IMG/VR virus record: IMGVR_UViG_3300044834_000101
Coordinates: 1-51,323 of that record
From: a virus
Strand: one strand, 5' to 3'
Length of the DNA: 51,323 nucleotides
The notes under the pieces: generated by a model
What the model was told of the DNA's origin: nothing
Seen by the model: only the letters and a program-made list of their open reading frames with translations
Database searches by the model: none
Made by a program: the position numbers and the translations under genes
In this document: piece after piece, positions 1 through 51,323 of the stretch
Numbering within the stretch: position 1 is the stretch's first letter
Layout of the letters: each line of letters opens with the position of its first letter

Positions 1-228
1 TCACGAGGTCCTCCCAGCGTCGATCGGCATGCCCTCGAAGAAGCCCCCCTCGTCGCCTAGCCATCCCTTGAAGCACGCGAGGGCAGCGTCCGCAGCTGAA
101 CGCCCCGAGAAGCCGTGCCAGCCGCTCGAGGACGTGGCCACGTAGCGCTCCTGCGTCACGTCGTAGTGGACCTTGCAGGACACCGCGATGTCCGGGCCGC
201 TCAACTGGAACCTGCCTAGATCGGTCAT
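1..228 (-). CDS. Hypothetical protein, 75 aa
   Basis: I do not recognise this protein. It is small, has no membrane segment and contains one aromatic/Gly patch (SSGWHGFSGRSAADAALACF). The ATG at 226-228 is preceded by a strong purine-rich Shine-Dalgarno (AAGGAAGGGAG), and the stop is the first codon of the window. It is the last visible gene of the leftward early operon, and its start overlaps the stop of a tiny upstream ORF by 4 nt. Confidence 0.55.
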   Translation of the reverse strand: MTDLGRFQLSGPDIAVSCKVHYDVTQERYVATSSSGWHGFSGRSAADAALACFKGWLGDEGGFFEGMPIDAGRTS

Positions 229-299
229 GCACTCCCTTCCTTCTCGTCGACGGGGTCGAGACAGTACGCCCGCGCCTCGGCGCGGGTCACGAAGTCCAC
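225..299 (-). CDS. Possible 24-aa mini-protein
   Basis: A 75-nt ORF with a GTG start at 297-299, one base after the stop of the upstream 85-aa gene. Its TGA overlaps the ATG of the next gene (ATGA). This is the junction pattern seen throughout the operon, which argues that the stretch is translated. The product (MDFVTRAEARAYC...) has no recognisable family. It could instead simply be a spacer carrying the next gene's ribosome-binding site. Confidence 0.35.
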   Translation of the reverse strand: MDFVTRAEARAYCLDPVDEKEGSA

Positions 300-300
300 G

Positions 301-558
301 TCATCCGGCCAGCCCACGCTTCTCAGCGATGGAGTCGCAGCGCCGGCAGCGTCGAGAATCCCCTTGGCCGTAGCGGTGCCACGGGATTCGGACACCGCAC
401 AGCGTCACCTCGGCGCCGTCGAGCGCCCGGTGCTGGAGGGACCACCGCCGCATGAAGTCGTGATCGGGAGCGGTCGTGCGCCACGACACCCGCTCAGCCA
501 CTTCGTTCACGACGTCCCCATCCAGCAGAGCCCGGTCACGAGCCGCTCCGGTGGCCAC
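301..558 (-). CDS. Small CxxC-containing hypothetical protein, 85 aa
   Basis: A short protein ending in a region with three cysteines (LCG, then RRCRRC). Such a pattern is common in small phage zinc-binding proteins, but here the spacing gives only a partial zinc knuckle. The C-terminal part (from WRTTAPDHDF on) reads like real coding sequence; the first about 25 residues are less certain and an internal start is possible. It overlaps the end of the upstream coiled-coil gene by 23 nt. Function unknown. Confidence 0.5.
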   Translation of the reverse strand: MATGAARDRALLDGDVVNEVAERVSWRTTAPDHDFMRRWSLQHRALDGAEVTLCGVRIPWHRYGQGDSRRCRRCDSIAEKRGLAG

Positions 559-889
559 GGTTCACGCCCTGCTGGAACGCTTCGAGCTTCGCAGCCTCGA
601 TCCCCGCCTCCAGCTCGGCGCAGCGAGCCTCGGCCGCCTGTCTCTGGCCCTTCAGTTCGCCGATCCGCTCGAGTGCTCTCCGGGACTGCTGGAGCCGTGC
701 CTCTCGTTCCGTGGCGAGCAGGTGAGGGGCAGCGGCTTCGAGGATGAGTCTGAGTTGGTCCTCCGCGTCAAGTCGAAACGGCTGGTCCGGATGACAGGCC
801 GGGAGATCCGAACGCCAAGCGATGCGCTTGAACTCAGCCAGTGCCGCCTCTACGGCTTTTTCGGTGATCGGGATACGGGGCTCAGGCAT
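536..889 (-). CDS. Coiled-coil hypothetical protein, 117 aa
   Basis: I chose the ATG at 887-889 (MPEPRIPITEKAV) because it overlaps the preceding stop (882-884) and because residues upstream of it are low-complexity Arg/Ser. The N-terminal part resembles the short helical proteins often seen in phage early operons. Residues about 60-110 (EREARLQQSRRALERIGELK and following) form a predicted coiled coil rich in Ala, Glu and Arg. No enzymatic motif is visible. Function unknown. Confidence 0.55.
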   Translation of the reverse strand: MPEPRIPITEKAVEAALAEFKRIAWRSDLPACHPDQPFRLDAEDQLRLILEAAAPHLLATEREARLQQSRRALERIGELKGQRQAAEARCAELEAGIEAAKLEAFQQGVNRGHRSGS

Positions 890-1070
890 CGTGATCCCTG
901 AACACCTTGACGCCGCCGACGCGCCGGTCGTGGAACGTGTTCTCGACCGTCGACTCGTCAAAGTTGCCGTTCCGGAACTTCTCGCGCGCCTGCTGGGCGC
1001 TTTCAGCGACGACGACGGCCTGCATCTTGTTCTCGATGCGCCACTCGACTATGTACCGGCGCTCAGCCAC
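882..1070 (-). CDS. Hypothetical protein, 62 aa
   Basis: A small protein starting MAERRYIVEWRIENK, with a predicted beta-strand/helix/strand pattern (YIVEWRI ... AVVVAESAQQAREKF) like the small alpha/beta proteins frequent in phage early operons. It overlaps its upstream neighbour by 8 nt and its downstream neighbour by 8 nt, which supports operon membership. No function can be assigned. Confidence 0.55.
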   Translation of the reverse strand: MAERRYIVEWRIENKMQAVVVAESAQQAREKFRNGNFDESTVENTFHDRRVGGVKVFRDHDA

Positions 1071-1452
1071 GGCCTGCTCCCTTGTCGAAGTCGGCCAGAC
1101 GACGGAGCTTGTCCATCAACAGTCGGTCAGGCTCCCCCCACTCCACAGTGGGATCGGTCGCGCTGATCTCGTCCAGTTCGTCGCCCCACGACATCGCCAC
1201 CACTAGTTCCTCCGGGGTTAGCTGCTCAACCTCCGAAGCCGAACGGGCGGAGAGGGCGGCCACGACCCCATCGAGTCGAAACGTGATGCGATCTAGGTAC
1301 GCCTCAACCTGTGGATGCGCGGGCCGCAGCCGGTTCGCGTCGACTGCCCATCCCGCAGCTTCGTTCACGAGGTCTGCCACCAACACGTTCAACTCGGCCA
1401 TCGTCAGCTCTACCTCGGCCCTGGCCTCACCCGACGCGTCGTCAGGCTTCAT
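1063..1452 (-). CDS. Hypothetical acidic protein, 129 aa
   Basis: The start is taken at the ATG 1450-1452 (MKPDDASGEARAEV), which overlaps the end of the upstream gene; the longer open frame upstream is a basic shadow sequence. The product is mostly helical and acidic. It contains no cysteine motif, signal peptide or membrane segment. I do not recognise the family. Confidence 0.55.
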   Translation of the reverse strand: MKPDDASGEARAEVELTMAELNVLVADLVNEAAGWAVDANRLRPAHPQVEAYLDRITFRLDGVVAALSARSASEVEQLTPEELVVAMSWGDELDEISATDPTVEWGEPDRLLMDKLRRLADFDKGAGRG

Positions 1453-2212
1453 CAGAATCACCTTCTGGTAGATCCATGAACGCCCTACCCAGGGCATCGG
1501 CCATCGCTCGAACCTGCGCTTCAGCGGTCGCAATGGCCCGGTCGGCTCGCGCCCTATCTTCGCCTTCAAGGCCCTCCGACGCCTCCGCGAGCGCCTCTGC
1601 CAGGCCCATCGTCACGGCGGCATACCGATGACATAGCTCCGCCAGCGCGCTCACACGCTGGTGTGAATGGAGCATCGCCCGAAGACTTGCCCGCTCAGGC
1701 ATCGGCTCCCCCTTGTCGGTGGCGGCCAGGCGCGAGGGTTCGGGGCGTCGGACGAGTGCCTCGGGGACTGGGCCAGGGTCCGTCTCGGGACGGTGCACGC
1801 GGTGGCGTGGCGGCGCCGTTTCCGCGCGTTCTTGCGGCGGCGGGTGCTCGAGGCCCTGCCGCGCGGCCTCCGTGGTGGCGCTCACGGGCACCATGCCGTG
1901 CTTGTGCGCCAGCTGGGCCATGATCAGCCCGCCAACGCCCCTGGTGTCTCCGCGGATCAGGCTGAACGCCTCGCCGCGGATCAGCCGGCCCACCTCGTCG
2001 CACAGCTCGAGGAACAGCGGCGACGAGTTCGACCGGCCGTCGTGGGCGGTCCAGTCGCCGGCGCCGACGGGCGGGACTACCACCCACCCGTCGGCCACCG
2101 TCTCGGCGAGCGCCGACCTCCACACCTCTTCCAGGGCGAGCCAGCCCTTTTCGCCAACGCCGGTCTTCGCGGCGATCTCCTCGAGGAACTCTCGTGCGTG
2201 GTCGGCGCTCAT
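1442..2212 (-). CDS. Hypothetical protein, 256 aa (possible internal start near 1702)
   Basis: The frame starts at the ATG 2210-2212 (MSADHAREFLEEI), 5 nt after the stop of the lipoprotein gene. Residues 1-125 look globular. Residues about 125-170 are a Pro/Arg-rich linker, and the last about 86 residues (from MPERASLRAM) form a helical, Ala/Glu-rich domain. A purine-rich AAGGGGGAG lies just before that internal ATG, so the C-terminal domain could also be made as a separate protein. No known domain was recognised in either half. Confidence 0.55.
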   Translation of the reverse strand: MSADHAREFLEEIAAKTGVGEKGWLALEEVWRSALAETVADGWVVVPPVGAGDWTAHDGRSNSSPLFLELCDEVGRLIRGEAFSLIRGDTRGVGGLIMAQLAHKHGMVPVSATTEAARQGLEHPPPQERAETAPPRHRVHRPETDPGPVPEALVRRPEPSRLAATDKGEPMPERASLRAMLHSHQRVSALAELCHRYAAVTMGLAEALAEASEGLEGEDRARADRAIATAEAQVRAMADALGRAFMDLPEGDSDEA

Positions 2213-2217
2213 GCGGG

Positions 2218-4680
2218 TCAGCCCCCGAGGAACGCGTCCCTGACGGACGTGCCCCACGTGGTTGGCGTCGCGTTGTCCGTTCCGCAGTTAGGCGGCGTCT
2301 GCCCGGACTGGCAGGTCATCGCGTTCGCGTCGAACCACGGCCCGAACAGGAACGCGACGGCGCCGGCGTAGTTCTCCTGTGAGGCGAAGCGCCCGGCGAA
2401 GAAACTCGCCGCGGCGGCCGACCAGGTGTCGCTCACCGTGGACGGGTCGCCGTTGTAGTTACCGAACTCGCTCTCGAAGATCAGGTGCTTGATCTGGGAG
2501 CCGCCCGCCCCGGACGCCCACGAGGTGCCGTTCCACACCTTGCCGGTGTACTGCGGCGCGTAGTCATGCTTCGCGAATACCAGCTGGTGCTTGCCGCCCA
2601 TCCCCGCCCGGGCGGCGTCGTAGGTTTCGAGGCCGGAGTACCAGGTGTCGTCGTAGCCCTGGCCGCCGGTGCCCGAGTTCGCCCACCAGATCGGGTCGAT
2701 CACGAGCGGGCCCTTGTAGCCGATCGTTTCGCGGAAGTAGAGGATCGACGCCCTCATGTTCGCGTCCCACTGCGCCCACGTGACGTTGTTCGGCTCGTTC
2801 GTGACCTCGTAGATGACCATCGGGTCGTCGCCGAGGGCGGCATGGATGTCGGCGAACATCTGGTGGACCCGGAAGCCGTTGCCCGCCCAGTCGGCGTCGT
2901 CGAACGTGCCGTCGAGCGCGTCCCAGCTGGTCGGCATGAAGTACATGCCGCGGCCCACGACCTCGTCGCGCCAGTCCTTGATGCGCTGGATGATCTGCGC
3001 CTTCGTGAGGTTTCCGGTCGCCGAGCTCGGCGCCGAGTTGTAGTCGTCCGCCAGCACCCGGAAGCGGACTACGTTGGCGTCCCAGCCCTTGATCGTGTCG
3101 GCCACGGCGGCACGGTTCGTGTACTGGCTCGCGCCGAACGTGGTCGTGATGGAGTCCTGCAGCCCCCAGACGTTCACCCCCTTCAGCCGCAGGCGTTGTC
3201 CGGTCGGCGAGCCGACATGGAGCGTGGCCGGAGTGCTGCCCGACGACGGGGCGACGACAGGCGCCGCCGCCGCCGGGTTTCCTCCGAGGATGTTTCGGCA
3301 CGCTGTGGAGTACGCGCCCTTGTTGGTCTCGTCGACGAGCAGGCACCCCATGAACGACTCGCGATTGTTGTTCGCGTTGTGGGCCTGGTTGTCGTGCGCC
3401 TGGTAGATCATCAGGTCGCGGAGCCGGCTTGCGTAGTCCGACTTCATGAGGTTGACGCTGTCCGTGAGCAGCGTCCCGGCCTCGGCGTAGGTCGGGTCGA
3501 GCGGGAACCCGAAGTTGCCGGGGCTCGACGGCCACGAGTCGCACGGGTCCGCCGGGCAGTCCGACGCGAGCCCGTATTCGGTCACGTCGATCGGGATCGC
3601 CGTAGAGGCGCCCTCAGCGTTCGTGTGCGAGATCAGCGCATCGATCTTCGCCTCGAACGCCGCTTCCGGCCCATACGGATGGACCGACCAGCCTCCCACC
3701 GAATCGTCAAGATCCGGCTGCGACACGAACATGTTGTGCACCCACTGGTTGCCGACGCCGCCGTTGTCTGCCTGCACCAGCAGGTCGACGTCCTTGGGTG
3801 CGATCGCCGCGGCCGCCTGCTCCGCCCGGGTCGCGTACGTCTGCGCGAGGGTGGCGTAGGAGGCTGCGTTGTACCAGGCGCCCTGGCACGGTCCTGAGCC
3901 GACGTTGTGGCCGTACTGGTAGCAGTACGACGTCTCGTTGCCGAACTCGATCTGCTGCACCGCGAGGTGGCCGTCGCTGCGTGAGGTGTAGAACGAGCCG
4001 CCAGGCCCGTACGTGTCGGCCCAGTCAGCGAGATTCTCTGCCTCGGCCTGCGTCGGCGTCCGTCCCTCGAAGCCGGCGAGCAGCAGCACCCGCACCCCGC
4101 GATCGTTGCAGTAGTCCATGAGGTTGTTCATGGCGGTGCCGGGCTCGGTCGCGATGTCGAACTCGACGCGAATGTGCTCCGCGCCAAGGGACTGCGCCGC
4201 ACGGCACGACTTCTGGTTGTCCGCTGTGGTCACCACACCGGGCGCGAACAGGTGGGTGGTGAACGTCTCGTAGCTCGTGCCGCCGTTCGACCCGGACGAG
4301 TCGGTGAAGACCTCGGACCCGTTGGTGAACTTGAACCCGACCCGGAACTGGTAGGTGGTGCCGGGCTTGAGGCCGGCGACGTCGTCGCTCAGTGGCGAGT
4401 CGCCGGATGCGGGTAGTCGCGAGGGGCACGGATCCGGGTCGGTGCCCGCGTCCGCGCCGTCGGCCAGCACCGGCGTCAGGTCGCCGCGAGTCCATGGCGT
4501 CGTGCCCGATTCGCGGTACTCGAAGAACAGCCAGCCGGCGTCGCCGGTGTCGCAATGGCCGACGCCGGTGAGCTTCGCCGTGGTGGCCTTCACGTTCGTC
4601 GCGCCGGTCGTGTGGCCCTGACAGGCCGCGGTGAGCAATGCGATCGCGAGGGCGATCGCGAGCAACAGGTACTTCCTCAT
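2218..4680 (-). CDS. Secreted lipoprotein with two clan-A glycoside-hydrolase-like domains
   Basis: An 820-aa protein starting MRKYLLLAIALAIALLTAAC: a lipoprotein signal peptide with lipobox Cys20, so a surface-anchored product is predicted. The start sits behind a perfect GGAGG. Residues about 25-140 resemble a fibronectin-III fold. Residues about 150-470 look like a TIM-barrel glycosidase, with a candidate acid/base in IEFGNETSY (about residue 247) and nucleophile in DVTEYGL (about 368). After an Ala/Pro linker, residues about 490-810 resemble GH5 (cellulase/mannanase-like), with VTNEPNN (about 627) and LIFESEFG (about 737) supplying the two glutamates. The substrate cannot be read from sequence. 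It is much larger than its operon neighbours and may be a moron acting on the host surface. Confidence 0.85.
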   Translation of the reverse strand: MRKYLLLAIALAIALLTAACQGHTTGATNVKATTAKLTGVGHCDTGDAGWLFFEYRESGTTPWTRGDLTPVLADGADAGTDPDPCPSRLPASGDSPLSDDVAGLKPGTTYQFRVGFKFTNGSEVFTDSSGSNGGTSYETFTTHLFAPGVVTTADNQKSCRAAQSLGAEHIRVEFDIATEPGTAMNNLMDYCNDRGVRVLLLAGFEGRTPTQAEAENLADWADTYGPGGSFYTSRSDGHLAVQQIEFGNETSYCYQYGHNVGSGPCQGAWYNAASYATLAQTYATRAEQAAAAIAPKDVDLLVQADNGGVGNQWVHNMFVSQPDLDDSVGGWSVHPYGPEAAFEAKIDALISHTNAEGASTAIPIDVTEYGLASDCPADPCDSWPSSPGNFGFPLDPTYAEAGTLLTDSVNLMKSDYASRLRDLMIYQAHDNQAHNANNNRESFMGCLLVDETNKGAYSTACRNILGGNPAAAAPVVAPSSGSTPATLHVGSPTGQRLRLKGVNVWGLQDSITTTFGASQYTNRAAVADTIKGWDANVVRFRVLADDYNSAPSSATGNLTKAQIIQRIKDWRDEVVGRGMYFMPTSWDALDGTFDDADWAGNGFRVHQMFADIHAALGDDPMVIYEVTNEPNNVTWAQWDANMRASILYFRETIGYKGPLVIDPIWWANSGTGGQGYDDTWYSGLETYDAARAGMGGKHQLVFAKHDYAPQYTGKVWNGTSWASGAGGSQIKHLIFESEFGNYNGDPSTVSDTWSAAAASFFAGRFASQENYAGAVAFLFGPWFDANAMTCQSGQTPPNCGTDNATPTTWGTSVRDAFLGG

Positions 4681-4747
4681 GGGACACCTCCACTTGGGGT
4701 TTGGGCCCAGGTCGCGCATGGCGGCGCGCGGCCGGGGATTTGCGTGT

Positions 4748-4761
4748 GGCGCAGCTGCGCC
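4748..4761 (-). other. Perfect 14-bp palindrome after stop codon
   Basis: GGCGCAGCTGCGCC directly follows the TAA stop of the duplicated zinc-motif gene and precedes the lipoprotein gene. It could be a short hairpin, but no T-tract follows, so a terminator is doubtful. The rest of the 81-nt gap carries the lipoprotein's GGAGGTGTCC ribosome-binding site. Confidence 0.3.
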
Positions 4762-5058
4762 TTACATGGTCAAGGGCTGCCCCCCCTGCGATTCGCCCCC
4801 CTCGTCCAGTGCGCCCTCCAACAGGACGCGCGCGAACGCCTCCTGGTCGCCGCGAGCGGCGCGGCAAACCAGGCAGCCGCAGCCGGACGGGTGCTTGAGT
4901 GCGGTCGAGGCGGTCGCTTCCTTCAGCACAAGGACGCGCGCGAACGCCTCCTGGTCGCCGCGAGCGGCGCGGCAAACCAGGCAGCCGCAGCCGGACAGGT
5001 GCTTGAGTGCGGTCGAGACGATCGCTTCCTTCAGCACCAGCAGCCCGATCGGGATCAC
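4762..5058 (-). CDS. 98-aa protein built from two near-identical zinc-motif repeats
   Basis: The GTG start at 5056-5058 overlaps the upstream stop as GTGA. The protein is a tandem duplication of a 36-aa unit, each copy carrying SGCGCLVCRAARGDQEAFARV, so each repeat offers a CxCxxC cluster suited to metal binding. An acidic tail follows. The repeat is almost perfect at the DNA level, implying recent duplication. It sits between a wHTH-like protein and the lipoprotein gene. Function unknown; a DNA- or protein-binding adaptor is possible. Confidence 0.6.
   Translation of the reverse strand: MIPIGLLVLKEAIVSTALKHLSGCGCLVCRAARGDQEAFARVLVLKEATASTALKHPSGCGCLVCRAARGDQEAFARVLLEGALDEGGESQGGQPLTM
4823..5038 (-). 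repeat. Tandem duplication, 2 x 108 bp
   Basis: Unit 1 is 4823-4930 and unit 2 is 4931-5038. Both begin AGGACGCGCGCGAACGCC and end CTTCAGCAC on the plus strand and differ at only a few positions. The period is a multiple of three, so the reading frame is kept and the encoded CxCxxC module is doubled. Confidence 0.9.
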
Positions 5059-5369
5059 ACCCCCAGCCGCCTTTGCTCTCCCGGCTGCACCAGGTCCTCG
5101 AGGCCCTGCCGCAGGTAGAAGCGGCGGGGATGCCGGGCGCGCGGCTCGGTCGAGTAGATCATCGGCTCGCGGCCGCCGCCGAGCGGCGGCCCGTTCGCGT
5201 GCGAGGATCGGCGGCACAGATCCTTCAGCAGCGAGCGGGCGCGCTCGATGCCCATGCCGGCCTCGGCGGCGACGTCACCGAGCAGTTTTCCTGAGCGGCT
5301 GTCGTGGGCGTCGAAGCGGGCCAGCGCGGCGATGATGCGGGCATGGTCCTCGGTGACGATGCCGCTCAT
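5055..5369 (-). CDS. Winged-helix-like DNA-binding protein, 104 aa
   Basis: It starts MSGIVTEDHARIIAALARFD with ATGA coupling to the upstream nucleotidyltransferase gene. Residues about 30-60 (LLGDVAAEAGMGIERARSLLKDLC) fit a helix-turn-helix, followed by a beta-wing-like segment and YSTEPRARHPRRFYL, as in MarR/wHTH-type small phage proteins. There is no effector domain. A role in transcription control is inferred from the fold only. Confidence 0.55.
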   Translation of the reverse strand: MSGIVTEDHARIIAALARFDAHDSRSGKLLGDVAAEAGMGIERARSLLKDLCRRSSHANGPPLGGGREPMIYSTEPRARHPRRFYLRQGLEDLVQPGEQRRLGV

Positions 5370-6154
5370 CGCGCCTCGCCCCGGGCGTGCAGGGCCTCGT
5401 GCACGACCTCGACGCACAACTCGTTCACGCGAGCGTGGTCGGGCTGCACCGGTAGCGTCGACCGGTCGTAGGCGTCGTCGGCGCGGCGGAACAGCCGCTC
5501 GGCCTCGGCCTTCACCCGCTCGAGCGGCCACTCGCCGCGCTTGATCGCGACCAGCTCTGCAGCGTCGTGGCGCTGCACGTACAGGTGGCCGTCGTTGAGG
5601 AACTCGATGCCCTGCCGCAGCAGCCGGATCAGGTGTGAGGCGTTCTTCGTGTCGTACCCGAACTGCTCGACGAGCGCCCGGCGGCGGTCGCCCATGTAGC
5701 CCTTGTAGACGCCACCCTCGATCGCCTGCAGCTGGGCGGCGGCGTAGTGGGTGAACGAGCGGTACACGTGGCGGCCGACGAACACGTCGCGGTTGCGGAT
5801 CAGGATCTCGCCCGCGGGCGTGCGCTTGAGGTACAGGTTGTCGGGCAGCCAGAGGATCGATAGGACGTTCGGGTTGCCCTTCTCGAGCATCTCGGCCACC
5901 TTGCGGATCTCGTAGATGACGATGTCCCACGGGTCGCGCACGAGCTCGACTGTGCCGCGCGATCCGAACTGGGCGAGGCCGTAGTAGTGGTCGAGCGGCG
6001 GCACGCAGAACGCCATCACGTCCTTGTCGTCGACCGACGTCGGGTCGCGACCAGGCAGGTAGGTGCCGTGCGCGATCGAGCCGCGGTAGGCGACCAGGAC
6101 GCTCCAGACGTTCAGCCCGGGCTCGAGGCGCCACACCGTGCGCGGGATGCTCAC
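5366..6154 (-). CDS. Nucleotidyltransferase-fold protein (RlaP/DUF4269-like group)
   Basis: A 262-aa protein, GTG start overlapping the upstream stop. The N-terminus contains YRGSIAHGTYLPGRDP and VDDKDVMAF. This matches the G-S helix followed by paired acidic residues of the DNA-polymerase-beta-type nucleotidyltransferase fold, as in the PF10127/RlaP group often carried by phages. The remainder is helical, including a stretch with ILWLPDNLYL and KGYMGDRRRALVEQFGYDTK. Family members are linked to RNA repair or modification, but substrate and role here are unknown. It lies among helicase, nuclease and ASCH genes, so a nucleic-acid or anti-defence role is plausible. Confidence 0.7.
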   Translation of the reverse strand: MSIPRTVWRLEPGLNVWSVLVAYRGSIAHGTYLPGRDPTSVDDKDVMAFCVPPLDHYYGLAQFGSRGTVELVRDPWDIVIYEIRKVAEMLEKGNPNVLSILWLPDNLYLKRTPAGEILIRNRDVFVGRHVYRSFTHYAAAQLQAIEGGVYKGYMGDRRRALVEQFGYDTKNASHLIRLLRQGIEFLNDGHLYVQRHDAAELVAIKRGEWPLERVKAEAERLFRRADDAYDRSTLPVQPDHARVNELCVEVVHEALHARGEAR

Positions 6155-6573
6155 GCGCGCGCCTGCCCGGCCTGCAACCGGTCGAGGTCGGCCAGGACGG
6201 ACGCGCGGAACGCCGCCGCATCCTCGGCGCGCCAGCGTATACCCGCGTCGGTGATGCGCCACCACTTCTTGCGGTACCCGTCGACCTCAAAGTCACGGAC
6301 GAACCCGCGCTGCTTGAGGTAGCGCAGCGCCATCCGAACGTCCTCATAGAGGTCGTGATAGGCAAGGTTGGCGCGGCCGTTCTCACAGTCGGGTGCCGGG
6401 CCGTGGGCCAAGTAGCTGAACTGAGGAAGGTCCTCCCGGCGGAGCCCCCACCCGACCGCCACGATCCGCTCGACGTCCGGCGGGTCATCGCACCCCCCCC
6501 GATCGTTCGCGAGTACCCGTAGCACCACGAGCCTCCGCTCGAGCGCCCGTGAGCCGGCGTTGCCGAGCCTCAC
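6151..6573 (-). CDS. Hypothetical winged-helix-like protein, 140 aa
   Basis: The GTG start at 6571-6573 overlaps the ASCH gene's stop (GTGA). The C-terminal half (ALRYLKQRGFVRDFEVDGYRKKWWRITDAG) looks like a winged helix: helix, turn, recognition helix, then a two-strand wing ending in WRITDAGI, a pattern typical of PadR/MarR-like small regulators. The N-terminal half is not recognised. Neighbours and tight coupling indicate a member of the early operon. Confidence 0.55.
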   Translation of the reverse strand: MRLGNAGSRALERRLVVLRVLANDRGGCDDPPDVERIVAVGWGLRREDLPQFSYLAHGPAPDCENGRANLAYHDLYEDVRMALRYLKQRGFVRDFEVDGYRKKWWRITDAGIRWRAEDAAAFRASVLADLDRLQAGQARA

Positions 6574-7070
6574 GACGCCACCTCGTCGAACAGCGTCAGG
6601 CCGTCCTCCCACTCGAACAGGCCCTGGCCTCGCGGCGCAGCCAGCGCCGGCGGGTCCAGGCATAAGACGTCCTCGAGGACCCATGCCCAGCGGCCGGCGG
6701 TGTAGTCGCCGAACGCGTACTCGTCGGCGTCCCAAACCCGGAGCCGCTCGCCGGCTTCGGCCGTGATGGGCGCGCAGCGCGCGAGCCGCACGGTGCAGAC
6801 GATCACGCCCCGCGGCAAGGCGCGCTCGAGCGCCTTCCCGGTCGGCGCGCCGGCGTACGCGTCGGGCACCAGGTGCCGCAGCGCGCTACCGAACGGCTCG
6901 GTGTCGAGGAGGTCGTGAAGGTCGCCCTTCGACAGGCCGCCCTTCGTCGCGTAGATCGCGATCCGCTCCCCGAGGATCGTTGTCGGCGTCGGCCACGACC
7001 GCGTCTCGACCCTTTTCGCGCCGCACGCCACCAGTGACGCCCACGGCTGCCAGAGGGGGAGCGCCTTCAT
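6570..7070 (-). CDS. ASCH-domain protein (PUA-like fold), 166 aa
   Basis: It begins MKALPLWQPWASLVACGAKR followed by VETRSW, the hallmark of ASCH domains (LxLxQPWASLI...G.K..ETR.W). These are PUA-related RNA/nucleotide-binding folds common in phages. The ATG at 7068-7070 overlaps the upstream stop, and the longer open frame upstream is shadow. ASCH proteins are thought to bind RNA or act on modified nucleosides; the exact ligand is unknown. The domain fills almost the whole protein. Confidence 0.85.
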   Translation of the reverse strand: MKALPLWQPWASLVACGAKRVETRSWPTPTTILGERIAIYATKGGLSKGDLHDLLDTEPFGSALRHLVPDAYAGAPTGKALERALPRGVIVCTVRLARCAPITAEAGERLRVWDADEYAFGDYTAGRWAWVLEDVLCLDPPALAAPRGQGLFEWEDGLTLFDEVAS

Positions 7071-7354
7071 GCGCACACCCTCACGTTTGGAAATCGGTTC
7101 TCGAGCAGGGTCTGGCCGTAGGGGGTGACCCGGTACTCCCGCCACGGCAGCCAGCGGTCCGCGTCGCGACGCTCGAACAGCGGGAGTTCCTCGCGGCATA
7201 GGCGGCCGAGCCACGCCGCGACCTGCTGCGCCGACGCGTCGAAGCCCAGCGCAGCCAGCTGGTGGCGCACCTCGTCGGCGGCCTTCCACCCGTCGCGGGT
7301 GTACTGGCCCGGCAGGCCGGCGAGGACGAGGATCACCTCGGGCGGCCGCGTCAT
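7067..7354 (-). CDS. Hypothetical winged-helix-like protein, 95 aa
   Basis: It starts MTRPPEVILVLAGLPGQYTR with an ATG overlapping the helicase stop (ATGA). Residues 30-90 (ADEVRHQLAALGFDASAQQV ... LPLFERRD ... YRVTPYGQTLLENRF) resemble a winged helix that ends in the typical YRVTPYG strand. No catalytic motif. It is placed between the SNF2 helicase and ASCH genes. Confidence 0.55.
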   Translation of the reverse strand: MTRPPEVILVLAGLPGQYTRDGWKAADEVRHQLAALGFDASAQQVAAWLGRLCREELPLFERRDADRWLPWREYRVTPYGQTLLENRFPNVRVCA

Positions 7355-9087
7355 GCCGCCTCCCGCTGCTTCCCGCGCCTGGCGAGGACCTGTTGGGCGA
7401 GCCGGCGAACCCGATCGGCGGCGTCTGGGGCGGCCTGGTCGAACAGCTGGGCGTCGGGGTCGCGGATCAGCTCCGCTTGGGCGCGCTTGATCCCTAGGGC
7501 GTCCATCACCGCCGGGTCGGATCCGAAGTCGCAGGTGAGGAAGTAGGCGACGACTGGTTCGCTGACGTCCATGCCGTCGCGGTTGAGGCGGCCGATGACC
7601 TGGTCGTGGATGCCGGGCGACCAGTCGAGTTCGCCGAACGCCACCACTTTGCAGACCTGCTGCAGGCCGTCGAGGCCGACGCCGGACCGCAGCGACATCA
7701 GCATCACGCGCGTGTCGTCGTCCTCGATGAAGCGCTGTGCGTTGCGGTCCTTCGCCGCGGGACTCTCGGTGCCCGTATAGAGCACCGGGCCGTGTGCTGC
7801 GAGCATTGTGCGCCACACGTCGTAGACGTCGCGGTGCCACCCCGCGAGCACGACCTTGCGTTCCGACTCGAGCAGCATGTCGACGAACCCGGCGACGTAC
7901 GGGGCCTTCGCGAGGCCGGTGGCGCGGCGCAGCTGCCAGTCGATCTCACCCGACGCCCGCCAGCGTTCCTTGCGGTCGCCGGCGCCGGACAGGATGAGCT
8001 CGGCGAGCGCCTCGACGCCGCCTGCTTCGATCTCGCGTTCGTAGGTGCGCTGGTCGGCCTCTACGTCGTGCGGGATCCGGATCACGTCGGGCAGCTCCTC
8101 GCCGACGTCCTTGCGGGTGCGGCGCAGCAGCAGCCCCTCGTCGCGAAGGTGCGACCCGAGGGCACGCGGGTCGCGCACGCCGACCCTGCCGTTGCCGAGC
8201 TCGCTGCCCCAGGCGCGCACGAACTCGTCGCGGGTGCCGAGCGCGTCGCGCTTGAGCACCTGGATCACGTTGTGGATCTCGCCGCCGTAGTTGTAGACGG
8301 GTGTCGCGGTAGTCCCGACGGCGAACGGGGCGCTGTCCGCGACGCGGCCAGCGGCGGCGTACTTGAAGCTGCCCGACTTCCGCAGCTCCTGCGTTTCGTC
8401 GAAGATGACGGTCTGGACCTGGCCGGCGAGGTGGGCCGCCCACGCGTCGAGCTTCGCGTAGGACATGATCAGCACGTCCGGGTGGTGGCCGCACATGTCG
8501 CGCGTCTGCGACGGGTCGTAGACCTTGCATTGCCGCACGATGTGGCCGCGCAGCATCGGGAAGAACTTGGCCAGCTCGCGTAGCCATTGGCGCTGCACAT
8601 GTGTCTGGCAGACCACCAGTGCCGGTAGGGCGTCCGGGTTGCGCAGCAGCAGCAGCGCCGAGAAGCTCTTGCCGAGCCCGACGTCGTCGCCGATCAGAAG
8701 CCTCCCGAGCGACAGCGCCATGTCGGCGGCCGTCAGCTGGAACTTTTTCGGCGGCAGCGCGGGCTCGAGCCAGCCGTCGGCGGTCAGCCGCTCGCCGGCG
8801 AGGATGCGCTCCACGGTCGCCCGGGTCTCGTCGTACTCGCGGGCGCGCTTCTTGAGGCGCCGCCGGTCGGCGAGCGATATCTCCATCGGGTAGCGCTCGA
8901 GGAACCACACGAGGTCGCGGCCGACCTCGCGCGTGTCGGTGAGGATGATCGTCCCTTCGCGGTTGGCCGCGATCTGGCGGAACCAGCGCTTGAGCTTTTC
9001 CGCGACGTGCGGCTCGCAGAGGATGCCCCACGCCTCGTTCCCGAAGTCGTTCGCCGGGTAGCGCCACACCTTTCCGTACGTCTTCAC
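7351..9087 (-). CDS. SNF2-family DNA helicase/translocase
   Basis: A 578-aa superfamily-2 ATPase; the GTG start (MKTYGKVWRYP) overlaps the upstream nuclease stop as GTGA. Motif I is GDDVGLGKSF (about residues 130-140), motif II the DEAH-type variant FDETQEL, motif III TTATPVY, and motif VI QVIGRLNRDG, which carries the arginine finger. The length is near that of the compact SNF2 helicases found in phages. It probably works with the adjacent PD-(D/E)XK nuclease in replication or recombination. No nuclease domain is fused to it. Confidence 0.9.
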   Translation of the reverse strand: MKTYGKVWRYPANDFGNEAWGILCEPHVAEKLKRWFRQIAANREGTIILTDTREVGRDLVWFLERYPMEISLADRRRLKKRAREYDETRATVERILAGERLTADGWLEPALPPKKFQLTAADMALSLGRLLIGDDVGLGKSFSALLLLRNPDALPALVVCQTHVQRQWLRELAKFFPMLRGHIVRQCKVYDPSQTRDMCGHHPDVLIMSYAKLDAWAAHLAGQVQTVIFDETQELRKSGSFKYAAAGRVADSAPFAVGTTATPVYNYGGEIHNVIQVLKRDALGTRDEFVRAWGSELGNGRVGVRDPRALGSHLRDEGLLLRRTRKDVGEELPDVIRIPHDVEADQRTYEREIEAGGVEALAELILSGAGDRKERWRASGEIDWQLRRATGLAKAPYVAGFVDMLLESERKVVLAGWHRDVYDVWRTMLAAHGPVLYTGTESPAAKDRNAQRFIEDDDTRVMLMSLRSGVGLDGLQQVCKVVAFGELDWSPGIHDQVIGRLNRDGMDVSEPVVAYFLTCDFGSDPAVMDALGIKRAQAELIRDPDAQLFDQAAPDAADRVRRLAQQVLARRGKQREAA

Positions 9088-9443
9088 AGGCCGCCCTTCC
9101 CGAGCCAGATGACATGGACGGGTGTGCCGTCGATCGCGTCCGGGATGGTGGAGTGGCGCGCCCGGTTGGTCACGACCACGAGCGCGTCGACGCTGTCCGA
9201 CGCGGCGTAGCGGCGCAGCTGGCGGGCCAGGTCGCGCGCCGAGCCGTCGACCTTCACCTCGATCGCAAAGCGGCCACCGACGTGCAAGTCGATGCGGTCG
9301 TGGCGGTTGAGCCGCACTTCGCGCTCCACCTCGAGGCCCTCGGCGACGAGGACGTCGGCGATCGCCTGCTGCAGGTCCGCCTCGCTCCCGTACAGGAAGC
9401 GGCCGGCGCTCAGCGCCGCGAGCACCCGGTCGAGAGTGGTCAC
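9084..9443 (-). CDS. PD-(D/E)XK-type nuclease-like protein, 119 aa
   Basis: The start is a GTG at 9441-9443 (MTTLDRVLAALSAGRFLYG). Residues about 55-80 show RIDLHVGGRFAIEVKVDGS, i.e. Asp ... Glu-x-Lys on adjacent strands, the metal-binding core of restriction-endonuclease-like folds. A conserved helix precedes it (EADLQQAIADVL). The size fits a minimal single-domain nuclease. It is directly coupled to the SNF2 helicase gene, suggesting joint action on DNA. Confidence 0.75.
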   Translation of the reverse strand: MTTLDRVLAALSAGRFLYGSEADLQQAIADVLVAEGLEVEREVRLNRHDRIDLHVGGRFAIEVKVDGSARDLARQLRRYAASDSVDALVVVTNRARHSTIPDAIDGTPVHVIWLGKGGL

Positions 9444-9682
9444 GCAGGCACCCGCTCCCGCCGGCGCCGGTCGGACCGGCGCGATCGCACGGACGCAATC
9501 GGCACTCCCACGAGGTCGGCGATACTGGCGTCCGGCCACCCCGCATCCTCGAGGTCGGCCATCCAGCCGCGCACGAACGCGGCTCCCAGCATCCGGCACG
9601 GGTAGCAGGTGCCCGTCTTCGCAGATCCACGGCCGCACAGCGGATCGCCGCAGACCTCGCAGTGCGTCGGCCGGCCCGTCAC
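9440..9682 (-). CDS. Zinc-finger/HTH-like small protein, 80 aa
   Basis: The GTG start overlaps the DUF5131 stop. Residues 8-30 hold four or five cysteines (CEVCGDPLCGRGSAKTGTCYPC), an apparent zinc ribbon. The C-terminal part (ASIADLVGVPIASVRSRRSD) resembles the recognition part of a helix-turn-helix. Probably nucleic-acid binding; not further identified. Confidence 0.55.
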   Translation of the reverse strand: MTGRPTHCEVCGDPLCGRGSAKTGTCYPCRMLGAAFVRGWMADLEDAGWPDASIADLVGVPIASVRSRRSDRRRRERVPA

Positions 9683-10578
9683 GCGGCCACCGGGTGGCGA
9701 TGGACAACCGTCGGGAACTCGTCCCACGTCCGGCCGTCCAGCTCCCGACCCCCGGACTTCGGGGTGCGGCCGCCCCACTGCTTGAAGAAGAAGGCCGTCG
9801 TCGTACCGCGTTTTCCACACCTGACGCAGTCCATGTTCAGGCCGTCATCGCTGCAAAGGCGCCCATGGCCCCAGCACGTCGTGCACCGACAGGCGTCGCG
9901 GAGGTCGCGGACCCACTCCGGCCGCATCGGTCGATGCTTGGGCCCCGACTCGCCACCGACGATCAGCCAGTCGATCCCTGTGAGGTCGAGTCCGCAGCCG
10001 TCCGCCGGCGACCCGTCTGACCAGCAATCGCCGTAGCGCGTCCAGTGAGGGATCAGCCGCCCGAGCAGGGGTTCGGCGCTGATGAACCTGACCGCCGCCG
10101 GCGTCTGCCGCAGCAGGTCGGCGCGGTCGACGTAGCGGCGGTTCTCGATCGTGACGCCCAGCCACACGTTCGGCATGATCGGGTGCCATCCGTCACCCGC
10201 CTTGCCGTCGTAGACGACGCGACTGACCACGTCGAGCATCCGCTCGGGCCGCTTCGTCAACACCTGGAAGGTGTGCTGCGGCGCGAGCGCCATGACGCGG
10301 AAGACTCGGTTGACGAAATAGTCCGGAATGTCCTCGTGGAAGAGGTCGCTCATCGAGTTGACGAACACCATCCGCGGCCGGCGCCAGTGCAACGGCTTCT
10401 CGAGGCGGTCGGGGTGGAAGCGCAGCGGCAGCTCGCCCTTCACGAACCGGCGCCCGTCCTTGCGCATTGGCGGGGTGTCCTCGATGTAGCAGTGGGCGCA
10501 GCCAGGCGACACCTTCGTGCAGCCCGTGACGGGGTTCCAGGTGGCGTCGGTCCACTCGATGCCCGAGTGCTCGCTCAT
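9679..10578 (-). CDS. DUF5131 family protein (phage Gp37/Gp68-like)
   Basis: A 299-aa protein starting MSEHSGIEWTDATWNPVTGC, then TKVSPGCAHCY: the signature of the Gp37/Gp68 (DUF5131) family, whose three-Cys motif is related to radical-SAM-type proteins. Further family features are FVNSMSDLFHEDIP, TKRPERM, NVWLGVTIEN and ISAEPLLG, ending FFFKQWGG. A four-Cys zinc-like cluster (CRCTTC...CVRCG) lies near residue 260. The biochemical role of the family is not established. No TcmP-type partner was recognised next to it. The start overlaps the upstream stop by 4 nt. Confidence 0.9.
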   Translation of the reverse strand: MSEHSGIEWTDATWNPVTGCTKVSPGCAHCYIEDTPPMRKDGRRFVKGELPLRFHPDRLEKPLHWRRPRMVFVNSMSDLFHEDIPDYFVNRVFRVMALAPQHTFQVLTKRPERMLDVVSRVVYDGKAGDGWHPIMPNVWLGVTIENRRYVDRADLLRQTPAAVRFISAEPLLGRLIPHWTRYGDCWSDGSPADGCGLDLTGIDWLIVGGESGPKHRPMRPEWVRDLRDACRCTTCWGHGRLCSDDGLNMDCVRCGKRGTTTAFFFKQWGGRTPKSGGRELDGRTWDEFPTVVHRHPVAA

Positions 10579-11228
10579 GCCGCCTGCCCTGCGGCCGCCT
10601 CGTCTGGGCCGAGGGAGGTGCCTGACCCCTGTGTGCGGTACATGGCGACGCCGTGCTTGATCGCGAAGCAGGCGAGCAGGAAGTGGTGGTCCCAGTCCTT
10701 GAGGTCCCACTCCCACGCGTCGAAGACCTGCCGTCCGTTGTGCTCGAAGTCCCGCAACGCCTCTCGAGCCGGGTGCTCGAACTCCAGGTCGACATACCGG
10801 ACGTGCTCACGCCACGCGGCCTGGAGAGCAAACAGGTCCTTGGCCGTGTCGGCGGCGCTGGTCAGCGCTTCCGCGACCCGTTCGTCGAGGTTCGAGCGCT
10901 GGTAGACGCGGGTACCGTCCCGCGCACCGCGGCTGGTGATCTTCTCCGACCAGTAGCCGGGGTTGATGTCGCCATCGGCTGCGAAGAAGTCGATCATGTC
11001 GGCGATCCGGGCGAAGACGAAGCCTCCGCCGATGTCGCCGTCGATTACCAGGTGCCCGGGCCACGTGACGAGGTCGAAGCCGTACATCCAGCTATTCGGC
11101 CGCGCGAACCGCAGGTGCCGATACAAGCCGTCCTCGTGGAGGACGGTCATCTCGTGATCGGCGAACGCCTCCTCGGCCTGCCGCCGCGCGCGCGGGTATG
11201 GGTCAGGTCGGACCTGCGTCGGTGGCAT
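10575..11228 (-). CDS. Conserved-looking phage protein of unknown function, 217 aa
   Basis: It starts MPPTQVRPDPYPRARRQAEE and overlaps the integrase 3' end by 26 nt. The core (LYRHLRFARPNSWMYGFDLV, then GHLVIDGDIGGGFVFARI) is rich in aromatic and Gly residues, and it ends with a helical region containing WDLKDWDHHFLLACFAIKHG. This pattern is often seen in phage proteins that carry no functional name. No catalytic signature is clear. Function unknown. Confidence 0.65.
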   Translation of the reverse strand: MPPTQVRPDPYPRARRQAEEAFADHEMTVLHEDGLYRHLRFARPNSWMYGFDLVTWPGHLVIDGDIGGGFVFARIADMIDFFAADGDINPGYWSEKITSRGARDGTRVYQRSNLDERVAEALTSAADTAKDLFALQAAWREHVRYVDLEFEHPAREALRDFEHNGRQVFDAWEWDLKDWDHHFLLACFAIKHGVAMYRTQGSGTSLGPDEAAAGQAA

Positions 11229-12384
11229 GGCGGTGCCCCCTTTCTCGCGCCCGTTGGCGGGCGCGGACGATGCGTTCCTCGGCCGACACCCGGTCGGCTG
11301 GGTCGAACTCCCTGAAGGCGTGGAGGTATGTGGAGAGGCAGACGGCGGGGGAGTGGCCGGCCTGCTCGGCGACGTCGGCGACGGACCGCCCCTCGTGGAT
11401 CAGCAGACTGACGAACGAGTGCCGGAGGTCGTAGGGGACGTGGCCGGCCGGGACGCCGCAGGCGGCCGCTACGGGCCGGTAGACGCGGTCGCGCCAGTTG
11501 TCCCAGGTGTCCTTCGGCCACACGTTGCCGTTGGCGTCGGGGAACAGCAGGTCGTCGGGCCGGGGACGGCCGGCGGCCATCAGGTACTCCGCGAGGTCCT
11601 GGCGCAGCGGCCCGAACAGCGTCACCGACCTTGCCCGCTCGAGCTTGGCCTTCTCGAGCGCCAGCGTCTTCTTGCCGACGGCCGCGACTGGGAGAGCGAG
11701 CGCCTCGAACGGCCGCAGCCCGGCGTAGGCGAGGATCGAGACGATGGTCGCGTCGCGCACCCGGCCCTTGCCGATGAAGGTGTCGCGGATCGCCTCGACG
11801 GTTTCGGGCGCCACGATCTGTGGCTTGCGCCGCCGCCTAGTCGACGGCTTCGCGACACCGGCGGCCGGGTTGGTCGCCATCCGTCCCCACTGCACGGCGC
11901 GGTCGAAGACGGCGTTCACGGTCATGAGCGACCGGCCGACCGACCATTGGCCGACGCGGACGCGGCGTTCGCCGCGGGCGGTGCGCAGCACACGGTTGGC
12001 GCGTTCGAGGTCGACGCGCAGCCCGGCGATCGTCTCTGGGGTGATCTCTCGCAGCCGCAGCCCGCCGATGCGGGGCAGGATGTAGTTGTCGAGCAGCATC
12101 GCGTGCTGGTCGAGCGTGTTCTGCTTGAGGTTCGGCAGCGCGTACAGCTCCCACCAGTCGTTGGCGAGCTCGGCGAACGTCTGCTCGACCGCGGCGATGA
12201 GGCCGACGCCGCCGACGCGCTTGTTCAACGTCACCTTCGCGTCGAACGCGTCCGCCAGCTGCTTCTTGCCGACGATCCGGGACCGTTCGCGGCCCCCTTC
12301 GCGCCACCGGACGCGGTAGATGATCGTTCCGTCCTTGGCGCGACGGACCCGCCCGTCGCGGCCCTTCGCGGCTTCCACGCTCAT
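11203..12384 (-). CDS. int: Tyrosine-type site-specific integrase
   Basis: A 393-aa protein from the ATG 12382-12384 (MSVEAAKGRDGRVRRAKDGT). An N-terminal AP2-like/SAM-like arm-binding region (RVRWREGGRERSR) and core-binding domain precede the catalytic domain. That domain shows Arg in ILAYAGLRPFEALAL, the DLRHSF box (with Tyr, as YDLRHSF, where many integrases have His), GHSPAVCL, and the nucleophile Tyr in STYLHAF. It catalyses phage integration and, with the upstream excisionase-like protein, probably excision. It is embedded in the early operon, and no attP could be placed beside it. Confidence 0.95.
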   Translation of the reverse strand: MSVEAAKGRDGRVRRAKDGTIIYRVRWREGGRERSRIVGKKQLADAFDAKVTLNKRVGGVGLIAAVEQTFAELANDWWELYALPNLKQNTLDQHAMLLDNYILPRIGGLRLREITPETIAGLRVDLERANRVLRTARGERRVRVGQWSVGRSLMTVNAVFDRAVQWGRMATNPAAGVAKPSTRRRRKPQIVAPETVEAIRDTFIGKGRVRDATIVSILAYAGLRPFEALALPVAAVGKKTLALEKAKLERARSVTLFGPLRQDLAEYLMAAGRPRPDDLLFPDANGNVWPKDTWDNWRDRVYRPVAAACGVPAGHVPYDLRHSFVSLLIHEGRSVADVAEQAGHSPAVCLSTYLHAFREFDPADRVSAEERIVRARQRARERGHRHATDAGPT

Positions 12385-12632
12385 GCCATCCCCCTCTGTC
12401 GCCTGGCCCGTCCGCGGAAGCCTCCCGCATCGGTCAAGGCGCGCACCGGGGCCGGCGCTGGCGGCTGGACGACGTTGTCGTCGACCCACTGCTCGAGGTC
12501 TGACTCGCGCACTGCGTACTTGCCGCGCAGCAGCGAGGCGCGAAGCTCGCCCTTCCGGATCGCGCGCAAGATGGCGTGGTAGCCGACCGGCACGCGGTCA
12601 GCTACCTCGCGCGGCGACAGCAGCTGCTCCAT
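12381..12632 (-). CDS. Excisionase-like helix-turn-helix protein, 83 aa
   Basis: It starts MEQLLSPREVADRVPVGYHA; the segment to WVDDNVV is the MerR/Xis-like (DNA-binding excisionase family) winged-helix layout (LSPREVADRV ... AIRKGELRA ... YAVRESDLEQWV). A basic tail (RGRARRQRG) follows. It lies immediately upstream of, and overlaps, the integrase (ATGA), which supports a recombination-directionality role; family members can also be plain repressors. Confidence 0.75.
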   Translation of the reverse strand: MEQLLSPREVADRVPVGYHAILRAIRKGELRASLLRGKYAVRESDLEQWVDDNVVQPPAPAPVRALTDAGGFRGRARRQRGMA

Positions 12633-12985
12633 CAGGCGGCAGCCTCGCCGTGGTTCGGTGTCCAGGCGCCGTCGACGTCGTAGAGGGCCTGCTCGATTTC
12701 GGCGGGGTCGCCTCCGGTGCAGGCCGCGCACGCGAACCCGCCCGGCGCGGTCGAGCAGCCGACATGGAGGGGCCCCTCCCAGGCACAGACGACGCACTCG
12801 ATCGTCGACGGGTCGTACTCGCCCGATTCGTGCCGAAGCCGGTGCGCTTCATCGGCCGGCATGACGACCGTGCGGACGGAGCCGCGGTCGGGGTGCCAGC
12901 AGGTCATGAGCGCGCAGGTACCGCAGACGGGGCAGGCGCGCGTCTCGCCGGGGCCGGGCTTCGGCCGTTCGGGCGGTGGGGTCAT
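12632..12985 (-). CDS. Zinc-ribbon protein, 117 aa
   Basis: The start ATG 12983-12985 (MTPPPERPKPGPGETRACPVCGTC...) overlaps the upstream membrane-protein stop. Cysteine pairs CPVC at the N-terminus and CVVC, then CAAC, towards the C-terminus suggest two zinc sites. No catalytic features. Probably a small DNA- or protein-binding factor; function unknown. Confidence 0.55.
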   Translation of the reverse strand: MTPPPERPKPGPGETRACPVCGTCALMTCWHPDRGSVRTVVMPADEAHRLRHESGEYDPSTIECVVCAWEGPLHVGCSTAPGGFACAACTGGDPAEIEQALYDVDGAWTPNHGEAAA

Positions 12986-13191
12986 CGTTCCTCTTTCGCT
13001 CGGTGGCGACAGGCCCGCGTCGCTTCGGTCAGCACCACCAGCGCGACCATGGCGCCGGCGGCCAGCAGCGGCGTCTCGATGCCGGGCACGAGGTCGTTCA
13101 GCGCGACGAGCAGGTCGCGGGCGAGCACTCCGAGGACGACGATGAACACGACGTAGTCGATCCGCACGTCTCGGGGTGGGCGGCGGATCAC
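12982..13191 (-). CDS. Small two-helix membrane protein, 69 aa
   Basis: The GTG start at 13189-13191 overlaps the preceding stop. Two hydrophobic segments (about residues 12-30, DYVVFIVVLGVLARDLLVAL, and about 38-55, TPLLAAGAMVALVVLTEA) give a predicted double-spanning membrane protein with a basic C-terminus (CRHRAKEER). Its place in the early operon, away from the lysis genes, argues against it being the main holin; superinfection exclusion is one possibility. Confidence 0.6.
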   Translation of the reverse strand: MIRRPPRDVRIDYVVFIVVLGVLARDLLVALNDLVPGIETPLLAAGAMVALVVLTEATRACRHRAKEER

Positions 13192-13598
13192 CAGGCACCC
13201 CGGTCGCGTTCGCGTTGCTGGTCGCGCGTCCGGCGGCGGTGCGGCCCGCCGTCACGCTGCGTGCTTCGCACTCCCTTGGGCCCGTGGTGGTTCTTCGGCC
13301 GACGGCGTTCGGCGCGTTCGGCGGCGCGCTGCGCGCAGTCCGCGGGTCCGCTGCCGCGGACGAGGCAGGTCTTCACCACACCGCTGGGGTTCATCGGCAA
13401 GGCGATGTCGTCGCCGAGCATCAGCCATCGGCTCGCATCGGCGAGCCGGGACGAGTCTGCCCACGGCGGCATCTCGTGGCGGCGCTCCGCGTTGGGCAGT
13501 AGCCGCGCGAGTTCGGCCTTGGCCTGGTCGAACGTCAGCGTCGGCCTGACACGCTCGACGTACCGCTCGATGGCGTGGTCTTCGAGAATCAGGGTCAC
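13188..13598 (-). CDS. Hypothetical basic protein, 136 aa
   Basis: It starts MTLILEDHAIERYVERVRPT (GTG) in GTGA overlap with the replication gene. The N-terminal 90 residues (HAIERYVERVRPTLTFDQAK, ALPMNPSGVVKTCLVRG) look like the small phage family with a conserved H-A-[IL]-x-R-[FY] motif; the C-terminus is strongly basic and low complexity. The molecular role is unknown. Confidence 0.6.
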   Translation of the reverse strand: MTLILEDHAIERYVERVRPTLTFDQAKAELARLLPNAERRHEMPPWADSSRLADASRWLMLGDDIALPMNPSGVVKTCLVRGSGPADCAQRAAERAERRRPKNHHGPKGVRSTQRDGGPHRRRTRDQQRERDRGAW

Positions 13599-14242
13599 GT
13601 CGCCGTCTCCTCACGTTCGAGCGTCGCGAACGCCGCCTCGATCGACGTGCCGTGCTCGGCGCTGACGCGACGGGCACGGCGGAACAGCTCGAGGGTGCTG
13701 GGCGCGATGCGCCGCTCGACGCGGGCTCGCACCATGTCGGCGGTCACGCCGTCGGGGCCGTGGACGACCCGCATCACCCAGAGCGCGCCGAGCGCGAACG
13801 GCACCGGCAAGTCCGGCACGTGGTCGGTCACCCAGCGAACATCACGCCACCCACGGCTGCGGCGGGCGTCCTGGGAACGCAGCATGGCCGTCAGCACCGC
13901 GGCGGCGTTGCGCGACCGGGTCCGGCCGGCGCGGTGCAATGCAACGACCGCCTCGGCAGCCTCGATCGGGTCGGCATGCCGCTCAAGGTCGAGCGCCGCC
14001 CGGATCGCGGCCGGTTTCGCCTCGAGGCTCGTCGCTCGGAGGATGTCGATCACCTGGTCCACGACCTGAGGGTCGGTCTTCCCCCCGTCGGCAGCTCCCG
14101 TCAGGTTCGTCGCGCGCGCGCCGTCGGCCACCGACGAAGGAGGAGAAGAAGCAGTTCTCTCTTCTCTTTCTCTGTATCTGGATCTGGGGGCGTGACGTTC
14201 GTCCAAGGGGTCACGCGTGACTTCGTCGTGATGGTCGGTCAC
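13595..14242 (-). CDS. Replication-associated protein, 215 aa (partner of the initiator-like gene)
   Basis: The GTG start at 14240-14242 overlaps the upstream gene's stop. After a charged N-terminus the protein is helical (VVDQVIDILRATSLEAKPAA, AAAVLTAMLRSQ...WRDVRWVTDHV). It directly follows the initiator-like gene, and its 5' end carries the pyrimidine tract and GTGAC repeats described as a candidate origin. A role in replication or helicase loading is inferred from position only; no Walker motif is present. Confidence 0.5.
   Translation of the reverse strand: MTDHHDEVTRDPLDERHAPRSRYREREERTASSPPSSVADGARATNLTGAADGGKTDPQVVDQVIDILRATSLEAKPAAIRAALDLERHADPIEAAEAVVALHRAGRTRSRNAAAVLTAMLRSQDARRSRGWRDVRWVTDHVPDLPVPFALGALWVMRVVHGPDGVTADMVRARVERRIAPSTLELFRRARRVSAEHGTSIEAAFATLEREETAT
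14150..14242. other. Candidate replication origin inside the replication genes
   Basis: In an otherwise GC-rich genome, 14155-14181 is a nearly pure pyrimidine run (plus strand TTCTCTCTTCTCTTTCTCTG). It is followed within 60 nt by four copies of GTGAC/GTCAC (14192, 14210, 14217, 14238), two of which form the palindrome TCACGCGTGA. Repeats next to a low-melting tract inside a replication gene recall lambda-type origins. This is inference from layout only. Confidence 0.3.
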
Positions 14243-14622
14243 GCGGCGCCCTCCCACGGGAGGTGTTCTTGCCGCTGGCGGTCGCGCCTGTCCGCCTGCC
14301 GCTTCGCGGCACCGAGGCGGTCCTGCTCGACCTGCTCCCGCGACCTGTTGTGCTCGAGGTAGTCGTGCACCAGGTAGCCCCCGTCGATGCGGTCGAACAG
14401 CCGCGCTCCGATGGCGTGGTCGATCACTTCGCGCCGCTGTTTCGGGCGCAGCAGCGCTAGTTGGCGATCCACCCACGAGTTGCGGACCTCGCCGTCGGTG
14501 AGGTGCTGCGCGGAGTGGGCGATCGCCTTGGCGTGTAGCGCCACGGCCGCTGCGGCCACCAACGAGGTCAGCTCGAACTTCGGGTGTGACTCGTAGGACC
14601 CGTACAGCTTCGCCCACGACAT
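14239..14622 (-). CDS. Phage replication-initiator-like N-terminal domain protein, 127 aa
   Basis: It starts MSWAKLYGSYESHPKFELTS. The W-x-KL-x(4-6)-HPK opening, with LTDGEV and LLRPKQRREVIDHAIGARLF and the wing GGYLVHDYLEHN, is typical of the winged-helix N-terminal domain of phage replisome-organiser/initiator proteins. The tail is basic (RDRQRQEH). The usual C-terminal part may be supplied by the following gene. Start and stop overlap neighbours by 1-4 nt. Confidence 0.7.
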   Translation of the reverse strand: MSWAKLYGSYESHPKFELTSLVAAAAVALHAKAIAHSAQHLTDGEVRNSWVDRQLALLRPKQRREVIDHAIGARLFDRIDGGYLVHDYLEHNRSREQVEQDRLGAAKRQADRRDRQRQEHLPWEGAA

Positions 14623-14969
14623 CAGCGGACGGCCTTTTCGAGCGCTCCGACGAGCGCGTCGCGCTGACGTACGGTGAGGATCCCGAGGGGCCGCTGCTCG
14701 CTCAGCACGCCGGCTTCGTCGAGGAGACGCCGCGACCTGGTGCGCTCGAAGCGCCTGATGGCGCACAGCAACTCGAGCACCGGCATCGACCGCATGCACT
14801 CCGGCGGGTCCATCAGCACAGCGGCCGCGGCGGCCGCAGACTCGCGGCTCGGCTTGCGGTAGATGGCTCGCTTCACCTTCGAGCGGGCGATGCGGACGGT
14901 GTTCGCCTTCCGCAGCGCGGACATGTGCTGCGGCTCGTCGATCGTCGGGGCGGGAAAGCTGGCTGTCAC
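14622..14969 (-). CDS. Integration host factor-like protein (actinobacterial mIHF type)
   Basis: A 115-aa protein; GTG start overlapping the nuclease stop. The layout matches actinobacterial mIHF: an N-terminal basic helix (SALRKANTVRIARSKVKRAI), a central VLELLCAIRRF, then a helix-two-turns-helix-like stretch (RSRRLLDEAGVLSEQRPLGI) ending TVRQRDALVGALEK. Host mIHF bends and coats DNA and supports phage integration. A phage-borne copy next to recombination and replication genes suggests a role in integration complexes or origin architecture. Identification rests on the pattern; sequence similarity is moderate. Confidence 0.7.
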   Translation of the reverse strand: MTASFPAPTIDEPQHMSALRKANTVRIARSKVKRAIYRKPSRESAAAAAAVLMDPPECMRSMPVLELLCAIRRFERTRSRRLLDEAGVLSEQRPLGILTVRQRDALVGALEKAVR

Positions 14970-15847
14970 GTGAGCACCTCCTGTGGTGAGTCCACGGGGC
15001 GGGCATGTAGCCCCCCATACGGGCATGAGGCAAAGAAGCCGCAACTCTTCGTCCCGCACCACCAGGCGCCGGGCGCGGCTCCGTCCCAAATTCCGAGTTC
15101 TGTCCGCCAGCCGATTTCGGCGGCGGTGTAGAGCAGCTGCTCGAGCACCTGGTCGAGCTGTGCGTCGGTGCGCTGGGTTGGGACGAGTTCGATGTCGGGG
15201 TTGACCTGCCGCAGCAGCTGGTGCAACTCGAACCCTGGTGCGGGGTCGCGCTGGGCGCGTCGCGACGCGAGGTAGAGGCCGACCTGGATGTCGCTGTCGG
15301 CGTCGGCCTGGTTCATCCGCGACGCGGACATCTTCACGTCGACCGGGATCGACGCACGCGACCGCCGGCGATAGGTGAGCCGCTCGTAGTCGATGTAGCC
15401 CTTCAGCGTCCACGGGAGGTCTTCGATCACGAGGCGGAACTGGCGTTCGACAGCGAGGGGCCGGACGTTCGGAGCGACGAGCCGGTGGTAGCGCGCCAGC
15501 GCGGCGCCGGCGCGGTCCTTCACGACCCCCGGTTTGTCGTCCTTGCCCCAGAGCGGCGGCTCGCGTTCGGCCAGTTCGTTCCACTCGTCGGAGAACAGGT
15601 CGAGGACCTGCTCAGCCGGCAGCGGACGTCTCGTTTCGATCTGGGCGAGCAGGCTCCGCGACTCGGCCGCCCACGTGGCGGACCCGGCGAGCATCGCGCC
15701 GGACCGCTGCTCGTACTCCCCGTCGATGTAGACGCGCCGCCACTTCTCGGGGCACTTCTTGTACGACCGGTACGACGACACCGAGAACGTGCGGAGCGGA
15801 AATCGTGGCGCCCACTCTTCGATGAACTTCCAGCGCGGCGTGGTCAC
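14966..15847 (-). CDS. Cas4/RecB-like PD-(D/E)XK exonuclease
   Basis: A 293-aa protein, GTG start overlapping the upstream stop. It opens with FSVSSYRSYKKCPEKWRRVY (the SxS.....CP..W motif of RecB/Cas4 nucleases), has IPVDVKMSASRM (catalytic Asp and Lys) and a QVGLYL motif, and ends with cysteines WCGTKSCGFFASC that, with the first Cys, fit a 4Fe-4S cluster. It is probably a 5'-3' exonuclease acting with the annealing-like protein three genes upstream, a common phage recombination pair. Confidence 0.85.
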   Translation of the reverse strand: MTTPRWKFIEEWAPRFPLRTFSVSSYRSYKKCPEKWRRVYIDGEYEQRSGAMLAGSATWAAESRSLLAQIETRRPLPAEQVLDLFSDEWNELAEREPPLWGKDDKPGVVKDRAGAALARYHRLVAPNVRPLAVERQFRLVIEDLPWTLKGYIDYERLTYRRRSRASIPVDVKMSASRMNQADADSDIQVGLYLASRRAQRDPAPGFELHQLLRQVNPDIELVPTQRTDAQLDQVLEQLLYTAAEIGWRTELGIWDGAAPGAWWCGTKSCGFFASCPYGGLHARPVDSPQEVLT

Positions 15848-16200
15848 GCCGCCTCCCGTCGCATCGTCGGCTCCGGAACGCGTAGCCGTCGGGTCTCGAA
15901 CAGCCCTCGCAGTTCCGGCTCGCGAGCCATCAGGAGCCTCGCGTACAGGGCCGTGTAGGAGTTGTTCAGCTGGACCACCTCGTCGGTCGTCCGCATGTGC
16001 TCCTCCCAGCGCAGCCGTTCCCAGAGCATCTTCATGCCAAGGCGGCGGCCGCCGGTCGAGTGCTTCCACTGGCGCGCGAGGTCGACGAGGCGTCGGTAGA
16101 CGTGAGGGTTCTCGCGGTGGAAGCGCCAGAACGCGTCCTCGATCGTCGGCTCGTCCGGGAGTAGGTGGCCGTCGAACAGGGTGGGCGGGTCGTTAGGCAT
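15844..16200 (-). CDS. Conserved phage protein, 118 aa
   Basis: It contains FWRFHRENPHVYRRLVDLAR, RRLGMKMLWERLRWE and VQLNNSYTALYARLLM, the pattern of a widespread small phage protein (NPxVxxxLxxLA ... LNNxxxxxYARLLM) usually found among replication or recombination genes and lacking a firm function. The ATG at 16198-16200 overlaps the upstream gene by 8 nt; the end overlaps the nuclease start. Confidence 0.7.
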   Translation of the reverse strand: MPNDPPTLFDGHLLPDEPTIEDAFWRFHRENPHVYRRLVDLARQWKHSTGGRRLGMKMLWERLRWEEHMRTTDEVVQLNNSYTALYARLLMAREPELRGLFETRRLRVPEPTMRREAA

Positions 16201-16411
16201 GCGGCGTCACCCCCGCCCGCCGGCGCCAGTGGCCGGTGACTTCGCGCGGCTTCGCCACGCTCGCGGTCACGGGCCGCCACTTCGCCGTGGTTCGGCAGAT
16301 CGGCCGGATCCGCAGGAGCCCGGCCTCTTTCCCGGTGACGAAGGCACAGAACTCGGCGCCGGTCTTGGTCACTTCGACGATGTCGCCCTCGTGGATCGTT
16401 GCGAGCCTCAT
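16193..16411 (-). CDS. Hypothetical protein, 72 aa
   Basis: A small basic protein (MRLATIHEGDIVEVTKTGAE) whose first half reads like a small beta-barrel (GDIVEV...FCAFVTGKEAGLLRIRP). Overlapping starts and stops with both neighbours support expression. Possibly RNA- or DNA-binding; not identified. Confidence 0.5.
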   Translation of the reverse strand: MRLATIHEGDIVEVTKTGAEFCAFVTGKEAGLLRIRPICRTTAKWRPVTASVAKPREVTGHWRRRAGVTPHA

Positions 16412-16638
16412 CGCCGCGTCACCTCTCGGACGGTGCGCCGGATCCGCATGCGCGCGAGTTCGACCACCACGGCGTTGAGCAGCTGCTGCAACGCGTGCTC
16501 GTCAAGCAACGGCGACCCTTCGACGGTGACGAGGACGCGCGGGTCGTCGGTGGCGCCATAGGCGCGGATCGGGCTGGCTGTCAGGGTCAGGTAGTCGCCG
16601 GGCTCGTCCTTGGCGTGGAGGCGGTATTGGGCGGCCAT
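16408..16638 (-). CDS. Hypothetical protein, 76 aa
   Basis: It begins MAAQYRLHAKDEPGDYLTLT directly after the annealing-like gene stop, and its own stop overlaps the next start (ATGA). An alternating strand pattern is followed by a helix (LQQLLNAVVVELARMRIRR). Function unknown. Confidence 0.5.
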   Translation of the reverse strand: MAAQYRLHAKDEPGDYLTLTASPIRAYGATDDPRVLVTVEGSPLLDEHALQQLLNAVVVELARMRIRRTVREVTRR

Positions 16639-17544
16639 CTAGACCACCCCCTCGAGGCGCTGCGCGACGCGCTTCGCGCGGTCGAGTTGGGCTTTGTCTG
16701 CGGCCTCGGTTTCGCCGGCTGCGATCGCGCGGACCTTGGCGACCTGGGCCTGCCACTCCGCGACGCTGCTGAGGACGCGTCCGAAGTCGGCGCGGGGGCA
16801 GCGGTCGACCTTCGACTCGCCGACCCACCAGTCGAGCAGCGCCTCCCACAACGGCCGCTTGGAGTAGATGCGGGCCTTGCGCAGCGCCTCGAAGAAGTCG
16901 CGGCGCTGGGCCGGTGTGATCGGCTCCCGCGACTTCTCCCGCGGCGCGGCCTTGACCTGCGGCGCCCTGGTGGTGGCGGTGCGGACCTGGGCCGGCTCGT
17001 CGGCCTGCATCTCCTCCGCGGGGGTCGGGCTATAGCCGGCCAGCACGACGACCATCCCGCAGGCCGGGACCGACCGCAGAGCGCGGGACTGCGCCCGCGT
17101 GTTCGCCATCGACCGGACGGCGTAGTCGTCGGCCTGGGCCCACTTGTCCTCGCTGCGGAGGCACATCCCGTCGCCCTCGCCGACCACCTGTCCGGTGTCG
17201 AGGCGGGTGACGATGGCCTTGGCCTGCCAGCCGTCGTCGAACGGTTCGCTGGTGCAGGAACCGATCGTCACGCCGACGGCTTGTGCGATGAACTGCCAGG
17301 CGGGCAGGTGCAGATGCTCTGACTTCTTGCCCCCCTTCGTGATCGTGGTGACGAGGGGCTGGTCAGACGGCTGGCTTCGGATGATCTCGACCAGCACGTC
17401 CGCCGTCTCCTTCGCCCTCGCGGCGAGGGCAGCCGGGTCGTGAATGTCGAGCAGCCCTCCCCCGACGACCGCCGCGACCTCGCCGCTCAGCGGCCGGTCC
17501 GGGACGGCGGCGGCGGACCCTTCGAGCACTCCGTTCTCACCCAT
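16639..17544 (-). CDS. Putative single-strand annealing/recombination protein
   Basis: A 301-aa protein behind a perfect GGAGG six bases before the ATG. The core (LHLPAWQFIAQAVGVTIGSC, RSMANTRAQSRALRSV, VVVLAGYSPTPAEEM) matches a broad phage family in which a [RK]xMAxTRAxSRAL helix is followed by a hydrophobic strand. Such proteins usually lie beside RecB/Cas4-type exonucleases, as here (three genes downstream), so a recombinase/annealing role is inferred. A Lys/Arg-rich linker and a C-terminal helical domain follow. It could also be a different ssDNA-associated protein. Confidence 0.6.
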   Translation of the reverse strand: MGENGVLEGSAAAVPDRPLSGEVAAVVGGGLLDIHDPAALAARAKETADVLVEIIRSQPSDQPLVTTITKGGKKSEHLHLPAWQFIAQAVGVTIGSCTSEPFDDGWQAKAIVTRLDTGQVVGEGDGMCLRSEDKWAQADDYAVRSMANTRAQSRALRSVPACGMVVVLAGYSPTPAEEMQADEPAQVRTATTRAPQVKAAPREKSREPITPAQRRDFFEALRKARIYSKRPLWEALLDWWVGESKVDRCPRADFGRVLSSVAEWQAQVAKVRAIAAGETEAADKAQLDRAKRVAQRLEGVV

Positions 17545-17575
17545 TGGACACCTCCTTTTTGGTCACGCCCCCGGG

Positions 17576-17595
17576 CGGCGCATGGCGGTGCGCCG
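17576..17595 (-). other. Hairpin in the 80-nt gap before the annealing gene
   Basis: CGGCGCA and TGCGCCG face each other around a 6-nt loop (7-bp stem). No T-run follows, so it may be a weak attenuator or processing site, or nothing. The remaining gap holds only the GGAGGTGTCC ribosome-binding site. Confidence 0.25.
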
Positions 17596-17624
17596 GCGGG
17601 GCTTCTCTCTGTCTTGTGGGCGCG

Positions 17625-17855
17625 TCACGCCCCAATGTCCGACCACGCGACGTAGGCGCCGCGCAGCTCGTTGTCGGTCGGCGACACCTCGTCGCCGTCC
17701 TGGTCGAGCACCATGAGGGTGATCGGCACCTCCGCGTCGCCGTAGGTTTCGCGGCGCCAGTCGCCCGCTTGCTCCGGTGTGATGAACACCTGGTCGAGGG
17801 GGTGGCCCCCGAGGTCCTTCCGGAGACGCCAGCGGTATGACCTCAGGGCCCTCAT
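17625..17855 (-). CDS. Hypothetical protein, 76 aa
   Basis: It starts MRALRSYRWRLRKDLGGHPL with ATGA coupling to the sigma-like gene. It looks like a small beta-rich protein (DQVFITPEQAGDWRRE, VPITLMVLDQDGDEVSPTDN). No known domain is visible. It lies directly downstream of the early sigma-like factor, so a partner or antagonist role is possible but only by position. Confidence 0.5.
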   Translation of the reverse strand: MRALRSYRWRLRKDLGGHPLDQVFITPEQAGDWRRETYGDAEVPITLMVLDQDGDEVSPTDNELRGAYVAWSDIGA

Positions 17856-18322
17856 CCGACCTGGGCGCGCAGCTGCGCGCGCCCCTCCGCGATGCCGCGG
17901 TTCATCCACGTTCGCGTGTGGTCGGTGGCGCCGGCCGCCTCCTTGTAGGAGAGGCCGATGAGCCGACACAAGATCGGGACCTGGCGGTTCGGCCGCAGCG
18001 TCGCGATCGCGTCGAACACCTCGAGCCATTCGAGCTCGGCGTCGACGTTGACGGGCGCGCGGCCGCCCTGCACCACCTCGAACGGGCTTTCGCGCCGGAG
18101 GCGGCGACGCCACTCACGGTACGCCTCGTGGAGGGCGCACACGAACGCGTAGGCGGGGAAGTTGTGGTCTGCGTCGAGACGGTCGCGGTTGACCCACGCG
18201 ATCGTCCAGCCGTCCTGCACCGCGTCTTCGGCGACATCCTCGTTTACGCCGCGGGCCTGCAGCATCCGCACATGGCGCACACGCTCGGCGCGGAACGCGG
18301 CGTCGAACTCCGCGGCCGTCAC
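17852..18322 (-). CDS. Early sigma-70-family-like factor (ECF-like), 156 aa
   Basis: The GTG start (MTAAEFDAAFRAERVRHVRM) overlaps the upstream stop. Region 2-like: GVNEDVAEDAVQDGWTIAW with AYAFVCALHEAYREWRRRLR, matching the (D/E)xEDlvQdvfl...f.....f..wL..ia.n...d..R layout. Region 4-like: FDAIATLRPNRQVPILCRLI then GLSYKEAAGATDHT, an HTH. It is two genes behind the Cro-like gene, so it would be made early, which is suitable for switching on late promoters. It diverges from textbook ECF factors and could have a different HTH role. Confidence 0.65.
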   Translation of the reverse strand: MTAAEFDAAFRAERVRHVRMLQARGVNEDVAEDAVQDGWTIAWVNRDRLDADHNFPAYAFVCALHEAYREWRRRLRRESPFEVVQGGRAPVNVDAELEWLEVFDAIATLRPNRQVPILCRLIGLSYKEAAGATDHTRTWMNRGIAEGRAQLRAQVG

Positions 18323-18543
18323 CGTGACGCCCCCGTCCGGACGGGCTTGGCGGCGGCGATCCGCGCCATGTGCGGAGTCGCCCGGGCGGCGGCGGGCATG
18401 CACGCCTCGCCGGCCTCGGCGCCGCAGACGGGGCAGTCGACGCTGGTCGCGCGCGGCCACAGCCTGCGCTGGCGTCCCTCGCCCAGCGTTTGCGCAGCGG
18501 CTAGCCGGCCGCGCTCGGGCCCTCCCACTCGGTCCTTCCCCAT
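18319..18543 (-). CDS. Zinc-ribbon protein, 74 aa
   Basis: The C-terminal half has CPVCGAEAGEACMPA followed by HMAR, the compact zinc-ribbon pattern (CPxCxAxxGxxC...HxxR) found in many actinobacterial and phage small proteins. It is coupled to the sigma-like gene by a GTGA overlap. A transcription-related role is inferred from position only. Confidence 0.6.
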   Translation of the reverse strand: MGKDRVGGPERGRLAAAQTLGEGRQRRLWPRATSVDCPVCGAEAGEACMPAAARATPHMARIAAAKPVRTGASR

Positions 18544-18564
18544 GATCCCCCTCCGGGATGTTTG

Positions 18565-18789
18565 CTAGTGCGGGTCCTCGTCAGGCCACAGCTGTTCGCG
18601 TGGGCGGCCCAGCAGGTCAGCGACGGCCTGCTGCGTCTCGGCGTCCGGCATCGTGATGCCGTGGACCCAGTTCCACACGGTGGAACCGTCCTTGCCGAGG
18701 CGCTGCGCCAACCAGGACTGCCTACGGCCCTCTTCGTCGAGGATCCGCTTTAGCGGCGTCTCCATCCTGGCTCTCACTTGAACACTCAT
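18565..18789 (-). CDS. Cro/CI-family XRE regulator, first early gene
   Basis: A 74-aa XRE helix-turn-helix: residues about 23-55 (QSWLAQRLGKDGSTVWNWVH, then GITMPDAE) are the standard HTH, followed by TQQAVADLLGR. It is the first leftward gene, divergent from the larger repressor, with a promoter and operator-like repeats just upstream. The arrangement is that of Cro opposite CI. A downstream start at MET (18763) is possible. Confidence 0.85.
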   Translation of the reverse strand: MSVQVRARMETPLKRILDEEGRRQSWLAQRLGKDGSTVWNWVHGITMPDAETQQAVADLLGRPREQLWPDEDPH

Positions 18790-18797
18790 GATCTAAC

Positions 18798-18822
18798 GGT
18801 CCTGTACCAAGGGTACTGGACC
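18798..18822. promoter_or_regulatory. Operator-like dyad (site 1)
   Basis: GGTCCTGTACC and GGTACTGGACC flank AAG: an 11-bp dyad with one mismatch. It covers the -10 of the leftward early promoter, so a bound XRE repressor would block it. Which of the two XRE proteins binds is not visible from the sequence. Confidence 0.7.
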
Positions 18823-18838
18823 AACGGGTCTGGGTCAA
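18803..18838 (-). promoter_or_regulatory. Leftward early promoter
   Basis: On the minus strand TTGACC (18838-18833) and TACCCT (18815-18810) are separated by exactly 17 nt, a good sigma-70-like spacing. Initiation near 18803 would give a leader of about 14 nt before the Cro-like start. Both elements lie in operator-like repeats. Confidence 0.65.
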
Positions 18839-18850
18839 GGGGTCTGGGTC
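18826..18850. promoter_or_regulatory. Operator-like direct repeat (site 2)
   Basis: GGGTCTGGGTC occurs at 18826-18836 and 18840-18850, a 14-nt period around AAG. It has the same length and central AAG as site 1 but is arranged as direct repeats. It overlaps the -35 of the early promoter. Confidence 0.5.
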
Positions 18851-18941
18851 GCGGGACGTTTCTCTATAGGGACAATGCGAGGGTTGTCGTGATTCCGGGT
18901 TATAGTCCCGCCACGCTGGCGTTCGAGGGGAAGGGCGCGAC

Positions 18942-19370
18942 ATGGGCGAGGGCTCGCTGGGCACGCGTATACGCATGCTCCGGGAGGAGAGAGGGCTGTC
19001 ACTGGACGACCTGGCCTACGCGGCGCGTCGATGGGCGCCGAAAATGACCGGCGGCTACATCGGCAGGCTCGAGCGCGACGAGAAGTACCCGTCCGTCGCG
19101 ACGATCGAGGCGTTGGCGCGAGGGCTTGAGATAGACCCGACAGCGATCCCTGAGTACCGCCTCGGCGTCGCGCGCCGCGCCCTTGACGAGCGGGCTGTCG
19201 GCCTCGGCCCGGCTATCGCGACGTTGGAGGAGCTCAGCAAGGCGGTTGCACGCAAGTCGCCGCCGCCTGCGCTTGAGGACTTTGCGCAAGCGCTAGAGGC
19301 GCTATCTCCAGGGACCGCAGCAACGCGGCGCGGGCGCGCAAGTAAAAGGCCCGATCAGGGCACTCGATAG
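18942..19370 (+). CDS. Putative prophage repressor (XRE family), 142 aa
   Basis: The only plus-strand gene of the immunity region. Residues 6-66 form an XRE HTH (LGTRIRMLREERGLSLDDLA ... GGYIGRLERDEKYPSVATIE ... LARGLEID), and a helical C-terminal tail of about 75 aa follows. No peptidase Ser/Lys motif of LexA/CI autocleavage is present. GGGGAAGG precedes the ATG. A TATAGT (18901-18906) lies upstream but without a good -35. It is likely to maintain lysogeny by repressing the leftward promoter. Confidence 0.8.
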   Translation: MGEGSLGTRIRMLREERGLSLDDLAYAARRWAPKMTGGYIGRLERDEKYPSVATIEALARGLEIDPTAIPEYRLGVARRALDERAVGLGPAIATLEELSKAVARKSPPPALEDFAQALEALSPGTAATRRGRASKRPDQGTR

Positions 19371-19608
19371 GCAGGACGGTGCACCAGTGGTCGAGCCTGT
19401 CGAGCAGGTCGCGCCGCGCCGCGAAGCGAAGGTCGACCGGCGGCAGGCTCGGCGGTTTCGCGGCCTCCTGTTCGCCAGGCGCGTGAGGGACGTTCCGCGA
19501 CGTGATGCGGGCGAGTTCCGTGCGCAGATCGTCGAACGCGTCGTCTAGCAAGTTGCTCGCCCCTCTGTTCGCTTTGCGGCCCGCCAGGGGCGAACCCGCC
19601 GATCCCAT
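19234..19608 (-). CDS. Possible 124-aa protein overlapping the repressor 3' end
   Basis: This minus-strand frame reads like protein in the middle (LLDDAFDDLRTELARITSRN, DLLDRLDHWCTVLPIE) but overlaps the repressor gene by 137 nt on the opposite strand. No convincing ribosome-binding site or GATAGTC element precedes its ATG. If real, its transcript would be antisense to the repressor mRNA. If not, 19371-19739 is a non-coding gap of about 370 nt. Confidence 0.35.
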   Translation of the reverse strand: MGSAGSPLAGRKANRGASNLLDDAFDDLRTELARITSRNVPHAPGEQEAAKPPSLPPVDLRFAARRDLLDRLDHWCTVLPIECPDRAFYLRARAALLRSLEIAPLALAQSPQAQAAATCVQPPC

Positions 19609-19739
19609 CTTGTACCGACCGTCACGAGTGGTTGCAATGCGTGAGCGAAAAACCTACGCATCGGAAATCCGCACAGAGCGACGTTTGGGCGCAGGGTTCT
19701 CTATGCGGCCGAAGAGAGGCCGTAGGGCTCGCGGCCTTC
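19609..19739. other. Lower-GC non-coding stretch after the lysis genes
   Basis: 131 nt between genes, with A/T-richer sequence than its surroundings (for example AGCGAAAAACCTACGCATCG) and a short hairpin CGGCC-gaagaga-GGCCG near 19703-19719. It may hold the terminator of the leftward lysis transcript or the phage attachment site. No tRNA end or core repeat was found. Confidence 0.3.
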
Positions 19740-19967
19740 CTACCAGCCCTCGCCGACGATGACGAAGCCGTCGCCGTTAGGCACGTAGGCGGTGAGCGGC
19801 CGGCTGTCGGCGGGCTTTCCGATCTCCCAGCCGGTGAACAGTACCTCCCGCTCCGACAGCTCGTGGGTGTCGCGGGGCGGGTAATGGCGGTAGATCTCAC
19901 TCACCAGCCAGCCCGCCTCCCGGATCCGGTCGGCCAGGTCTTTCTCGAGGTCGGGCGCGGCTGCCAT
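19740..19967 (-). CDS. Hypothetical protein, 75 aa
   Basis: It starts MAAAPDLEKDLADRIREAGW, 13 nt after the endolysin stop, and ends in a beta-rich segment (FTGWEIGKPADSRPL, VPNGDGFVIVGEGW). Last gene of the lysis transcript. No known family recognised. Confidence 0.55.
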   Translation of the reverse strand: MAAAPDLEKDLADRIREAGWLVSEIYRHYPPRDTHELSEREVLFTGWEIGKPADSRPLTAYVPNGDGFVIVGEGW

Positions 19968-19980
19968 CGCGACGCTCAGC

Positions 19981-21075
19981 TCATCCGCACTTCCCTGCGG
20001 CCGCCCGGGCGAGCAGGCGTCGCCGTTCGCCGCGGTGGTGCTTGTGCCAGGAGGCGCCGCGGCGGTTGGCGGCGTCGAGGCGGCGGACCTGGCTGCGCGC
20101 CCGGTGGCGCCAGTAGTGGGCGGTGTGGCCCGTACCGGCCGGGTGGCAGGCTCGGTGACGGATCCGCTGCTCCGCCTTCGTGAGGGGCGACACGTGCACC
20201 CCGAGCCGCACCTGCTTGATGAACACGTCCCAGGGGAAGCCGGTGCCGACGTCGACGTGATCGTTGCCGCACTCGAGCCGCAGGTGGTCTGTGATGCCGG
20301 CAAGCGGGGTGCAGCCTTCGGGGTCGACGAGCTTGAGGGGGTTGCCGACGCGCTTCGAGATGTCCCGCACCAGCGCCGCCAGCTGGCCGTTCGCGAAGTT
20401 TGGCGACGCCAACCACTCGGCCCTGGTCTTGAGGTTCGACACGATCTCGATCGACACGTAGGCGCTGTTGAACGTCCCCTGCGTCCACGCCTTGCGGTTC
20501 TCCGGGACGAGCTGCCAGCACGGGTCAGAGCCGCGTAGCTCGAAGACGTAGTTGCTCGAGGCGGCGAACGCCGGCGTGTTGAACAGCCCCCAGATCGCGT
20601 TGCGGGTCCCCTCGGGGGACACGGTGATGTGCAGCGCCACCCCTACTCGTGGGGCGGACAGCGCCGACTGGTTGACGACCGGGTGGCGCCGGCAGGTGAC
20701 CGACTGGGCGCCACCTACTGGCTGAGGGTCAAGGCCCTTCGCGACGTCGCGCTGCTCGTCGAGCAGGTGGTCGCGCTCGTCGGCGGTGACGCCCGGCGGC
20801 GTTTCGTCGCGCGCGTCCTCGTGGACGCCGAGGTCGCCCCGGTGATCTTCGGCGGCCTGTTCGGCGCGGCTGACCTGCTGGTTGGCGTCGACCACGACCG
20901 GCGGCAGGCTCGGAAGATCGAGACGCTGCGGCTTCGCGATGCTGACGGTGCGGTCGTAGGTGCCGTCGCCGTCGCTGTCGATCACGAGCGCTACCGATCC
21001 GCCGCCGAGGGCGGCCAGCACCGCGATCAACAGTCCGAGGACCTTGGGGCGCTGAAGCAGGTCGCGGAGGCTCAT
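19981..21075 (-). CDS. Endolysin: membrane-anchored N-acetylmuramoyl-L-alanine amidase-like protein
   Basis: A 364-aa protein starting MSLRDLLQRPKVLGLLIAVL: one N-terminal hydrophobic segment (residues about 12-32), then an acidic DSDGDGTYD loop and linker. Residues about 145-290 resemble an Amidase_2/PGRP domain: VALHITVSPEG (zinc His), YVFELRGSD, AYVSIEIVS, and ITDHLRLECGNDHVDVGTGF then PWDVF (second His and the DxGxxFPW ending). The C-terminus is Arg/His-rich. It would cleave the peptide-sugar bond of peptidoglycan. The GATAGTC element lies 7 nt before the ATG, with no Shine-Dalgarno. Two small membrane proteins are encoded upstream. Confidence 0.8.
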   Translation of the reverse strand: MSLRDLLQRPKVLGLLIAVLAALGGGSVALVIDSDGDGTYDRTVSIAKPQRLDLPSLPPVVVDANQQVSRAEQAAEDHRGDLGVHEDARDETPPGVTADERDHLLDEQRDVAKGLDPQPVGGAQSVTCRRHPVVNQSALSAPRVGVALHITVSPEGTRNAIWGLFNTPAFAASSNYVFELRGSDPCWQLVPENRKAWTQGTFNSAYVSIEIVSNLKTRAEWLASPNFANGQLAALVRDISKRVGNPLKLVDPEGCTPLAGITDHLRLECGNDHVDVGTGFPWDVFIKQVRLGVHVSPLTKAEQRIRHRACHPAGTGHTAHYWRHRARSQVRRLDAANRRGASWHKHHRGERRRLLARAAAGKCG

Positions 21076-21082
21076 AGCGGGC

Positions 21083-21089
21083 GACTATC
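21083..21089 (-). promoter_or_regulatory. GATAGTC late-start element (endolysin)
   Basis: GATAGTC ends 7 nt before the endolysin ATG (element, CGCCCGCT spacer region, ATG), in place of a Shine-Dalgarno. Confidence 0.65.
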
Positions 21090-21101
21090 GGCGGACGTGC
21101 G

Positions 21102-21482
21102 CTATTGGCGGCAGATGGTGATGATCGGCTCGACGGTGTCGCAGACAGGCTCGGGCGGGTTGATCAGCGAGCCCGGCTCGTCCGGTTTCGGCTCGGGGTT
21201 CGGCCGCGAGACTGGCGGCGGGTCCTGCACCGGCGGGTGGCCGTCGCCCCCTTCGCCGTTTCCGTCACGCTGGGGCGGGCGCGACGGCCGGTCTGGCGAC
21301 CGGGGAGTGGTTCCCGGCGATCGACCACCCCCTTCGGCGCGCCCCTGCGAGGGGCCGTGCGCCTTCGGCTGCTTCTGCACCGCGTCCGGCGCGGAGAGCG
21401 CCGAGTAGAGCGCCGGGACCGCGAGCAGCGCGAGTAGCGCGATCAGCGCCGCGATCCGTACCAGCCGGTCGGAGCGCGTCAC
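21102..21482 (-). CDS. Membrane-anchored Pro-rich protein, 126 aa (lysis cassette)
   Basis: The GTG start (MTRSDRLVRIAALIALLALL) overlaps the upstream gene's stop. One N-terminal membrane segment is followed by a Pro/Gly/Asp-rich extracellular tail with two cysteines near the end (EPVCDTVEPIITICRQ). Its position between the holin candidate and the endolysin suggests a lysis role (spanin-like or accessory), but no family assignment is possible. Confidence 0.6.
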   Translation of the reverse strand: MTRSDRLVRIAALIALLALLAVPALYSALSAPDAVQKQPKAHGPSQGRAEGGGRSPGTTPRSPDRPSRPPQRDGNGEGGDGHPPVQDPPPVSRPNPEPKPDEPGSLINPPEPVCDTVEPIITICRQ

Positions 21483-21799
21483 TGACCTGGCCCCGCCAGC
21501 AGGGTCACGATCCAACCGGACGCGCCGACCGCACCGACCGTGACGGTGATGTAGACGATGAAGTTCCTCTTGCGCTCGCGGGCCTCTTCGATCTTGGCCT
21601 GCTCCTTCTCCTTGCGCTCTTCCTCGCGGCGCTCGGCGTCTCGCTCGCGGGCGTCTTGCCATTCCTGACGCAGGTTGGACAGGCGCCCATGGATCCCCGC
21701 GACCGCGCCCTTGACCTCGGCGACGTCGTCCTTGAGCCCACCGATCTCGGCCTCGAAGCGCCCGAGCTCGCGCGCCACATCAGCCTCCATCGTGCTCAT
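21479..21799 (-). CDS. Holin-like protein with coiled coil and C-terminal membrane helix, 106 aa
   Basis: It starts MSTMEADVARELGRFEAEIG. Residues about 5-75 form a charged coiled coil (ERREEERKEKEQAKIEEARE), followed by a single membrane helix at about 80-102 (FIVYITVTVGAVGASGWIV). This shape (N-terminal coiled coil, one C-terminal span) occurs in actinophage holin-like proteins located beside endolysins. An ATG 25 nt upstream, out of frame, follows a GATAGTC element, so a short leader ORF may couple to it. Confidence 0.65.
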   Translation of the reverse strand: MSTMEADVARELGRFEAEIGGLKDDVAEVKGAVAGIHGRLSNLRQEWQDARERDAERREEERKEKEQAKIEEARERKRNFIVYITVTVGAVGASGWIVTLLAGPGQ

Positions 21800-21824
21800 G
21801 GTTTGACCACCCGCCTCGTGTCAT
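21780..21824 (-). CDS. Possible 14-aa leader ORF before the holin-like gene
   Basis: The ATG at 21822-21824 lies 8 nt after a GATAGTC element, just as the other late genes do, and encodes MTRGGWSNHEHDGG, ending inside the holin-like gene in another frame. It may be a leader peptide on a leaderless transcript that lets ribosomes reach the next ATG. Confidence 0.3.
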   Translation of the reverse strand: MTRGGWSNHEHDGG

Positions 21825-21832
21825 CGAGCGGG

Positions 21833-21839
21833 GACTATC
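21833..21839 (-). promoter_or_regulatory. GATAGTC late-start element (lysis operon)
   Basis: It overlaps the TGA stop of the upstream tail gene (TGATAGTC). The nearest ATG, 8 nt on, opens the 14-aa leader ORF; the holin-like ATG is 33 nt on. Confidence 0.55.
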
Positions 21840-23505
21840 AGCGCCCGAACGTCGCAACCTCGACCGCGAGTTGCTGCCGGGCGTTGAGAACTTCGATCAG
21901 GTCGGCGCCGAGCCCCAGCTCGAGGCGGGTGGACACCTTCCCGGCGCTGATCGTCGCCTCGACACGCTTCAACTGAAACTCGTCGCGGCCGGGGGCGAAC
22001 CACGGCAGGTTCGGCAGGTCGGTCACCTTGATCCGGTCGATGCCGGACCGCAGCAGATAGGCGGGCTTGCGGCCGCCGCCGGGCAGCCCCACCGGGACGC
22101 TCGTTACGGCGGACCCCGACGCGCGCGCGGCACGCTCCGACAGGGCGAGCAGGAACGCGCCGTAGGTGCGGGCTGCCGCGGCGCTGCCTTCGCCCATCGT
22201 GACGGGGAGGGTGCGGTCGCCGACGTCCGTCTCGGCCAGCTCGGGCACGTCGCGGGTGACGACGACCGTGCGTGAGCCGTGGGCGCCGTCGGTGTAGCTG
22301 ACCTCCGCGCGGTTGAACAGACGGGTGAGGTCCTCCTCGACCTCGAGCTGGTCGAAGTCCCTCCGGGCGCTGTGACATGTCGCTTTCGTCGGCAGCGCCC
22401 GGAAGTCGAACGCGGGGTCGCCGCCGAACGCGCTTCGCGAAGGCCAGGTGCCCCAGTGCCAGCCGCCGGCGAGGAGCGCCTGGTCGGCGAGGATCTTCTC
22501 GGCCTCGGTCGCGTCGAACGCGACAGCATGAGGAACCTCGAACCCGGTCGCTTCCTCGACGATCCCGCGCTGGATCCCCCGCACGCGGCGCAACACGTCG
22601 CCGGCGATGTCGCTGGGCAGGAAGCGCGTCAGGCCGTGGCGGCCGACGACCGCGACGTTGGTCCAGTCCGACCGCCACTCCGAGTCGCCGGTGAACGTTC
22701 CCGTCCAGACCAGCTGGAGCAGCGCATAGACCCGGTCTGCGCTAGCCGTCGCGAGGACTCCGCTGACGCTCGTTTGGGAGATGTCGCCGGTCGTGTCGAT
22801 GCTTGAGGCGACATCGTCCGAGGACAGCACGAGCTGGGCGCCCCAGTCGGCGTTCGTGAGGAGGGTCGACCCGGTTTCCCGGTCGTCGTACGTGTAGTGC
22901 ACGGCGCCGATCGGGATGCCCTGGGCGTCGTACCACGCTTCGGCTAGGTCGTGAATTGCGCCCGCGGTGGACGACAGGCGCGTGAACGACAACACCAGCG
23001 CCGGCACGCCCTCGCCGGACGGCGCAGCCGCGACGCTGCCGGACAGCTTGTACGTCGGAACCAGGAGTGGGTCACCGAGCAGCGCTTGGCGATCCAGCGA
23101 CGGCGCCCCCCACCGGGACAGGTCGCAGTCACGCCAGATTTCGCGGACCGTCGTCTCCTTGAACTTCGCGCCGAAGCCCTCCCCGGCGATAGTGACGCCG
23201 CTGGCGCCGGCGAGCTTCCGGGCGACCCGCTGGACGCGGCCGTCGAACACCGATTCGAGCCCGAGGATCACCTGTACGCGCTCGCCGCGCTTGACGCCGC
23301 CGTCGCGGGGGAGGCCGATATGGGCGGCCTCGCAGCCGCCGGGGTCGACATTCGACCACGACAGGCCGTCCTCGACCCACGGCGTCGCGTCGTCGCGGCC
23401 GATGATCACCCTGATCGCGGGCGGCTGCGAGCCGTTGCCGACCTGCAGGTCGTACGAGGCCGCGGCCGCGGCGGACAGGTTCTGGGCAAGCAACGGAACG
23501 GTCAT
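21838..23505 (-). CDS. Minor tail/baseplate-like protein, 555 aa
   Basis: The start is taken at the ATG 23503-23505 (MTVPLLAQNLSAAAAASYDL), 9 nt after a GATAGTC element; the open frame further upstream runs antisense to the divergent tail gene. The sequence is beta-rich with VQVILGLESVFDGRVQRVAR near the N-terminus, resembling baseplate hub/tail-associated proteins encoded downstream of the tape measure in actinophages. No lytic domain is visible. Identification is mostly by position and fold pattern. Confidence 0.65.
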   Translation of the reverse strand: MTVPLLAQNLSAAAAASYDLQVGNGSQPPAIRVIIGRDDATPWVEDGLSWSNVDPGGCEAAHIGLPRDGGVKRGERVQVILGLESVFDGRVQRVARKLAGASGVTIAGEGFGAKFKETTVREIWRDCDLSRWGAPSLDRQALLGDPLLVPTYKLSGSVAAAPSGEGVPALVLSFTRLSSTAGAIHDLAEAWYDAQGIPIGAVHYTYDDRETGSTLLTNADWGAQLVLSSDDVASSIDTTGDISQTSVSGVLATASADRVYALLQLVWTGTFTGDSEWRSDWTNVAVVGRHGLTRFLPSDIAGDVLRRVRGIQRGIVEEATGFEVPHAVAFDATEAEKILADQALLAGGWHWGTWPSRSAFGGDPAFDFRALPTKATCHSARRDFDQLEVEEDLTRLFNRAEVSYTDGAHGSRTVVVTRDVPELAETDVGDRTLPVTMGEGSAAAARTYGAFLLALSERAARASGSAVTSVPVGLPGGGRKPAYLLRSGIDRIKVTDLPNLPWFAPGRDEFQLKRVEATISAGKVSTRLELGLGADLIEVLNARQQLAVEVATFGR

Positions 23506-23514
23506 CGCCCCGGC

Positions 23515-23521
23515 GACTATC
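23515..23521 (-). promoter_or_regulatory. GATAGTC late-start element (minor tail gene)
   Basis: It lies 9 nt before the minor-tail ATG, the widest spacing seen. It shares a 57-nt divergent intergenic region with the plus-strand copy. Confidence 0.55.
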
Positions 23522-23548
23522 CAGTTCAGAAGCCCTACCGCCAGGACC

Positions 23549-23555
23549 GATAGTC
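23549..23555 (+). promoter_or_regulatory. GATAGTC late-start element on the plus strand
   Basis: It stands 7 nt before the ATG of the only plus-strand structural gene. The element follows the orientation of the gene, which argues that it is functional rather than a strand-composition effect. Confidence 0.65.
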
Positions 23556-23562
23556 GCGGCCA

Positions 23563-25566
23563 ATGGCGGACTTCACCTTCCAGGTCGGCAGCCTCGACCT
23601 GACCGACTATGTGCGCGTGCAGCCCGGCGAGGGCCTCGAGCCCTACGACCCCGACGCGGTCGCGCCCGCGTTCACCGACAATCCGATCGCGGAGGGCGGC
23701 CAGCTCACCAACGAGCGGGTGTCGATCGAGGAGCGCGTCTTCCCGCTGATCATGAACAACGGCAGCGTCCCTCAGCTGAGGGCGCTGGAGCAGCAGCTCA
23801 ACCGCGAGCTGGCCCGCACGCCGCTGCAGGTGCTGTGGAAGCCGCCCGGCGGCACCCACACGATCTACGACCTCGAGGCGGGCCGGTTCGAGCCGAACTA
23901 CAACTACTACCGCGACCGCAAGGGCTGGAACGCCGGCCAGCTGCGGCTATGGACGCAGCCGTATGGGCACGGCGGAACGCAACGTGTGGTGGCCACGGCA
24001 GCCGGGACCGGGGCGGCCATGGTGCTGCTGCTGCCTTCCCCGATCTTGGGCGACGTGTCCGCGCGACCTGTGGTGAGGCTGCAACAGGGATCTCAGATCG
24101 GCCCGTACGGCCGAGTGCTCGCGGTCGCGGCCCTTCCCGATGCGTCCTATCGGGCGCTGATTCCCGCCGCGAGCCTGAACGCGGCGACCGTCATCGGCGC
24201 GTCGGGGGCGCACGCGAGCCAGTACGCCCGCATGCGCGTGCTGGGCGCCAATCCGGAGATCAGCGCGACCTTTTCGATGGGGGCCGCGTCGCTCTATGCC
24301 GGCCGGTCGCATCGAATCCTGGCCGTGGCGCGCGGGGACTACCAGCTGTACGCGGTCGACCACAGCAAGCAGATCATTGGGCCGGGTGCGGTGGCGTCGG
24401 TGTCTCGCGACGGCGGCTGGGGTGTCGTCGACCTCGGGGTGTGGCATCCGCCGCGAGACCCGGCGCTGGCGACCATCACGCTCGGGCTTGCTGCCGGACC
24501 GGCGTCATACCGGTGGCACCAGGCAGCGCCGTCTCCTTTCATCGACGCGGTCCAGGTCACGGCGGTGTTCGTGGCGCCGGAGGACTCAGCGGTGGTCGTG
24601 CTCGACAAGGAACTCGGCCTAGGCGACCTGCTCGACTCGGATTCGTTCGACAGCCTGGGCCCGGGGGACGTAGATCGGCCTCTCACGGACACCTTCGCAC
24701 GCCTCGGCGGCCAGTGGGCGCTGCCGCCGATCGCGGCGATGGGTTCCCTCCCGCTGCAGCTGGTGGGCGCATCGCAAAGCGCTCGGGCTGTGATGGCGAC
24801 GACGCAGGAGATGCGAACGCTGGCGAACACGATCCTGAGCGTTCCGTCCCACGACCTGGCGGCGGTCGAGGCGCTGTTCTCGGTGGGGAGCCAGCCGATC
24901 TTCGGGCGTCCGAGCGTGATGGTGGGCGTCCATGTCTGCTCGGCTTCGGCGGTGTTGCCGGGCGGGACGATTTTCTCGGGAGGGGCCGTCGAGCTCATCG
25001 GGAACGGGTCCGGGGCGGTGCTTCAGTCGTTCTCTCTCCTCGGAGACACCAGGGACTCCAGCAGCCCCGCCACGGGGGTCTTCCTCTCATCCCGAGCGCT
25101 CAACTCCTTCAAGCTGACGTATCCGCGCAACAGCGGCGGGAACTCCTTCCTCGTGCAGCTCGAGGCCGGCGGGAGCGTGCACGCTTCGATCATGATGCCC
25201 GGCGGAGCCGCCGCGCCCGCCGATCTCTTCGGAGTACAGGTCCGCGCGACGACAGCAGCCACGGGAGGCTGGGTGCCCGGCTGCGACGCGGTCCGGGCTG
25301 TAAGCATCCCGAAGGCCGTCGCGTCATCGCATTTGCCGAACGACCGGTACGTCGTCGATGAGGTCACAGGGTCGCGGCGGCGGGAGACGGCGGCGTCGGT
25401 GTGGAGCCGCGACCTCGCGTTCGACGCGCGAGGCGGCGACCTCCGGCTCGGGCCGGGGACGGCCGCGGCAGTCGCGGTACTCGCGATGCCGTTCGACGAG
25501 GGCATCGCGAACGACACGCTGGCGGTCGAGGTTTCCGCGGGCGAGCGTTTCCGGTTCGCGCGCTAG
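23563..25566 (+). CDS. Tail protein (distal-tail-like N-terminus), plus strand
   Basis: A 667-aa protein starting MADFTFQVGSLDLTDYVRVQ. The first 140 residues (LDLTDYVRVQ...NERVSIEERVFPLIMNNG... LQVLWKPPGGTHTIYDLEAG) resemble the N-terminal domain of siphovirus distal tail/minor tail proteins. The rest is beta-rich and may be a receptor-binding or jelly-roll region. It sits between the tape measure and the other tail gene but is inverted relative to both. It ends 39 nt from the tape-measure stop, with no strong terminator in between. Confidence 0.7.
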   Translation: MADFTFQVGSLDLTDYVRVQPGEGLEPYDPDAVAPAFTDNPIAEGGQLTNERVSIEERVFPLIMNNGSVPQLRALEQQLNRELARTPLQVLWKPPGGTHTIYDLEAGRFEPNYNYYRDRKGWNAGQLRLWTQPYGHGGTQRVVATAAGTGAAMVLLLPSPILGDVSARPVVRLQQGSQIGPYGRVLAVAALPDASYRALIPAASLNAATVIGASGAHASQYARMRVLGANPEISATFSMGAASLYAGRSHRILAVARGDYQLYAVDHSKQIIGPGAVASVSRDGGWGVVDLGVWHPPRDPALATITLGLAAGPASYRWHQAAPSPFIDAVQVTAVFVAPEDSAVVVLDKELGLGDLLDSDSFDSLGPGDVDRPLTDTFARLGGQWALPPIAAMGSLPLQLVGASQSARAVMATTQEMRTLANTILSVPSHDLAAVEALFSVGSQPIFGRPSVMVGVHVCSASAVLPGGTIFSGGAVELIGNGSGAVLQSFSLLGDTRDSSSPATGVFLSSRALNSFKLTYPRNSGGNSFLVQLEAGGSVHASIMMPGGAAAPADLFGVQVRATTAATGGWVPGCDAVRAVSIPKAVASSHLPNDRYVVDEVTGSRRRETAASVWSRDLAFDARGGDLRLGPGTAAAVAVLAMPFDEGIANDTLAVEVSAGERFRFAR

Positions 25567-25605
25567 CGCGCCGTCACTGGGTCGATCGCGAGTCGGGCAG
25601 CAGGG

Positions 25606-28600
25606 TTAGGCTCGACCGGGAGCGCGCCTGAGGCTGCGCGAGCGGAACTCTACGTTTTCCTTGTGCTTCGCGATCTGGCCGTCGACCATCACCTTCACGT
25701 CGCCGAGGAACCGTGCACTGTCGCCCTCCAGAATGACCGTCACCTCGGGGGCGGAACGCGCCGCGAACTGGGAGCCGAACGCGCCGCTCGGGTCGGGGAT
25801 GATCGCCTCGTCGCGGTGCACGACGGCGAGGCCGGTCGCCTGGACGCGGGCGGTGCCCTGCGCGAACCGGCCGACGAGCGGCGCGACGCCCTTGAACACG
25901 TCGAAACGGGCGTCGGAGATGGCTGCCTTGCGCAGCGCATCGTCGCGCTGCTGGCGCATCACGTCGGCGATCGAGCCGCCGTCGTCGCCGGAGGGCTTCG
26001 TCGCACCCTCGCGCAGCAACGCGACGACCACCTGGTTCTGGGCCGACCATTCGGTCTTCAGCGCACCGGGCCGCAGCGACTGGCCGACGGCAGCGATCTG
26101 GCTGTAGAGGGTGCCGTCGCGGAGCTGCTCGGCGCCGCCAGCTTCGCCGGGGGTGCCGAGCACGCCGAGTGCGCTGCGGAGCAGCGACCCGTCGGCCGGG
26201 TTGCGGAACGCGCCGGCGGTCGTTCCGGTGACGAACGAGTTGTCGGCCTCAAGGGCGGGGATCTCGCGCTGGTTGATCTGCTCCATCTCCCGCTGCCAAC
26301 GGAGCCGGTTTTCGCGCTCGTGCTTGCCGGGCGACTTCTTCTTGTCGACCTTCTCGATCGCCTCGCGCAGCTGCTTGGCGCGGGCGTGCTTGGCCTTGAG
26401 CTTCCGGACGTTCTCCTCGACGCGCTTGCGTAGCCGGGCGATGAACGCCCGCAACTCGTCGATCTTCTCCCGCAGCCGCGGCAGGATGATGTCGCGCAGC
26501 AGCTTGACCATCCCGCCGCTCGCGCCGTCGTCGCCGCCGACCAGCCCGCGGATCCCCGACTTGCGGGCGACGAGGTCGTCGAGCTCTGCCTGGGTCAGCA
26601 CGTCGTCGGACCGGTACTGCTCCTCGAGGATGCCGTAATCGGCGTCGTCGTCCTCGATCTTCGTGCGCTGCCCCTCGACGAACCTGATGAACCCGTCCTC
26701 GAGCGCGAACGACGCGACACGCTTATCGAGGCGTCGCTGGCCCTTCGCCTGCTTCCCAAGCCCGGCCTTGCGGCGCTGCTTGAGCGTCCTAAGCCGGTCG
26801 CGCGCCTCACGCAACTGGCGCTTGAGCTTCTTGCTGTCCTTGTCGCCCGACAGCTTCTCGCGGGCCTTCTTGACGGTCTTCGTCTGCCGCTCGATTTCGC
26901 TCTCTGATGGGGTGCCTCGTCCGACCGGCACGTTGGCGTTGCCGGACTGTCCGGAGAGGTGCCGGATCGACTCGGCCATCATGGCGGCGCGCTGCTGGTA
27001 GCCCGCCCCGCCCGGGTGGATGCCCATGCTGTCGAGCTGCCCGTGGAACTGGCCCGCCCAGTCGACGAGGTTCAGGCCGCCCATGCCGCGCAACATCCGG
27101 TTCTTGTGATCGGCGTCCGGGCCGTTCACGGTCGCCATGACGAGCGGCCGGCCGTGCATCGACGCGCGCGCCTTCGAGATGCTGTTCCGCAACACGTTGG
27201 CGTTCTCGTCGTTGGTTCCGAGGTCGAACACCGCGGCGTCGTGCTGCTTGCCCAGCAGCCCGGCGAGGACGTTCGCGCCTTCGGGGGAGCCGCGGCTGAC
27301 CTTTACGTCGGCGTTGATCCCGACCTTCGGCAGGAGGTGGCGCAGCGGGCCGATGGTGCCGACGCCGAGGCTGTCGCCGACGTAGGCGAGTTTGTTGACG
27401 AGACCGCCGCTGGCGTACCAGTTGTGCGCGTCGTGGAACTGGCGGGCGGCGGTGGGGTTGCCGTAGCGAGCGAGAATGTACTTCGCCATCGACCAAATCT
27501 GCTGGTCCATGGTGGGGTTGACCCGCGGGTCCGACCCGGGCCCGTACTTGCCCCAGTTGAAGTCGAGGAACTGGCCGCGTAGCCGTGCGGTCGACGTCGG
27601 GTTGACGAGGTTCGTGCCGTGCGACGACTCGCGCCGGTCGATCTCCCACCAGTCCGCGAAGTTCCAGCCGTGCTTCGCGGAGATCTGCTTCATAAGCGCC
27701 GCGCCGTTCCCGGTGATGTCGGTGGCCTTGCCGCCGGTCGGGAAGAACCCCGCGCCGCCGCCTCCCCCCACGCCGGGCATCGATCCGGCGAGGGCCTCGA
27801 GCCTTTTCTGGCCCGCGGCGCGCACGGCGCTGATGGCACCCTGCACAATCGCGGGCAGGGCGCCGGAGCCGGCGACCTTCAGCCCGCCGAGGTTTCCCAT
27901 GGTGCCGCTACCGGCGCCGCCGATCAGGGCGGCGACCCTCTCGGGGCTAAAGGCGAAAAGGCGCTGCAGCGCGATGTGGATGTGGTCGAAGTGGTTGCCG
28001 TAGCCCGGAGCGTCAGTGCGGTAGATCTCCTGCTTGAGGGCCGGCGGCCCCGACACGGCGGGCGGCGAGAAGCTGGTGTGGCCGAGCACGTGGGCGATCC
28101 ACTGCGCCGCCCTGTCCATCTGCGGCGTCGGCTGACCGTCGGCCGAGTTGGACGCGTCGATCGCCTGGCCGGTGCTGTGGTCCGAGATGTTGCCGCTGAC
28201 CGTGCGCAGGTTGTGGTCGTCCTTACCGGCGGTGACCTGCAGCCCGAACTGCCGCGCCAGCACGTTTGCGAGGGGCGTGAAGCCCGCGCCGGAGCCGTGC
28301 GGGCCGGTGAAGCCGCCCTGCTGGAACCTCGGCGCGACCCCGAAGTTGATGTGGTCGAGGACGTCGCGGCCGACCTTCTTGACCGCGTTGCGGTTCAGCA
28401 CGTACTCGTCGCGCTCGAGCAGCGCCGGGATGGAGTCGCCGGTCGGGGCGCCGCCGAAGATCGGACCGCCGCGCTGGTGGCCGCCAAGCGTCTCGGGGGA
28501 CTTGCCGGTAAGCGGGTCGCGACGCTCACCGGCGGCGGTGAGGTTGAGCGACCGGCGGATCTGGGCGTCGGTGAAACCGAACGCCCGCATCTCGTCGGCC

Positions 28601-31554
28601 ATCAGCGACTTGATCGCGGCCATGCCCTCCGCGGTGACGCCCTTGGCGTTCCGCATGGTCCGCGCGATCGTGCTCTCCATGCGGTTGAAGTTGTCGCTCA
28701 GCTTGGCGCTGGCGCCCTCGGAGTGCGTCTCGATCAGGCGGCGCATCTCGCGGCTGGCCTGGCCGGTGTTGATGACGCCGTCGTCGAGCAGCCGCTTGAC
28801 GTTGCGCATCGCGAGCCGGAAGTTCTTGGACACCGCCTCCTGCCCAGTCTTGGAGTGCAGGTCCAGGTTCTGTGCGAGCAGCTTGAAGTTGGCGTTGGCG
28901 GTCTCGCGGAGCTGCTTGAGGGAGGTGTCGGACCCCTGCTTGAGCCGCGAGAAGTTCGCCTCGATGCGGTCGAGGTCGGCGCCACTGACCGCGACGCGCA
29001 ACACGACCCGCTTGCCAAAGATGCTTTCGGCCTGGCCGCGGACACGACGCAGCTTGTCCAACTGGCCCTTGGTCTTGTCGTTCAGCCCGGCTTCGGGATC
29101 CACCTCGCGGGTAGCGGTGGTGCGCGGCGCGAGGGGGACAGTGCGCGGCTTCTCCTCCTCGACGCCCTTGAGGATGTCGTCGCGGATCTTGCGGCCCTTG
29201 GCTGCGTAGTCGACCGCCCCGACGCCGATCGCCCCGGCGAGGAAGTTCGAGAGCTTGCCGCCGAAGTCGGCCTGGCGGGACTTGTCGCCGAACGCCGACG
29301 TCGCGCCGGTTAGCAGCGAGACGCCGATGCCGATCAGGCCGGCGCGCTTGGCGAGCGGCGCGAGCTTTGACAGCAGGCCGCCGGCGGCGGCGCCGCCGAG
29401 CGCCCCCTTTCCGACGTCGCCGGCGACCGTGGCGACCCCGCCCTTCGGTGCCTGCGGGCCACGGCTGACGGCGGCGCCGCCCGCGCCGGTCGCGACGGCC
29501 GTGACCGCCGACGAGGCGGCAATTCCCTTCCACAGCGTCGACAGCCGTTCCGCGGCACTGACGGCGCCGGCCCACTTGAGGCCCTTCCAGACGCCGGCGA
29601 CGGTGATCATGTTCGCGGTGAAGCCGCCCAGCCCGGGCGTGTCGAGCAACGCGCGCAGGACGTCGGAGAACATGCGGGCCAGGTCGACGAGCACCGTGAG
29701 GGCGCCGGTGGGGCCCATCAGCACTTCCATCGTCTTCGCGAGCGAGACGACGAGGTCGACGATGTGCGGCCCGAACGCCTGCGTCATGCCGGACACGAGC
29801 GACTCGAGCGCGGGCAGCACCTCGGTGCGGATGGAGCGCACCAGGTCGACGGCGCCCTTCTCGGTGCCGAGCCGGAAGAACGCCTTCGTGATGTCGCCGA
29901 GCAGCCGGCCGGTCTCGAAGATCAGCGGCCGGGCGTCCTCGAAATACTGCCGGATCGTGTTCTTGCCGCTCGCGGACTCGGTCCACTGCCGGAACTCCCG
30001 GGCGCTGTCGCGCAGCGCGCCGAGGATTTCGTCGCCGAGCGGCTTGCCGAGCCGGACGATGTTGAAAATCGCCCTACCGAAGTCCCAGACCATCGGGCCG
30101 ACGACCTCGAGCGTCTGGCGCGTTTCGCGGAAGAAGTCGCGGATCGCGCCTGACTCCCGCGCCGCCCGGACCTCTTCGGACGCCATGGCGGACAGCCGCT
30201 CGACCGTCTTCGTCATCCACCCGACGAACGGGCCGGCCTCGACCATGATGTCGCGCAGCACGTTCGTCCAGCTGAGCCCGGCGTCGCCGAGCCGCTCGAT
30301 CGTCTGGGCGTTGCGGCGCCCAACGGTTTCGAGGTCGCGGCCGAACGCCTTCGAGCCGACCAGGTCGCCCGCCCGCTCGGCGAGGTCGCCCATCTCGTCG
30401 GCGGTCAGGCCGATGACGTTCCGCAGCGGAGCGAAGTTCTTGAGCGCCGCCCGGATGCCGCGCTCGGCGCCGGGCAACAGCCCGTCGGCCGCGACCTTCC
30501 GCAGATCGTCGAGGTGCGGCTTGAGGGAGATCAGGAACCGGGCGAACCGCTGCCCGGACGCCGGCAGCTTGTCGAACTCCGACGCGACCTTCGCAGCAGC
30601 GGCAGACTGGGCGGTCGCGCCGTCCGTAGCCTCCTTCTCCGCCCTCGTGAGGTCGCGGACGGCTTCGGTCAAGGACCGTACGGCGTCGGCGCGCTGGCGG
30701 CGCGCCGCGACGACCTGCGGCATGCCTCGTACCCCGCCCCTGCCATCGGCCTCGGCGAGGTCGGCGCGTTCGCGTCGAACCTGGGTCCGGGTGGACTCCA
30801 GCTCCTCGCGTGCCTCCTTGACACGCAGGCGGGCGTCGGCCAGCTGGTTCGCGTCGCCGCCCTCGCGGCGCAGACGCGCGAGCTCGTTCTCCGCCTCTTG
30901 CAGCGACAGCTTCGACCGCGCCTCCGTCGCCGCGCCGCGCTCGACAGCCTCGCGCATGTCCTCCAGCTCACGGCGAGCGTCCTTGCGCGCGGACGTGAGG
31001 TCCTCCTGGGCGATCTTCGCCTGGCGCTGAGCCGCCGCCAGCGACAGCTTGGCCGTGCGCACCCGCTCGGTCGCGGCGGCCTGCTGGCCGAGGGTGTCAG
31101 TCGCCACCTTCGCGGCCTGCTGCTGCTCACCAATCGCGGCCTTGACCGCGGCCGCCACACCGGTCGTCGCGAGCCCGAGCGTCAGCGCCCCCTGCGCGGC
31201 GGCGCCGAACAGCGCGGGCAGCGCCACAAGCGTCCCCGCGAGCGGCGCGAGCGCCCCGGTGAGCGCGGCCGCGCCCGCGGCGGCTCCGGAAAGCGCCTGC
31301 GCGGCAAGCCCGGCGCCTGTGATCATCGCCGGCCAGCGGATCGCGGCGATCGTGTTCCGCAGCAGCGTCGCGTTGCGGTTGACCGACATGAGCGACCGGC
31401 CCAGCGACGCGTTGCCGCGCACCGCGACGGCGGACCGGCGGTTCGCCCGGTCGACCTCGTGGTCTACGCCACGGATCGCGGCGGCCGCAGCTGCGGCCGC
31501 CTGGACCAGGTCCTTCGAGTCGCCGGTGATCTCCAGCCGGATGCGCTCAGCCAT
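25606..31554 (-). CDS. Tape measure protein with three peptidoglycan-active-looking domains
   Basis: A 1982-aa protein. Residues 1-1000 are mostly helical with coiled coils and a hydrophobic stretch (about 80-140), as expected for a tail-length ruler. Residues about 1100-1200 look like a VanY/M15 zinc peptidase (SDHSTGQAIDASN ... FDHIHIAL). Residues about 1280-1370 resemble a transglycosylase, with the Glu in EIDRRESSHGTN. Residues about 1385-1530 resemble an SGNH/GDSL hydrolase: YVGDSLGVG, FDLGTNDEN and GIHPGGAGY supply the blocks with Ser, Asn and His. More coiled coil follows to the end. It is likely to open the cell wall during DNA entry. It starts 7 nt after a GATAGTC element. Confidence 0.9.
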   Translation of the reverse strand: MAERIRLEITGDSKDLVQAAAAAAAAIRGVDHEVDRANRRSAVAVRGNASLGRSLMSVNRNATLLRNTIAAIRWPAMITGAGLAAQALSGAAAGAAALTGALAPLAGTLVALPALFGAAAQGALTLGLATTGVAAAVKAAIGEQQQAAKVATDTLGQQAAATERVRTAKLSLAAAQRQAKIAQEDLTSARKDARRELEDMREAVERGAATEARSKLSLQEAENELARLRREGGDANQLADARLRVKEAREELESTRTQVRRERADLAEADGRGGVRGMPQVVAARRQRADAVRSLTEAVRDLTRAEKEATDGATAQSAAAAKVASEFDKLPASGQRFARFLISLKPHLDDLRKVAADGLLPGAERGIRAALKNFAPLRNVIGLTADEMGDLAERAGDLVGSKAFGRDLETVGRRNAQTIERLGDAGLSWTNVLRDIMVEAGPFVGWMTKTVERLSAMASEEVRAARESGAIRDFFRETRQTLEVVGPMVWDFGRAIFNIVRLGKPLGDEILGALRDSAREFRQWTESASGKNTIRQYFEDARPLIFETGRLLGDITKAFFRLGTEKGAVDLVRSIRTEVLPALESLVSGMTQAFGPHIVDLVVSLAKTMEVLMGPTGALTVLVDLARMFSDVLRALLDTPGLGGFTANMITVAGVWKGLKWAGAVSAAERLSTLWKGIAASSAVTAVATGAGGAAVSRGPQAPKGGVATVAGDVGKGALGGAAAGGLLSKLAPLAKRAGLIGIGVSLLTGATSAFGDKSRQADFGGKLSNFLAGAIGVGAVDYAAKGRKIRDDILKGVEEEKPRTVPLAPRTTATREVDPEAGLNDKTKGQLDKLRRVRGQAESIFGKRVVLRVAVSGADLDRIEANFSRLKQGSDTSLKQLRETANANFKLLAQNLDLHSKTGQEAVSKNFRLAMRNVKRLLDDGVINTGQASREMRRLIETHSEGASAKLSDNFNRMESTIARTMRNAKGVTAEGMAAIKSLMADEMRAFGFTDAQIRRSLNLTAAGERRDPLTGKSPETLGGHQRGGPIFGGAPTGDSIPALLERDEYVLNRNAVKKVGRDVLDHINFGVAPRFQQGGFTGPHGSGAGFTPLANVLARQFGLQVTAGKDDHNLRTVSGNISDHSTGQAIDASNSADGQPTPQMDRAAQWIAHVLGHTSFSPPAVSGPPALKQEIYRTDAPGYGNHFDHIHIALQRLFAFSPERVAALIGGAGSGTMGNLGGLKVAGSGALPAIVQGAISAVRAAGQKRLEALAGSMPGVGGGGGAGFFPTGGKATDITGNGAALMKQISAKHGWNFADWWEIDRRESSHGTNLVNPTSTARLRGQFLDFNWGKYGPGSDPRVNPTMDQQIWSMAKYILARYGNPTAARQFHDAHNWYASGGLVNKLAYVGDSLGVGTIGPLRHLLPKVGINADVKVSRGSPEGANVLAGLLGKQHDAAVFDLGTNDENANVLRNSISKARASMHGRPLVMATVNGPDADHKNRMLRGMGGLNLVDWAGQFHGQLDSMGIHPGGAGYQQRAAMMAESIRHLSGQSGNANVPVGRGTPSESEIERQTKTVKKAREKLSGDKDSKKLKRQLREARDRLRTLKQRRKAGLGKQAKGQRRLDKRVASFALEDGFIRFVEGQRTKIEDDDADYGILEEQYRSDDVLTQAELDDLVARKSGIRGLVGGDDGASGGMVKLLRDIILPRLREKIDELRAFIARLRKRVEENVRKLKAKHARAKQLREAIEKVDKKKSPGKHERENRLRWQREMEQINQREIPALEADNSFVTGTTAGAFRNPADGSLLRSALGVLGTPGEAGGAEQLRDGTLYSQIAAVGQSLRPGALKTEWSAQNQVVVALLREGATKPSGDDGGSIADVMRQQRDDALRKAAISDARFDVFKGVAPLVGRFAQGTARVQATGLAVVHRDEAIIPDPSGAFGSQFAARSAPEVTVILEGDSARFLGDVKVMVDGQIAKHKENVEFRSRSLRRAPGRA

Positions 31555-31561
31555 CCGGCGC

Positions 31562-31568
31562 GACTATC
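31562..31568 (-). promoter_or_regulatory. GATAGTC late-start element (tape measure)
   Basis: It ends 7 nt before the tape-measure ATG, just after the TAG that closes the frameshifted chaperone. No Shine-Dalgarno is present. Confidence 0.65.
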
Positions 31569-31577
31569 CGGTCGGGT

Positions 31578-32185
31578 CTAGAACCCCCTCATAACACGGC
31601 GTTCGCGGTCCATCTTCTGCCACCACTCGTCCGTTTCGCGGTTCGCCCAGCTGTGCGGATCGTCGGCGGTCTTCGACTCGCGTTTGCGCTGCTCGTTCAT
31701 GACGCGGATCCACATCCGCAGCTCGAGCCAGCCGAGCCCACGCCACGTGCGGGGCCCCCAGTGGAAGTGTCGAGTGACCTCGCCGACTACGTCGACGATC
31801 GAGACCGACTCTTGGGAGTCCGTCTCGTACTCGCTGTCCCAGACGTCTTCGCCGCCCGGGTCCTGGTAGGTCCCTCGGCGGCCTCAACGACGTCGCCGCC
31901 GTACACCGTGCCGATGATCTGCACGATCATCTGGATTGACACGGCGGCCGGGAGCCGCTCGAGGTCGGGCTGGTGCACCTGGAAAAGCTCCAGCACACCG
32001 TCGACGAGCTGCTCGATCAGCGCTGCCTGGTCCTCGTCGGCCTCGCCGTCCTGGGTCTGGCCGACCTTCAGCAACAGCAGGAACAGCTCGGCGGGACAGT
32101 CACGCGGCAGCTGGTACGTATCGCCGCCGAGCTTCACTCTGCGCGGCGCGCCTATCAGCTGGTCGAGGTCTGTGATCTCGGTCAC
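31578..32185 (-). CDS. Tail assembly chaperone, -1 frameshift product (GT-like), about 202 aa
   Basis: The frame -1 to the chaperone ORF continues as clear coding sequence (DPGGEDVWDSEYETDSQESV ... HWGPRTWRGLGWLELRMWIR ... DEWWQKMDRER) to a TAG at 31578-31580. It has no start codon of its own near its beginning. The shift must occur after a -1-frame TGA near 31883 and before the zero-frame TAG near 31787; GAGGGA at 31871-31876 is the best candidate slip site. The arrangement is the same as the lambda G/GT pair. Start as for the zero-frame product (GTG 32183-32185). Confidence 0.75.
31787..32185 (-). CDS. Tail assembly chaperone, zero-frame product (G-like), 132 aa
   Basis: It starts with GTG (MTEITDLDQLIGAPRRVKLG), which is fixed by the GATAGTC element exactly 7 nt upstream. 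The core LPRDCPAELFLLLLKVGQTQ ... LIEQLVDGVLELFQVHQ fits actinophage tail-assembly chaperones. The last about 30 residues, after the presumed frameshift site, turn into a low-complexity Arg/Ser/Thr tail, suggesting that the frameshifted form is the selected one. Confidence 0.75.
   Translation of the reverse strand: MTEITDLDQLIGAPRRVKLGGDTYQLPRDCPAELFLLLLKVGQTQDGEADEDQAALIEQLVDGVLELFQVHQPDLERLPAAVSIQMIVQIIGTVYGGDVVEAAEGPTRTRAAKTSGTASTRRTPKSRSRSST
31871..31876 (-). other. Probable -1 ribosomal frameshift site
   Basis: Zero-frame codons GAG GGA become GGG on slipping one base back, so the GGA-reading tRNA can re-pair. Downstream the -1 frame stays open for about 98 codons. The exact slip codon is not proven. 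Confidence 0.5.
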
Positions 32186-32192
32186 GCTGCTG

Positions 32193-32199
32193 GACTATC
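32193..32199 (-). promoter_or_regulatory. GATAGTC late-start element (chaperones) with TTCTGAAA repeats
   Basis: It ends 7 nt before the GTG of the chaperone. Upstream are two direct copies of TTCTGAAA (plus strand, 32209-32216 and 32228-32235), an element otherwise seen as a palindrome near 42554. Confidence 0.65.
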
Positions 32200-32240
32200 G
32201 GACGCGACTTCTGAAATTCGGCGCCGCTTCTGAAACAGCA

Positions 32241-32269
32241 ACGCCGCGGGTCATGGGGCCCCGCGGCGT
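32241..32269 (-). terminator. Hairpin terminator after the major tail gene
   Basis: ACGCCGCGGG and CCCGCGGCGT form a perfect 10-bp stem around a 9-nt loop, 28 nt after the major tail stop and before the next GATAGTC element. The following minus-strand sequence (TGCTGTTTCAG) is only weakly T-rich. Confidence 0.6.
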
Positions 32270-32297
32270 CACTGGTTCTCCTGGGGAGAGAAGAGGT

Positions 32298-33272
32298 CTA
32301 GTACGGGGCGGTCGCGCCGCTCAGCACCTGGGCGAACACCGGGTGCGAAGCGTGCCCAACGTCGGCGGCCGCAATGTCGTAAAACATCGTTTTTCCGTCG
32401 GGGTCGAGCTTGTTCAGCTTGAGTCCGACGACCTCCATCAGCGGCGCGTTGATGCGCAGGTTCCCCACGTTGGAGGTGTAGAGGTTGAAGGCGAGGGTGG
32501 CGAGGTCGATGCCGGCTGCGGAGCCGCCGCTGAGGTGCGCCTGGCGCCACAGCTGCTCGTCCTCCATCTTCACGGTGAGGTCGAGCTGGTAGTCCTGGTT
32601 CTGCTCGACCACGTCGGAGCGGGCGAGCGAGTTGCCCTGGATGTCGCCGTCGATGTCCCTGGTGATGGTGAGCTTGCCCTTCGTCACGTCGGCCGACGCG
32701 GCCGAGGCGCCACCGGTGATCCCGACGGACGCGAACGGATAGAAGAGGGGCTTGCCGACCTCCCGGACGGGGGTGAGCGCCGACGCGATCGGCCGGCCGA
32801 AGTAGGTGCCGCCGTTGATCATCTCCGCGTCGATGCGGAGCGGCCTTCCGGACTCCCACGAAATCTCGACCTGGGTGAACTTGCAGTTCAGCGCCCGCGA
32901 CACCTCGTTGATCGACCGCTCGTCCACCGTGTAGTAGGGGATGACCGTCGTCGGGACGAGGAGGTGCTGGTACAGCCCGAGCCCGACTGAGCCGACGGAG
33001 GCGTCGGCGCCGAGTACGCCGCCGAGCACGACGCCGGCGTATTCGACACGGGCGTACGCCGAGAGGCGCGGGTCGGCCTGGACGCGCGAGCGGTAGGAGA
33101 ACCCGATGCGCTGGCCGGAGCCGCCTTCGCGCTCCCGTTGCACGTCGGGGTTAGGGTCGATCATCGACCCGTCGAGGTGCCGCAAGAAGTAGAAGCTCGA
33201 AGCCTCGACGTCGCGGGCGGACTGCTTGCCGACCGCGATGTAGTTGTTCGGGTCGTTCGTCGAGCGGCCCAT
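32298..33272 (-). CDS. Major tail (tube) protein
   Basis: A 324-aa protein starting MGRSTNDPNNYIAVGKQSAR; the ATG overlaps the upstream stop. Beta-rich, with VEASSFYFLRHLDGSMIDPN near the N-terminus and a long central region with KLTITRDIDGDIQGNSLARS. Size and position (between tail terminator and chaperone genes) fit a siphovirus tail-tube subunit. It is followed by a terminator hairpin, in agreement with high-level expression. Confidence 0.75.
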   Translation of the reverse strand: MGRSTNDPNNYIAVGKQSARDVEASSFYFLRHLDGSMIDPNPDVQREREGGSGQRIGFSYRSRVQADPRLSAYARVEYAGVVLGGVLGADASVGSVGLGLYQHLLVPTTVIPYYTVDERSINEVSRALNCKFTQVEISWESGRPLRIDAEMINGGTYFGRPIASALTPVREVGKPLFYPFASVGITGGASAASADVTKGKLTITRDIDGDIQGNSLARSDVVEQNQDYQLDLTVKMEDEQLWRQAHLSGGSAAGIDLATLAFNLYTSNVGNLRINAPLMEVVGLKLNKLDPDGKTMFYDIAAADVGHASHPVFAQVLSGATAPY

Positions 33273-33673
33273 CAGGTATCGGCTCCCGTGTCGTCGCTTG
33301 TGTCGCCTTCGCCCGCGGCGGTGCTGTCGCCGGAGTCGCCGGCGGTGCCGCCGTCGGGGGTGCCACCCGCGGCAGCGTCGAGGACGGCCTGGTCGTCGGC
33401 CTTGAGCGCGGCGAGCAGGTCGTCGGCCTTGACCGAGCCGTCCTTGCCGGTGCCAACGACCTGGAGGTCACGCTCGTCGACGAGCGCCTGCAGGTGGTCC
33501 TTCTTGAGGCCCTTGTACGGGTCGACCGCGTGCAGCGGCTGCCAGTAGGAGGACTCCGCCGCCTCGCCCGGCGTGAGCCGACGCGTCGTCTCGCCGGGGA
33601 TCAGGTGGGTGCCGTCGGCTGCCAGGCCCGTGAACGGGCCCACCCACAGCGCCTCTACAAGGTTCTCGGCCAT
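33272..33673 (-). CDS. Head-tail region protein with a SAP/LEM-like motif, 133 aa
   Basis: It starts MAENLVEALWVGPFTGLAAD. Residues about 50-95 (YKGLKKDHLQALVDERDLQV ... KADDLLAALKADD) fit the HeH/LEM/SAP fold often found in phage head and tail proteins; the C-terminus is an acidic Gly/Asp/Thr tail. Its start and element are part of a 31-nt sequence identical to that at the internal scaffold start (45314-45344). Confidence 0.6.
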   Translation of the reverse strand: MAENLVEALWVGPFTGLAADGTHLIPGETTRRLTPGEAAESSYWQPLHAVDPYKGLKKDHLQALVDERDLQVVGTGKDGSVKADDLLAALKADDQAVLDAAAGGTPDGGTAGDSGDSTAAGEGDTSDDTGADT

Positions 33674-33694
33674 GCGAGCGCGACTATCGGACGC
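33664..33694 (-). repeat. 31-nt exact repeat with 45314-45344 (copy 1)
   Basis: The sequence covers the first codons (MAE), the spacer and the GATAGTC element, and is identical base for base with the copy inside the protease/scaffold gene. A promoter/start cassette seems to have been copied. Confidence 0.85.
33682..33688 (-). promoter_or_regulatory. GATAGTC late-start element (133-aa gene)
   Basis: It lies 8 nt before the ATG, within the 31-nt repeat. No Shine-Dalgarno. Confidence 0.65.
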
Positions 33695-33703
33695 AGCTAC
33701 CGG

Positions 33704-34204
33704 CTACGTCCCTTCTTCGGTGCGCAGGTCGAACGTCACCGCGGTCCACGACATGTAGGTGCGCGGGTTCTCCTCGTGCGACAGCGTCGGCCCGGGCTCC
33801 ACCTTGTCGAGCAGGACGCCCCATACGTCCGGCTCGATGACCCGGCCAGCGAGCACACAGGACGCGACCGCGCGGGCGTAGCGGCGCAGCTGCCACGCCA
33901 GTTCCCGCTGGTCGGGGTTGGCGTGGAAGATGACCACCCCGAGGAGGTGGCGGCCGGTCGCGGACGATCCGATGTCGTCCTCGAACTTGGACGGCAGGTC
34001 CTGAATGCCGATGGTGGGGAAATCGACCAGCAGCTCGAGCTGCGGCACGAAGTCGAGGATCTGCTCGTCGGTCGGCGGCTCGATCGTGATGCCGTCCTCG
34101 ACGCCGGTGTTGAGCTCGGCGATCACGTCGCCGAGGCGTTCTCTCAGGCGGCCGACGACTGCGTGGACGGCGGGTTCGTTGAGGTCAAGCAGCTCGAGTG
34201 CCAT
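33704..34204 (-). CDS. Tail terminator/completion-like protein, 166 aa
   Basis: It starts MALELLDLNEPAVHAVVGRL. Mixed alpha/beta with VPQLELLVDFPTIGIQDLPS and YMSWTAVTFDLRTEEGT at the end. The position between the gp10-like protein and the tail tube is where the tail terminator (gpU-like) is encoded in siphoviruses. The assignment is positional and size-based. Confidence 0.55.
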   Translation of the reverse strand: MALELLDLNEPAVHAVVGRLRERLGDVIAELNTGVEDGITIEPPTDEQILDFVPQLELLVDFPTIGIQDLPSKFEDDIGSSATGRHLLGVVIFHANPDQRELAWQLRRYARAVASCVLAGRVIEPDVWGVLLDKVEPGPTLSHEENPRTYMSWTAVTFDLRTEEGT

Positions 34205-34211
34205 GGGCAGC

Positions 34212-34218
34212 GACTATC
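34212..34218 (-). promoter_or_regulatory. GATAGTC late-start element (tail terminator)
   Basis: Its TAG is also the stop codon of the upstream gene, and it ends 7 nt before the ATG. Confidence 0.6.
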
Positions 34219-34696
34219 GGAGGACCGGGTGGCGAAGGTCGTTCAGCCACTCGGCGAACACGCGGTCCCACGCGCGGCGCTCCACGAGGCTGAACACCAC
34301 CATCGGCCTGGCGGGCAGGTTTGCGTTGCCGTCGTGGTGGATGGCGCCGAGCTCGCCCGCCCGGCCCTCGGGCTCGTACACCAGTCGTTTGCGGCCGACG
34401 TGCAACGCCCGCCGTGACGTGAGGCCCTTCTTCGTGTCGCCGGACGCCTGCAGGATCGGCTTCCCGGGCCAGTGGACGGCCTTCCAGCGTGCGTAGTCGT
34501 CGTCGAGAGGCGCCCACTTGCGGCCCAGGTTCGCGACGCCCTCCGTGTCGAAGTTGCGGCCGACGGCGGCGAGGATCCGCTCGCCGATCTGGCCGAACGG
34601 TGTGCGCATGTCGTCGGCCTCGCGCTCGAGCATCTCGAACGCGCGGCGGTAGACGACGTCGCCCACGAGCCGAAACTCGATCTCGTGGAGGGGCAC
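34214..34696 (-). CDS. Virion morphogenesis / HK97 gp10-like protein, 160 aa
   Basis: The start is the GTG at 34694-34696 (MPLHEIEFRLVGDVVYRRAF), sharing a base with the upstream stop; the long N-terminal extension of the open frame is shadow. RKWAPLDDDYARWK, PILQASGDTKKGL and GAIHHDGNANLPARPMVVFS match the Mu gpG/HK97 gp10 group, with the typical H-x-G...PARPF ending. It works in joining heads to tails. Confidence 0.75.
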   Translation of the reverse strand: MPLHEIEFRLVGDVVYRRAFEMLEREADDMRTPFGQIGERILAAVGRNFDTEGVANLGRKWAPLDDDYARWKAVHWPGKPILQASGDTKKGLTSRRALHVGRKRLVYEPEGRAGELGAIHHDGNANLPARPMVVFSLVERRAWDRVFAEWLNDLRHPVLR

Positions 34697-35100
34697 TAGA
34701 GCACCATGTCGCGGGAGAACCAGGCGGACGGGGCGAACTGGCCGCGTGGGCGGGTGCTCTGCAGGTCGCGCGGCGAGTCGAGCTCGGTGGACCCGTCCTT
34801 GAGGCCCTTCAGCGTGTCCATCCACAGCTTCCACGCCGCGTCGCGGTGTGGCGACGCCTCGGCGGACCGTTCCGCCCACGCATACCCGCCGAGCGAGTTC
34901 GCCGCCCGCAGAAACTCGATCGCGGAGGTGGCGGTCGTCGGGATCGGGACCACATAGGCGCGGCCGCGCAACGCGGCTTCGATCTCGCCGGCGGTGTCGA
35001 CCAGGAACCTCGTGACGTCGTCCGTCGACGGTTTGGTCTGGGGGGTGAAGCGGCGGGCGCTGTTGCGCGCCTCCACGTCAGCGATCGTCGCGTACGCCAT
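34696..35100 (-). CDS. Head-tail connector protein, 134 aa
   Basis: It starts MAYATIADVEARNSARRFTP. Helical, with FLVDTAGEIEAALRGRAYVV, the pattern of gp6-like head-tail adaptors (short helical protein starting [MA]YAtv.Dv). First gene after the modification cassette; its GATAGTC element is 6 nt upstream. Confidence 0.75.
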   Translation of the reverse strand: MAYATIADVEARNSARRFTPQTKPSTDDVTRFLVDTAGEIEAALRGRAYVVPIPTTATSAIEFLRAANSLGGYAWAERSAEASPHRDAAWKLWMDTLKGLKDGSTELDSPRDLQSTRPRGQFAPSAWFSRDMVL

Positions 35101-35106
35101 GGGTCG

Positions 35107-35113
35107 GACTATC
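35107..35113 (-). promoter_or_regulatory. GATAGTC late-start element (head-tail connector)
   Basis: It ends 6 nt before the ATG, the shortest spacing. It lies in the 22-nt gap after the modification cassette. Confidence 0.6.
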
Positions 35114-35122
35114 GGCGCGGGG

Positions 35123-35368
35123 TCATCCCTGCGGCCCCTTCAACCCGAGCACGATCTTCGCCTTGATCGTCGGCGACACGGGCGGCGCGCCGCTGCTCGA
35201 GAACATCCTCGCCATCCGCTCCGCGGTCGCGTGGTCGAACGGCTCGGGGCAAACGTGGATCGCCATCTGGCCGCAGAGGCCGCCCTCGCACGGGCCGGTA
35301 CCGAAGGCGCATGAGTGGCAGCTCATGTTTCCCTCGAACAGGCACATCTCGCAGCGCTCGCAGTTCAC
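35123..35368 (-). CDS. Cys-rich 81-aa protein at the end of the modification cassette
   Basis: The GTG start at 35366-35368 overlaps the methyltransferase stop (GTGA). It begins MNCERCEMCLFEGNMSCHSC and has eight cysteines within the first 40 residues (positions 3, 6, 9, 17, 20, 27, 32 and 39), then a non-Cys helical tail. This may be a metal/iron-sulfur binding protein or a substrate of the neighbouring radical SAM and transferase enzymes. No leader-peptide motif is obvious. Confidence 0.6.
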   Translation of the reverse strand: MNCERCEMCLFEGNMSCHSCAFGTGPCEGGLCGQMAIHVCPEPFDHATAERMARMFSSSGAPPVSPTIKAKIVLGLKGPQG

Positions 35369-36207
35369 CCCGGCGCGACCTCGGCGACCATCACCCGGTC
35401 CTCGCCGCGGTGGACGCGTTCCACCGTCCCGACGGTCGAGCACAGCTCGCGTAGGTCCTCTTCGCGCAGCGCGCGGACGTGCCCCTTGGGTTCTACGTGC
35501 GCCCAGTTCGGCAGATTGCCGCCCTCGACGGCCCCGTCGGGCGTCGACACGAACATCCATCCGTCGTCGGCGACCGCCCACCGCATCGTCTGCAGCAGCA
35601 GCGACGCGTCCGGGACATGCTCGATCAGCTCGAACGCCACAACGGCCTGGTAGCCGCGGCGAGGGGGGCTGAAGCCGCACGCGTCCCTCTGGAGGACCCG
35701 GCCGATCGGCGCCCCGGCGCTCCTGCGTGCCTTCGCGCCGGCGATGTTGTCCGGGTGCAGGTCGACGCAATCGACCTCGATCGCCTCGCCGTACGCGAGG
35801 CCGAGATGTGCGGCCATCCAGCCATCGTTTGCGCCCAAGTCGAGGATCCGCAGCGGCTTCTCGGCGTCGGGCCACAGCTCGGCGATGCGCTGCTTGAGAT
35901 AGGCCACGCGCGGCAGCGTGTCGGCCTGCTCGACGGTCAGGCCGTACTGCTGCTCGAACGGCCGCTCGTGGACGTTCGTGGCGTAGTAGGCGGCGTACTG
36001 GTCGGGCTTGAGGATGTGCAGCACCATCGCCCGCTGGTCGCGCCGCGCCGCCACAATCTCGGGGTGGTCGCGCACGAAGTACGGGACCGCGCTGTCGAGC
36101 AGATGCCAGGCGGCGAGGTTCTCGTCGTGGCGCACCAGGTCCTCACGCAGCTCGAGGATGCGGCGCACCACCTCCCGCTCGTACAGGGACCGGCCGATGT
36201 CGCTCAC
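35365..36207 (-). CDS. Class I SAM-dependent methyltransferase, 280 aa
   Basis: The GTG start (MSDIGRSLYEREVVRRILEL) overlaps the upstream stop. An N-terminal helical segment (HPEIVAARRDQRAMVLHILK, then PDQYAAYY) is followed by a Rossmann methyltransferase: RILDLGANDGW (motif I), VDCVDLHPDN (motif II), AVVAFELIEHVPD, MFVSTPDG. The same segment-plus-domain arrangement is split between two other cassette proteins (see findings). Substrate unknown; a glycan or virion-protein residue is plausible. Confidence 0.85.
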   Translation of the reverse strand: MSDIGRSLYEREVVRRILELREDLVRHDENLAAWHLLDSAVPYFVRDHPEIVAARRDQRAMVLHILKPDQYAAYYATNVHERPFEQQYGLTVEQADTLPRVAYLKQRIAELWPDAEKPLRILDLGANDGWMAAHLGLAYGEAIEVDCVDLHPDNIAGAKARRSAGAPIGRVLQRDACGFSPPRRGYQAVVAFELIEHVPDASLLLQTMRWAVADDGWMFVSTPDGAVEGGNLPNWAHVEPKGHVRALREEDLRELCSTVGTVERVHRGEDRVMVAEVAPG

Positions 36208-36431
36208 CGGCCCACCACCACCGCAGGTTCGCCCCCCTCTGGGTACTCGTCTCTCCAGTCGTCCTCGTCGTCCCACGGGCCTGCCCAGAAGCTGTACTCC
36301 CCCTCCGAGAGCCGAACGACCCGCTTCGTCTCGACATCCGGCTCGCGGTAGCCGTGCTCGTAGCCGTCAACGAGCACGAGCATCTCGGGGTCGTGCTTCT
36401 GCAGCTCCTCGATCAGCTCGCGGACCTTCAC
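36204..36431 (-). CDS. Small conserved-looking protein, 75 aa
   Basis: It starts MKVRELIEELQKHDPEMLVL (GTG, GTGA overlaps at both ends). The MKVxELIexLqkhDPd..VlVDGYEhGY...V pattern is a widespread small family in bacteria and phages with no known function. The acidic middle (GPWDDEDDWRDEYPEGG) is typical. Confidence 0.65.
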   Translation of the reverse strand: MKVRELIEELQKHDPEMLVLVDGYEHGYREPDVETKRVVRLSEGEYSFWAGPWDDEDDWRDEYPEGGEPAVVVGR

Positions 36432-37219
36432 GGGATCACCATGTGGCAGCCTTCGCAGCCTTGGCGCTTGCCCTCCCACGGCTGCACGGCCCAGGTGCCG
36501 GGCGCGTCGTCGACGTGGCCGATCGCGCCGGCGCCCTCGGCGTCGAGACAGCACGTCGTGACGTTGCCGTCGGCGAGCACGACGCACCACCCGGCGCGCA
36601 GGTATTCGCAGGTGACGGACTGCTCTGGGATCGAGACGGACCAGTCGAGCGCGCCGGCCCAGTCGAACGCGTCGTCGACGAACGAGGCGTTCTTGCCCCA
36701 CAACAGCCCGGCGGCGCCGAGACGGTCGACCGCGATCTTCGCCTTCTCGGGCCGGTGCAGCGACACCCAGATGTTGAGCCGATAGGGCCGGATCGCCTCG
36801 ATCAGCGCTTCGCCGCACAGCAGCCCGTCGCGGCGTTCGTCCTGGGCGAAGATCAGCCCGTTCGTGGACATCGTGATCGGGTTCGTCGGCAGCGCCTCCC
36901 TCGCGATGCGGACCAGGTCGACGAACTCGGGGTGGATGGTGGCTTCGCCGATGCCGGTGAGGGCGAGCTCGTGCTGGGTGCCCTTCGACTCGTAGTGGAC
37001 GGCGTGCGCGATCGCCCGCTCGAAGTTCGCGCTGGTGATGTCGACCTTGTCGCGGCCGAAGCCGCCGCCCTCGGCCAAGGGCAGGACACGCACCCCGTCG
37101 GGGGTTTCGACCTCGATCGGCCGGTCGAGCACCCTCGAGGGGCAGTAGACGCAGGTCAGGTTGCACCGCGACGTCACCTCGATCTGGTGGACGGACGTGA
37201 CGGGACGGGGGTAGCTCAC
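36428..37219 (-). CDS. Radical SAM protein with SPASM-like C-terminus
   Basis: A 263-aa protein. VTSRCNLTCVYCPS (Cys19, Cys23, Cys26) is the radical SAM 4Fe-4S motif, and GIGEATIHPEF the GGE-like SAM-binding segment. The C-terminal CEYLRAGWCVVLADGNVTTC, then CLD...CEGCH, is a SPASM/twitch auxiliary-cluster region. Relatives modify peptides or sugars. It is encoded between two methyltransferase-containing proteins and is translationally coupled on both sides. The substrate cannot be deduced. Confidence 0.9.
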   Translation of the reverse strand: MSYPRPVTSVHQIEVTSRCNLTCVYCPSRVLDRPIEVETPDGVRVLPLAEGGGFGRDKVDITSANFERAIAHAVHYESKGTQHELALTGIGEATIHPEFVDLVRIAREALPTNPITMSTNGLIFAQDERRDGLLCGEALIEAIRPYRLNIWVSLHRPEKAKIAVDRLGAAGLLWGKNASFVDDAFDWAGALDWSVSIPEQSVTCEYLRAGWCVVLADGNVTTCCLDAEGAGAIGHVDDAPGTWAVQPWEGKRQGCEGCHMVIP

Positions 37220-37644
37220 GCGACCTCCTGGCTGTGGCGTCTCTTGCCGTGGCCCTGCTGCGCAGGCCGCGGCAGCCGTGCCGCCCAGTGGGCGGCACGC
37301 GCGGCGAGCAGGATCAGCTCGGACCGCAGCGCGGAGCGGTCGCGGTGGCGGTTCGCGTCGGCGATCGCGTCGAGGTTCACCCGCAGCTGCGGCAACCGGG
37401 CGCCGTGGTCCATCTCCAGCAGCTCACGTTCGATGTCGCAAACGGCCGCCTCAGCGCCGGAAGCGTCGGGCGGGAGCGCCATCGACGCCGCCTTGTCGGC
37501 CCGGACGGTCTTGTCACGCACCCGCTGACGCTCCCTCGCCCGGAACGCCGCCTGTTGGCAGGAGGGCTCGTGGTACTTCTGTGCGGGCGTTTCCGGGGTG
37601 AAGGGGGTTCCGCAGCCCGGATTGGCGCAGAAGCGCTGGTGCAT
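37216..37644 (-). CDS. Zinc-finger-like protein, 142 aa
   Basis: It starts MHQRFCANPGCGTPFTPETP; C-x4-C...H-x3-C (CANPGC ... YHEPSCQ) resembles the small zinc finger of phage proteins with CxxCg..F.....K.YCS..C. The rest is helical and basic. Function unknown; coupled to the radical SAM gene. Confidence 0.6.
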   Translation of the reverse strand: MHQRFCANPGCGTPFTPETPAQKYHEPSCQQAAFRARERQRVRDKTVRADKAASMALPPDASGAEAAVCDIERELLEMDHGARLPQLRVNLDAIADANRHRDRSALRSELILLAARAAHWAARLPRPAQQGHGKRRHSQEVA

Positions 37645-37647
37645 CGC

Positions 37648-39210
37648 CTATGGGGCCTTCACGTCGGGGGTGGCGAGCAGCTCCGTCACCTGGCGGGCGA
37701 CCCCGTCCCAGCCGAGGTCGGCGACCGCCTGCGGGCCCTGCTCGGCCGCCTCGCGCTGCAACGTCTCGCTGGTGAGGGCGTCCACCAGCGCGGCGGCGAA
37801 CCGTTCGCGCCACGCCTCGGCAGGCTCGTCGTCGAGCCTGTCCACGAGAATCCCCGGGTCGCGCACCGTTTCCGGCAGCGCCCCCCACGCCGACGCGACG
37901 ATCGCGCAGCCGGCGGCCTGCGCCTCGAGCGCCGCGATACAGGACGTTTCGTTGAACGGGATGTCGGCGGGGGTGCACCACGACGGGTGCGTCCACACCA
38001 TCGACTCGGCCAGCAGCTTCGCCAGGTCGGGCTGCGAAAGCGACCCGAGCCGTTCGACCCCGTCGCAGTTCTTCTCCAGCTCGCGGCACCGGGCGCGGTG
38101 TTCGCCGATGCGGGGGTTCTGGTCGGCGACGACCTCGTAGAACGGCGAGGAGCAGTACGCGAGCTCGGCGTCGGGGACCTGTTCCCGCACCCGGGGCCAC
38201 AGCTCGAGCAGGATGTCCAGCCCGCGGTCTGGCGACGACGTGTAGACGACGCGGCGGCGGCGTTCGCCGGCGTCCTCGTCGAAGCGGCGGAGGTCGATGC
38301 CGTTGCGGATCCGGGCCACCTTGCCGTTCAGGAACGGGTAGAGGTCGGCGACGTGCTGTTCGTGCCAGCCGGACAGCGTCAGCACCGCGTCGATGCGGTC
38401 GGCGCGGGCGGGGGTGAGGCGGTCGCCGCAGTCGGTGTCGTGCAGCCACAGCAGCCGGCGGTCGCAGTTGAGCGGCCAGTCGAACACCTCCGGCAGCCGC
38501 GACGCGATCACGGCGTGCCGCTCGACGGTGGGGTCGAAGACCGCGACGTTGCGGAACACGACGTCGCGGAAGCAGCCCTCCTCCACGTCGCCGTAGACGG
38601 TCACGACGTGGCCGAGTTCGGACAGTGCGTTAGCGAGCCGCACCGCCGCGGTTTCGGAGCCGCCGAGGCCGCGAGTGACGATGTCGATCGGTGACCACTG
38701 GATGAACGACCGGCCCGTGTAGATGGCGATCTCGCCCTTGCGGTCGGCGGGGCGGTAGGTGGCGGCCGCGATGCCGTCGCCGCCGACGACGAGGTCGTCG
38801 AGGTGGCCGCGTCGGCGGAGCGTGTCGGCGAGGTCGATCGCTCGCAGCGCCCGGAGGTGGTGCGGGTTGCGGCCAGCGCCGAAGGTGCCGTCGGGGGTCG
38901 AGACGAACACCCGGCCGCCGGGCTTCAGCATCCGTTCGGCCGCGGCGAGCAGCTGATCGACGTCGGGGACGTGTTCGATCAGCTCGTACATCACCACCGC
39001 GTCGTACGAGCCGGCTTCGAGGTGGTGTTCGATGTCCTCGGCGCGGCCTTCGACGACCTTGCGGTAGCCGCGGCGCCGTGCCTGGGCGGACGCCTCGGGG
39101 TGGAGTTCTACCCCGTCAAGCACCAGCTCGCCGTCGAAGCGTTCCCGCAGCCACGCGCCTACATAACCGTCGTGGCAGCCGAGGTCCAAAATGCGCAGCG
39201 GTTCAGCCAA
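37648..39210 (-). CDS. Methyltransferase-glycosyltransferase (GT-B) fusion, 520 aa
   Basis: It starts MAEPLRILDLGCHDGYVGAW. Residues 1-170 are a Rossmann methyltransferase (LDLGCHDG, VELHPEAS, YELIEHVPD, VFVSTPDG). From about 180, IAIYTGRSFIQWSPIDIVTR then GLGGSETAAVRLANALSELG begins a glycogen-synthase-like GT-B domain; the C-terminal half contains GIDLRRF, VYTSSPDRGLDILLELW and SCIAALEAQAAGCAIVAS, the GT4-like donor-binding region. It transfers sugars from an activated donor, perhaps methylating them too. Acceptor unknown. Confidence 0.9.
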   Translation of the reverse strand: MAEPLRILDLGCHDGYVGAWLRERFDGELVLDGVELHPEASAQARRRGYRKVVEGRAEDIEHHLEAGSYDAVVMYELIEHVPDVDQLLAAAERMLKPGGRVFVSTPDGTFGAGRNPHHLRALRAIDLADTLRRRGHLDDLVVGGDGIAAATYRPADRKGEIAIYTGRSFIQWSPIDIVTRGLGGSETAAVRLANALSELGHVVTVYGDVEEGCFRDVVFRNVAVFDPTVERHAVIASRLPEVFDWPLNCDRRLLWLHDTDCGDRLTPARADRIDAVLTLSGWHEQHVADLYPFLNGKVARIRNGIDLRRFDEDAGERRRRVVYTSSPDRGLDILLELWPRVREQVPDAELAYCSSPFYEVVADQNPRIGEHRARCRELEKNCDGVERLGSLSQPDLAKLLAESMVWTHPSWCTPADIPFNETSCIAALEAQAAGCAIVASAWGALPETVRDPGILVDRLDDEPAEAWRERFAAALVDALTSETLQREAAEQGPQAVADLGWDGVARQVTELLATPDVKAP

Positions 39211-39448
39211 CCCCCGCTACCTCGCAGTCGCCGGCGAGAACCTCGACCTGGACGGTGCCTGCCTGGCCGGGCTTTCCCTTCACCTGGAAGGCGGTCCAGG
39301 GCAGGTGACAGATCGGCTCGCCGTCGACCTTGACGACGATGCGGGCGTTCTCGCCGAAGAACGGCCGCCCCCGTTCGGGCTTGCTCTCGATGTGCAGCAC
39401 CCCGCGCGGCAGCGTGTCGTCCAGCAGCGTCTCGTTGTGGTCCTCCAT
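39203..39448 (-). CDS. Hypothetical protein, 81 aa
   Basis: The start ATG 39446-39448 (MEDHNETLLDDTLPRGVLHI) is preceded by GGAGGTG; a GTG three codons upstream is possible. Small beta-rich protein (GENARIVVKVDGEPICHLPW, GTVQVEVLAGD). Part of a run of small genes separating the two glycosyltransferase genes. Confidence 0.5.
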   Translation of the reverse strand: MEDHNETLLDDTLPRGVLHIESKPERGRPFFGENARIVVKVDGEPICHLPWTAFQVKGKPGQAGTVQVEVLAGDCEVAGVG

Positions 39449-39450
39449 CG

Positions 39451-39612
39451 TCACCACCTCCTTCGTGCCTTGACGAACAACCGCAGCAGCTTGATCGGGC
39501 CGCTCGCCGTGACGTGCGTCGACCGTTCGCCTTGGCGGCCAGCCGCGAACAGCTCCCAGATCCAGGTGCCGTCGTCCGTGCGCGAGCAGCTGAGCGCCCA
39601 GTTCGGCATCAT
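39451..39612 (-). CDS. Hypothetical protein, 53 aa
   Basis: It starts MMPNWALSCSRTDDGTWIWE, with ATGA coupling to the upstream gene. Beta-rich, ending LLRLFVKARRRW. Unknown function. Confidence 0.5.
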   Translation of the reverse strand: MMPNWALSCSRTDDGTWIWELFAAGRQGERSTHVTASGPIKLLRLFVKARRRW

Positions 39613-39977
39613 GCGACCGTCGCCCCCGACGCCGGCGTCCACACGTCCCTGGGCGGCACTTCGACGCCCATGCCTTCCATCCGTTCGCGGCGGTCGGCGT
39701 CGGCGGCCTCTTCGGCGATCTGGCGGCGCAGGCTGCGCGGCAGCTTCGCCAGCGACTTCGGCGCCGGGGAGGGGACGTACGCCTGCAGGACGGGGTTCCA
39801 GATCCGCATCACTTCGACGCGGCCTCGGAACACTCGGACCATGTAGGCGCCATAGCGGAAGAACCGGGCGCCGTCGTGTGCCGCGACGACACCGCCGACG
39901 GGGTGGCGGCCGCGGCGTTCGTTGCGCGCCGCGCGCTTGCGGCGATCGGCGGCGCTGAGTTTCTGGTGGCGTCTCAT
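39609..39977 (-). CDS. Hypothetical basic protein, 122 aa
   Basis: It starts MRRHQKLSAADRRKRAARNE (ATG overlapping the mini-ORF stop). A strongly basic N-terminus is followed by FFRYGAYMVRVFRGRVEVMR. It may bind nucleic acid or a phosphoglycan. Not recognised. Confidence 0.5.
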   Translation of the reverse strand: MRRHQKLSAADRRKRAARNERRGRHPVGGVVAAHDGARFFRYGAYMVRVFRGRVEVMRIWNPVLQAYVPSPAPKSLAKLPRSLRRQIAEEAADADRRERMEGMGVEVPPRDVWTPASGATVA

Positions 39978-40033
39978 CGGAACCCTGCGGGGGAGCCCTT
40001 CGAGTCGCGGGCGTCGCGGATCTGGTCGGTCAC
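39974..40033 (-). CDS. Possible 19-aa mini-protein
   Basis: A 60-nt ORF (GTG start; MTDQIRDARDSKGSPAGFR) joined by 4-nt overlaps to the genes on both sides, the same coupling as the surrounding genes. It may be translated, or only keep ribosomes moving. Confidence 0.35.
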   Translation of the reverse strand: MTDQIRDARDSKGSPAGFR

Positions 40034-40350
40034 TCGGACTCCTCCGGGATGCGGGTGACCTGCCACGCCTCGGTCGTGCCGGGCGGGCTGTAGAACGGCC
40101 TCATCGCCTTGGTGATCTTGTTGCCAGCCAGGTAGCCAGCGAGGCGGAACGACGCGGCCTTCCCGACCTTCTTCACGACGACCTCGATTCCGCCGGCGCG
40201 GACGGCCTGGCCGAGCTTCAGCTTCGACCGATGCTTGCCACGCAGGTCGTCGCGTGCCTTGTCGGCCGCCTTCTTTTCCTCGCGCGCCTTCTCGCAACGG
40301 TCCTCGGCCTCGGCCAGCTCGAGGGCCTGCTTGGCGGTCAGCCGGCTCAC
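40030..40350 (-). CDS. Hypothetical coiled-coil protein, 106 aa
   Basis: GTG start (MSRLTAKQALELAEAEDRCE). Residues 1-45 form a coiled coil (AREEKKAADKARDDLRGKHR), then a beta-rich part ending WQVTRIPEESE. This arrangement resembles small phage proteins of unknown role. Confidence 0.5.
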   Translation of the reverse strand: MSRLTAKQALELAEAEDRCEKAREEKKAADKARDDLRGKHRSKLKLGQAVRAGGIEVVVKKVGKAASFRLAGYLAGNKITKAMRPFYSPPGTTEAWQVTRIPEESE

Positions 40351-40709
40351 AGGCTTCCCCCCGATCGGCCCGACGGCGTACGCCGCCTCGTCGCCGCTTG
40401 CGCGATGGCCTTGAGCTTCGTGTCGACGTTCGTGTCGACGATCCGTATGACGACCTGCAGATCAGGGGACGAAAACCCCTCGCTGGGCGCCCGGACGTGG
40501 TCGAGCACCCCCGCGGACAGCTGCTCGGCTGTGCGGGCGCCCCGGCGTTCGTAGCGGCGCTGCAGCCGCTCCATCCGGTCGGTGCGAAGGTCGTGGCGGG
40601 CGAGCCTCGCCGCGTCGCGCCGCGGAACGCCGTACAGCCGCCAGGCGCGGTAGTAGGTGCGGAACGAGCCGATCCGCGCGACCTGGCGCGCCGGCGAGGT
40701 CGCCATCAC
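40347..40709 (-). CDS. Hypothetical basic protein, 120 aa
   Basis: Starts at GTG 40707-40709 or the ATG directly after it (MATSPARQVARIGSFRTYYR). Helical, rich in Arg and Tyr (RMERLQRRYERRGARTAEQL). The GTGA overlap with the glycosyltransferase gene indicates co-translation. Function unknown. Confidence 0.5.
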   Translation of the reverse strand: MMATSPARQVARIGSFRTYYRAWRLYGVPRRDAARLARHDLRTDRMERLQRRYERRGARTAEQLSAGVLDHVRAPSEGFSSPDLQVVIRIVDTNVDTKLKAIAQAATRRRTPSGRSGGSL

Positions 40710-42115
40710 GCAGCCTCCTTCATTTCAGTCAGGTGCTCGAGCAGGAACGCGCACCGCGGCAGCACGTCGCCGACCGCAACCGGGTCGGCGACCATGTCCT
40801 CCGGCTTCGTCCCGCCCGTCACGTAGTGCGACGAGTAGCCATCCGGGTCGAGCAGCGGGTCGAGCCGCGAGGCGAGTTCGACGCGTAGCTGCACCACCCG
40901 CGGATGGTCCTGCGCGTAATGAGGGACGTTGCTCAAAACGGCGGCAGCCTTCAGCTGCTCGTCGTGGGCGATCAGCCCGTCGGCGAGCTTCACCACCAGC
41001 TCAGCCGTTTCTTCGCGCTTGAGGTCGCCGCGCCACAGCCTGTATGGCGCCGCGAGCATCGCGTGGCCAGGCACCATCCGGAACACCTCGTCCGCCAGCT
41101 GGCACGCCGCGCGCAGGTCGCCCATCTGCGCGAGCGCGCCGGCGAGAATGACCCGCGGCTTCACGACGTAGTCCGTCGGGTCGATGATCAGGATCGTGTC
41201 CGGCACGCCGCGACGGATCACGTCGCGCGCCCACTCGGCCGCCTTCTGCGGCTCGTTCAGCTCGTAGTGGCACTCCGCCAACGTCAGGTAGCTGTCCGGC
41301 CACGACGGCAGCAGCCGCACCGCCTCGAGGGCGGTGTCGATCGCCTGGTCGGTGCGGCCGACCTCCCGCAACGCGAGCGCGTAGCGGCGGTGGACCTGGG
41401 CGCGCTCCTCATCCCAGCCCGTCTTCAGCTTGAGGTAGCGGCGAAACCACCGCAGCGCATGCTTGGCACGGCCACGCGCCAGCTCCTCGAACCCGAGGTA
41501 GCCGAGCACCCGGGCGTTCTCGGCCTCTTCGACGATCCACTTCCGCAGGATGCGGAGGTTGCGCTGCCCGTCGCCGCCGGGCTGCTTGCGGTGGACCCAC
41601 TCGACAGCGGCCGGGTCGATCATCGAGATGGGCCCGTCGATCAGCTGCGCTTCGTGGACGCGACCCACCCAGCGGCCATGGCCGGCACGCACGAGCCGTT
41701 CGCGACGGAGGCGGCAGATGCAGTTGCCGTGAGGGTCCTGGGCGTAGTCGTAGTCGGCGACCCACGCCACCAGCTCCGGCGGTGACTGCTCGGCGAGACG
41801 GCGCAGCTGGTGGGCGCCACGGATCTCGTCGTCGCAGTCCGCCCAGCAGTACCAGTCGCAGCCGGCTAGCAGGGCGTCGGCGAAGTTGCGGGCGGCGGCG
41901 AAGTCGTCGATCCAGTCGAACCGCTGCACCGTGTACGAGCCGAGGCGGCCGGCGCGGACCTGGGCCTGCGCCCACGTCTCGAAAACCTTGACGGTGTCGT
42001 CGCTGGAGCCGGTGTCGGCGAGCGCGACACGGTCGAACGCGCCTTCGACGGTGGCGAGCAGCCGCGGCAGCGTTTCCGCCTCGTCCTTCGCGATCAGCGC
42101 CAGCCCGACCCTCAC
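40706..42115 (-). CDS. Family-2 glycosyltransferase with TPR-like C-terminal half
   Basis: A 469-aa protein, GTG start (MRVGLALIAKDEAETLPRLL). GT-A motifs: IAKDEAETL, VALADTGSSDDTVKV, WCWADCDDE-like metal-binding acidic cluster (WYCWADCDDEI), and YVHRKQ-like motif (EWVHRKQPGG). From about residue 195 helical repeats (VLGYLGFEELARGRAKHALR, RYALALREVGRTDQAIDTAL) form a TPR-like region, as in SunS-type and many phage GT2 proteins. The last about 60 residues match the N-terminal segment of the 280-aa methyltransferase. Confidence 0.9.
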   Translation of the reverse strand: MRVGLALIAKDEAETLPRLLATVEGAFDRVALADTGSSDDTVKVFETWAQAQVRAGRLGSYTVQRFDWIDDFAAARNFADALLAGCDWYCWADCDDEIRGAHQLRRLAEQSPPELVAWVADYDYAQDPHGNCICRLRRERLVRAGHGRWVGRVHEAQLIDGPISMIDPAAVEWVHRKQPGGDGQRNLRILRKWIVEEAENARVLGYLGFEELARGRAKHALRWFRRYLKLKTGWDEERAQVHRRYALALREVGRTDQAIDTALEAVRLLPSWPDSYLTLAECHYELNEPQKAAEWARDVIRRGVPDTILIIDPTDYVVKPRVILAGALAQMGDLRAACQLADEVFRMVPGHAMLAAPYRLWRGDLKREETAELVVKLADGLIAHDEQLKAAAVLSNVPHYAQDHPRVVQLRVELASRLDPLLDPDGYSSHYVTGGTKPEDMVADPVAVGDVLPRCAFLLEHLTEMKEAA

Positions 42116-42336
42116 TCGAGATCGCCACCGGACACCATCACGGCGACCAGCGCCGCCCGGGCGGCCATCGCACCGATCGCTTCGGCGTGACGCACCCCCG
42201 CGGCGACCATCGCGACGTAGTACGAGGCGAGCGCCTCGTCCACCTCAGCCGTGGCGGCAACCACCTCCGGGTCCGACAGGGCGGCGGCGGCCTGGTCGAG
42301 GCGAGCGAGCAGCGCGGGGTCGGCGTGCGCGCTCAC
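42112..42336 (-). CDS. Hypothetical helical protein, 74 aa
   Basis: The GTG start (MSAHADPALLARLDQAAAAL) overlaps the XRE stop; the end overlaps the glycosyltransferase start. All-helical, Ala-rich. Unknown function. Confidence 0.5.
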   Translation of the reverse strand: MSAHADPALLARLDQAAAALSDPEVVAATAEVDEALASYYVAMVAAGVRHAEAIGAMAARAALVAVMVSGGDLE

Positions 42337-42530
42337 CACACATCCTCCGGGGCGGACTGCAGCGCCGCGGCGATCCGCTCCTGCGTCTCGATGGGCGGCT
42401 TGTAGCCCGACTCGCACATCGACACCAGCGAAACCGAGCATCCCGCGGCCGTCGCCACGTCCTGCTGGCGCAGCTTCAGCGCCTTGCGGCGCTGGCGCAG
42501 CGGGCTGTCGCGCTCCTGGGTAGCACCCAT
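42333..42530 (-). CDS. XRE-family regulator heading the modification cassette, 65 aa
   Basis: It starts MGATQERDSPLRQRRKALKL; residues about 13-60 are a canonical XRE HTH (LRQQDVATAAGCSVSLVSMC ... ESGYKP). First gene of the 7.4-kb cassette, 7 nt after a GATAGTC element, with a perfect palindrome (TTCTGAAA/TTTCAGAA) just upstream. It may autoregulate the cassette. Confidence 0.85.
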   Translation of the reverse strand: MGATQERDSPLRQRRKALKLRQQDVATAAGCSVSLVSMCESGYKPPIETQERIAAALQSAPEDVW

Positions 42531-42537
42531 CGGGCGG

Positions 42538-42544
42538 GACTATC
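42538..42544 (-). promoter_or_regulatory. GATAGTC late-start element (modification cassette)
   Basis: It ends 7 nt before the XRE gene ATG and lies downstream of a strong terminator, so it must provide, or lie close to, a new transcription start. Confidence 0.7.
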
Positions 42545-42553
42545 GGACGCCGC

Positions 42554-42569
42554 TTCTGAAATTTCAGAA
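42554..42569. promoter_or_regulatory. 16-bp perfect palindrome (operator-like)
   Basis: TTCTGAAATTTCAGAA. The half-site TTCTGAAA recurs twice beside the chaperone promoter (32209, 32228), and a 7-base match lies between the divergent tail genes (23525-23531). Likely a protein-binding site; the adjacent XRE protein is a candidate. Confidence 0.6.
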
Positions 42570-42685
42570 CTCTGCGCCCGCTGGTATCCCGCGGGTATAC
42601 CGGCGCCGGCCGCAAACGGCTCTAGCAAGCGGCGCGGGCGTCGCCGCCGTATACCGGCGGAATCCCGGCGGGATCCCGTAAAGGA

Positions 42686-42715
42686 CACCGGGCCGGCGCG
42701 AACGCCGGCCCGGTG
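42686..42715 (-). terminator. Strong terminator with a UUCG tetraloop
   Basis: CACCGGGCCGGCG and CGCCGGCCCGGTG form a perfect 13-bp stem; the minus-strand loop is TTCG, followed by TCCTTTAC. It closes the capsid/SAP-like gene transcript. Confidence 0.8.
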
Positions 42716-42791
42716 CCGAGGGGGAGGGACGGACGCCCTATTGAGAGCCCGCCTCATGGGAGAGGTTGGGCGTCCGGGTTCTCGCCCCTGC

Positions 42792-43394
42792 CTAAGACTT
42801 GTCGTGGGCGGACAGCGCGTCGCGCAGGTCCTGCGCCGTGACGTTGCCCTTCGCCCCGGTGCCCTTCACTTCGAGCTTGCGGCCAGCGGCGACCTTTTCC
42901 AGCTCCGGCTTCGTCAGCTCGGAGTAGTCGACCGGCTTCTCGCCGTCGCCACCGTCACCACCGGGGCTCCCGGCATCGCCAGCGGCGGTCTCGGGGTCGG
43001 GGCCGCTGGGTCCATCGGGCGGCGGCGGCGGGCTCGGCGCCTCTTCGGCACCGGCCGTGTCCTCGCCGCCGACAACGGCAGCGAGCTGCGCGGCGTCGGA
43101 CTCTTCGAGCCGCACCGCCAAATCCTTCACCGTGCCGGAGTCGTCGAGGCCGCGCGCCTTCGCGAGGATCTGCAGCTCCGGCTTGCGGAGCTTGCCGTAC
43201 ACGCCGTCGTCCGGCTCCGGGGGCGCCGTGAGTTCGGCGTACTCGTCCTCCGGCACAGCCAGACCGAGGCGCTCGAGCCGGTCCTCGTCGACGATCGCGT
43301 CGTCGGGGATCGGGTCGCCCTCGTGCAGCAGGACGCCTGGGCCGGTCTCGAGCTTGCAGGAGACGGACTTGCCTGGTGCGACGACCAGTCCCAT
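42792..43394 (-). CDS. SAP/LEM-like two-domain protein behind the capsid gene, 200 aa
   Basis: It starts MGLVVAPGKSVSCKLETGPG. Two short helix-extended-loop-helix motifs (KPELQILAKARGLDDSGTVK at about 70-95; TKPELEKVAAGRKLEVKGTG at about 155-190) are joined by a Pro/Gly/Asp-rich linker. Phage proteins of this type next to capsid genes often join head to tail or bind DNA. Stop 76 nt before the terminator. Confidence 0.65.
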   Translation of the reverse strand: MGLVVAPGKSVSCKLETGPGVLLHEGDPIPDDAIVDEDRLERLGLAVPEDEYAELTAPPEPDDGVYGKLRKPELQILAKARGLDDSGTVKDLAVRLEESDAAQLAAVVGGEDTAGAEEAPSPPPPPDGPSGPDPETAAGDAGSPGGDGGDGEKPVDYSELTKPELEKVAAGRKLEVKGTGAKGNVTAQDLRDALSAHDKS

Positions 43395-43396
43395 GG

Positions 43397-44356
43397 TCAG
43401 CTCAGAACGTCGGTGAGCACGAAGCCGGCGTCGGGCGCGACGACCTTTTCGTCAACCCGTTCCAGCTCCCGGATCATCTCGCGGTCCGGGTCGATCTCGC
43501 GCCACCGGGTCACGGTACGCGGCGTCTGCTCGAGGCTGTACGCCACCGTCGGCTGGCCCCACTGGGCGCCGTTGTTGACGTAGAGCAGCCGGACGTCGTC
43601 GCCCCAAATCTCGGTCAGCGACCCGGAGTTGCCTTCCTTGGTGGTGGTCGTCTGCCCCTTGGGGATGATGACCTCCATGCCGTGCAGCACGGCGGGAAGC
43701 AGCCGGTCGCCGAGGCGGATCATCGAGTCGCCGGACCCGCCCTGGATCTCGTAGCTGATGATCTGGCGGATGTCCTCCTGGACAGCCATCGCGTACGCGA
43801 CCTTGTAGGGGATCACGATCACGTTCGGGTCGAGCCCGATCGCGTCGTACACCGCGAGCTTGCCGGTCTTGAGGTTGTCCTCGATGGTGGCGGTCGCCTG
43901 GTCCCAGTTGACCGACGGGGCGGTCGACGCGCCTGCGGCGAGCTGGCCGCCGAGGCCGGACGGGAGCAGCAGCTGCGCGACGCGCACCTCGCGCGACAGG
44001 TTCATCTGCTGCGCGAGGAACTCGGCCTTCGTCTGGCGGAGACGCAGCTCCGACTCGGCCTGCTCGACCTCGAGGTCGGTCAGGCTCGTCTTGAGCTTGT
44101 ACTCCTCGCAGAGGTAGGTGTCGAGCGACCACTCGTAGTCGACCTCGCGCGAGGGTGCGCGGTCCGACCCCTTGTTGTCCGTCTGCTGGGCGAACCAGTA
44201 GTTGCGGTCGAAGATGGGGTACTGCCCGGAAAGCTTCGTGACCTTGATCGACGGCAGCACCCGGTCGGCGATGAACCCTTCGCTCTTGTAGCGGCGGGCG
44301 ACCGTCGACAGGAACGGGTCGATGACCTGGAGGGCGCGTGCGCGGTTAGCAGGCAT
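43397..44356 (-). CDS. Major capsid protein
   Basis: A 319-aa protein starting MPANRARALQVIDPFLSTVA. RYKSEGFIADRVLPSIKVTK, QYPIFDRNYWFAQ and the later WGDDVRLLYVN ... PTVAYSLEQTP fit the HK97-type major capsid proteins of actinobacterial and Mu-like phages. Position between decoration and SAP-like proteins is as expected. GAGGG precedes the ATG, so it is translated from the upstream transcript and not from its own GATAGTC element. Confidence 0.8.
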   Translation of the reverse strand: MPANRARALQVIDPFLSTVARRYKSEGFIADRVLPSIKVTKLSGQYPIFDRNYWFAQQTDNKGSDRAPSREVDYEWSLDTYLCEEYKLKTSLTDLEVEQAESELRLRQTKAEFLAQQMNLSREVRVAQLLLPSGLGGQLAAGASTAPSVNWDQATATIEDNLKTGKLAVYDAIGLDPNVIVIPYKVAYAMAVQEDIRQIISYEIQGGSGDSMIRLGDRLLPAVLHGMEVIIPKGQTTTTKEGNSGSLTEIWGDDVRLLYVNNGAQWGQPTVAYSLEQTPRTVTRWREIDPDREMIRELERVDEKVVAPDAGFVLTDVLS

Positions 44357-44367
44357 AGCTCAGGCCC

Positions 44368-44766
44368 TCAGATCAGGTTGGACAGCTGTCGGGGGCTGAC
44401 GAGGATCGAGAAGCGCTCCCCGACGGCGGCGGCCTCGAGGGCCTTGCCGGTGCGCCAGCGAGTCACGCCGGACGCGCCCGCGACCGGGGCGAGCGCCCCG
44501 TTCGAGGAGGCGACGCCGACATCGGCGCCGGGGCCGAGAGAGGCGCCCGCGATCGCCTTGACGATGTTGTCCTGGGCGTAGACGGTCACGTTGCCGTCGA
44601 TCGCCTGGGCGGTGTCCACGACGCCGTACGGCTCGACGCCGTTGGTTGCGATCGGCGCGACCTTCGCCTCGGCGACGGTGCCGATCAGCGCGACGACGTT
44701 CTGGGGCGCGACCACCGACGCGACGCGGCGGGAGTCGATGAAGCCCTTGTGGTCGACGTAGGCCAT
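44368..44766 (-). CDS. Capsid decoration protein (DUF2190-like), 132 aa
   Basis: It starts MAYVDHKGFIDSRRVASVVA. A small beta-rich repeat pattern (VVALIGTVAEAKVAPIATNG, VTVYAQDNIVKAIAGASLGP, GADVGVASSNG) with Gly/Ala turns matches DUF2190/cement-type proteins, which are encoded between protease/scaffold and major capsid genes. The ATG overlaps the protease stop by 1 nt. Confidence 0.75.
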   Translation of the reverse strand: MAYVDHKGFIDSRRVASVVAPQNVVALIGTVAEAKVAPIATNGVEPYGVVDTAQAIDGNVTVYAQDNIVKAIAGASLGPGADVGVASSNGALAPVAGASGVTRWRTGKALEAAAVGERFSILVSPRQLSNLI

Positions 44767-45323
44767 CAGATCCGCCCGTTCGCCATCGAGACGTAGACGT
44801 CGGCGTAGTCGGCGCCCTCGTGGGCGGCGCAGTAAGCCTCGGCGCGCTCGTGGAGGGCCAGCGAGTCGCGGTCGATCTCGGAGTCGCGTTCGCCCGTGCT
44901 GAAGTCGGAGGTGGCGGCCTTGGCCGCCTGGTGGCCGGACGCGCCTAGCGCGGCGGTCGAAACCAGCGGCGGAAGCTCGTCGAGGGCGGCGAGGCAGCCC
45001 GTCTGGTCGGCGTCGTAGTAGCGCTTGTAGTGCGTCTCCATCGCCGGGGCGGCGCGGCCCTGGCGGATGGCGCGGTCGAACGCGGACGCGAAGGTGAGTT
45101 CCTTCAGCTCCTTGACGGCGATGTCGCCGGCGTCGGCACGGTCCTGCAGCGAGAGCGCCTCGGCGCGCGACATGATCGTGTCGCCCTCCGGGGTCTCTAC
45201 GACGCCGCGGAGCGTCTTCGGCTGAACGGCCTGCTCGGCGGCGGCGACGATCGCGTCGAGGTCGGCGCCTTCGTCCAGCTCGAGCGCCTTGGCGATCCTG
45301 GTGAGTTCGTTCGTCTCGGCCAT
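44766..45323 (-). CDS. Scaffold protein from an internal start (nested in the protease gene)
   Basis: Within the protease frame, the ATG 45321-45323 (MAETNELTRIAKALELDEGA) follows a GATAGTC element by 8 nt. It would yield a 185-aa protein equal to the C-terminal scaffold-like domain. Nested scaffolds are known in lambda (C/Nu3) and in Mu (gpI/gpZ). The same 31 nt occur upstream of another genuine gene, supporting use of this start. Confidence 0.65.
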   Translation of the reverse strand: MAETNELTRIAKALELDEGADLDAIVAAAEQAVQPKTLRGVVETPEGDTIMSRAEALSLQDRADAGDIAVKELKELTFASAFDRAIRQGRAAPAMETHYKRYYDADQTGCLAALDELPPLVSTAALGASGHQAAKAATSDFSTGERDSEIDRDSLALHERAEAYCAAHEGADYADVYVSMANGRI

Positions 45324-46256
45324 GCGAGCGCGACTATCGGACGCCGGATCGAGTTCCTCGGGCTTCTCTTGCGAGGCGGCTGCCCAGCCCTCCGGAAGCA
45401 GGTCTTCGCACTTCAGGTCCTTGGCGCGGGCGACCAGGTGGGCCTTCAGGTCGTCGCCGTCTGTGTAGGCGTCGACGGCGGCCTGCAGCTGGTCCTTGTC
45501 GTCGATCGTGGGGAGGTCTGGCGCCTTCAGGAACGGTTCGGTGACCTGGAGGTCGCCGGGGCGGTTCGCGTTGGCCTGGGCGGCAGCGAGCTGCGCGTCG
45601 GCCAGCTCACGCGTAGCCTGCGCCTGCGCGAGCATCTTCTCGTTGAGGTGCGCCAGCTGGTGGGCGTTGAGCGGCACCTCGTCCGGCGCCAGCAGCGCGG
45701 GGACGGCGTCGTCGTCCTCCGGCGGTTCGTCGTCCACCTCGACGGCGAGCTCGCCCGCCGCGGACGCGTACTGCGTCGACAGCGACAGCGCCGGCCAGGG
45801 GAAGAACGGACGGTTCGTCAGCCCGGCGCCGATCAGTTTCGGCCCGACCTTGGTGCCGGTTTCGTCCTGGCCGGCGAGGTTCCAGGTGGGGCTGATGAAC
45901 AGGTAGCGCTTCTTGCGGATCGCGTCGGCGCCGAGGTCAGTCCACTCGACGTCGGCCTTCAGCTCGTCGCCCTCGACGTGCAGGTCGGTGATCCAGCCCG
46001 CCGCGATCGTGGAGCCGCCCTCTTCGGGCGCGTGGTCGAAGTCGATCGCCACGCGCCCGCGCGCGCGGAAGTTCGCGATGAAGCCCTCCAGGACTTCCTT
46101 CGTGATGTTCCAGCGGCCGAAGCGGGGATGCTTGAACCGCCCGACGCGGAACAGCGTGATCCTCGACTTGGGGTCGTCGCCGCCGTCGGCGGCGGCCGCG
46201 AGCTCGGGAAGATCGGCGAGACAGACGAAGTTGTCGTGAGAGTCCGTGTCGGACAT
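44766..46256 (-). CDS. Mu-like prohead protease-scaffold protein
   Basis: A 496-aa protein. The N-terminal about 200 residues match the Mu gpI-type protease: RFGRWNITKEVLEGFIANFR, VAIDFDHAPEEGG, AAGWITDLHVEGDELKADVE and KRYLFISPTW, with Asp-His in DFDH as probable active-site region. The linker is acidic and Pro/Asp-rich, followed by coiled coil (AHLNEKMLAQAQATRELADA) and a C-terminal helical scaffold part. It cleaves itself and the scaffold during head maturation. A GATAGTC element is 7 nt before the ATG. Confidence 0.85.
   Translation of the reverse strand: MSDTDSHDNFVCLADLPELAAAADGGDDPKSRITLFRVGRFKHPRFGRWNITKEVLEGFIANFRARGRVAIDFDHAPEEGGSTIAAGWITDLHVEGDELKADVEWTDLGADAIRKKRYLFISPTWNLAGQDETGTKVGPKLIGAGLTNRPFFPWPALSLSTQYASAAGELAVEVDDEPPEDDDAVPALLAPDEVPLNAHQLAHLNEKMLAQAQATRELADAQLAAAQANANRPGDLQVTEPFLKAPDLPTIDDKDQLQAAVDAYTDGDDLKAHLVARAKDLKCEDLLPEGWAAASQEKPEELDPASDSRARMAETNELTRIAKALELDEGADLDAIVAAAEQAVQPKTLRGVVETPEGDTIMSRAEALSLQDRADAGDIAVKELKELTFASAFDRAIRQGRAAPAMETHYKRYYDADQTGCLAALDELPPLVSTAALGASGHQAAKAATSDFSTGERDSEIDRDSLALHERAEAYCAAHEGADYADVYVSMANGRI
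45314..45344 (-). repeat. 31-nt exact repeat with 33664-33694 (copy 2)
   Basis: Identical to the start region of the 133-aa head-tail gene, but here inside the protease reading frame, at the internal scaffold start. Confidence 0.85.
45332..45338 (-). promoter_or_regulatory. GATAGTC late-start element inside the protease gene
   Basis: It ends 8 nt before the internal ATG and is itself in coding sequence; no stop codon intervenes. Confidence 0.65.
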
Positions 46257-46263
46257 CCCGCGC

Positions 46264-46270
46264 GACTATC
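46264..46270 (-). promoter_or_regulatory. GATAGTC late-start element (protease)
   Basis: It ends 7 nt before the protease ATG in a 31-nt gap. No Shine-Dalgarno. Confidence 0.65.
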
Positions 46271-46287
46271 GGACGGCACTACGGCTG

Positions 46288-46935
46288 CTAGGCCGCGGTC
46301 CTCACCCAGCTGTATGCGGTGTGCACGTGCACACCGAGCGCTTCGGCGATCTGCTGGTACGTCGCACCTTCCGCCCGCAGCCCGCGCGCGCGGGCGCGGA
46401 GTGCCTCACGTTCTTCGCGTGTACGGCCACGACAGTCACGGGCCGGCGGCCGTATAGCGATGTGGGACGGCCGCGCCTCGAACCCGGCGACCTCCATCGC
46501 CGCATTCCACGACCCGAACAGCCGGATCACGGTCGACACGGACGGCCAGCCGGAGCCGCGCGGAGGCGGACACCACTCCGGCGAGAACGGCGGCCGGCCG
46601 TGCTCGGTCGCCCAACTGTTCATCGCCTCGACGACCCGGTCGCGGGTCCACTTCACGCCGCCCGAGTAACGCGCCTCGTAGGCGTAGTTGGCCAGGTAGC
46701 CGGCCTGTTCAGCAGACACGCCGAGGCGCGCAGCGATTTCTCTCCGCTTGAGGCCCTGCGCCCGCAGGCTACGCGCCTCGTCGCGCAACGCATGCCGCGC
46801 GTGCCGGCGCTCGATACACAGGTCAGTGACCCAGCGGTGCGCCCTGTCGGGCGTGACGCCGAGCTCGCGCGCGATCCCGCGGATGGTGCCCCCGTCCTTA
46901 TACAGATCACGTGCCCGTTCGCGCAGGTCGCCCAT
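46288..46935 (-). CDS. Multi-HTH protein with an HNH-associated repeat, 215 aa
   Basis: Three HTH motifs are visible: GTIRGIARELGVTPDRAHRW (about 16-36), KRREIAARLGVSAEQAGYLA (about 58-78) and TYQQIAEALGVHVHTAYSWV (about 192-212). Between them, GRPPFSPEWCPPPRGSGWPS followed by VIRLFGSWNAAMEVAGF is the homing-endonuclease-associated repeat (HNH_repeat) used for DNA binding. No nuclease active site is present. It could be a transcription factor or packaging-site binder; the GATAGTC element is 7 nt upstream. Confidence 0.75.
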   Translation of the reverse strand: MGDLRERARDLYKDGGTIRGIARELGVTPDRAHRWVTDLCIERRHARHALRDEARSLRAQGLKRREIAARLGVSAEQAGYLANYAYEARYSGGVKWTRDRVVEAMNSWATEHGRPPFSPEWCPPPRGSGWPSVSTVIRLFGSWNAAMEVAGFEARPSHIAIRPPARDCRGRTREEREALRARARGLRAEGATYQQIAEALGVHVHTAYSWVRTAA

Positions 46936-46942
46936 GCGAACC

Positions 46943-46949
46943 GACTATC
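46943..46949 (-). promoter_or_regulatory. GATAGTC late-start element (multi-HTH gene)
   Basis: It ends 7 nt before the ATG, in the 21-nt gap after the sigma factor gene. Confidence 0.6.
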
Positions 46950-46956
46950 CGACGCG

Positions 46957-47451
46957 CTACGCGGCCTCGAGCTTCGCGGCCTTCCGGCGGATGCGTTGCA
47001 TCGCGTTGTCGACCGCCTTCTCAGTCACTCCGAGCCTCTCCGCCGCCAGGGCGTAGATGCTGCCCTGGTCGCCGGCGGAGATCAGATACGGCAACACCTG
47101 CCGTTCGAGGGTCGAGCAGCGGCCGACCAACTGTTCGAGCAGGTCGCGCGCCGCCGCGGCCCCGTACGGGTCGTGGCCGTGCGCGGCGATCATGTCGCCG
47201 ACGGTGTCCGTGCCGTTCGCGTCGATCGGCTGCTCGAGCGACAGGGGGACGGTCCCGTCGCCGCGCTTCAGGCGACGGGACGCGGCCACGACGTCCTGGA
47301 TGTCGCGCTCCATCGCCATCCAGGCGTAGGACTTCAGCGTCCGGCCGCCTGTCGGCCGCCAGTTGTCGAGCGCCTTGTTGGCGGCCGCCAGCGCGATCTG
47401 GACGAGGTCTTCGTCGTCGTGGCCAGCGGCGAAGTACCGCTCGGCGAGCAC
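46957..47451 (-). CDS. Sigma-70-family RNA polymerase sigma factor (SigH-like)
   Basis: A 164-aa ORF from GTG. Region 2: GHDDEDLVQIALAAANKALD then SYAWMAMERDIQDVVAASRR. Region 4: LERQVLPYLISAGDQGSIYA then ALAAERLGVTEKAVDNAMQR, with PLSLEQPI between them as in SigH-type factors. In-frame residues upstream of the GTG (RNELLDRLCGGAW) look like the true beginning of region 2, but no ATG, GTG or TTG occurs in that frame between 47452 and 47580, so the real start may be a CTG or a frameshift fusion. It may serve the GATAGTC promoters. Confidence 0.8.
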   Translation of the reverse strand: MLAERYFAAGHDDEDLVQIALAAANKALDNWRPTGGRTLKSYAWMAMERDIQDVVAASRRLKRGDGTVPLSLEQPIDANGTDTVGDMIAAHGHDPYGAAAARDLLEQLVGRCSTLERQVLPYLISAGDQGSIYALAAERLGVTEKAVDNAMQRIRRKAAKLEAA

Positions 47452-47552
47452 CCACGCGCCGCCGCAGAGGCGGTCGAGCAGCTCGTTACGCGAGTGCGCG
47501 CACCCGTTCCGGGCCCGCAGCAGCAGCCCCCCGTCGGATACACGCGACGCGG

Positions 47553-47735
47553 TCAGGACTCGTCGTCGTCCTCGTCGAAGATGCCGGGCTTGGTGGGGTC
47601 GGTCTTCGCCTCGCCCAGCTCGGGCCCGAGGTCGAGCGGCTCCTGGTAGCCGACCTTGAGCACGTCGCTCGACAACACGTCGGCGGCGTCGCTGGGCGGG
47701 TGCAGCACCGGCTTCCGCTCCGGCTTGTCGGCCAT
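47553..47735 (-). CDS. Small acidic protein, 60 aa
   Basis: It starts one base after the portal stop (MADKPERKPVLHPPSDAADV) and is strongly acidic at the end (FDEDDDES). Short acidic proteins next to portal genes are common and unassigned; it might bind a sigma factor or assist in head assembly. Confidence 0.5.
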   Translation of the reverse strand: MADKPERKPVLHPPSDAADVLSSDVLKVGYQEPLDLGPELGEAKTDPTKPGIFDEDDDES

Positions 47736-47736
47736 A

Positions 47737-50700
47737 TCAGTCCCCCTTCGCCTTCTCGATGAACTGCTCCAGCGCGGCCGGGTCGTAGACCGTGGGCTGG
47801 CCCCCAGGAGCGCGCTCGTAGATCAGCCGCGGTTTCGGGCCGGACGTGTCCCAGACACGCACCTGGTCGATCCAGTCGGCAGCGTCGACATCCCGGAATC
47901 GGGCGGACACCGCGGCGTGGGTGTGCCGCAGATATGACTCCGGGACGGCACGACCGGCGTCGCGGCCAGACGTGCCCTTGGCGCGCCGCTGCGCCCGTTC
48001 GAGCGCCACGTCGACCGGGACGGTCGCGTAGTCGACCTTGACGCTGTAGCCGGCGGCGTGGAACGCCCGCAGCTTACCGACGAACTTGCCCTCGCCGGAG
48101 TTGCCGACCGTGTCGAGCAGGGCGTTGAAGCGGCGCGCCGCTACCTCGCCGGCGAGCAGCTTGGACAGGTGGGACGACTCCTCGTGCACCGCCGCCGCCG
48201 CGTATGGGTCGCCGATGTCGCGCAGCTTGCGGTACTCCGGCAGCTGCTCCTTGATCGCGTCCGGGTTGATCTCGACATGGTCGGACGGCACGTCGGCGTG
48301 GCCGCCGTCCACCAGCGTCGACTTCCCCGACGCCGGGCCGCCCGCCATCGCGGACAGCACCGGTTTGTCCTGCGGCTCGTGGCCCTCGAGCAGGCCACGG
48401 AGGATGCGTTCGTGGACGCGCTGGCGGGCCTTCGTCCACTGCGGGTTGCCGGCCGCGTCGAGTTTCGGGCTGCCGTCGGCGTCGCGTTCGACATGGCGCT
48501 CCACCGTCTCGCTGTGGCCGCCCAACACGTCGCGGCCGGCGCGCGTCGGGCCGAGGTGCACCTGCTCCGTTTCGGACACCGACAGCTGCTCGAGCGCGCG
48601 GCCGAGCGCCCGGCGCGACGGTCCCGGCAGCCCCGCCTCGCCCGACGCCGCGTCCTTGCCCTTGAAGCGTCCCGGGCCGGGCCCGGACGGCCCCCACGGC
48701 GTGCCCTTCTTCCACCGGTCGCGGTCGTCGGCGAGGTTGACCTCGCCGCGCAACTGGAAGAACTCCATGCATCGGCACCTCGACCCGCCCTTGCAGGCCG
48801 GGTTCGGCGGGATTCGGGCGACGCGGACCGGGTCGTCCAACGGGCGCAGCACGTCGTCGTCGGCCGTCTTGCATTCCACGCAGCGGTTCTTGTCGAGGAT
48901 CGACGTGTACCGCGACCCGTCGATCATGGTTGCGTTCGCGTCGGCCTCGTCGCGCCGGCCGGTGTTCAGCACGGGGATGGCGTGCGAGTCGGCCTCGGCC
49001 TTCAACGCAGCGTCGGCTTCGCGCTCCGCGGCGGCCTGCAGCACAGCCAGGTCGCTGTGGCCGGAGAGCCACAGTTTCGCGACGGCCTCGTGTACGCGCG
49101 TGACGACCATGTATGCCGCCAAGGCCGCCCGGGCGGCGATCTCGCCCCCCTCCTTCAACGCGGCGGGGTCGTCGTCGGCGGCCTGGTAGGGGTGGAGGGG
49201 GGCGGCGGCGGGCTGCGCCTGGCGGCCGAGCTCGTCGCGGACGCAGTCGCGGCCGAACTCGTACAGGTCGACCAGCACCTCCCGGATCGCGGCAGCCAGT
49301 TCGTCCGACGGCTTCGGCGGCTTGGGTACACCGCGGCCGCCGGCCTTCCTCGCGATGGCGCGGGCGTCGGTGAGCGCTTCGTCGCCGGCGACGTTGATCA
49401 TCTGGGCGCGCGCCTCGTCGATCGTGTTTTCGATCGCGTCGAGCGCCATGAGCGCCTCCCACGACCGCAACGGACGGTCCGAGTCGGGAACGGCATCGGC
49501 CGCCTCGACCACGTCGGCGGCGGTGACCGGCTTGCCGTTCCCGTTCTTGCGGTCCTGCTCCTCGAACCCGAGCCGCTTTTCGGCATGCCGGATGTCGGTC
49601 TGCGTCTTGCGGATCCCGGTCTTCGTCTGGTCGACGCCCGCCTTGCTCTGGTCGACGCCGACCTTCTGCTGCTCCGCCCCGGCCTTCTCGGCCTCGAGCG
49701 CCGTCTTGGCCTGCTCCTGCGCCACCTCTTTCTGCTCGCGTGCCTGCGCGCGCGCGGCCGGGTCTGCCGGCGGCAGGTCGGCCTTGTCGCGCAGAAAGTC
49801 CTCGAGCGGCTCGTCCGGCACCATCACGCCCTTCTCGACGAGGCCGGAGACGAACTCCTTCAGCTCCACCAGGGAGGTGGAGTCGGCCTTCTCCATCGAC
49901 AGCTTCGGCGCCCCGTCGGCGTCGTCGAAGTTGAACGCGATCAGCTGGCCGATCAGCCTGTTCAGCTGCTCCTCGAAGACGCCGGCGATCGCCTCGACAC
50001 CGGCGTAGAACGGGTCCTGTTGAACGTCGGCGGTCGCGCGGGCGCCGACCTCCTTCTGGCCGAGCCGCATGAACTCCGCCACGACCGCGGCGGAGATTTG
50101 GTCGCGGAACAGCTCGATCGCGGGCATGCCGTCCGCGCCGCCGGAGTCGCCGCCAAACCCGACCAGCTCGAACTTCCATCCCTGGGCGGCGTCGGTGCCG
50201 AGGTGTTCGGCGGCGGGGCCGGGCATGATCAGGTAGCCGAGCTCGCCGCCGCGGATCGCGGCGAGCTTCTCTTCCATCGCGTCGAGGACCGTGGGGTCCG
50301 ACGCGACCGACGACGGCGGGTACACGACCGGCAGCCCCGTCGCTTCGCGTTCCATCCGGACGGCGAGGAGCCGCTCGAGCTTGTCCTTGATCCACCACGG
50401 CTTGTAGGCGGCGCGCAGCAGCGACTGGCCTTCCCAGTTGTCGCCCTCGGCGCCGAGGCGGTAGTAGAGAAGCCGGTCGGCCGGGATGATGACGAGGCCG
50501 CCGTTGCCGGGCTCGATCGACGGCAGGAACTGCTCGATGCCGGTCAGCTCGTTGTACTCGTCCTGGAACCACCGCTGGATCGTGCGCGGCAACCGCACAT
50601 CCAACTTACGAAGCGTAAGTACCTGGCGGCCTTCGTATTCCTCCGCCATCCACAACGTTTCGAACGGCGTGAACGCGAGGCGGGTGACCATCGGGATCGC

Positions 50701-51042
50701 CTCGGCGAGGTGCTGCGGCAACGCGGGGCTCATGCACTCCCACAGCGCCCACTTCACGAACTCCAGCTGCTCGAGCGCCTTCGCGTCGGCGTCCTCGCCG
50801 CCGTACGGTTCGAGCGTCCAGGTGCCGCCGACGATCGGGTTGTAGACCATCGCGTGGGCGCGCTTGACGTCGGGGTCGGTGCGCGCCATGTCGTCGTAGG
50901 TGCGCGTCGACTGCGGGTGCTGCAGGTCGGGGTTGAACTCCTCGTACTCGAGGTGGCCCTGCGTGTGGGCGCGGCCGACGCCTCCGCGTGGCTTGCCGAG
51001 CGAGGGCGGCGGCTGCTTGCGCCACCGGTCGAGCAGGCCCAT
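47737..51042 (-). CDS. Portal-MuF-zeta kinase fusion protein, 1101 aa
   Basis: GGAGGT precedes the ATG. Residues 1-430 resemble DUF935/Mu gp29-like portals (PQSTRTYDDMARTDPDVKRA, VGGTWTLEPYGG, ADRLLYYRLGAEGDNWEGQS). Residues about 430-510 are a coiled coil with repeats (KVGVDQSKAGVDQTKTGI). A MuF-like part ends at about 760 with DKNRCVECKTAD and CKGGSRCRC. Residues about 885-1095 are zeta-toxin-like: AGGPASGKST Walker A (about 897), EINPDAIKEQLPEY, LLDTVGNSG, GRAVPESYLRHTH. Portal and MuF are usually separate genes; the added kinase resembles the toxin domains found on MuF proteins. It may be delivered with the virion or act in the head. Confidence 0.85.
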   Translation of the reverse strand: MGLLDRWRKQPPPSLGKPRGGVGRAHTQGHLEYEEFNPDLQHPQSTRTYDDMARTDPDVKRAHAMVYNPIVGGTWTLEPYGGEDADAKALEQLEFVKWALWECMSPALPQHLAEAIPMVTRLAFTPFETLWMAEEYEGRQVLTLRKLDVRLPRTIQRWFQDEYNELTGIEQFLPSIEPGNGGLVIIPADRLLYYRLGAEGDNWEGQSLLRAAYKPWWIKDKLERLLAVRMEREATGLPVVYPPSSVASDPTVLDAMEEKLAAIRGGELGYLIMPGPAAEHLGTDAAQGWKFELVGFGGDSGGADGMPAIELFRDQISAAVVAEFMRLGQKEVGARATADVQQDPFYAGVEAIAGVFEEQLNRLIGQLIAFNFDDADGAPKLSMEKADSTSLVELKEFVSGLVEKGVMVPDEPLEDFLRDKADLPPADPAARAQAREQKEVAQEQAKTALEAEKAGAEQQKVGVDQSKAGVDQTKTGIRKTQTDIRHAEKRLGFEEQDRKNGNGKPVTAADVVEAADAVPDSDRPLRSWEALMALDAIENTIDEARAQMINVAGDEALTDARAIARKAGGRGVPKPPKPSDELAAAIREVLVDLYEFGRDCVRDELGRQAQPAAAPLHPYQAADDDPAALKEGGEIAARAALAAYMVVTRVHEAVAKLWLSGHSDLAVLQAAAEREADAALKAEADSHAIPVLNTGRRDEADANATMIDGSRYTSILDKNRCVECKTADDDVLRPLDDPVRVARIPPNPACKGGSRCRCMEFFQLRGEVNLADDRDRWKKGTPWGPSGPGPGRFKGKDAASGEAGLPGPSRRALGRALEQLSVSETEQVHLGPTRAGRDVLGGHSETVERHVERDADGSPKLDAAGNPQWTKARQRVHERILRGLLEGHEPQDKPVLSAMAGGPASGKSTLVDGGHADVPSDHVEINPDAIKEQLPEYRKLRDIGDPYAAAAVHEESSHLSKLLAGEVAARRFNALLDTVGNSGEGKFVGKLRAFHAAGYSVKVDYATVPVDVALERAQRRAKGTSGRDAGRAVPESYLRHTHAAVSARFRDVDAADWIDQVRVWDTSGPKPRLIYERAPGGQPTVYDPAALEQFIEKAKGD

Positions 51043-51323
51043 CAGACCTCCCGCCAGACGCCGCGCTCGAGGTAGCCGTGCCAGCCGGTCGGCTTGTTGA
51101 TCCAGATCGACGACGCCTCCCCGGGCGCGAGCGGCCCGGCGGTGATGGTGCCGTCAGCGTGCTCGACGATCGCCCACCGTTCGTCGACGCGGCAGATCTC
51201 GCCCGTCGGTGCGCAGCCCCACAGGATCGGCCCGCCATTCCACCGGTAGTCGCCCGGTTCGAGCTCGTGCGTCGGCGTGTCGACCGGGACACGCCGCCCC
51301 TGGGTGACGTCGCCGGCGGCCAT
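51042..51323 (-). CDS. DUF6527-like small protein, 93 aa (5' end at the window edge)
   Basis: It ends WINKPTGWHGYLERGVWREV; with YRWNGGPILWG and WAIVEHADG earlier, this resembles the WN....P.....GWHGYL..G pattern of small phage proteins (DUF6527-like). The last three bases of the window form its ATG, so it may be complete or continue further right. Its stop shares a base with the portal start. Function unknown. Confidence 0.45.
   Translation of the reverse strand: MAAGDVTQGRRVPVDTPTHELEPGDYRWNGGPILWGCAPTGEICRVDERWAIVEHADGTITAGPLAPGEASSIWINKPTGWHGYLERGVWREV

Follow-up and report, generated by a model that had tools for sequence, protein, structure and literature searches.

The heptamer GATAGTC is very likely a promoter element of a virus represented by a 51,323-nucleotide stretch of DNA (IMG/VR record IMGVR_UViG_3300044834_000101, positions 1 to 51,323; hereafter the window), transcription itself being inferred; it probably gives rise mostly to leaderless mRNAs, a reading for which no transcript data exist. 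An earlier note, made from sequence alone, had interpreted the motif as the -10 element of leaderless late promoters or, failing that, as a translational element; the comparisons described here support the former, without mapped 5' ends, and disfavor the latter. The motif and its position are shown. Thirteen copies occur in the window where 1.9 are expected, a number reached in none of 100 shuffles; 12 lie on the minus strand and one on the plus strand. Every copy was found where the note had placed it, and the reported spacing to a start codon (ATG or GTG), 6-9 nt and mostly 7, also held, as did the reported absence of the motif among early genes left of 19 kb: no copy occurs in the window left of 21,083.

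Some of the assigned starts required revision. At the 21833 site, the ATG that follows the motif opens an ORF of only 14 codons, and the gene there likely begins instead 33 nt past the motif, behind a stretch resembling a Shine-Dalgarno (SD) sequence (Table 1). The start proposed at the 45332 site proved to be internal, in frame within a longer ORF; it is conserved in relatives, including its 8-nt spacing, and defines a 185-residue, scaffold-like C-terminal product. The 23515 site places the start of its gene at 23505 rather than 23859. The only plus-strand late gene, at 23563-25566, is an inverted one: its homologues in four relatives run in the opposite direction.

Table 1. Locations and contexts of GATAGTC copies, neighboring repeats and candidate sigma factors in the window
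Feature	Position	Strand	Placement	Gene or attribute
GATAGTC	21083..21089	-	7 nt before ATG 21075	amidase/endolysin gene 19981-21075
GATAGTC	21833..21839	-	downstream of gene 21838-23505	probable promoter with short leader; probable start ATG 21799 behind SD-like GAGGCGGGTGG; syntenic sites in three relatives
GATAGTC	23515..23521	-	9 nt before ATG 23505	gene 21838-23505; half of divergent pair
GATAGTC	23549..23555	+	7 nt before ATG 23563	gene 23563-25566
GATAGTC	31562..31568	-	7 nt before ATG 31554	tape measure protein
GATAGTC	32193..32199	-	7 nt before GTG 32185	
GATAGTC	33682..33688	-	8 nt before ATG 33673	
GATAGTC	34212..34218	-	7 nt before ATG 34204	TAG is stop of gene 34214-34879
GATAGTC	35107..35113	-	6 nt before ATG 35100	head-tail adaptor
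GATAGTC	42538..42544	-	7 nt before ATG 42530	65-aa gene conserved in relatives
GATAGTC	45332..45338	-	8 nt before in-frame ATG 45323	within protease ORF 44766-46256
GATAGTC	46264..46270	-	7 nt before ATG 46256	head maturation protease
GATAGTC	46943..46949	-	7 nt before ATG 46935	HTH/homing-endonuclease-like gene
Dyad TTCTGAAATTTCAGAA	42553..42570	.	just upstream of 42538 site	TTCTGAA family, probable operator
Two TTTCAGAAG copies	32208-32216, 32227-32235	-	upstream of 32193 site	
TTCAGAAG	23524..23532	+	between the two divergent GATAGTC sites	
Phage sigma factor	46957..47451	-		regions 2 and 4, nearest SigH/ECF models; candidate reader in window phage
Second phage sigma factor	17852..18460	-		ECF SigE-like; alternative candidate reader

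Conservation of the motif is likewise shown. Relatives were gathered by scanning IMG/VR with the motif pattern alone, which retrieved phages homologous to that of the window, each bearing 11-18 sites, all on one strand (control, 0). Across five genomes no 7-mer is more strongly linked to ATG than GATAGTC, 61 of whose 78 copies have an ATG 6-8 nt downstream. The earlier note had proposed such a scan at fixed distance from starts, and had held that equally frequent occurrence at random positions in relatives would refute its reading; the placement held, and random occurrence was clearly not seen. A variant, GATAGCC, occurs at the same genes in three further contigs (L257, L259, L260). The integrase gene in three relatives also bears GATAGTC, so that the designation "late" is good but imperfect. 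The TAG within the motif doubles in some cases as the stop codon of the upstream gene, and at 25 of the 78 sites it could terminate an open frame of 60 or more codons, several of which are probably not genes; a chance origin from TAG stops preceding starts was rejected, as it does not explain the 7-mer. Single-protein searches of IMG/VR (protease, capsid, tape measure, sigma) revealed no close relatives, GenBank phages provided no near relative and only distant capsid or portal matches, and no report of the motif was found in the literature searched.

The sites share an extended consensus, GTCS-GATAGTC-GCSGGCG-ATG, which, together with the GATAGCC variant and the candidate cognate sigma factor discussed below, had escaped the earlier note. 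One-mismatch variants of GATAGTC do not precede starts above background, and the 7-mer is therefore nearly invariant. That no -35 box is shared, as first noticed, was borne out: the information content per position stays level between -45 and -6, and within the -35 window the best hexamer is present at 15 of 71 sites, compared with a mean best of 17.7 in random segments. Position -14 is C in 90% of sites, and the TG at -15/-14 typical of extended -10 promoters is absent. The initial impression that these starts lack a clear SD also held (0 of 68, versus 38% of other genes), in a test that is partly circular because the motif occupies the SD window.

A translational start signal acting in mRNA, comparable to the start-associated sequence (SAS) of cluster K mycobacteriophages, would account for the placement 6-9 nt ahead of the start codon. 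SAS has an AGGAG core, pairing with 16S rRNA, and is thought to be translational, a separate putative -35/-10 promoter lying upstream in the extended form, ESAS (PMC3203893, PMC11373665); the SAS sequence, GGGATAGGAGCCC, likewise includes GATAG, and its distance to ATG is 3-7 bp (PMC3203893). Like SAS and ESAS, GATAGTC is an exact short repeat just before ATG, present in one orientation and many copies, with a subset of sites accompanied by an upstream inverted repeat (here, TTCTGAA). However, SAS marks non-structural genes whereas GATAGTC marks structural genes, and neither AGGAG nor any other complement to the anti-SD is present at GATAGTC starts. Moreover, several orthologous sites do not adjoin a start codon, and are shown to be followed instead by a leader of 20-100 nt, usually with an SD; in three relatives, for example, the ortholog of the 32193 site has a leader of 82-99 nt with the SD GGAGGTGG. 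The inverted gene at 23563-25566 requires its own promoter and retains only its own copy of GATAGTC. These SD-bearing leaders and the copy kept by the inverted gene argue for a DNA promoter element rather than a ribosome signal, and we regard the translational alternative as very unlikely. At three leader sites, from two unrelated loci, a stem-loop begins exactly 5 nt past the motif, where transcription would be expected to start if GATAGT is placed at -12 to -7.

It is similarly very unlikely that GATAGTC serves, in the manner of a stoperator, as the target of a phage repressor or activator while the actual promoter lies elsewhere. The motif is a short, exact, asymmetric repeat in one orientation and these phages encode HTH proteins, as that proposal would have it; yet its spacing to the start varies by no more than 1-2 nt, unlike that of dispersed operators; the sites have no other promoter-like element in common, and a much better operator candidate exists in the TTCTGAA dyad, 25 of whose 31 copies lie no more than 35 bp from a GATAGTC site.

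Under the promoter interpretation, GATAGTC would constitute the entire core of an autonomous late promoter, with GATAGT at -12 to -7 and no -35 element. Transcription is predicted to start about 6-8 nt past the box, which would place the 5' end of the mRNA on the start codon or no more than a few nt from it. The message would then be translated as leaderless, a minority of sites giving instead a short leader, usually with an SD. Most messages are thus likely leaderless or nearly so, leaderless translation and the exact +1 being inferred. Numerous late genes, or small groups of genes, would each possess their own copy. The reader is most likely host core RNA polymerase joined by a phage-encoded specificity factor: in relatives, putatively a small protein resembling sigma region 2, which usually has no region 4 and whose gene lies near those for terminase, and in the window phage either the same protein, encoded past the end of the contig, or the sigma factor encoded at 46957-47451.

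Linkage of the motif to the small protein is shown; its role as reader is inferred. In relatives this protein is small, with 145 residues in G003, and divergent; it resembles sigma region 2 and in most cases has no region 4. The contig of the window ends before the position of its gene. Among phages related by TerL, the motif is present in 8 of 8 with the gene versus 1 of 35 without it, an association inflated by shared ancestry because it is confined to one phage clade. A search with the protein alone retrieved a further two contigs, one bearing 16 sites and the other 9 (control, 0). Exceptions are L257, which has GATAGCC and no such gene in the 12 kb examined, and the short contigs L332 and L331, which have the gene and no GATAGYC promoter. 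Assignment of the protein as a sigma factor is weak but consistent, and it has never been shown to act as one. The G001 protein matches PF04542 with an E-value of 0.013, and that of L253 matches PF04542 (0.077), phrog_351 (0.0066) and TIGR02937 (0.015), all matches to sigma-70 region 2 models being below every curated cut-off; profile comparison of the family with sigma region 2 scored 23.0, the highest shuffled score being 16.1. An AlphaFold model was mediocre (pLDDT 70), Foldseek gave no significant match (four sigmaE region 2 entries were among the non-significant top ranks), and searching PDB sequences with the sigma-2-like profile also gave a negative result. Both sigma factors encoded in the window exceed the curated cut-off of the sigma-70 region 2 model, the true start of that at 17852-18460 lying probably about 45 codons in. 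The factor at 46957 (G000) has no homologue in relatives by tblastn and therefore cannot be the general reader; its profile comparison with the sigma-2-like family was also negative. Synteny had suggested that a 202-residue gene adjoining the HTH gene of relatives was a sigma homologue, a candidacy rejected on sequence.

A possible alternative retains the promoter and assigns its reading to the host housekeeping sigma, the phages having converged on one strong version of a leaderless -10. GATAGT matches TATAAT at 4 of 6 positions, keeps -11A and -7T and resembles an ordinary housekeeping -10; leaderless genes with a -10 adjoining the ORF are common in mycobacteria (PMC4633059), and GATAGTC sites resemble these in having the -10 directly before the ORF, no SD and an RTG start. 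A few GATAGTCG-ATG sites also exceed the control in some actinobacterial genomes. Against this, none of 396 actinobacterial genomes is rich in such sites (at most 13 per whole genome), whereas some 50 kb of phage sequence in relatives carries 11-18 GATAGTCN6-9RTG sites. In mycobacteria, the -10s of leaderless genes are degenerate and cannot be told apart from those of leadered ones (PMC4633059), whereas GATAGTC is one exact 7-mer with degenerate variants nearly absent. The GATAGCC version lacks -7T, the conserved upstream base is C at -14 rather than an extended -10 TG, and the motif is linked to the sigma-2-like gene. By a modest margin we favor a phage sigma over that of the host; which factor reads GATAGTC remains an inference.

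The best model is a late system resembling that of T4 gp55, combining a -10 box, a phage sigma and leaderless mRNAs, in which the sigma link is inferred and homology to gp55 has not been shown. T4 late promoters have an 8 bp -10 box, perfect at 32 of 50 sites, without -35 conservation, and gp55 is a diverged sigma with region 2 (modelled 2.1-2.4) and no equivalent of sigma4 (PMC2988020). The systems share a -10 box alone, with no -35 and a tight consensus across many late genes; unlike the T4 box, GATAGTC occurs in a GC-rich genome with GC- rather than AT-rich sequence downstream, and is placed for leaderless mRNAs. Thermus phage P23-45 has -35-independent middle and late promoters of the extended -10 class, favored by the phage factor gp39 (PMC7403470). 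It shares -35-independence with GATAGTC; it differs in the TG of its extended -10 and in using host sigmaA with an anti-sigma4 protein, whereas the candidate factor here is sigma-like. A bolder proposal, which we hesitate to adopt and consider marginally more apt to fail than to stand, is that phages of GC-rich bacteria evolved their own late transcription apparatus in parallel to T4 gp55; that a single-domain sigma of region 2 only reads a -10-only box, with most late messages leaderless and promoter choice thereby coupled to SD-independent translation; and that box and factor change together (GATAGTC versus GATAGCC).

If these inferences are correct, GATAGTC would provide a precise map, read from sequence only, of late transcription starts and true protein starts throughout an uncultured phage family, and would reveal hidden internal genes such as that of the scaffold. 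The system would also offer a minimal sigma/promoter pair for studying promoter choice by region 2 alone, and a case of a phage late program that perhaps depends on leaderless translation.

The window contains 13 copies of the heptamer GATAGTC (1.9 expected), 12 on the minus strand and one on the plus strand; none of the shuffled sequences reached that number. The earlier note had claimed that every copy precedes a start codon by 6-9 nt and that none lies among the left-hand early genes; both claims held, since all 13 are followed at that distance by ATG or GTG and the part left of 21,083, which carries the helicase, integrase and exonuclease genes, has none. Twelve sites lead into reading frames of at least 65 aa, the exception being that at 21833, whose start opens merely 14 codons. 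One-mismatch variants in the window, such as GATCGTC (n = 29), were not associated with starts above background. Within the head gene cluster, a protein with HTH and homing-endonuclease repeats (46288-46935) has its own GATAGTC; none lies at 35365-42115, between the head-tail connector and capsid genes, where methyltransferase, radical SAM and glycosyltransferase genes are clustered, most of these being conserved in relatives (50-59% identity). Elsewhere, a Mu-like portal protein (47737-51042) is fused at its C-terminus to a zeta-toxin/AAA domain (Pfam E 4e-26; residues 889-1068), and a predicted gene contains a 108-nt tandem duplication, 96% identical, at 4823-5038.

Searches with single late proteins as queries found no relatives. 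A motif-only scan of 2.9 million viral contigs (pattern GTCCGATAGTCN{6,9}ATG) returned 119 stretches, the majority single chance matches; those with multiple matches encode homologues of window late proteins (about 31-64% identity). Four large contigs so found, G001-G004 (47-50 kb, 65-69% GC), share with the window a late module of portal, protease/scaffold, capsid, tail and glycosyltransferase genes, and almost none of its early genes are present in them. The check that the earlier note had proposed, for GATAGTC at fixed distance from starts in relatives, revealed 11, 12, 12 and 18 GATAGTCN6-9RTG sites, respectively, on one strand only in each genome, and zero sites in the reversed control.

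Across the five genomes GATAGTC was counted 78 times, where chance predicts about 2 per genome; in 71 cases a start codon 5-10 nt downstream opens an ORF of 14 codons or more. ATG follows at 6-8 nt in 61, a linkage for which GATAGTC ranks first among all 7-mers, and the distances peak sharply at 7. Around the motif the sites share the context GTCS-GATAGTC-GCSGGCG-ATG, in which position -2, counted from the motif, is C in 90%. No conservation was found from -45 to -6 in these genomes, nor any hexamer enriched in the -35 window, upholding the claim that a shared -35 box is lacking. The asserted absence of a clear Shine-Dalgarno (SD) sequence also held (usable in 0/68 GATAGTC starts, compared with 38% for the remaining genes and 14% for positions picked at random), though this comparison is partly circular, the SD space being filled by the motif itself.

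The earlier note had interpreted the element as the -10 of leaderless late promoters, with a translational element as the alternative. Leadered SD sites, stem-loops, an inverted gene and an internal start favour the former. Upstream of homologues of gene 31787-32185, GATAGTC is kept in G001 (26364), G002 (28278) and G003 (26892), the start lying 82-99 nt beyond it and preceded by a strong SD, GGAGGTGG; G004 and the window have the motif right at the start of the same gene, without an SD. Motif-to-start gaps of 33-39 nt with SD-like sequence occur at G002 31588, G003 23544 and window 21833. Stem-loops begin exactly 5 nt past GATAGTC at G002 28278, G003 26892 and the unrelated G004 38988. Were this the 5' end, GATAGT would occupy -12 to -7, the textbook position of a -10 box, and the usual ATG would begin at about +3. 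Gene 23563-25566, whose homologues in the four relatives all have the opposite orientation, has its own GATAGTC; it lies a mere 57 bp from its divergent neighbour, and late-operon read-through cannot express it. Finally, the 45332 site lies in frame within the head maturation protease ORF (44766-46256), and a corresponding internal start with spacing 8 recurs in relatives, which fits a scaffold made within the protease gene. Lambda and Mu make scaffold in this way. We infer from sequence alone that GATAGTC very probably acts as a promoter rather than a translational signal; that its mRNAs are mostly leaderless is likely, leaderless translation and the exact +1 being themselves inferred.

Two further arrangements were observed. 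The three leaders of 82-99 nt (viral stretches L158-L166) contain CCACCTCC, complementary to the SD that stands about 20-35 nt downstream; pairing of the two might mask the SD in a hairpin and so control a tail gene that lies between a minor tail protein gene and the tape measure gene. GATAGTC pairs 68 nt apart mark two in-frame scaffold starts in G003 (14921 and 14989; 231/208 aa) and G002 (40458 and 40390; 225/202 aa).

A second element, TTCTGAA/TTCAGAA, is also repeated in the five genomes: 25 of its 31 copies stand within 35 bp of GATAGTC, sometimes on both sides (-15, +22). This second element probably serves as an operator at some of the GATAGTC promoters.

Sigma factor genes and TTCTGAA-family elements of the window
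Feature	Coordinates
Sigma factor, SigE-like ECF	17852-18460
TTCTGAA-family copy	23524-23532
TTCTGAA-family copies (two)	32208-32235
TTCTGAA dyad	42553-42570
Sigma factor, SigH/ECF-like	46957-47451

We found no report of a GATAGTC element in the literature searched. T4 late promoters, with a tightly kept -10 box and no -35, are the closest functional likeness; the diverged sigma that serves them lacks any sigma4-equivalent (PMC2988020). P23-45 late promoters have an extended -10 used by host sigmaA and favoured by gp39 (PMC7403470). The cluster K SAS has the same position but an AGGAG core, and the ESAS includes a separate putative promoter upstream (PMC3203893, PMC11373665). Mycobacterial leaderless genes share the geometry of GATAGTC starts, but their -10s cannot be told apart from those of leadered genes (PMC4633059).

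The portal resembles those of Arthrobacter and Gordonia phages, which hints at a possible actinobacterial host. That a host sigma reads GATAGT as a -10 remains a rival, which we rate slightly the weaker: GATAGT matches TATAAT at 4/6 positions, -11A and -7T included, but GATAGTCGN5-7ATG reached at most 13 copies per genome in 396 actinobacterial genomes, far sparser than in the phages, and a GATAGCC version lacks -7T.

The alternative is a phage-encoded reader. Neither sigma factor of the window has a tblastn homologue in G001-G004. In those four genomes a protein of 134-146 aa (pattern EELVADGICILYGLAAKFEP...GRFSGFAAQFLPRRLGDAW...SLD) is encoded upstream of terminase; it resembles sigma regions 2.1-2.3, a weak assignment (PF04542 E 0.013 in G001 and 0.077 in the viral locus L253; phrog_351 0.0066; TIGR02937 0.015). 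Compared with 30 actinobacterial sigma region 2 sequences, its profile scored 23.0 in a collinear alignment (maximum of 100 shuffled profiles 16.1; reversed 9.5), and a repeat was similar. Foldseek with its AlphaFold model (mean pLDDT 70) gave no significant match, four E. coli sigmaE region 2 entries being among the best ranks. In a set of 43 terminase-related viral loci, all 8 that encode the sigma-2-like protein have the motif (GATAGTC, or GATAGCC in L259 and L260), versus 1/35 of those lacking the protein (L257); the loci come from one clade, and ancestry contributes. The reverse search, by protein alone and framed as a prediction of motif presence, retrieved two new phage contigs, one of 54 kb with 16 sites and one of 30 kb with 9, every site on one strand and the control empty; two other short contigs with divergent versions had no motif. 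The window contig stops before the terminase region, so any such gene there is not visible. In G003, a 115-aa protein with a LuxR/sigma-region-4-like HTH (L164:14226-14573), between portal and scaffold genes and not found in sister phages, is conceivably a separate sigma4 partner.

In loci L331 and L259 the sigma-2-like protein is extended at its C-terminus by a stretch resembling, by eye, the region 4 helix-turn-helix, which is absent from the proteins of the GATAGTC phages. Promoters without a -35 would be explained by a factor lacking region 4, and it is plausible, and testable, that a phage sigma-like factor would be the reader of GATAGTC.

Follow-up and report, generated by a model that had tools for sequence, protein, structure and literature searches.

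Gene content and boundaries of the cassette

In the window (the whole 51,323-nt stretch of viral DNA that was analysed), 15 coupled ORFs occupy the minus strand between 42530 and 35123. They mostly overlap by 1–8 nt, typically 4 nt (ATGA or GTGA type), and the remaining junctions are gaps of 2–3 nt, in agreement with the original prediction of about fifteen tightly coupled genes between a terminator and the head–tail connector gene. Head genes and the terminator precede the cassette, with a protease, the major capsid protein, and a SAP-like gene on its 5′ side; the head–tail adaptor gene and then the tail genes lie on its 3′ side. The major capsid protein (43397–44356, minus strand; PHROG 1005, E 1.7e-53) is the candidate acceptor discussed below. 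The GC content around the cassette is level (0.69–0.73), which argues against a recent foreign island.

A strong intrinsic-terminator-like hairpin (42684–42717, minus strand) closes off the preceding head-gene unit and bears out the terminator originally placed at 42686–42715. The hairpin has a 15-bp stem, a UUCG loop, a short U-tract, and a folding energy of −35.4 kcal/mol (z −6.6; equalled by 0 of 200 shuffles). The sequence TCCGATAGTC-N7-ATG precedes the first gene of the cassette (42528–42547, minus strand). It conforms to the motif GATAGTC-N4-9-ATG, of which the window contains 12 copies, as compared with 0.09 expected. Two copies flank the cassette, the next one (35098–35113, minus strand) being located before the head–tail connector gene, where the cassette ends. 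A sigma-70 promoter scan of the window found none, and the TCCGATAGTC element is a possible −10 or leaderless start of the cassette unit.

All 15 ORFs are on the minus strand. The first encodes an XRE-type HTH regulator of 65 aa (42333–42530; Pfam HTH_31/HTH_3), followed by a 74-aa protein with no family assigned (42112–42336) and a 469-aa GT2–TPR–linker glycosyltransferase (40706–42115; Pfam GT2 and TPR), hereafter GT2-TPR. Six small ORFs of 119 aa (40347–40706), 106 aa (40030–40350), 19 aa (39974–40033), 122 aa (39609–39977), 53 aa (39451–39612), and 81 aa (39203–39448) separate GT2-TPR from a 520-aa fusion of a class I methyltransferase and a GT-B glycosyltransferase (37648–39210, TTG start; Pfam Methyltransf_11 and GT-B), hereafter MT-GT-B. 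Downstream are a 142-aa protein with an N-terminal zinc-finger-like Cys motif (37216–37644; weak match to zf-CGNR, E 0.1), a 263-aa radical SAM enzyme (36428–37219; Pfam Radical_SAM), a 75-aa acidic ORF (36204–36431), a 280-aa linker–methyltransferase, MT2 (35365–36207; Pfam Methyltransf_23), and, as the last ORF, an 81-aa protein with eight Cys residues (35123–35368). This gene content is as originally described, except that the label "SPASM" for the radical SAM protein has to be replaced (see below).

The two closest relatives (L167 and L168) keep the XRE, GT2-TPR, MT-GT-B, and radical SAM genes in identical order and place, and their XRE gene is preceded by the same GATAGTC start element. 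MT2, the Cys-rich protein, and the small ORFs are not conserved. The 119-aa ORF has no detected homologue between GT2-TPR and MT-GT-B of these two relatives, and the 106- and 122-aa ORFs have no match in the loci of relatives. The Cys-rich protein has zero matches among phages, even at E 1, and no convincing match in the loci of relatives. Since the conserved core comprises four genes only, the proposal that all 15 form one self-contained functional unit is not supported.

Enzymes of the conserved core

GT2-TPR has a match to TPR_2 (E 4.8e-10), and its structure model (pLDDT 89) shows C-terminal helical repeats. The acidic donor/metal motif of the GT2 fold is present as D93-x-D95-D96; D93, D95, and D96, together with W149, H154, and E155, are invariant in a 14-sequence alignment. 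The model matches the peptide S-glycosyltransferases SunS and ThuS with Z scores of 23–24 (best for SunS: Z 24.1, 2.4 Å over 264 residues), and the teichoic-acid GT2 enzymes TarS and RmlT are also among the fold matches. Profile comparison gives GmaR (E 8e-33) and SunS (E 5e-27). Structure and profiles thus place GT2-TPR with the peptide and protein glycosyltransferases, and the enzyme is predicted to put the first sugar onto a protein.

In one relative (L115), GT2-TPR and MT-GT-B are joined, in this order, as one polypeptide of 1026 aa encoded by a single ORF. MT2 resembles both parts of the joint: it is 35% identical to the linker of GT2-TPR (E 3e-12) and 36% identical to the methyltransferase of MT-GT-B (E 5e-20). 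By these alignments, MT2 is a duplicate of the linker–methyltransferase segment of an L115-type fusion. Hydropathy analysis gives no clear sign of a membrane-spanning segment in the cassette enzymes.

The radical SAM protein contains the cluster motif CX3CX2C as CNLTCVYC, with all three Cys residues invariant in the family alignment. C204, C223, C255, and C258 are invariant as well and fit a four-Cys auxiliary cluster of the form C-x~18-C ... CX2C; C204 and C223 align with Cys residues of BtrN, and C255 and C258 lie beyond the aligned stretch. The family has an extra invariant residue, C224. The cyclitol dehydrogenase BtrN is the top match by profile (E 2e-10), Foldseek (3e-7), and VIA-align (Z 15.6 over 208 residues), and the match spans almost the whole length of the protein. 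The Pfam match to SPASM is weak, and twitch-like auxiliary-cluster domain is the more fitting name for this part of the protein. The peptide-modifying enzymes anSME and ChlB are close behind BtrN (Z 14.0) with a model of moderate quality (pLDDT 72), and SPASM-type peptide maturase models weakly match most members of the family.

The radical SAM enzyme has 133 viral relatives; about 50,000 named phage records yielded no match. A genome scan for cellular relatives gave two partial matches of about 30% identity to long unrelated enzymes in uncultivated bacteria, which are uninformative. Restriction of the enzyme to the window, to which a count of one in 30 glycosyltransferase records (about 18 kb away) had pointed, is ruled out by its presence in 14 of 48 records and by the capsid scan.

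Capsid genes beside the enzymes in relatives

Single-sequence queries with the radical SAM, capsid, and MT-GT-B sequences of the window retrieved nothing from IMG/VR, and alignment queries alone worked. Scans were started separately from the glycosyltransferase, the window-type capsid, and the radical SAM families. The glycosyltransferase scan found 492 relatives in IMG/VR. A long GT2-TPR gene occurs at 104 loci, 89 of which have a capsid gene (SU10-type or window-type) within the retrieved DNA, always on the strand of the glycosyltransferase (89/89); it lies directly upstream in 86 of the 104, plus one at 3.8 kb, with gaps mostly of 400–500 nt. Among the 41 window-type capsid loci whose downstream sequence extends for 1.5 kb or more, 36 have a same-strand glycosyltransferase gene no more than 3.5 kb downstream (median 456 nt), a fraction that overstates the rate because the contigs are partly redundant and the capsid scan was seeded with capsids from glycosyltransferase-bearing phages. 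At the 77 radical SAM loci, a capsid gene is present in 59, a glycosyltransferase gene in 50, and both in 45; 70 have a capsid, glycosyltransferase, or portal gene, and 37 carry tandem pairs of radical SAM genes. The link to virion genes on which the original prediction depends is therefore found in all three scans. The capsid gene is the one that the cassette enzymes track.

The SU10-type and window-type capsid families have no profile-level match to each other (hhalign probability 0.2%), and both show the linkage. Domain orders across relatives include GT2-TPR-GT-B(-MT), GT-B-MT-GT2, and GT2-TPR-MT-GT-B, and genes for an NDP-sugar epimerase, a DegT aminotransferase, GT10, RGP, and LicD occur nearby. 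Altogether, the enzyme set adjoins capsid genes in well over 100 other uncultivated phage contigs. It was not found in isolated phages, and in two named phages that share the capsid family no such enzymes are annotated beside the capsid gene.

Proposed function and comparison with known systems

Phage particles are usually regarded as bare protein. We propose that the core of XRE, GT2-TPR, MT-GT-B, and radical SAM genes is a late cassette for equipping a virion protein with a glycan that is methylated and oxidised, the capsid protein being the likeliest target, and we assign this reading a probability of roughly 0.7. These genes should be expressed late, given their place among the head genes and beside that for the capsid protein. 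In the proposed pathway, the cytosolic GT2 domain would transfer a first sugar to a Ser/Thr (or Cys) residue on a virion protein gripped by the TPR, most likely the major capsid protein as product of the same gene block; the GT-B domain would add one or more sugars; the methyltransferase domain would cap the sugar with a methyl group; and the BtrN-like enzyme would oxidise a sugar hydroxyl to a ketone. The altered particle surface may affect adsorption, stability, or recognition. That the cassette modifies the virion is quite probable; that the radical SAM step is sugar oxidation stands at slightly below even odds. Comparative genomics lends strong support to the original proposal that the cassette adds a methylated glycan to the virion: capsid synteny occurs in three scans. 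Fold and profile matches to protein glycosyltransferases agree with it. The synteny could also reflect another late acceptor, such as a decoration protein or tail fibre, or descent within a few lineages.

Direct action of the radical SAM enzyme on a side chain of a virion protein, in the manner of SPASM-type maturases and with the glycosyltransferases acting separately on the virion, is unlikely. The nearness of anSME and ChlB in fold, the weak matches to maturase models, and the position of the often tandem radical SAM genes beside the capsid gene would fit such chemistry, but BtrN ranks first by all three methods, the 263-aa enzyme has no evident leader-binding domain, its conserved Cys residues suffice for one auxiliary cluster, and its gene accompanies glycosyltransferase and methyltransferase genes. 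Phage glycosyltransferases often modify the host surface, as in serotype-converting phages. A role in superinfection exclusion or serotype conversion, through changes to the polysaccharide or teichoic acid of the host, would suit a phage that encodes an integrase, and is thus probably temperate, and would suit the TarS and RmlT fold matches; nevertheless it is improbable, since the cassette has no clear membrane segment or flippase, many contigs have the genes within the head block, adjacent to that for the capsid protein, and the TPR and the SunS/GmaR affinity indicate protein acceptors.

As an alternative, the original prediction had the cassette modify the Cys-rich protein as a peptide product, which would make the cassette a glycocin-like pathway in which a SunS-like GT2-TPR and the radical SAM enzyme modify a peptide. 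The SunS and ThuS fold matches and the translationally coupled Cys-rich ORF at the end of the operon agree with such a pathway. However, no homologue of that ORF is detectable, and the two closest relatives, which keep the enzymes, show no such ORF; the Cys residues of the protein are N-terminal, with no leader–core layout; C39 peptidase/transporter and thiol oxidoreductase families are absent from the cassette families scanned; and the enzymes of relatives accompany capsid genes, not peptides. The non-conservation of the Cys-rich protein, the small ORFs, and MT2 weakens this alternative, which we consider very improbable. Least probable is glycosylation of modified DNA bases. Phage glycosyltransferases that act on DNA are known (cited in PMC12619734), but a base hydroxymethylase of the thymidylate synthase family is absent from the window and present in just 2 of 45 records, and GT2-TPR is of the SunS/GmaR class.

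If capsid glycosylation holds, GT2-TPR, methyltransferase, and GT-B domains beside a capsid gene would be a signature that predicts glycosylated virions from sequence, with relevance for phage adsorption, particle stability, and immune recognition, and the cassettes would be a source of new enzymes, both protein glycosyltransferases and radical enzymes that oxidise sugars. The gene neighbourhoods suggest that capsid-linked glycosylation is part of the late gene block in many environmental phages, which devote a multi-domain enzyme to it and, in one large group, the radical SAM enzyme as well. More tentatively, at less than even odds, a large set of uncultivated tailed phages may methylate a capsid glycan and then oxidise it with a phage-specific BtrN-like enzyme, the module having been assembled repeatedly by unrelated capsid genes in permuted domain orders. 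Radical chemistry would then be part of making a virus particle.

Virion glycosylation is already known, and the capsid-linked radical SAM version appears to be undescribed. The mycobacteriophages Che8, Corndog, and Myrna glycosylate their virions (Freeman et al. 2023, as described in PMC11256854, PMC12363180, and PMC12619734); both there and in the window the glycosyltransferases are phage-encoded, and the glycan is on the capsid (and tail) there and proposed to be so here. No mycobacteriophage glycosyltransferase matched those of the window by tblastn (E 1e-3). The related F1 phage Maravista has its glycosyltransferase genes towards the 3′ end of its genome, whereas those of the window are beside the capsid gene. 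The accounts cited for Che8, Corndog, and Myrna report neither fused GT2-TPR/MT/GT-B proteins nor a radical SAM enzyme linked to them. Serotype-converting Gtr systems use a membrane flippase and a membrane-bound glycosyltransferase, of which the hydropathy of the cassette proteins gives no clear sign. Glycocin clusters have a leader-bearing Cys-rich precursor, a C39 transporter, and an oxidoreductase by the glycosyltransferase, a set absent from the cassette proteins scanned. In SunS and ThuS, as in GT2-TPR, a helical domain follows the GT2 fold, but identity is about 16%, the window protein has the TPR and linker, and window-type enzymes are fused or coupled to methyltransferase and GT-B domains beside capsid genes, with no glycocin precursor or transporter. 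GmaR, the flagellin O-GlcNAc transferase, acts on a self-assembling surface protein (PMC9638930) and likewise consists of a GT2 domain followed by a TPR domain; GT2-TPR differs in being the product of a phage late gene, in having no detected antirepressor domain, and in the additional methyltransferase and GT-B. BtrN is a twitch radical SAM dehydrogenase (PMC9012708), and the Cys pattern of the window enzyme is likewise compatible with one auxiliary [4Fe-4S] cluster; at about 20% identity, the phage family is set apart by its location beside capsid genes, frequently as tandem copies.

Late-region organization and start-associated element

In this 51,323-base IMG/VR virus record, the late genes are arranged on the minus strand in the order portal, protease, small protein, major capsid protein (MCP), SAP-like gene, cassette, head–tail adaptor, tail genes, and tape measure. 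The MCP is assigned to PHROG 1005, and the small protein between protease and MCP is located at the position of a decoration protein. An integrase gene is present, suggesting a temperate phage. Portal and minor head protein appear to be fused: one 1101-aa ORF (47737–51042) matches the portal (PHROG 113) and, toward its C terminus, resembles a minor head protein (PHROG 16619). Elsewhere, an 833-aa phage-genome protein (2218–4719) carries a GH5 cellulase-like domain (E 5.5e-13).

The cassette is composed of 15 ORFs, from 42530 down to 35123, with overlaps of mostly 4 nt, and is preceded by a hairpin with a 15-bp stem and a UUCG loop (−35.4 kcal/mol, z −6.6). Pfam confirmed five of the products named in the original prediction: the regulator XRE, the glycosyltransferase (GT) GT2-TPR, the methyltransferase (MT) fusion MT-GT-B, the radical SAM enzyme, and the second methyltransferase MT2.

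The cassette is bounded at both ends by copies of GATAGTC-N4-9-ATG, which occurs 12 times in the window (0.09 expected), each time directly 5′ of a start codon, spread over 21073–46949 (for example, 42528–42544, 35098–35113, and 46254–46270). The element may be a −10-like sequence yielding leaderless messages. Cluster K mycobacteriophages have a start-associated sequence, and the element may alternatively be a start-associated sequence resembling it. A GATAGTC-type copy at 45321–45341 precedes an internal ATG of the protease gene (44766–46256), suggesting a candidate nested scaffolding protein.

Association with capsid genes

An IMG/VR scan seeded with fused GT2-TPR-GT-B proteins found 492 relatives, and the best 80 were pooled with earlier loci, giving 104 loci with a long GT2-TPR gene. 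Where sequence covered it, an MCP gene was seen in 89 of the 104, always on the GT strand (89/89) and just upstream of the GT in 86, usually at 400–500 nt with one small gene between. Almost all of these MCPs belong to the SU10 type (PF17236; representative E 1e-69), for which hhalign gives no profile-level match to the window-type family (probability 0.2%). In 73 loci, a conserved ~131-aa protein is encoded between SU10-type MCP and GT; the versions in L037 and L041 resemble a zinc ribbon.

Window-type MCPs alone as query, a seed taken from GT-bearing phages, gave 50 loci; a same-strand GT lies within 3.5 kb (median 456 nt) in 36 of the 41 whose downstream sequence extends 1.5 kb or more. No such enzymes are annotated beside the MCP of Escherichia phage PhiKM and Pseudomonas phage Komp_PAO1_1, of the same family. 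The radical SAM enzyme alone found 133 relatives; among 77 new loci, 59 have an MCP, 50 a GT, 45 both, and 70 any of MCP, GT, or portal, counted, as in all three scans, on contigs partly redundant, partly common to several scans, and in many cases fragments. Further neighboring genes for sugar nucleotides or glycans encode epimerase, DegT aminotransferase, GT10, RGP, and LicD. In a Manatee Spring phage (MW202497.1), a GroEL gene (35734–37302) lies between two GT genes in the structural region.

Domain fusions and the conserved unit

By homology, MT2 shares its N-terminal segment with the linker at the C terminus of GT2-TPR (35%, E 3e-12) and its MT, which follows, with MT-GT-B (36%, E 5e-20); this implies a former single GT2-TPR-linker-MT-GT-B polypeptide. 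In a related contig (L115), one 1026-aa ORF holds both window proteins in order; in the window, the two halves are set apart by six small ORFs. Many other relatives have GT2-TPR and GT-B fusions of 750–800 aa, some with a C-terminal MT (956 aa in L037), and L028 and L031 have the permuted order GT-B-MT-GT2.

In the nearest relatives, L167 and L168, the order is MCP, start element, XRE, GT2-TPR, MT-GT-B, radical SAM, start element, adaptor, and tail genes, with GATAGTC-type elements likewise in front of homologous genes. The gap from GT2-TPR to MT-GT-B is just 180–270 nt. Identities to the window are 53–54% (GT2-TPR), 55–58% (MT-GT-B), and 58–59% (radical SAM). MT2, the 81-aa Cys-rich last ORF, and most small ORFs have no matched counterpart in these two loci; this comparison reduces the conserved unit to four genes: XRE, GT2-TPR, MT-GT-B, and radical SAM. 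Because XRE is kept with the unit in both relatives, its probable role is to tune the unit's expression.

Proposed pathway and comparison with known systems

The predicted model of GT2-TPR (pLDDT 89) is closest in fold to the peptide S-glycosyltransferases SunS and ThuS (Foldseek 1e-13; Z 24.1, 2.4 Å over 264 residues). Its profile matches are GmaR (E 8e-33) and SunS (5e-27), and its acidic motif residues are invariant. GmaR, also a GT2-TPR protein, attaches GlcNAc to flagellin (PMC9638930). The cassette enzymes all lack a clear transmembrane segment.

The radical SAM enzyme aligns with the BtrN profile across 200 of 231 positions (E 2e-10), extending into the auxiliary-cluster domain. BtrN is also the top Foldseek match of its model (3e-7); in structural alignment it scores Z 15.6, and anSME and ChlB follow at Z 14. 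BtrN oxidises an alcohol of a cyclitol (PMC9012708), and a similar reaction would fit a glycan pathway; the enzyme could instead perform peptide chemistry. Window-family radical SAM genes occur two per locus in 37 of 77 loci, and neighboring pairs (L156, L160, L161, L162, and L130, for example) suggest that the two enzymes catalyze related reactions or form a heterodimer. Radical SAM genes of other kinds are present in 14 of 48 records of SU10-type phages; of these 17 genes, 14 lie on the GT strand at most 6 kb downstream of the GT.

From the observed sequences, folds, and synteny, we infer acceptor, sugars, step order, and chemistry as follows. The cassette would be expressed late, together with the head genes; the cytosolic protein-type GT2, its TPR gripping the acceptor, would glycosylate a virion protein; GT-B would extend the glycan, the methyltransferase would cap it, and the radical SAM enzyme, a probable sugar oxidase, would oxidise it. 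These steps would fit stepwise assembly of a short methylated, oxidised glycan. As the constant neighbor of the enzymes, the MCP is the most likely acceptor.

Mycobacteriophages are known to have glycosylated virions (Freeman et al. 2023, following the accounts in PMC11256854, PMC12363180, and PMC12619734). No mycobacteriophage homologue of the window GTs was found. Searches of 50,697 named phage records gave no hit for either the GT-B-MT-GT2 protein or the radical SAM family; for the GT2-TPR-GT-B fusion, all hits there were to environmental assemblies. Literature searches in an open-access library turned up no account of a GT/MT/radical-SAM cassette linked to an MCP gene.
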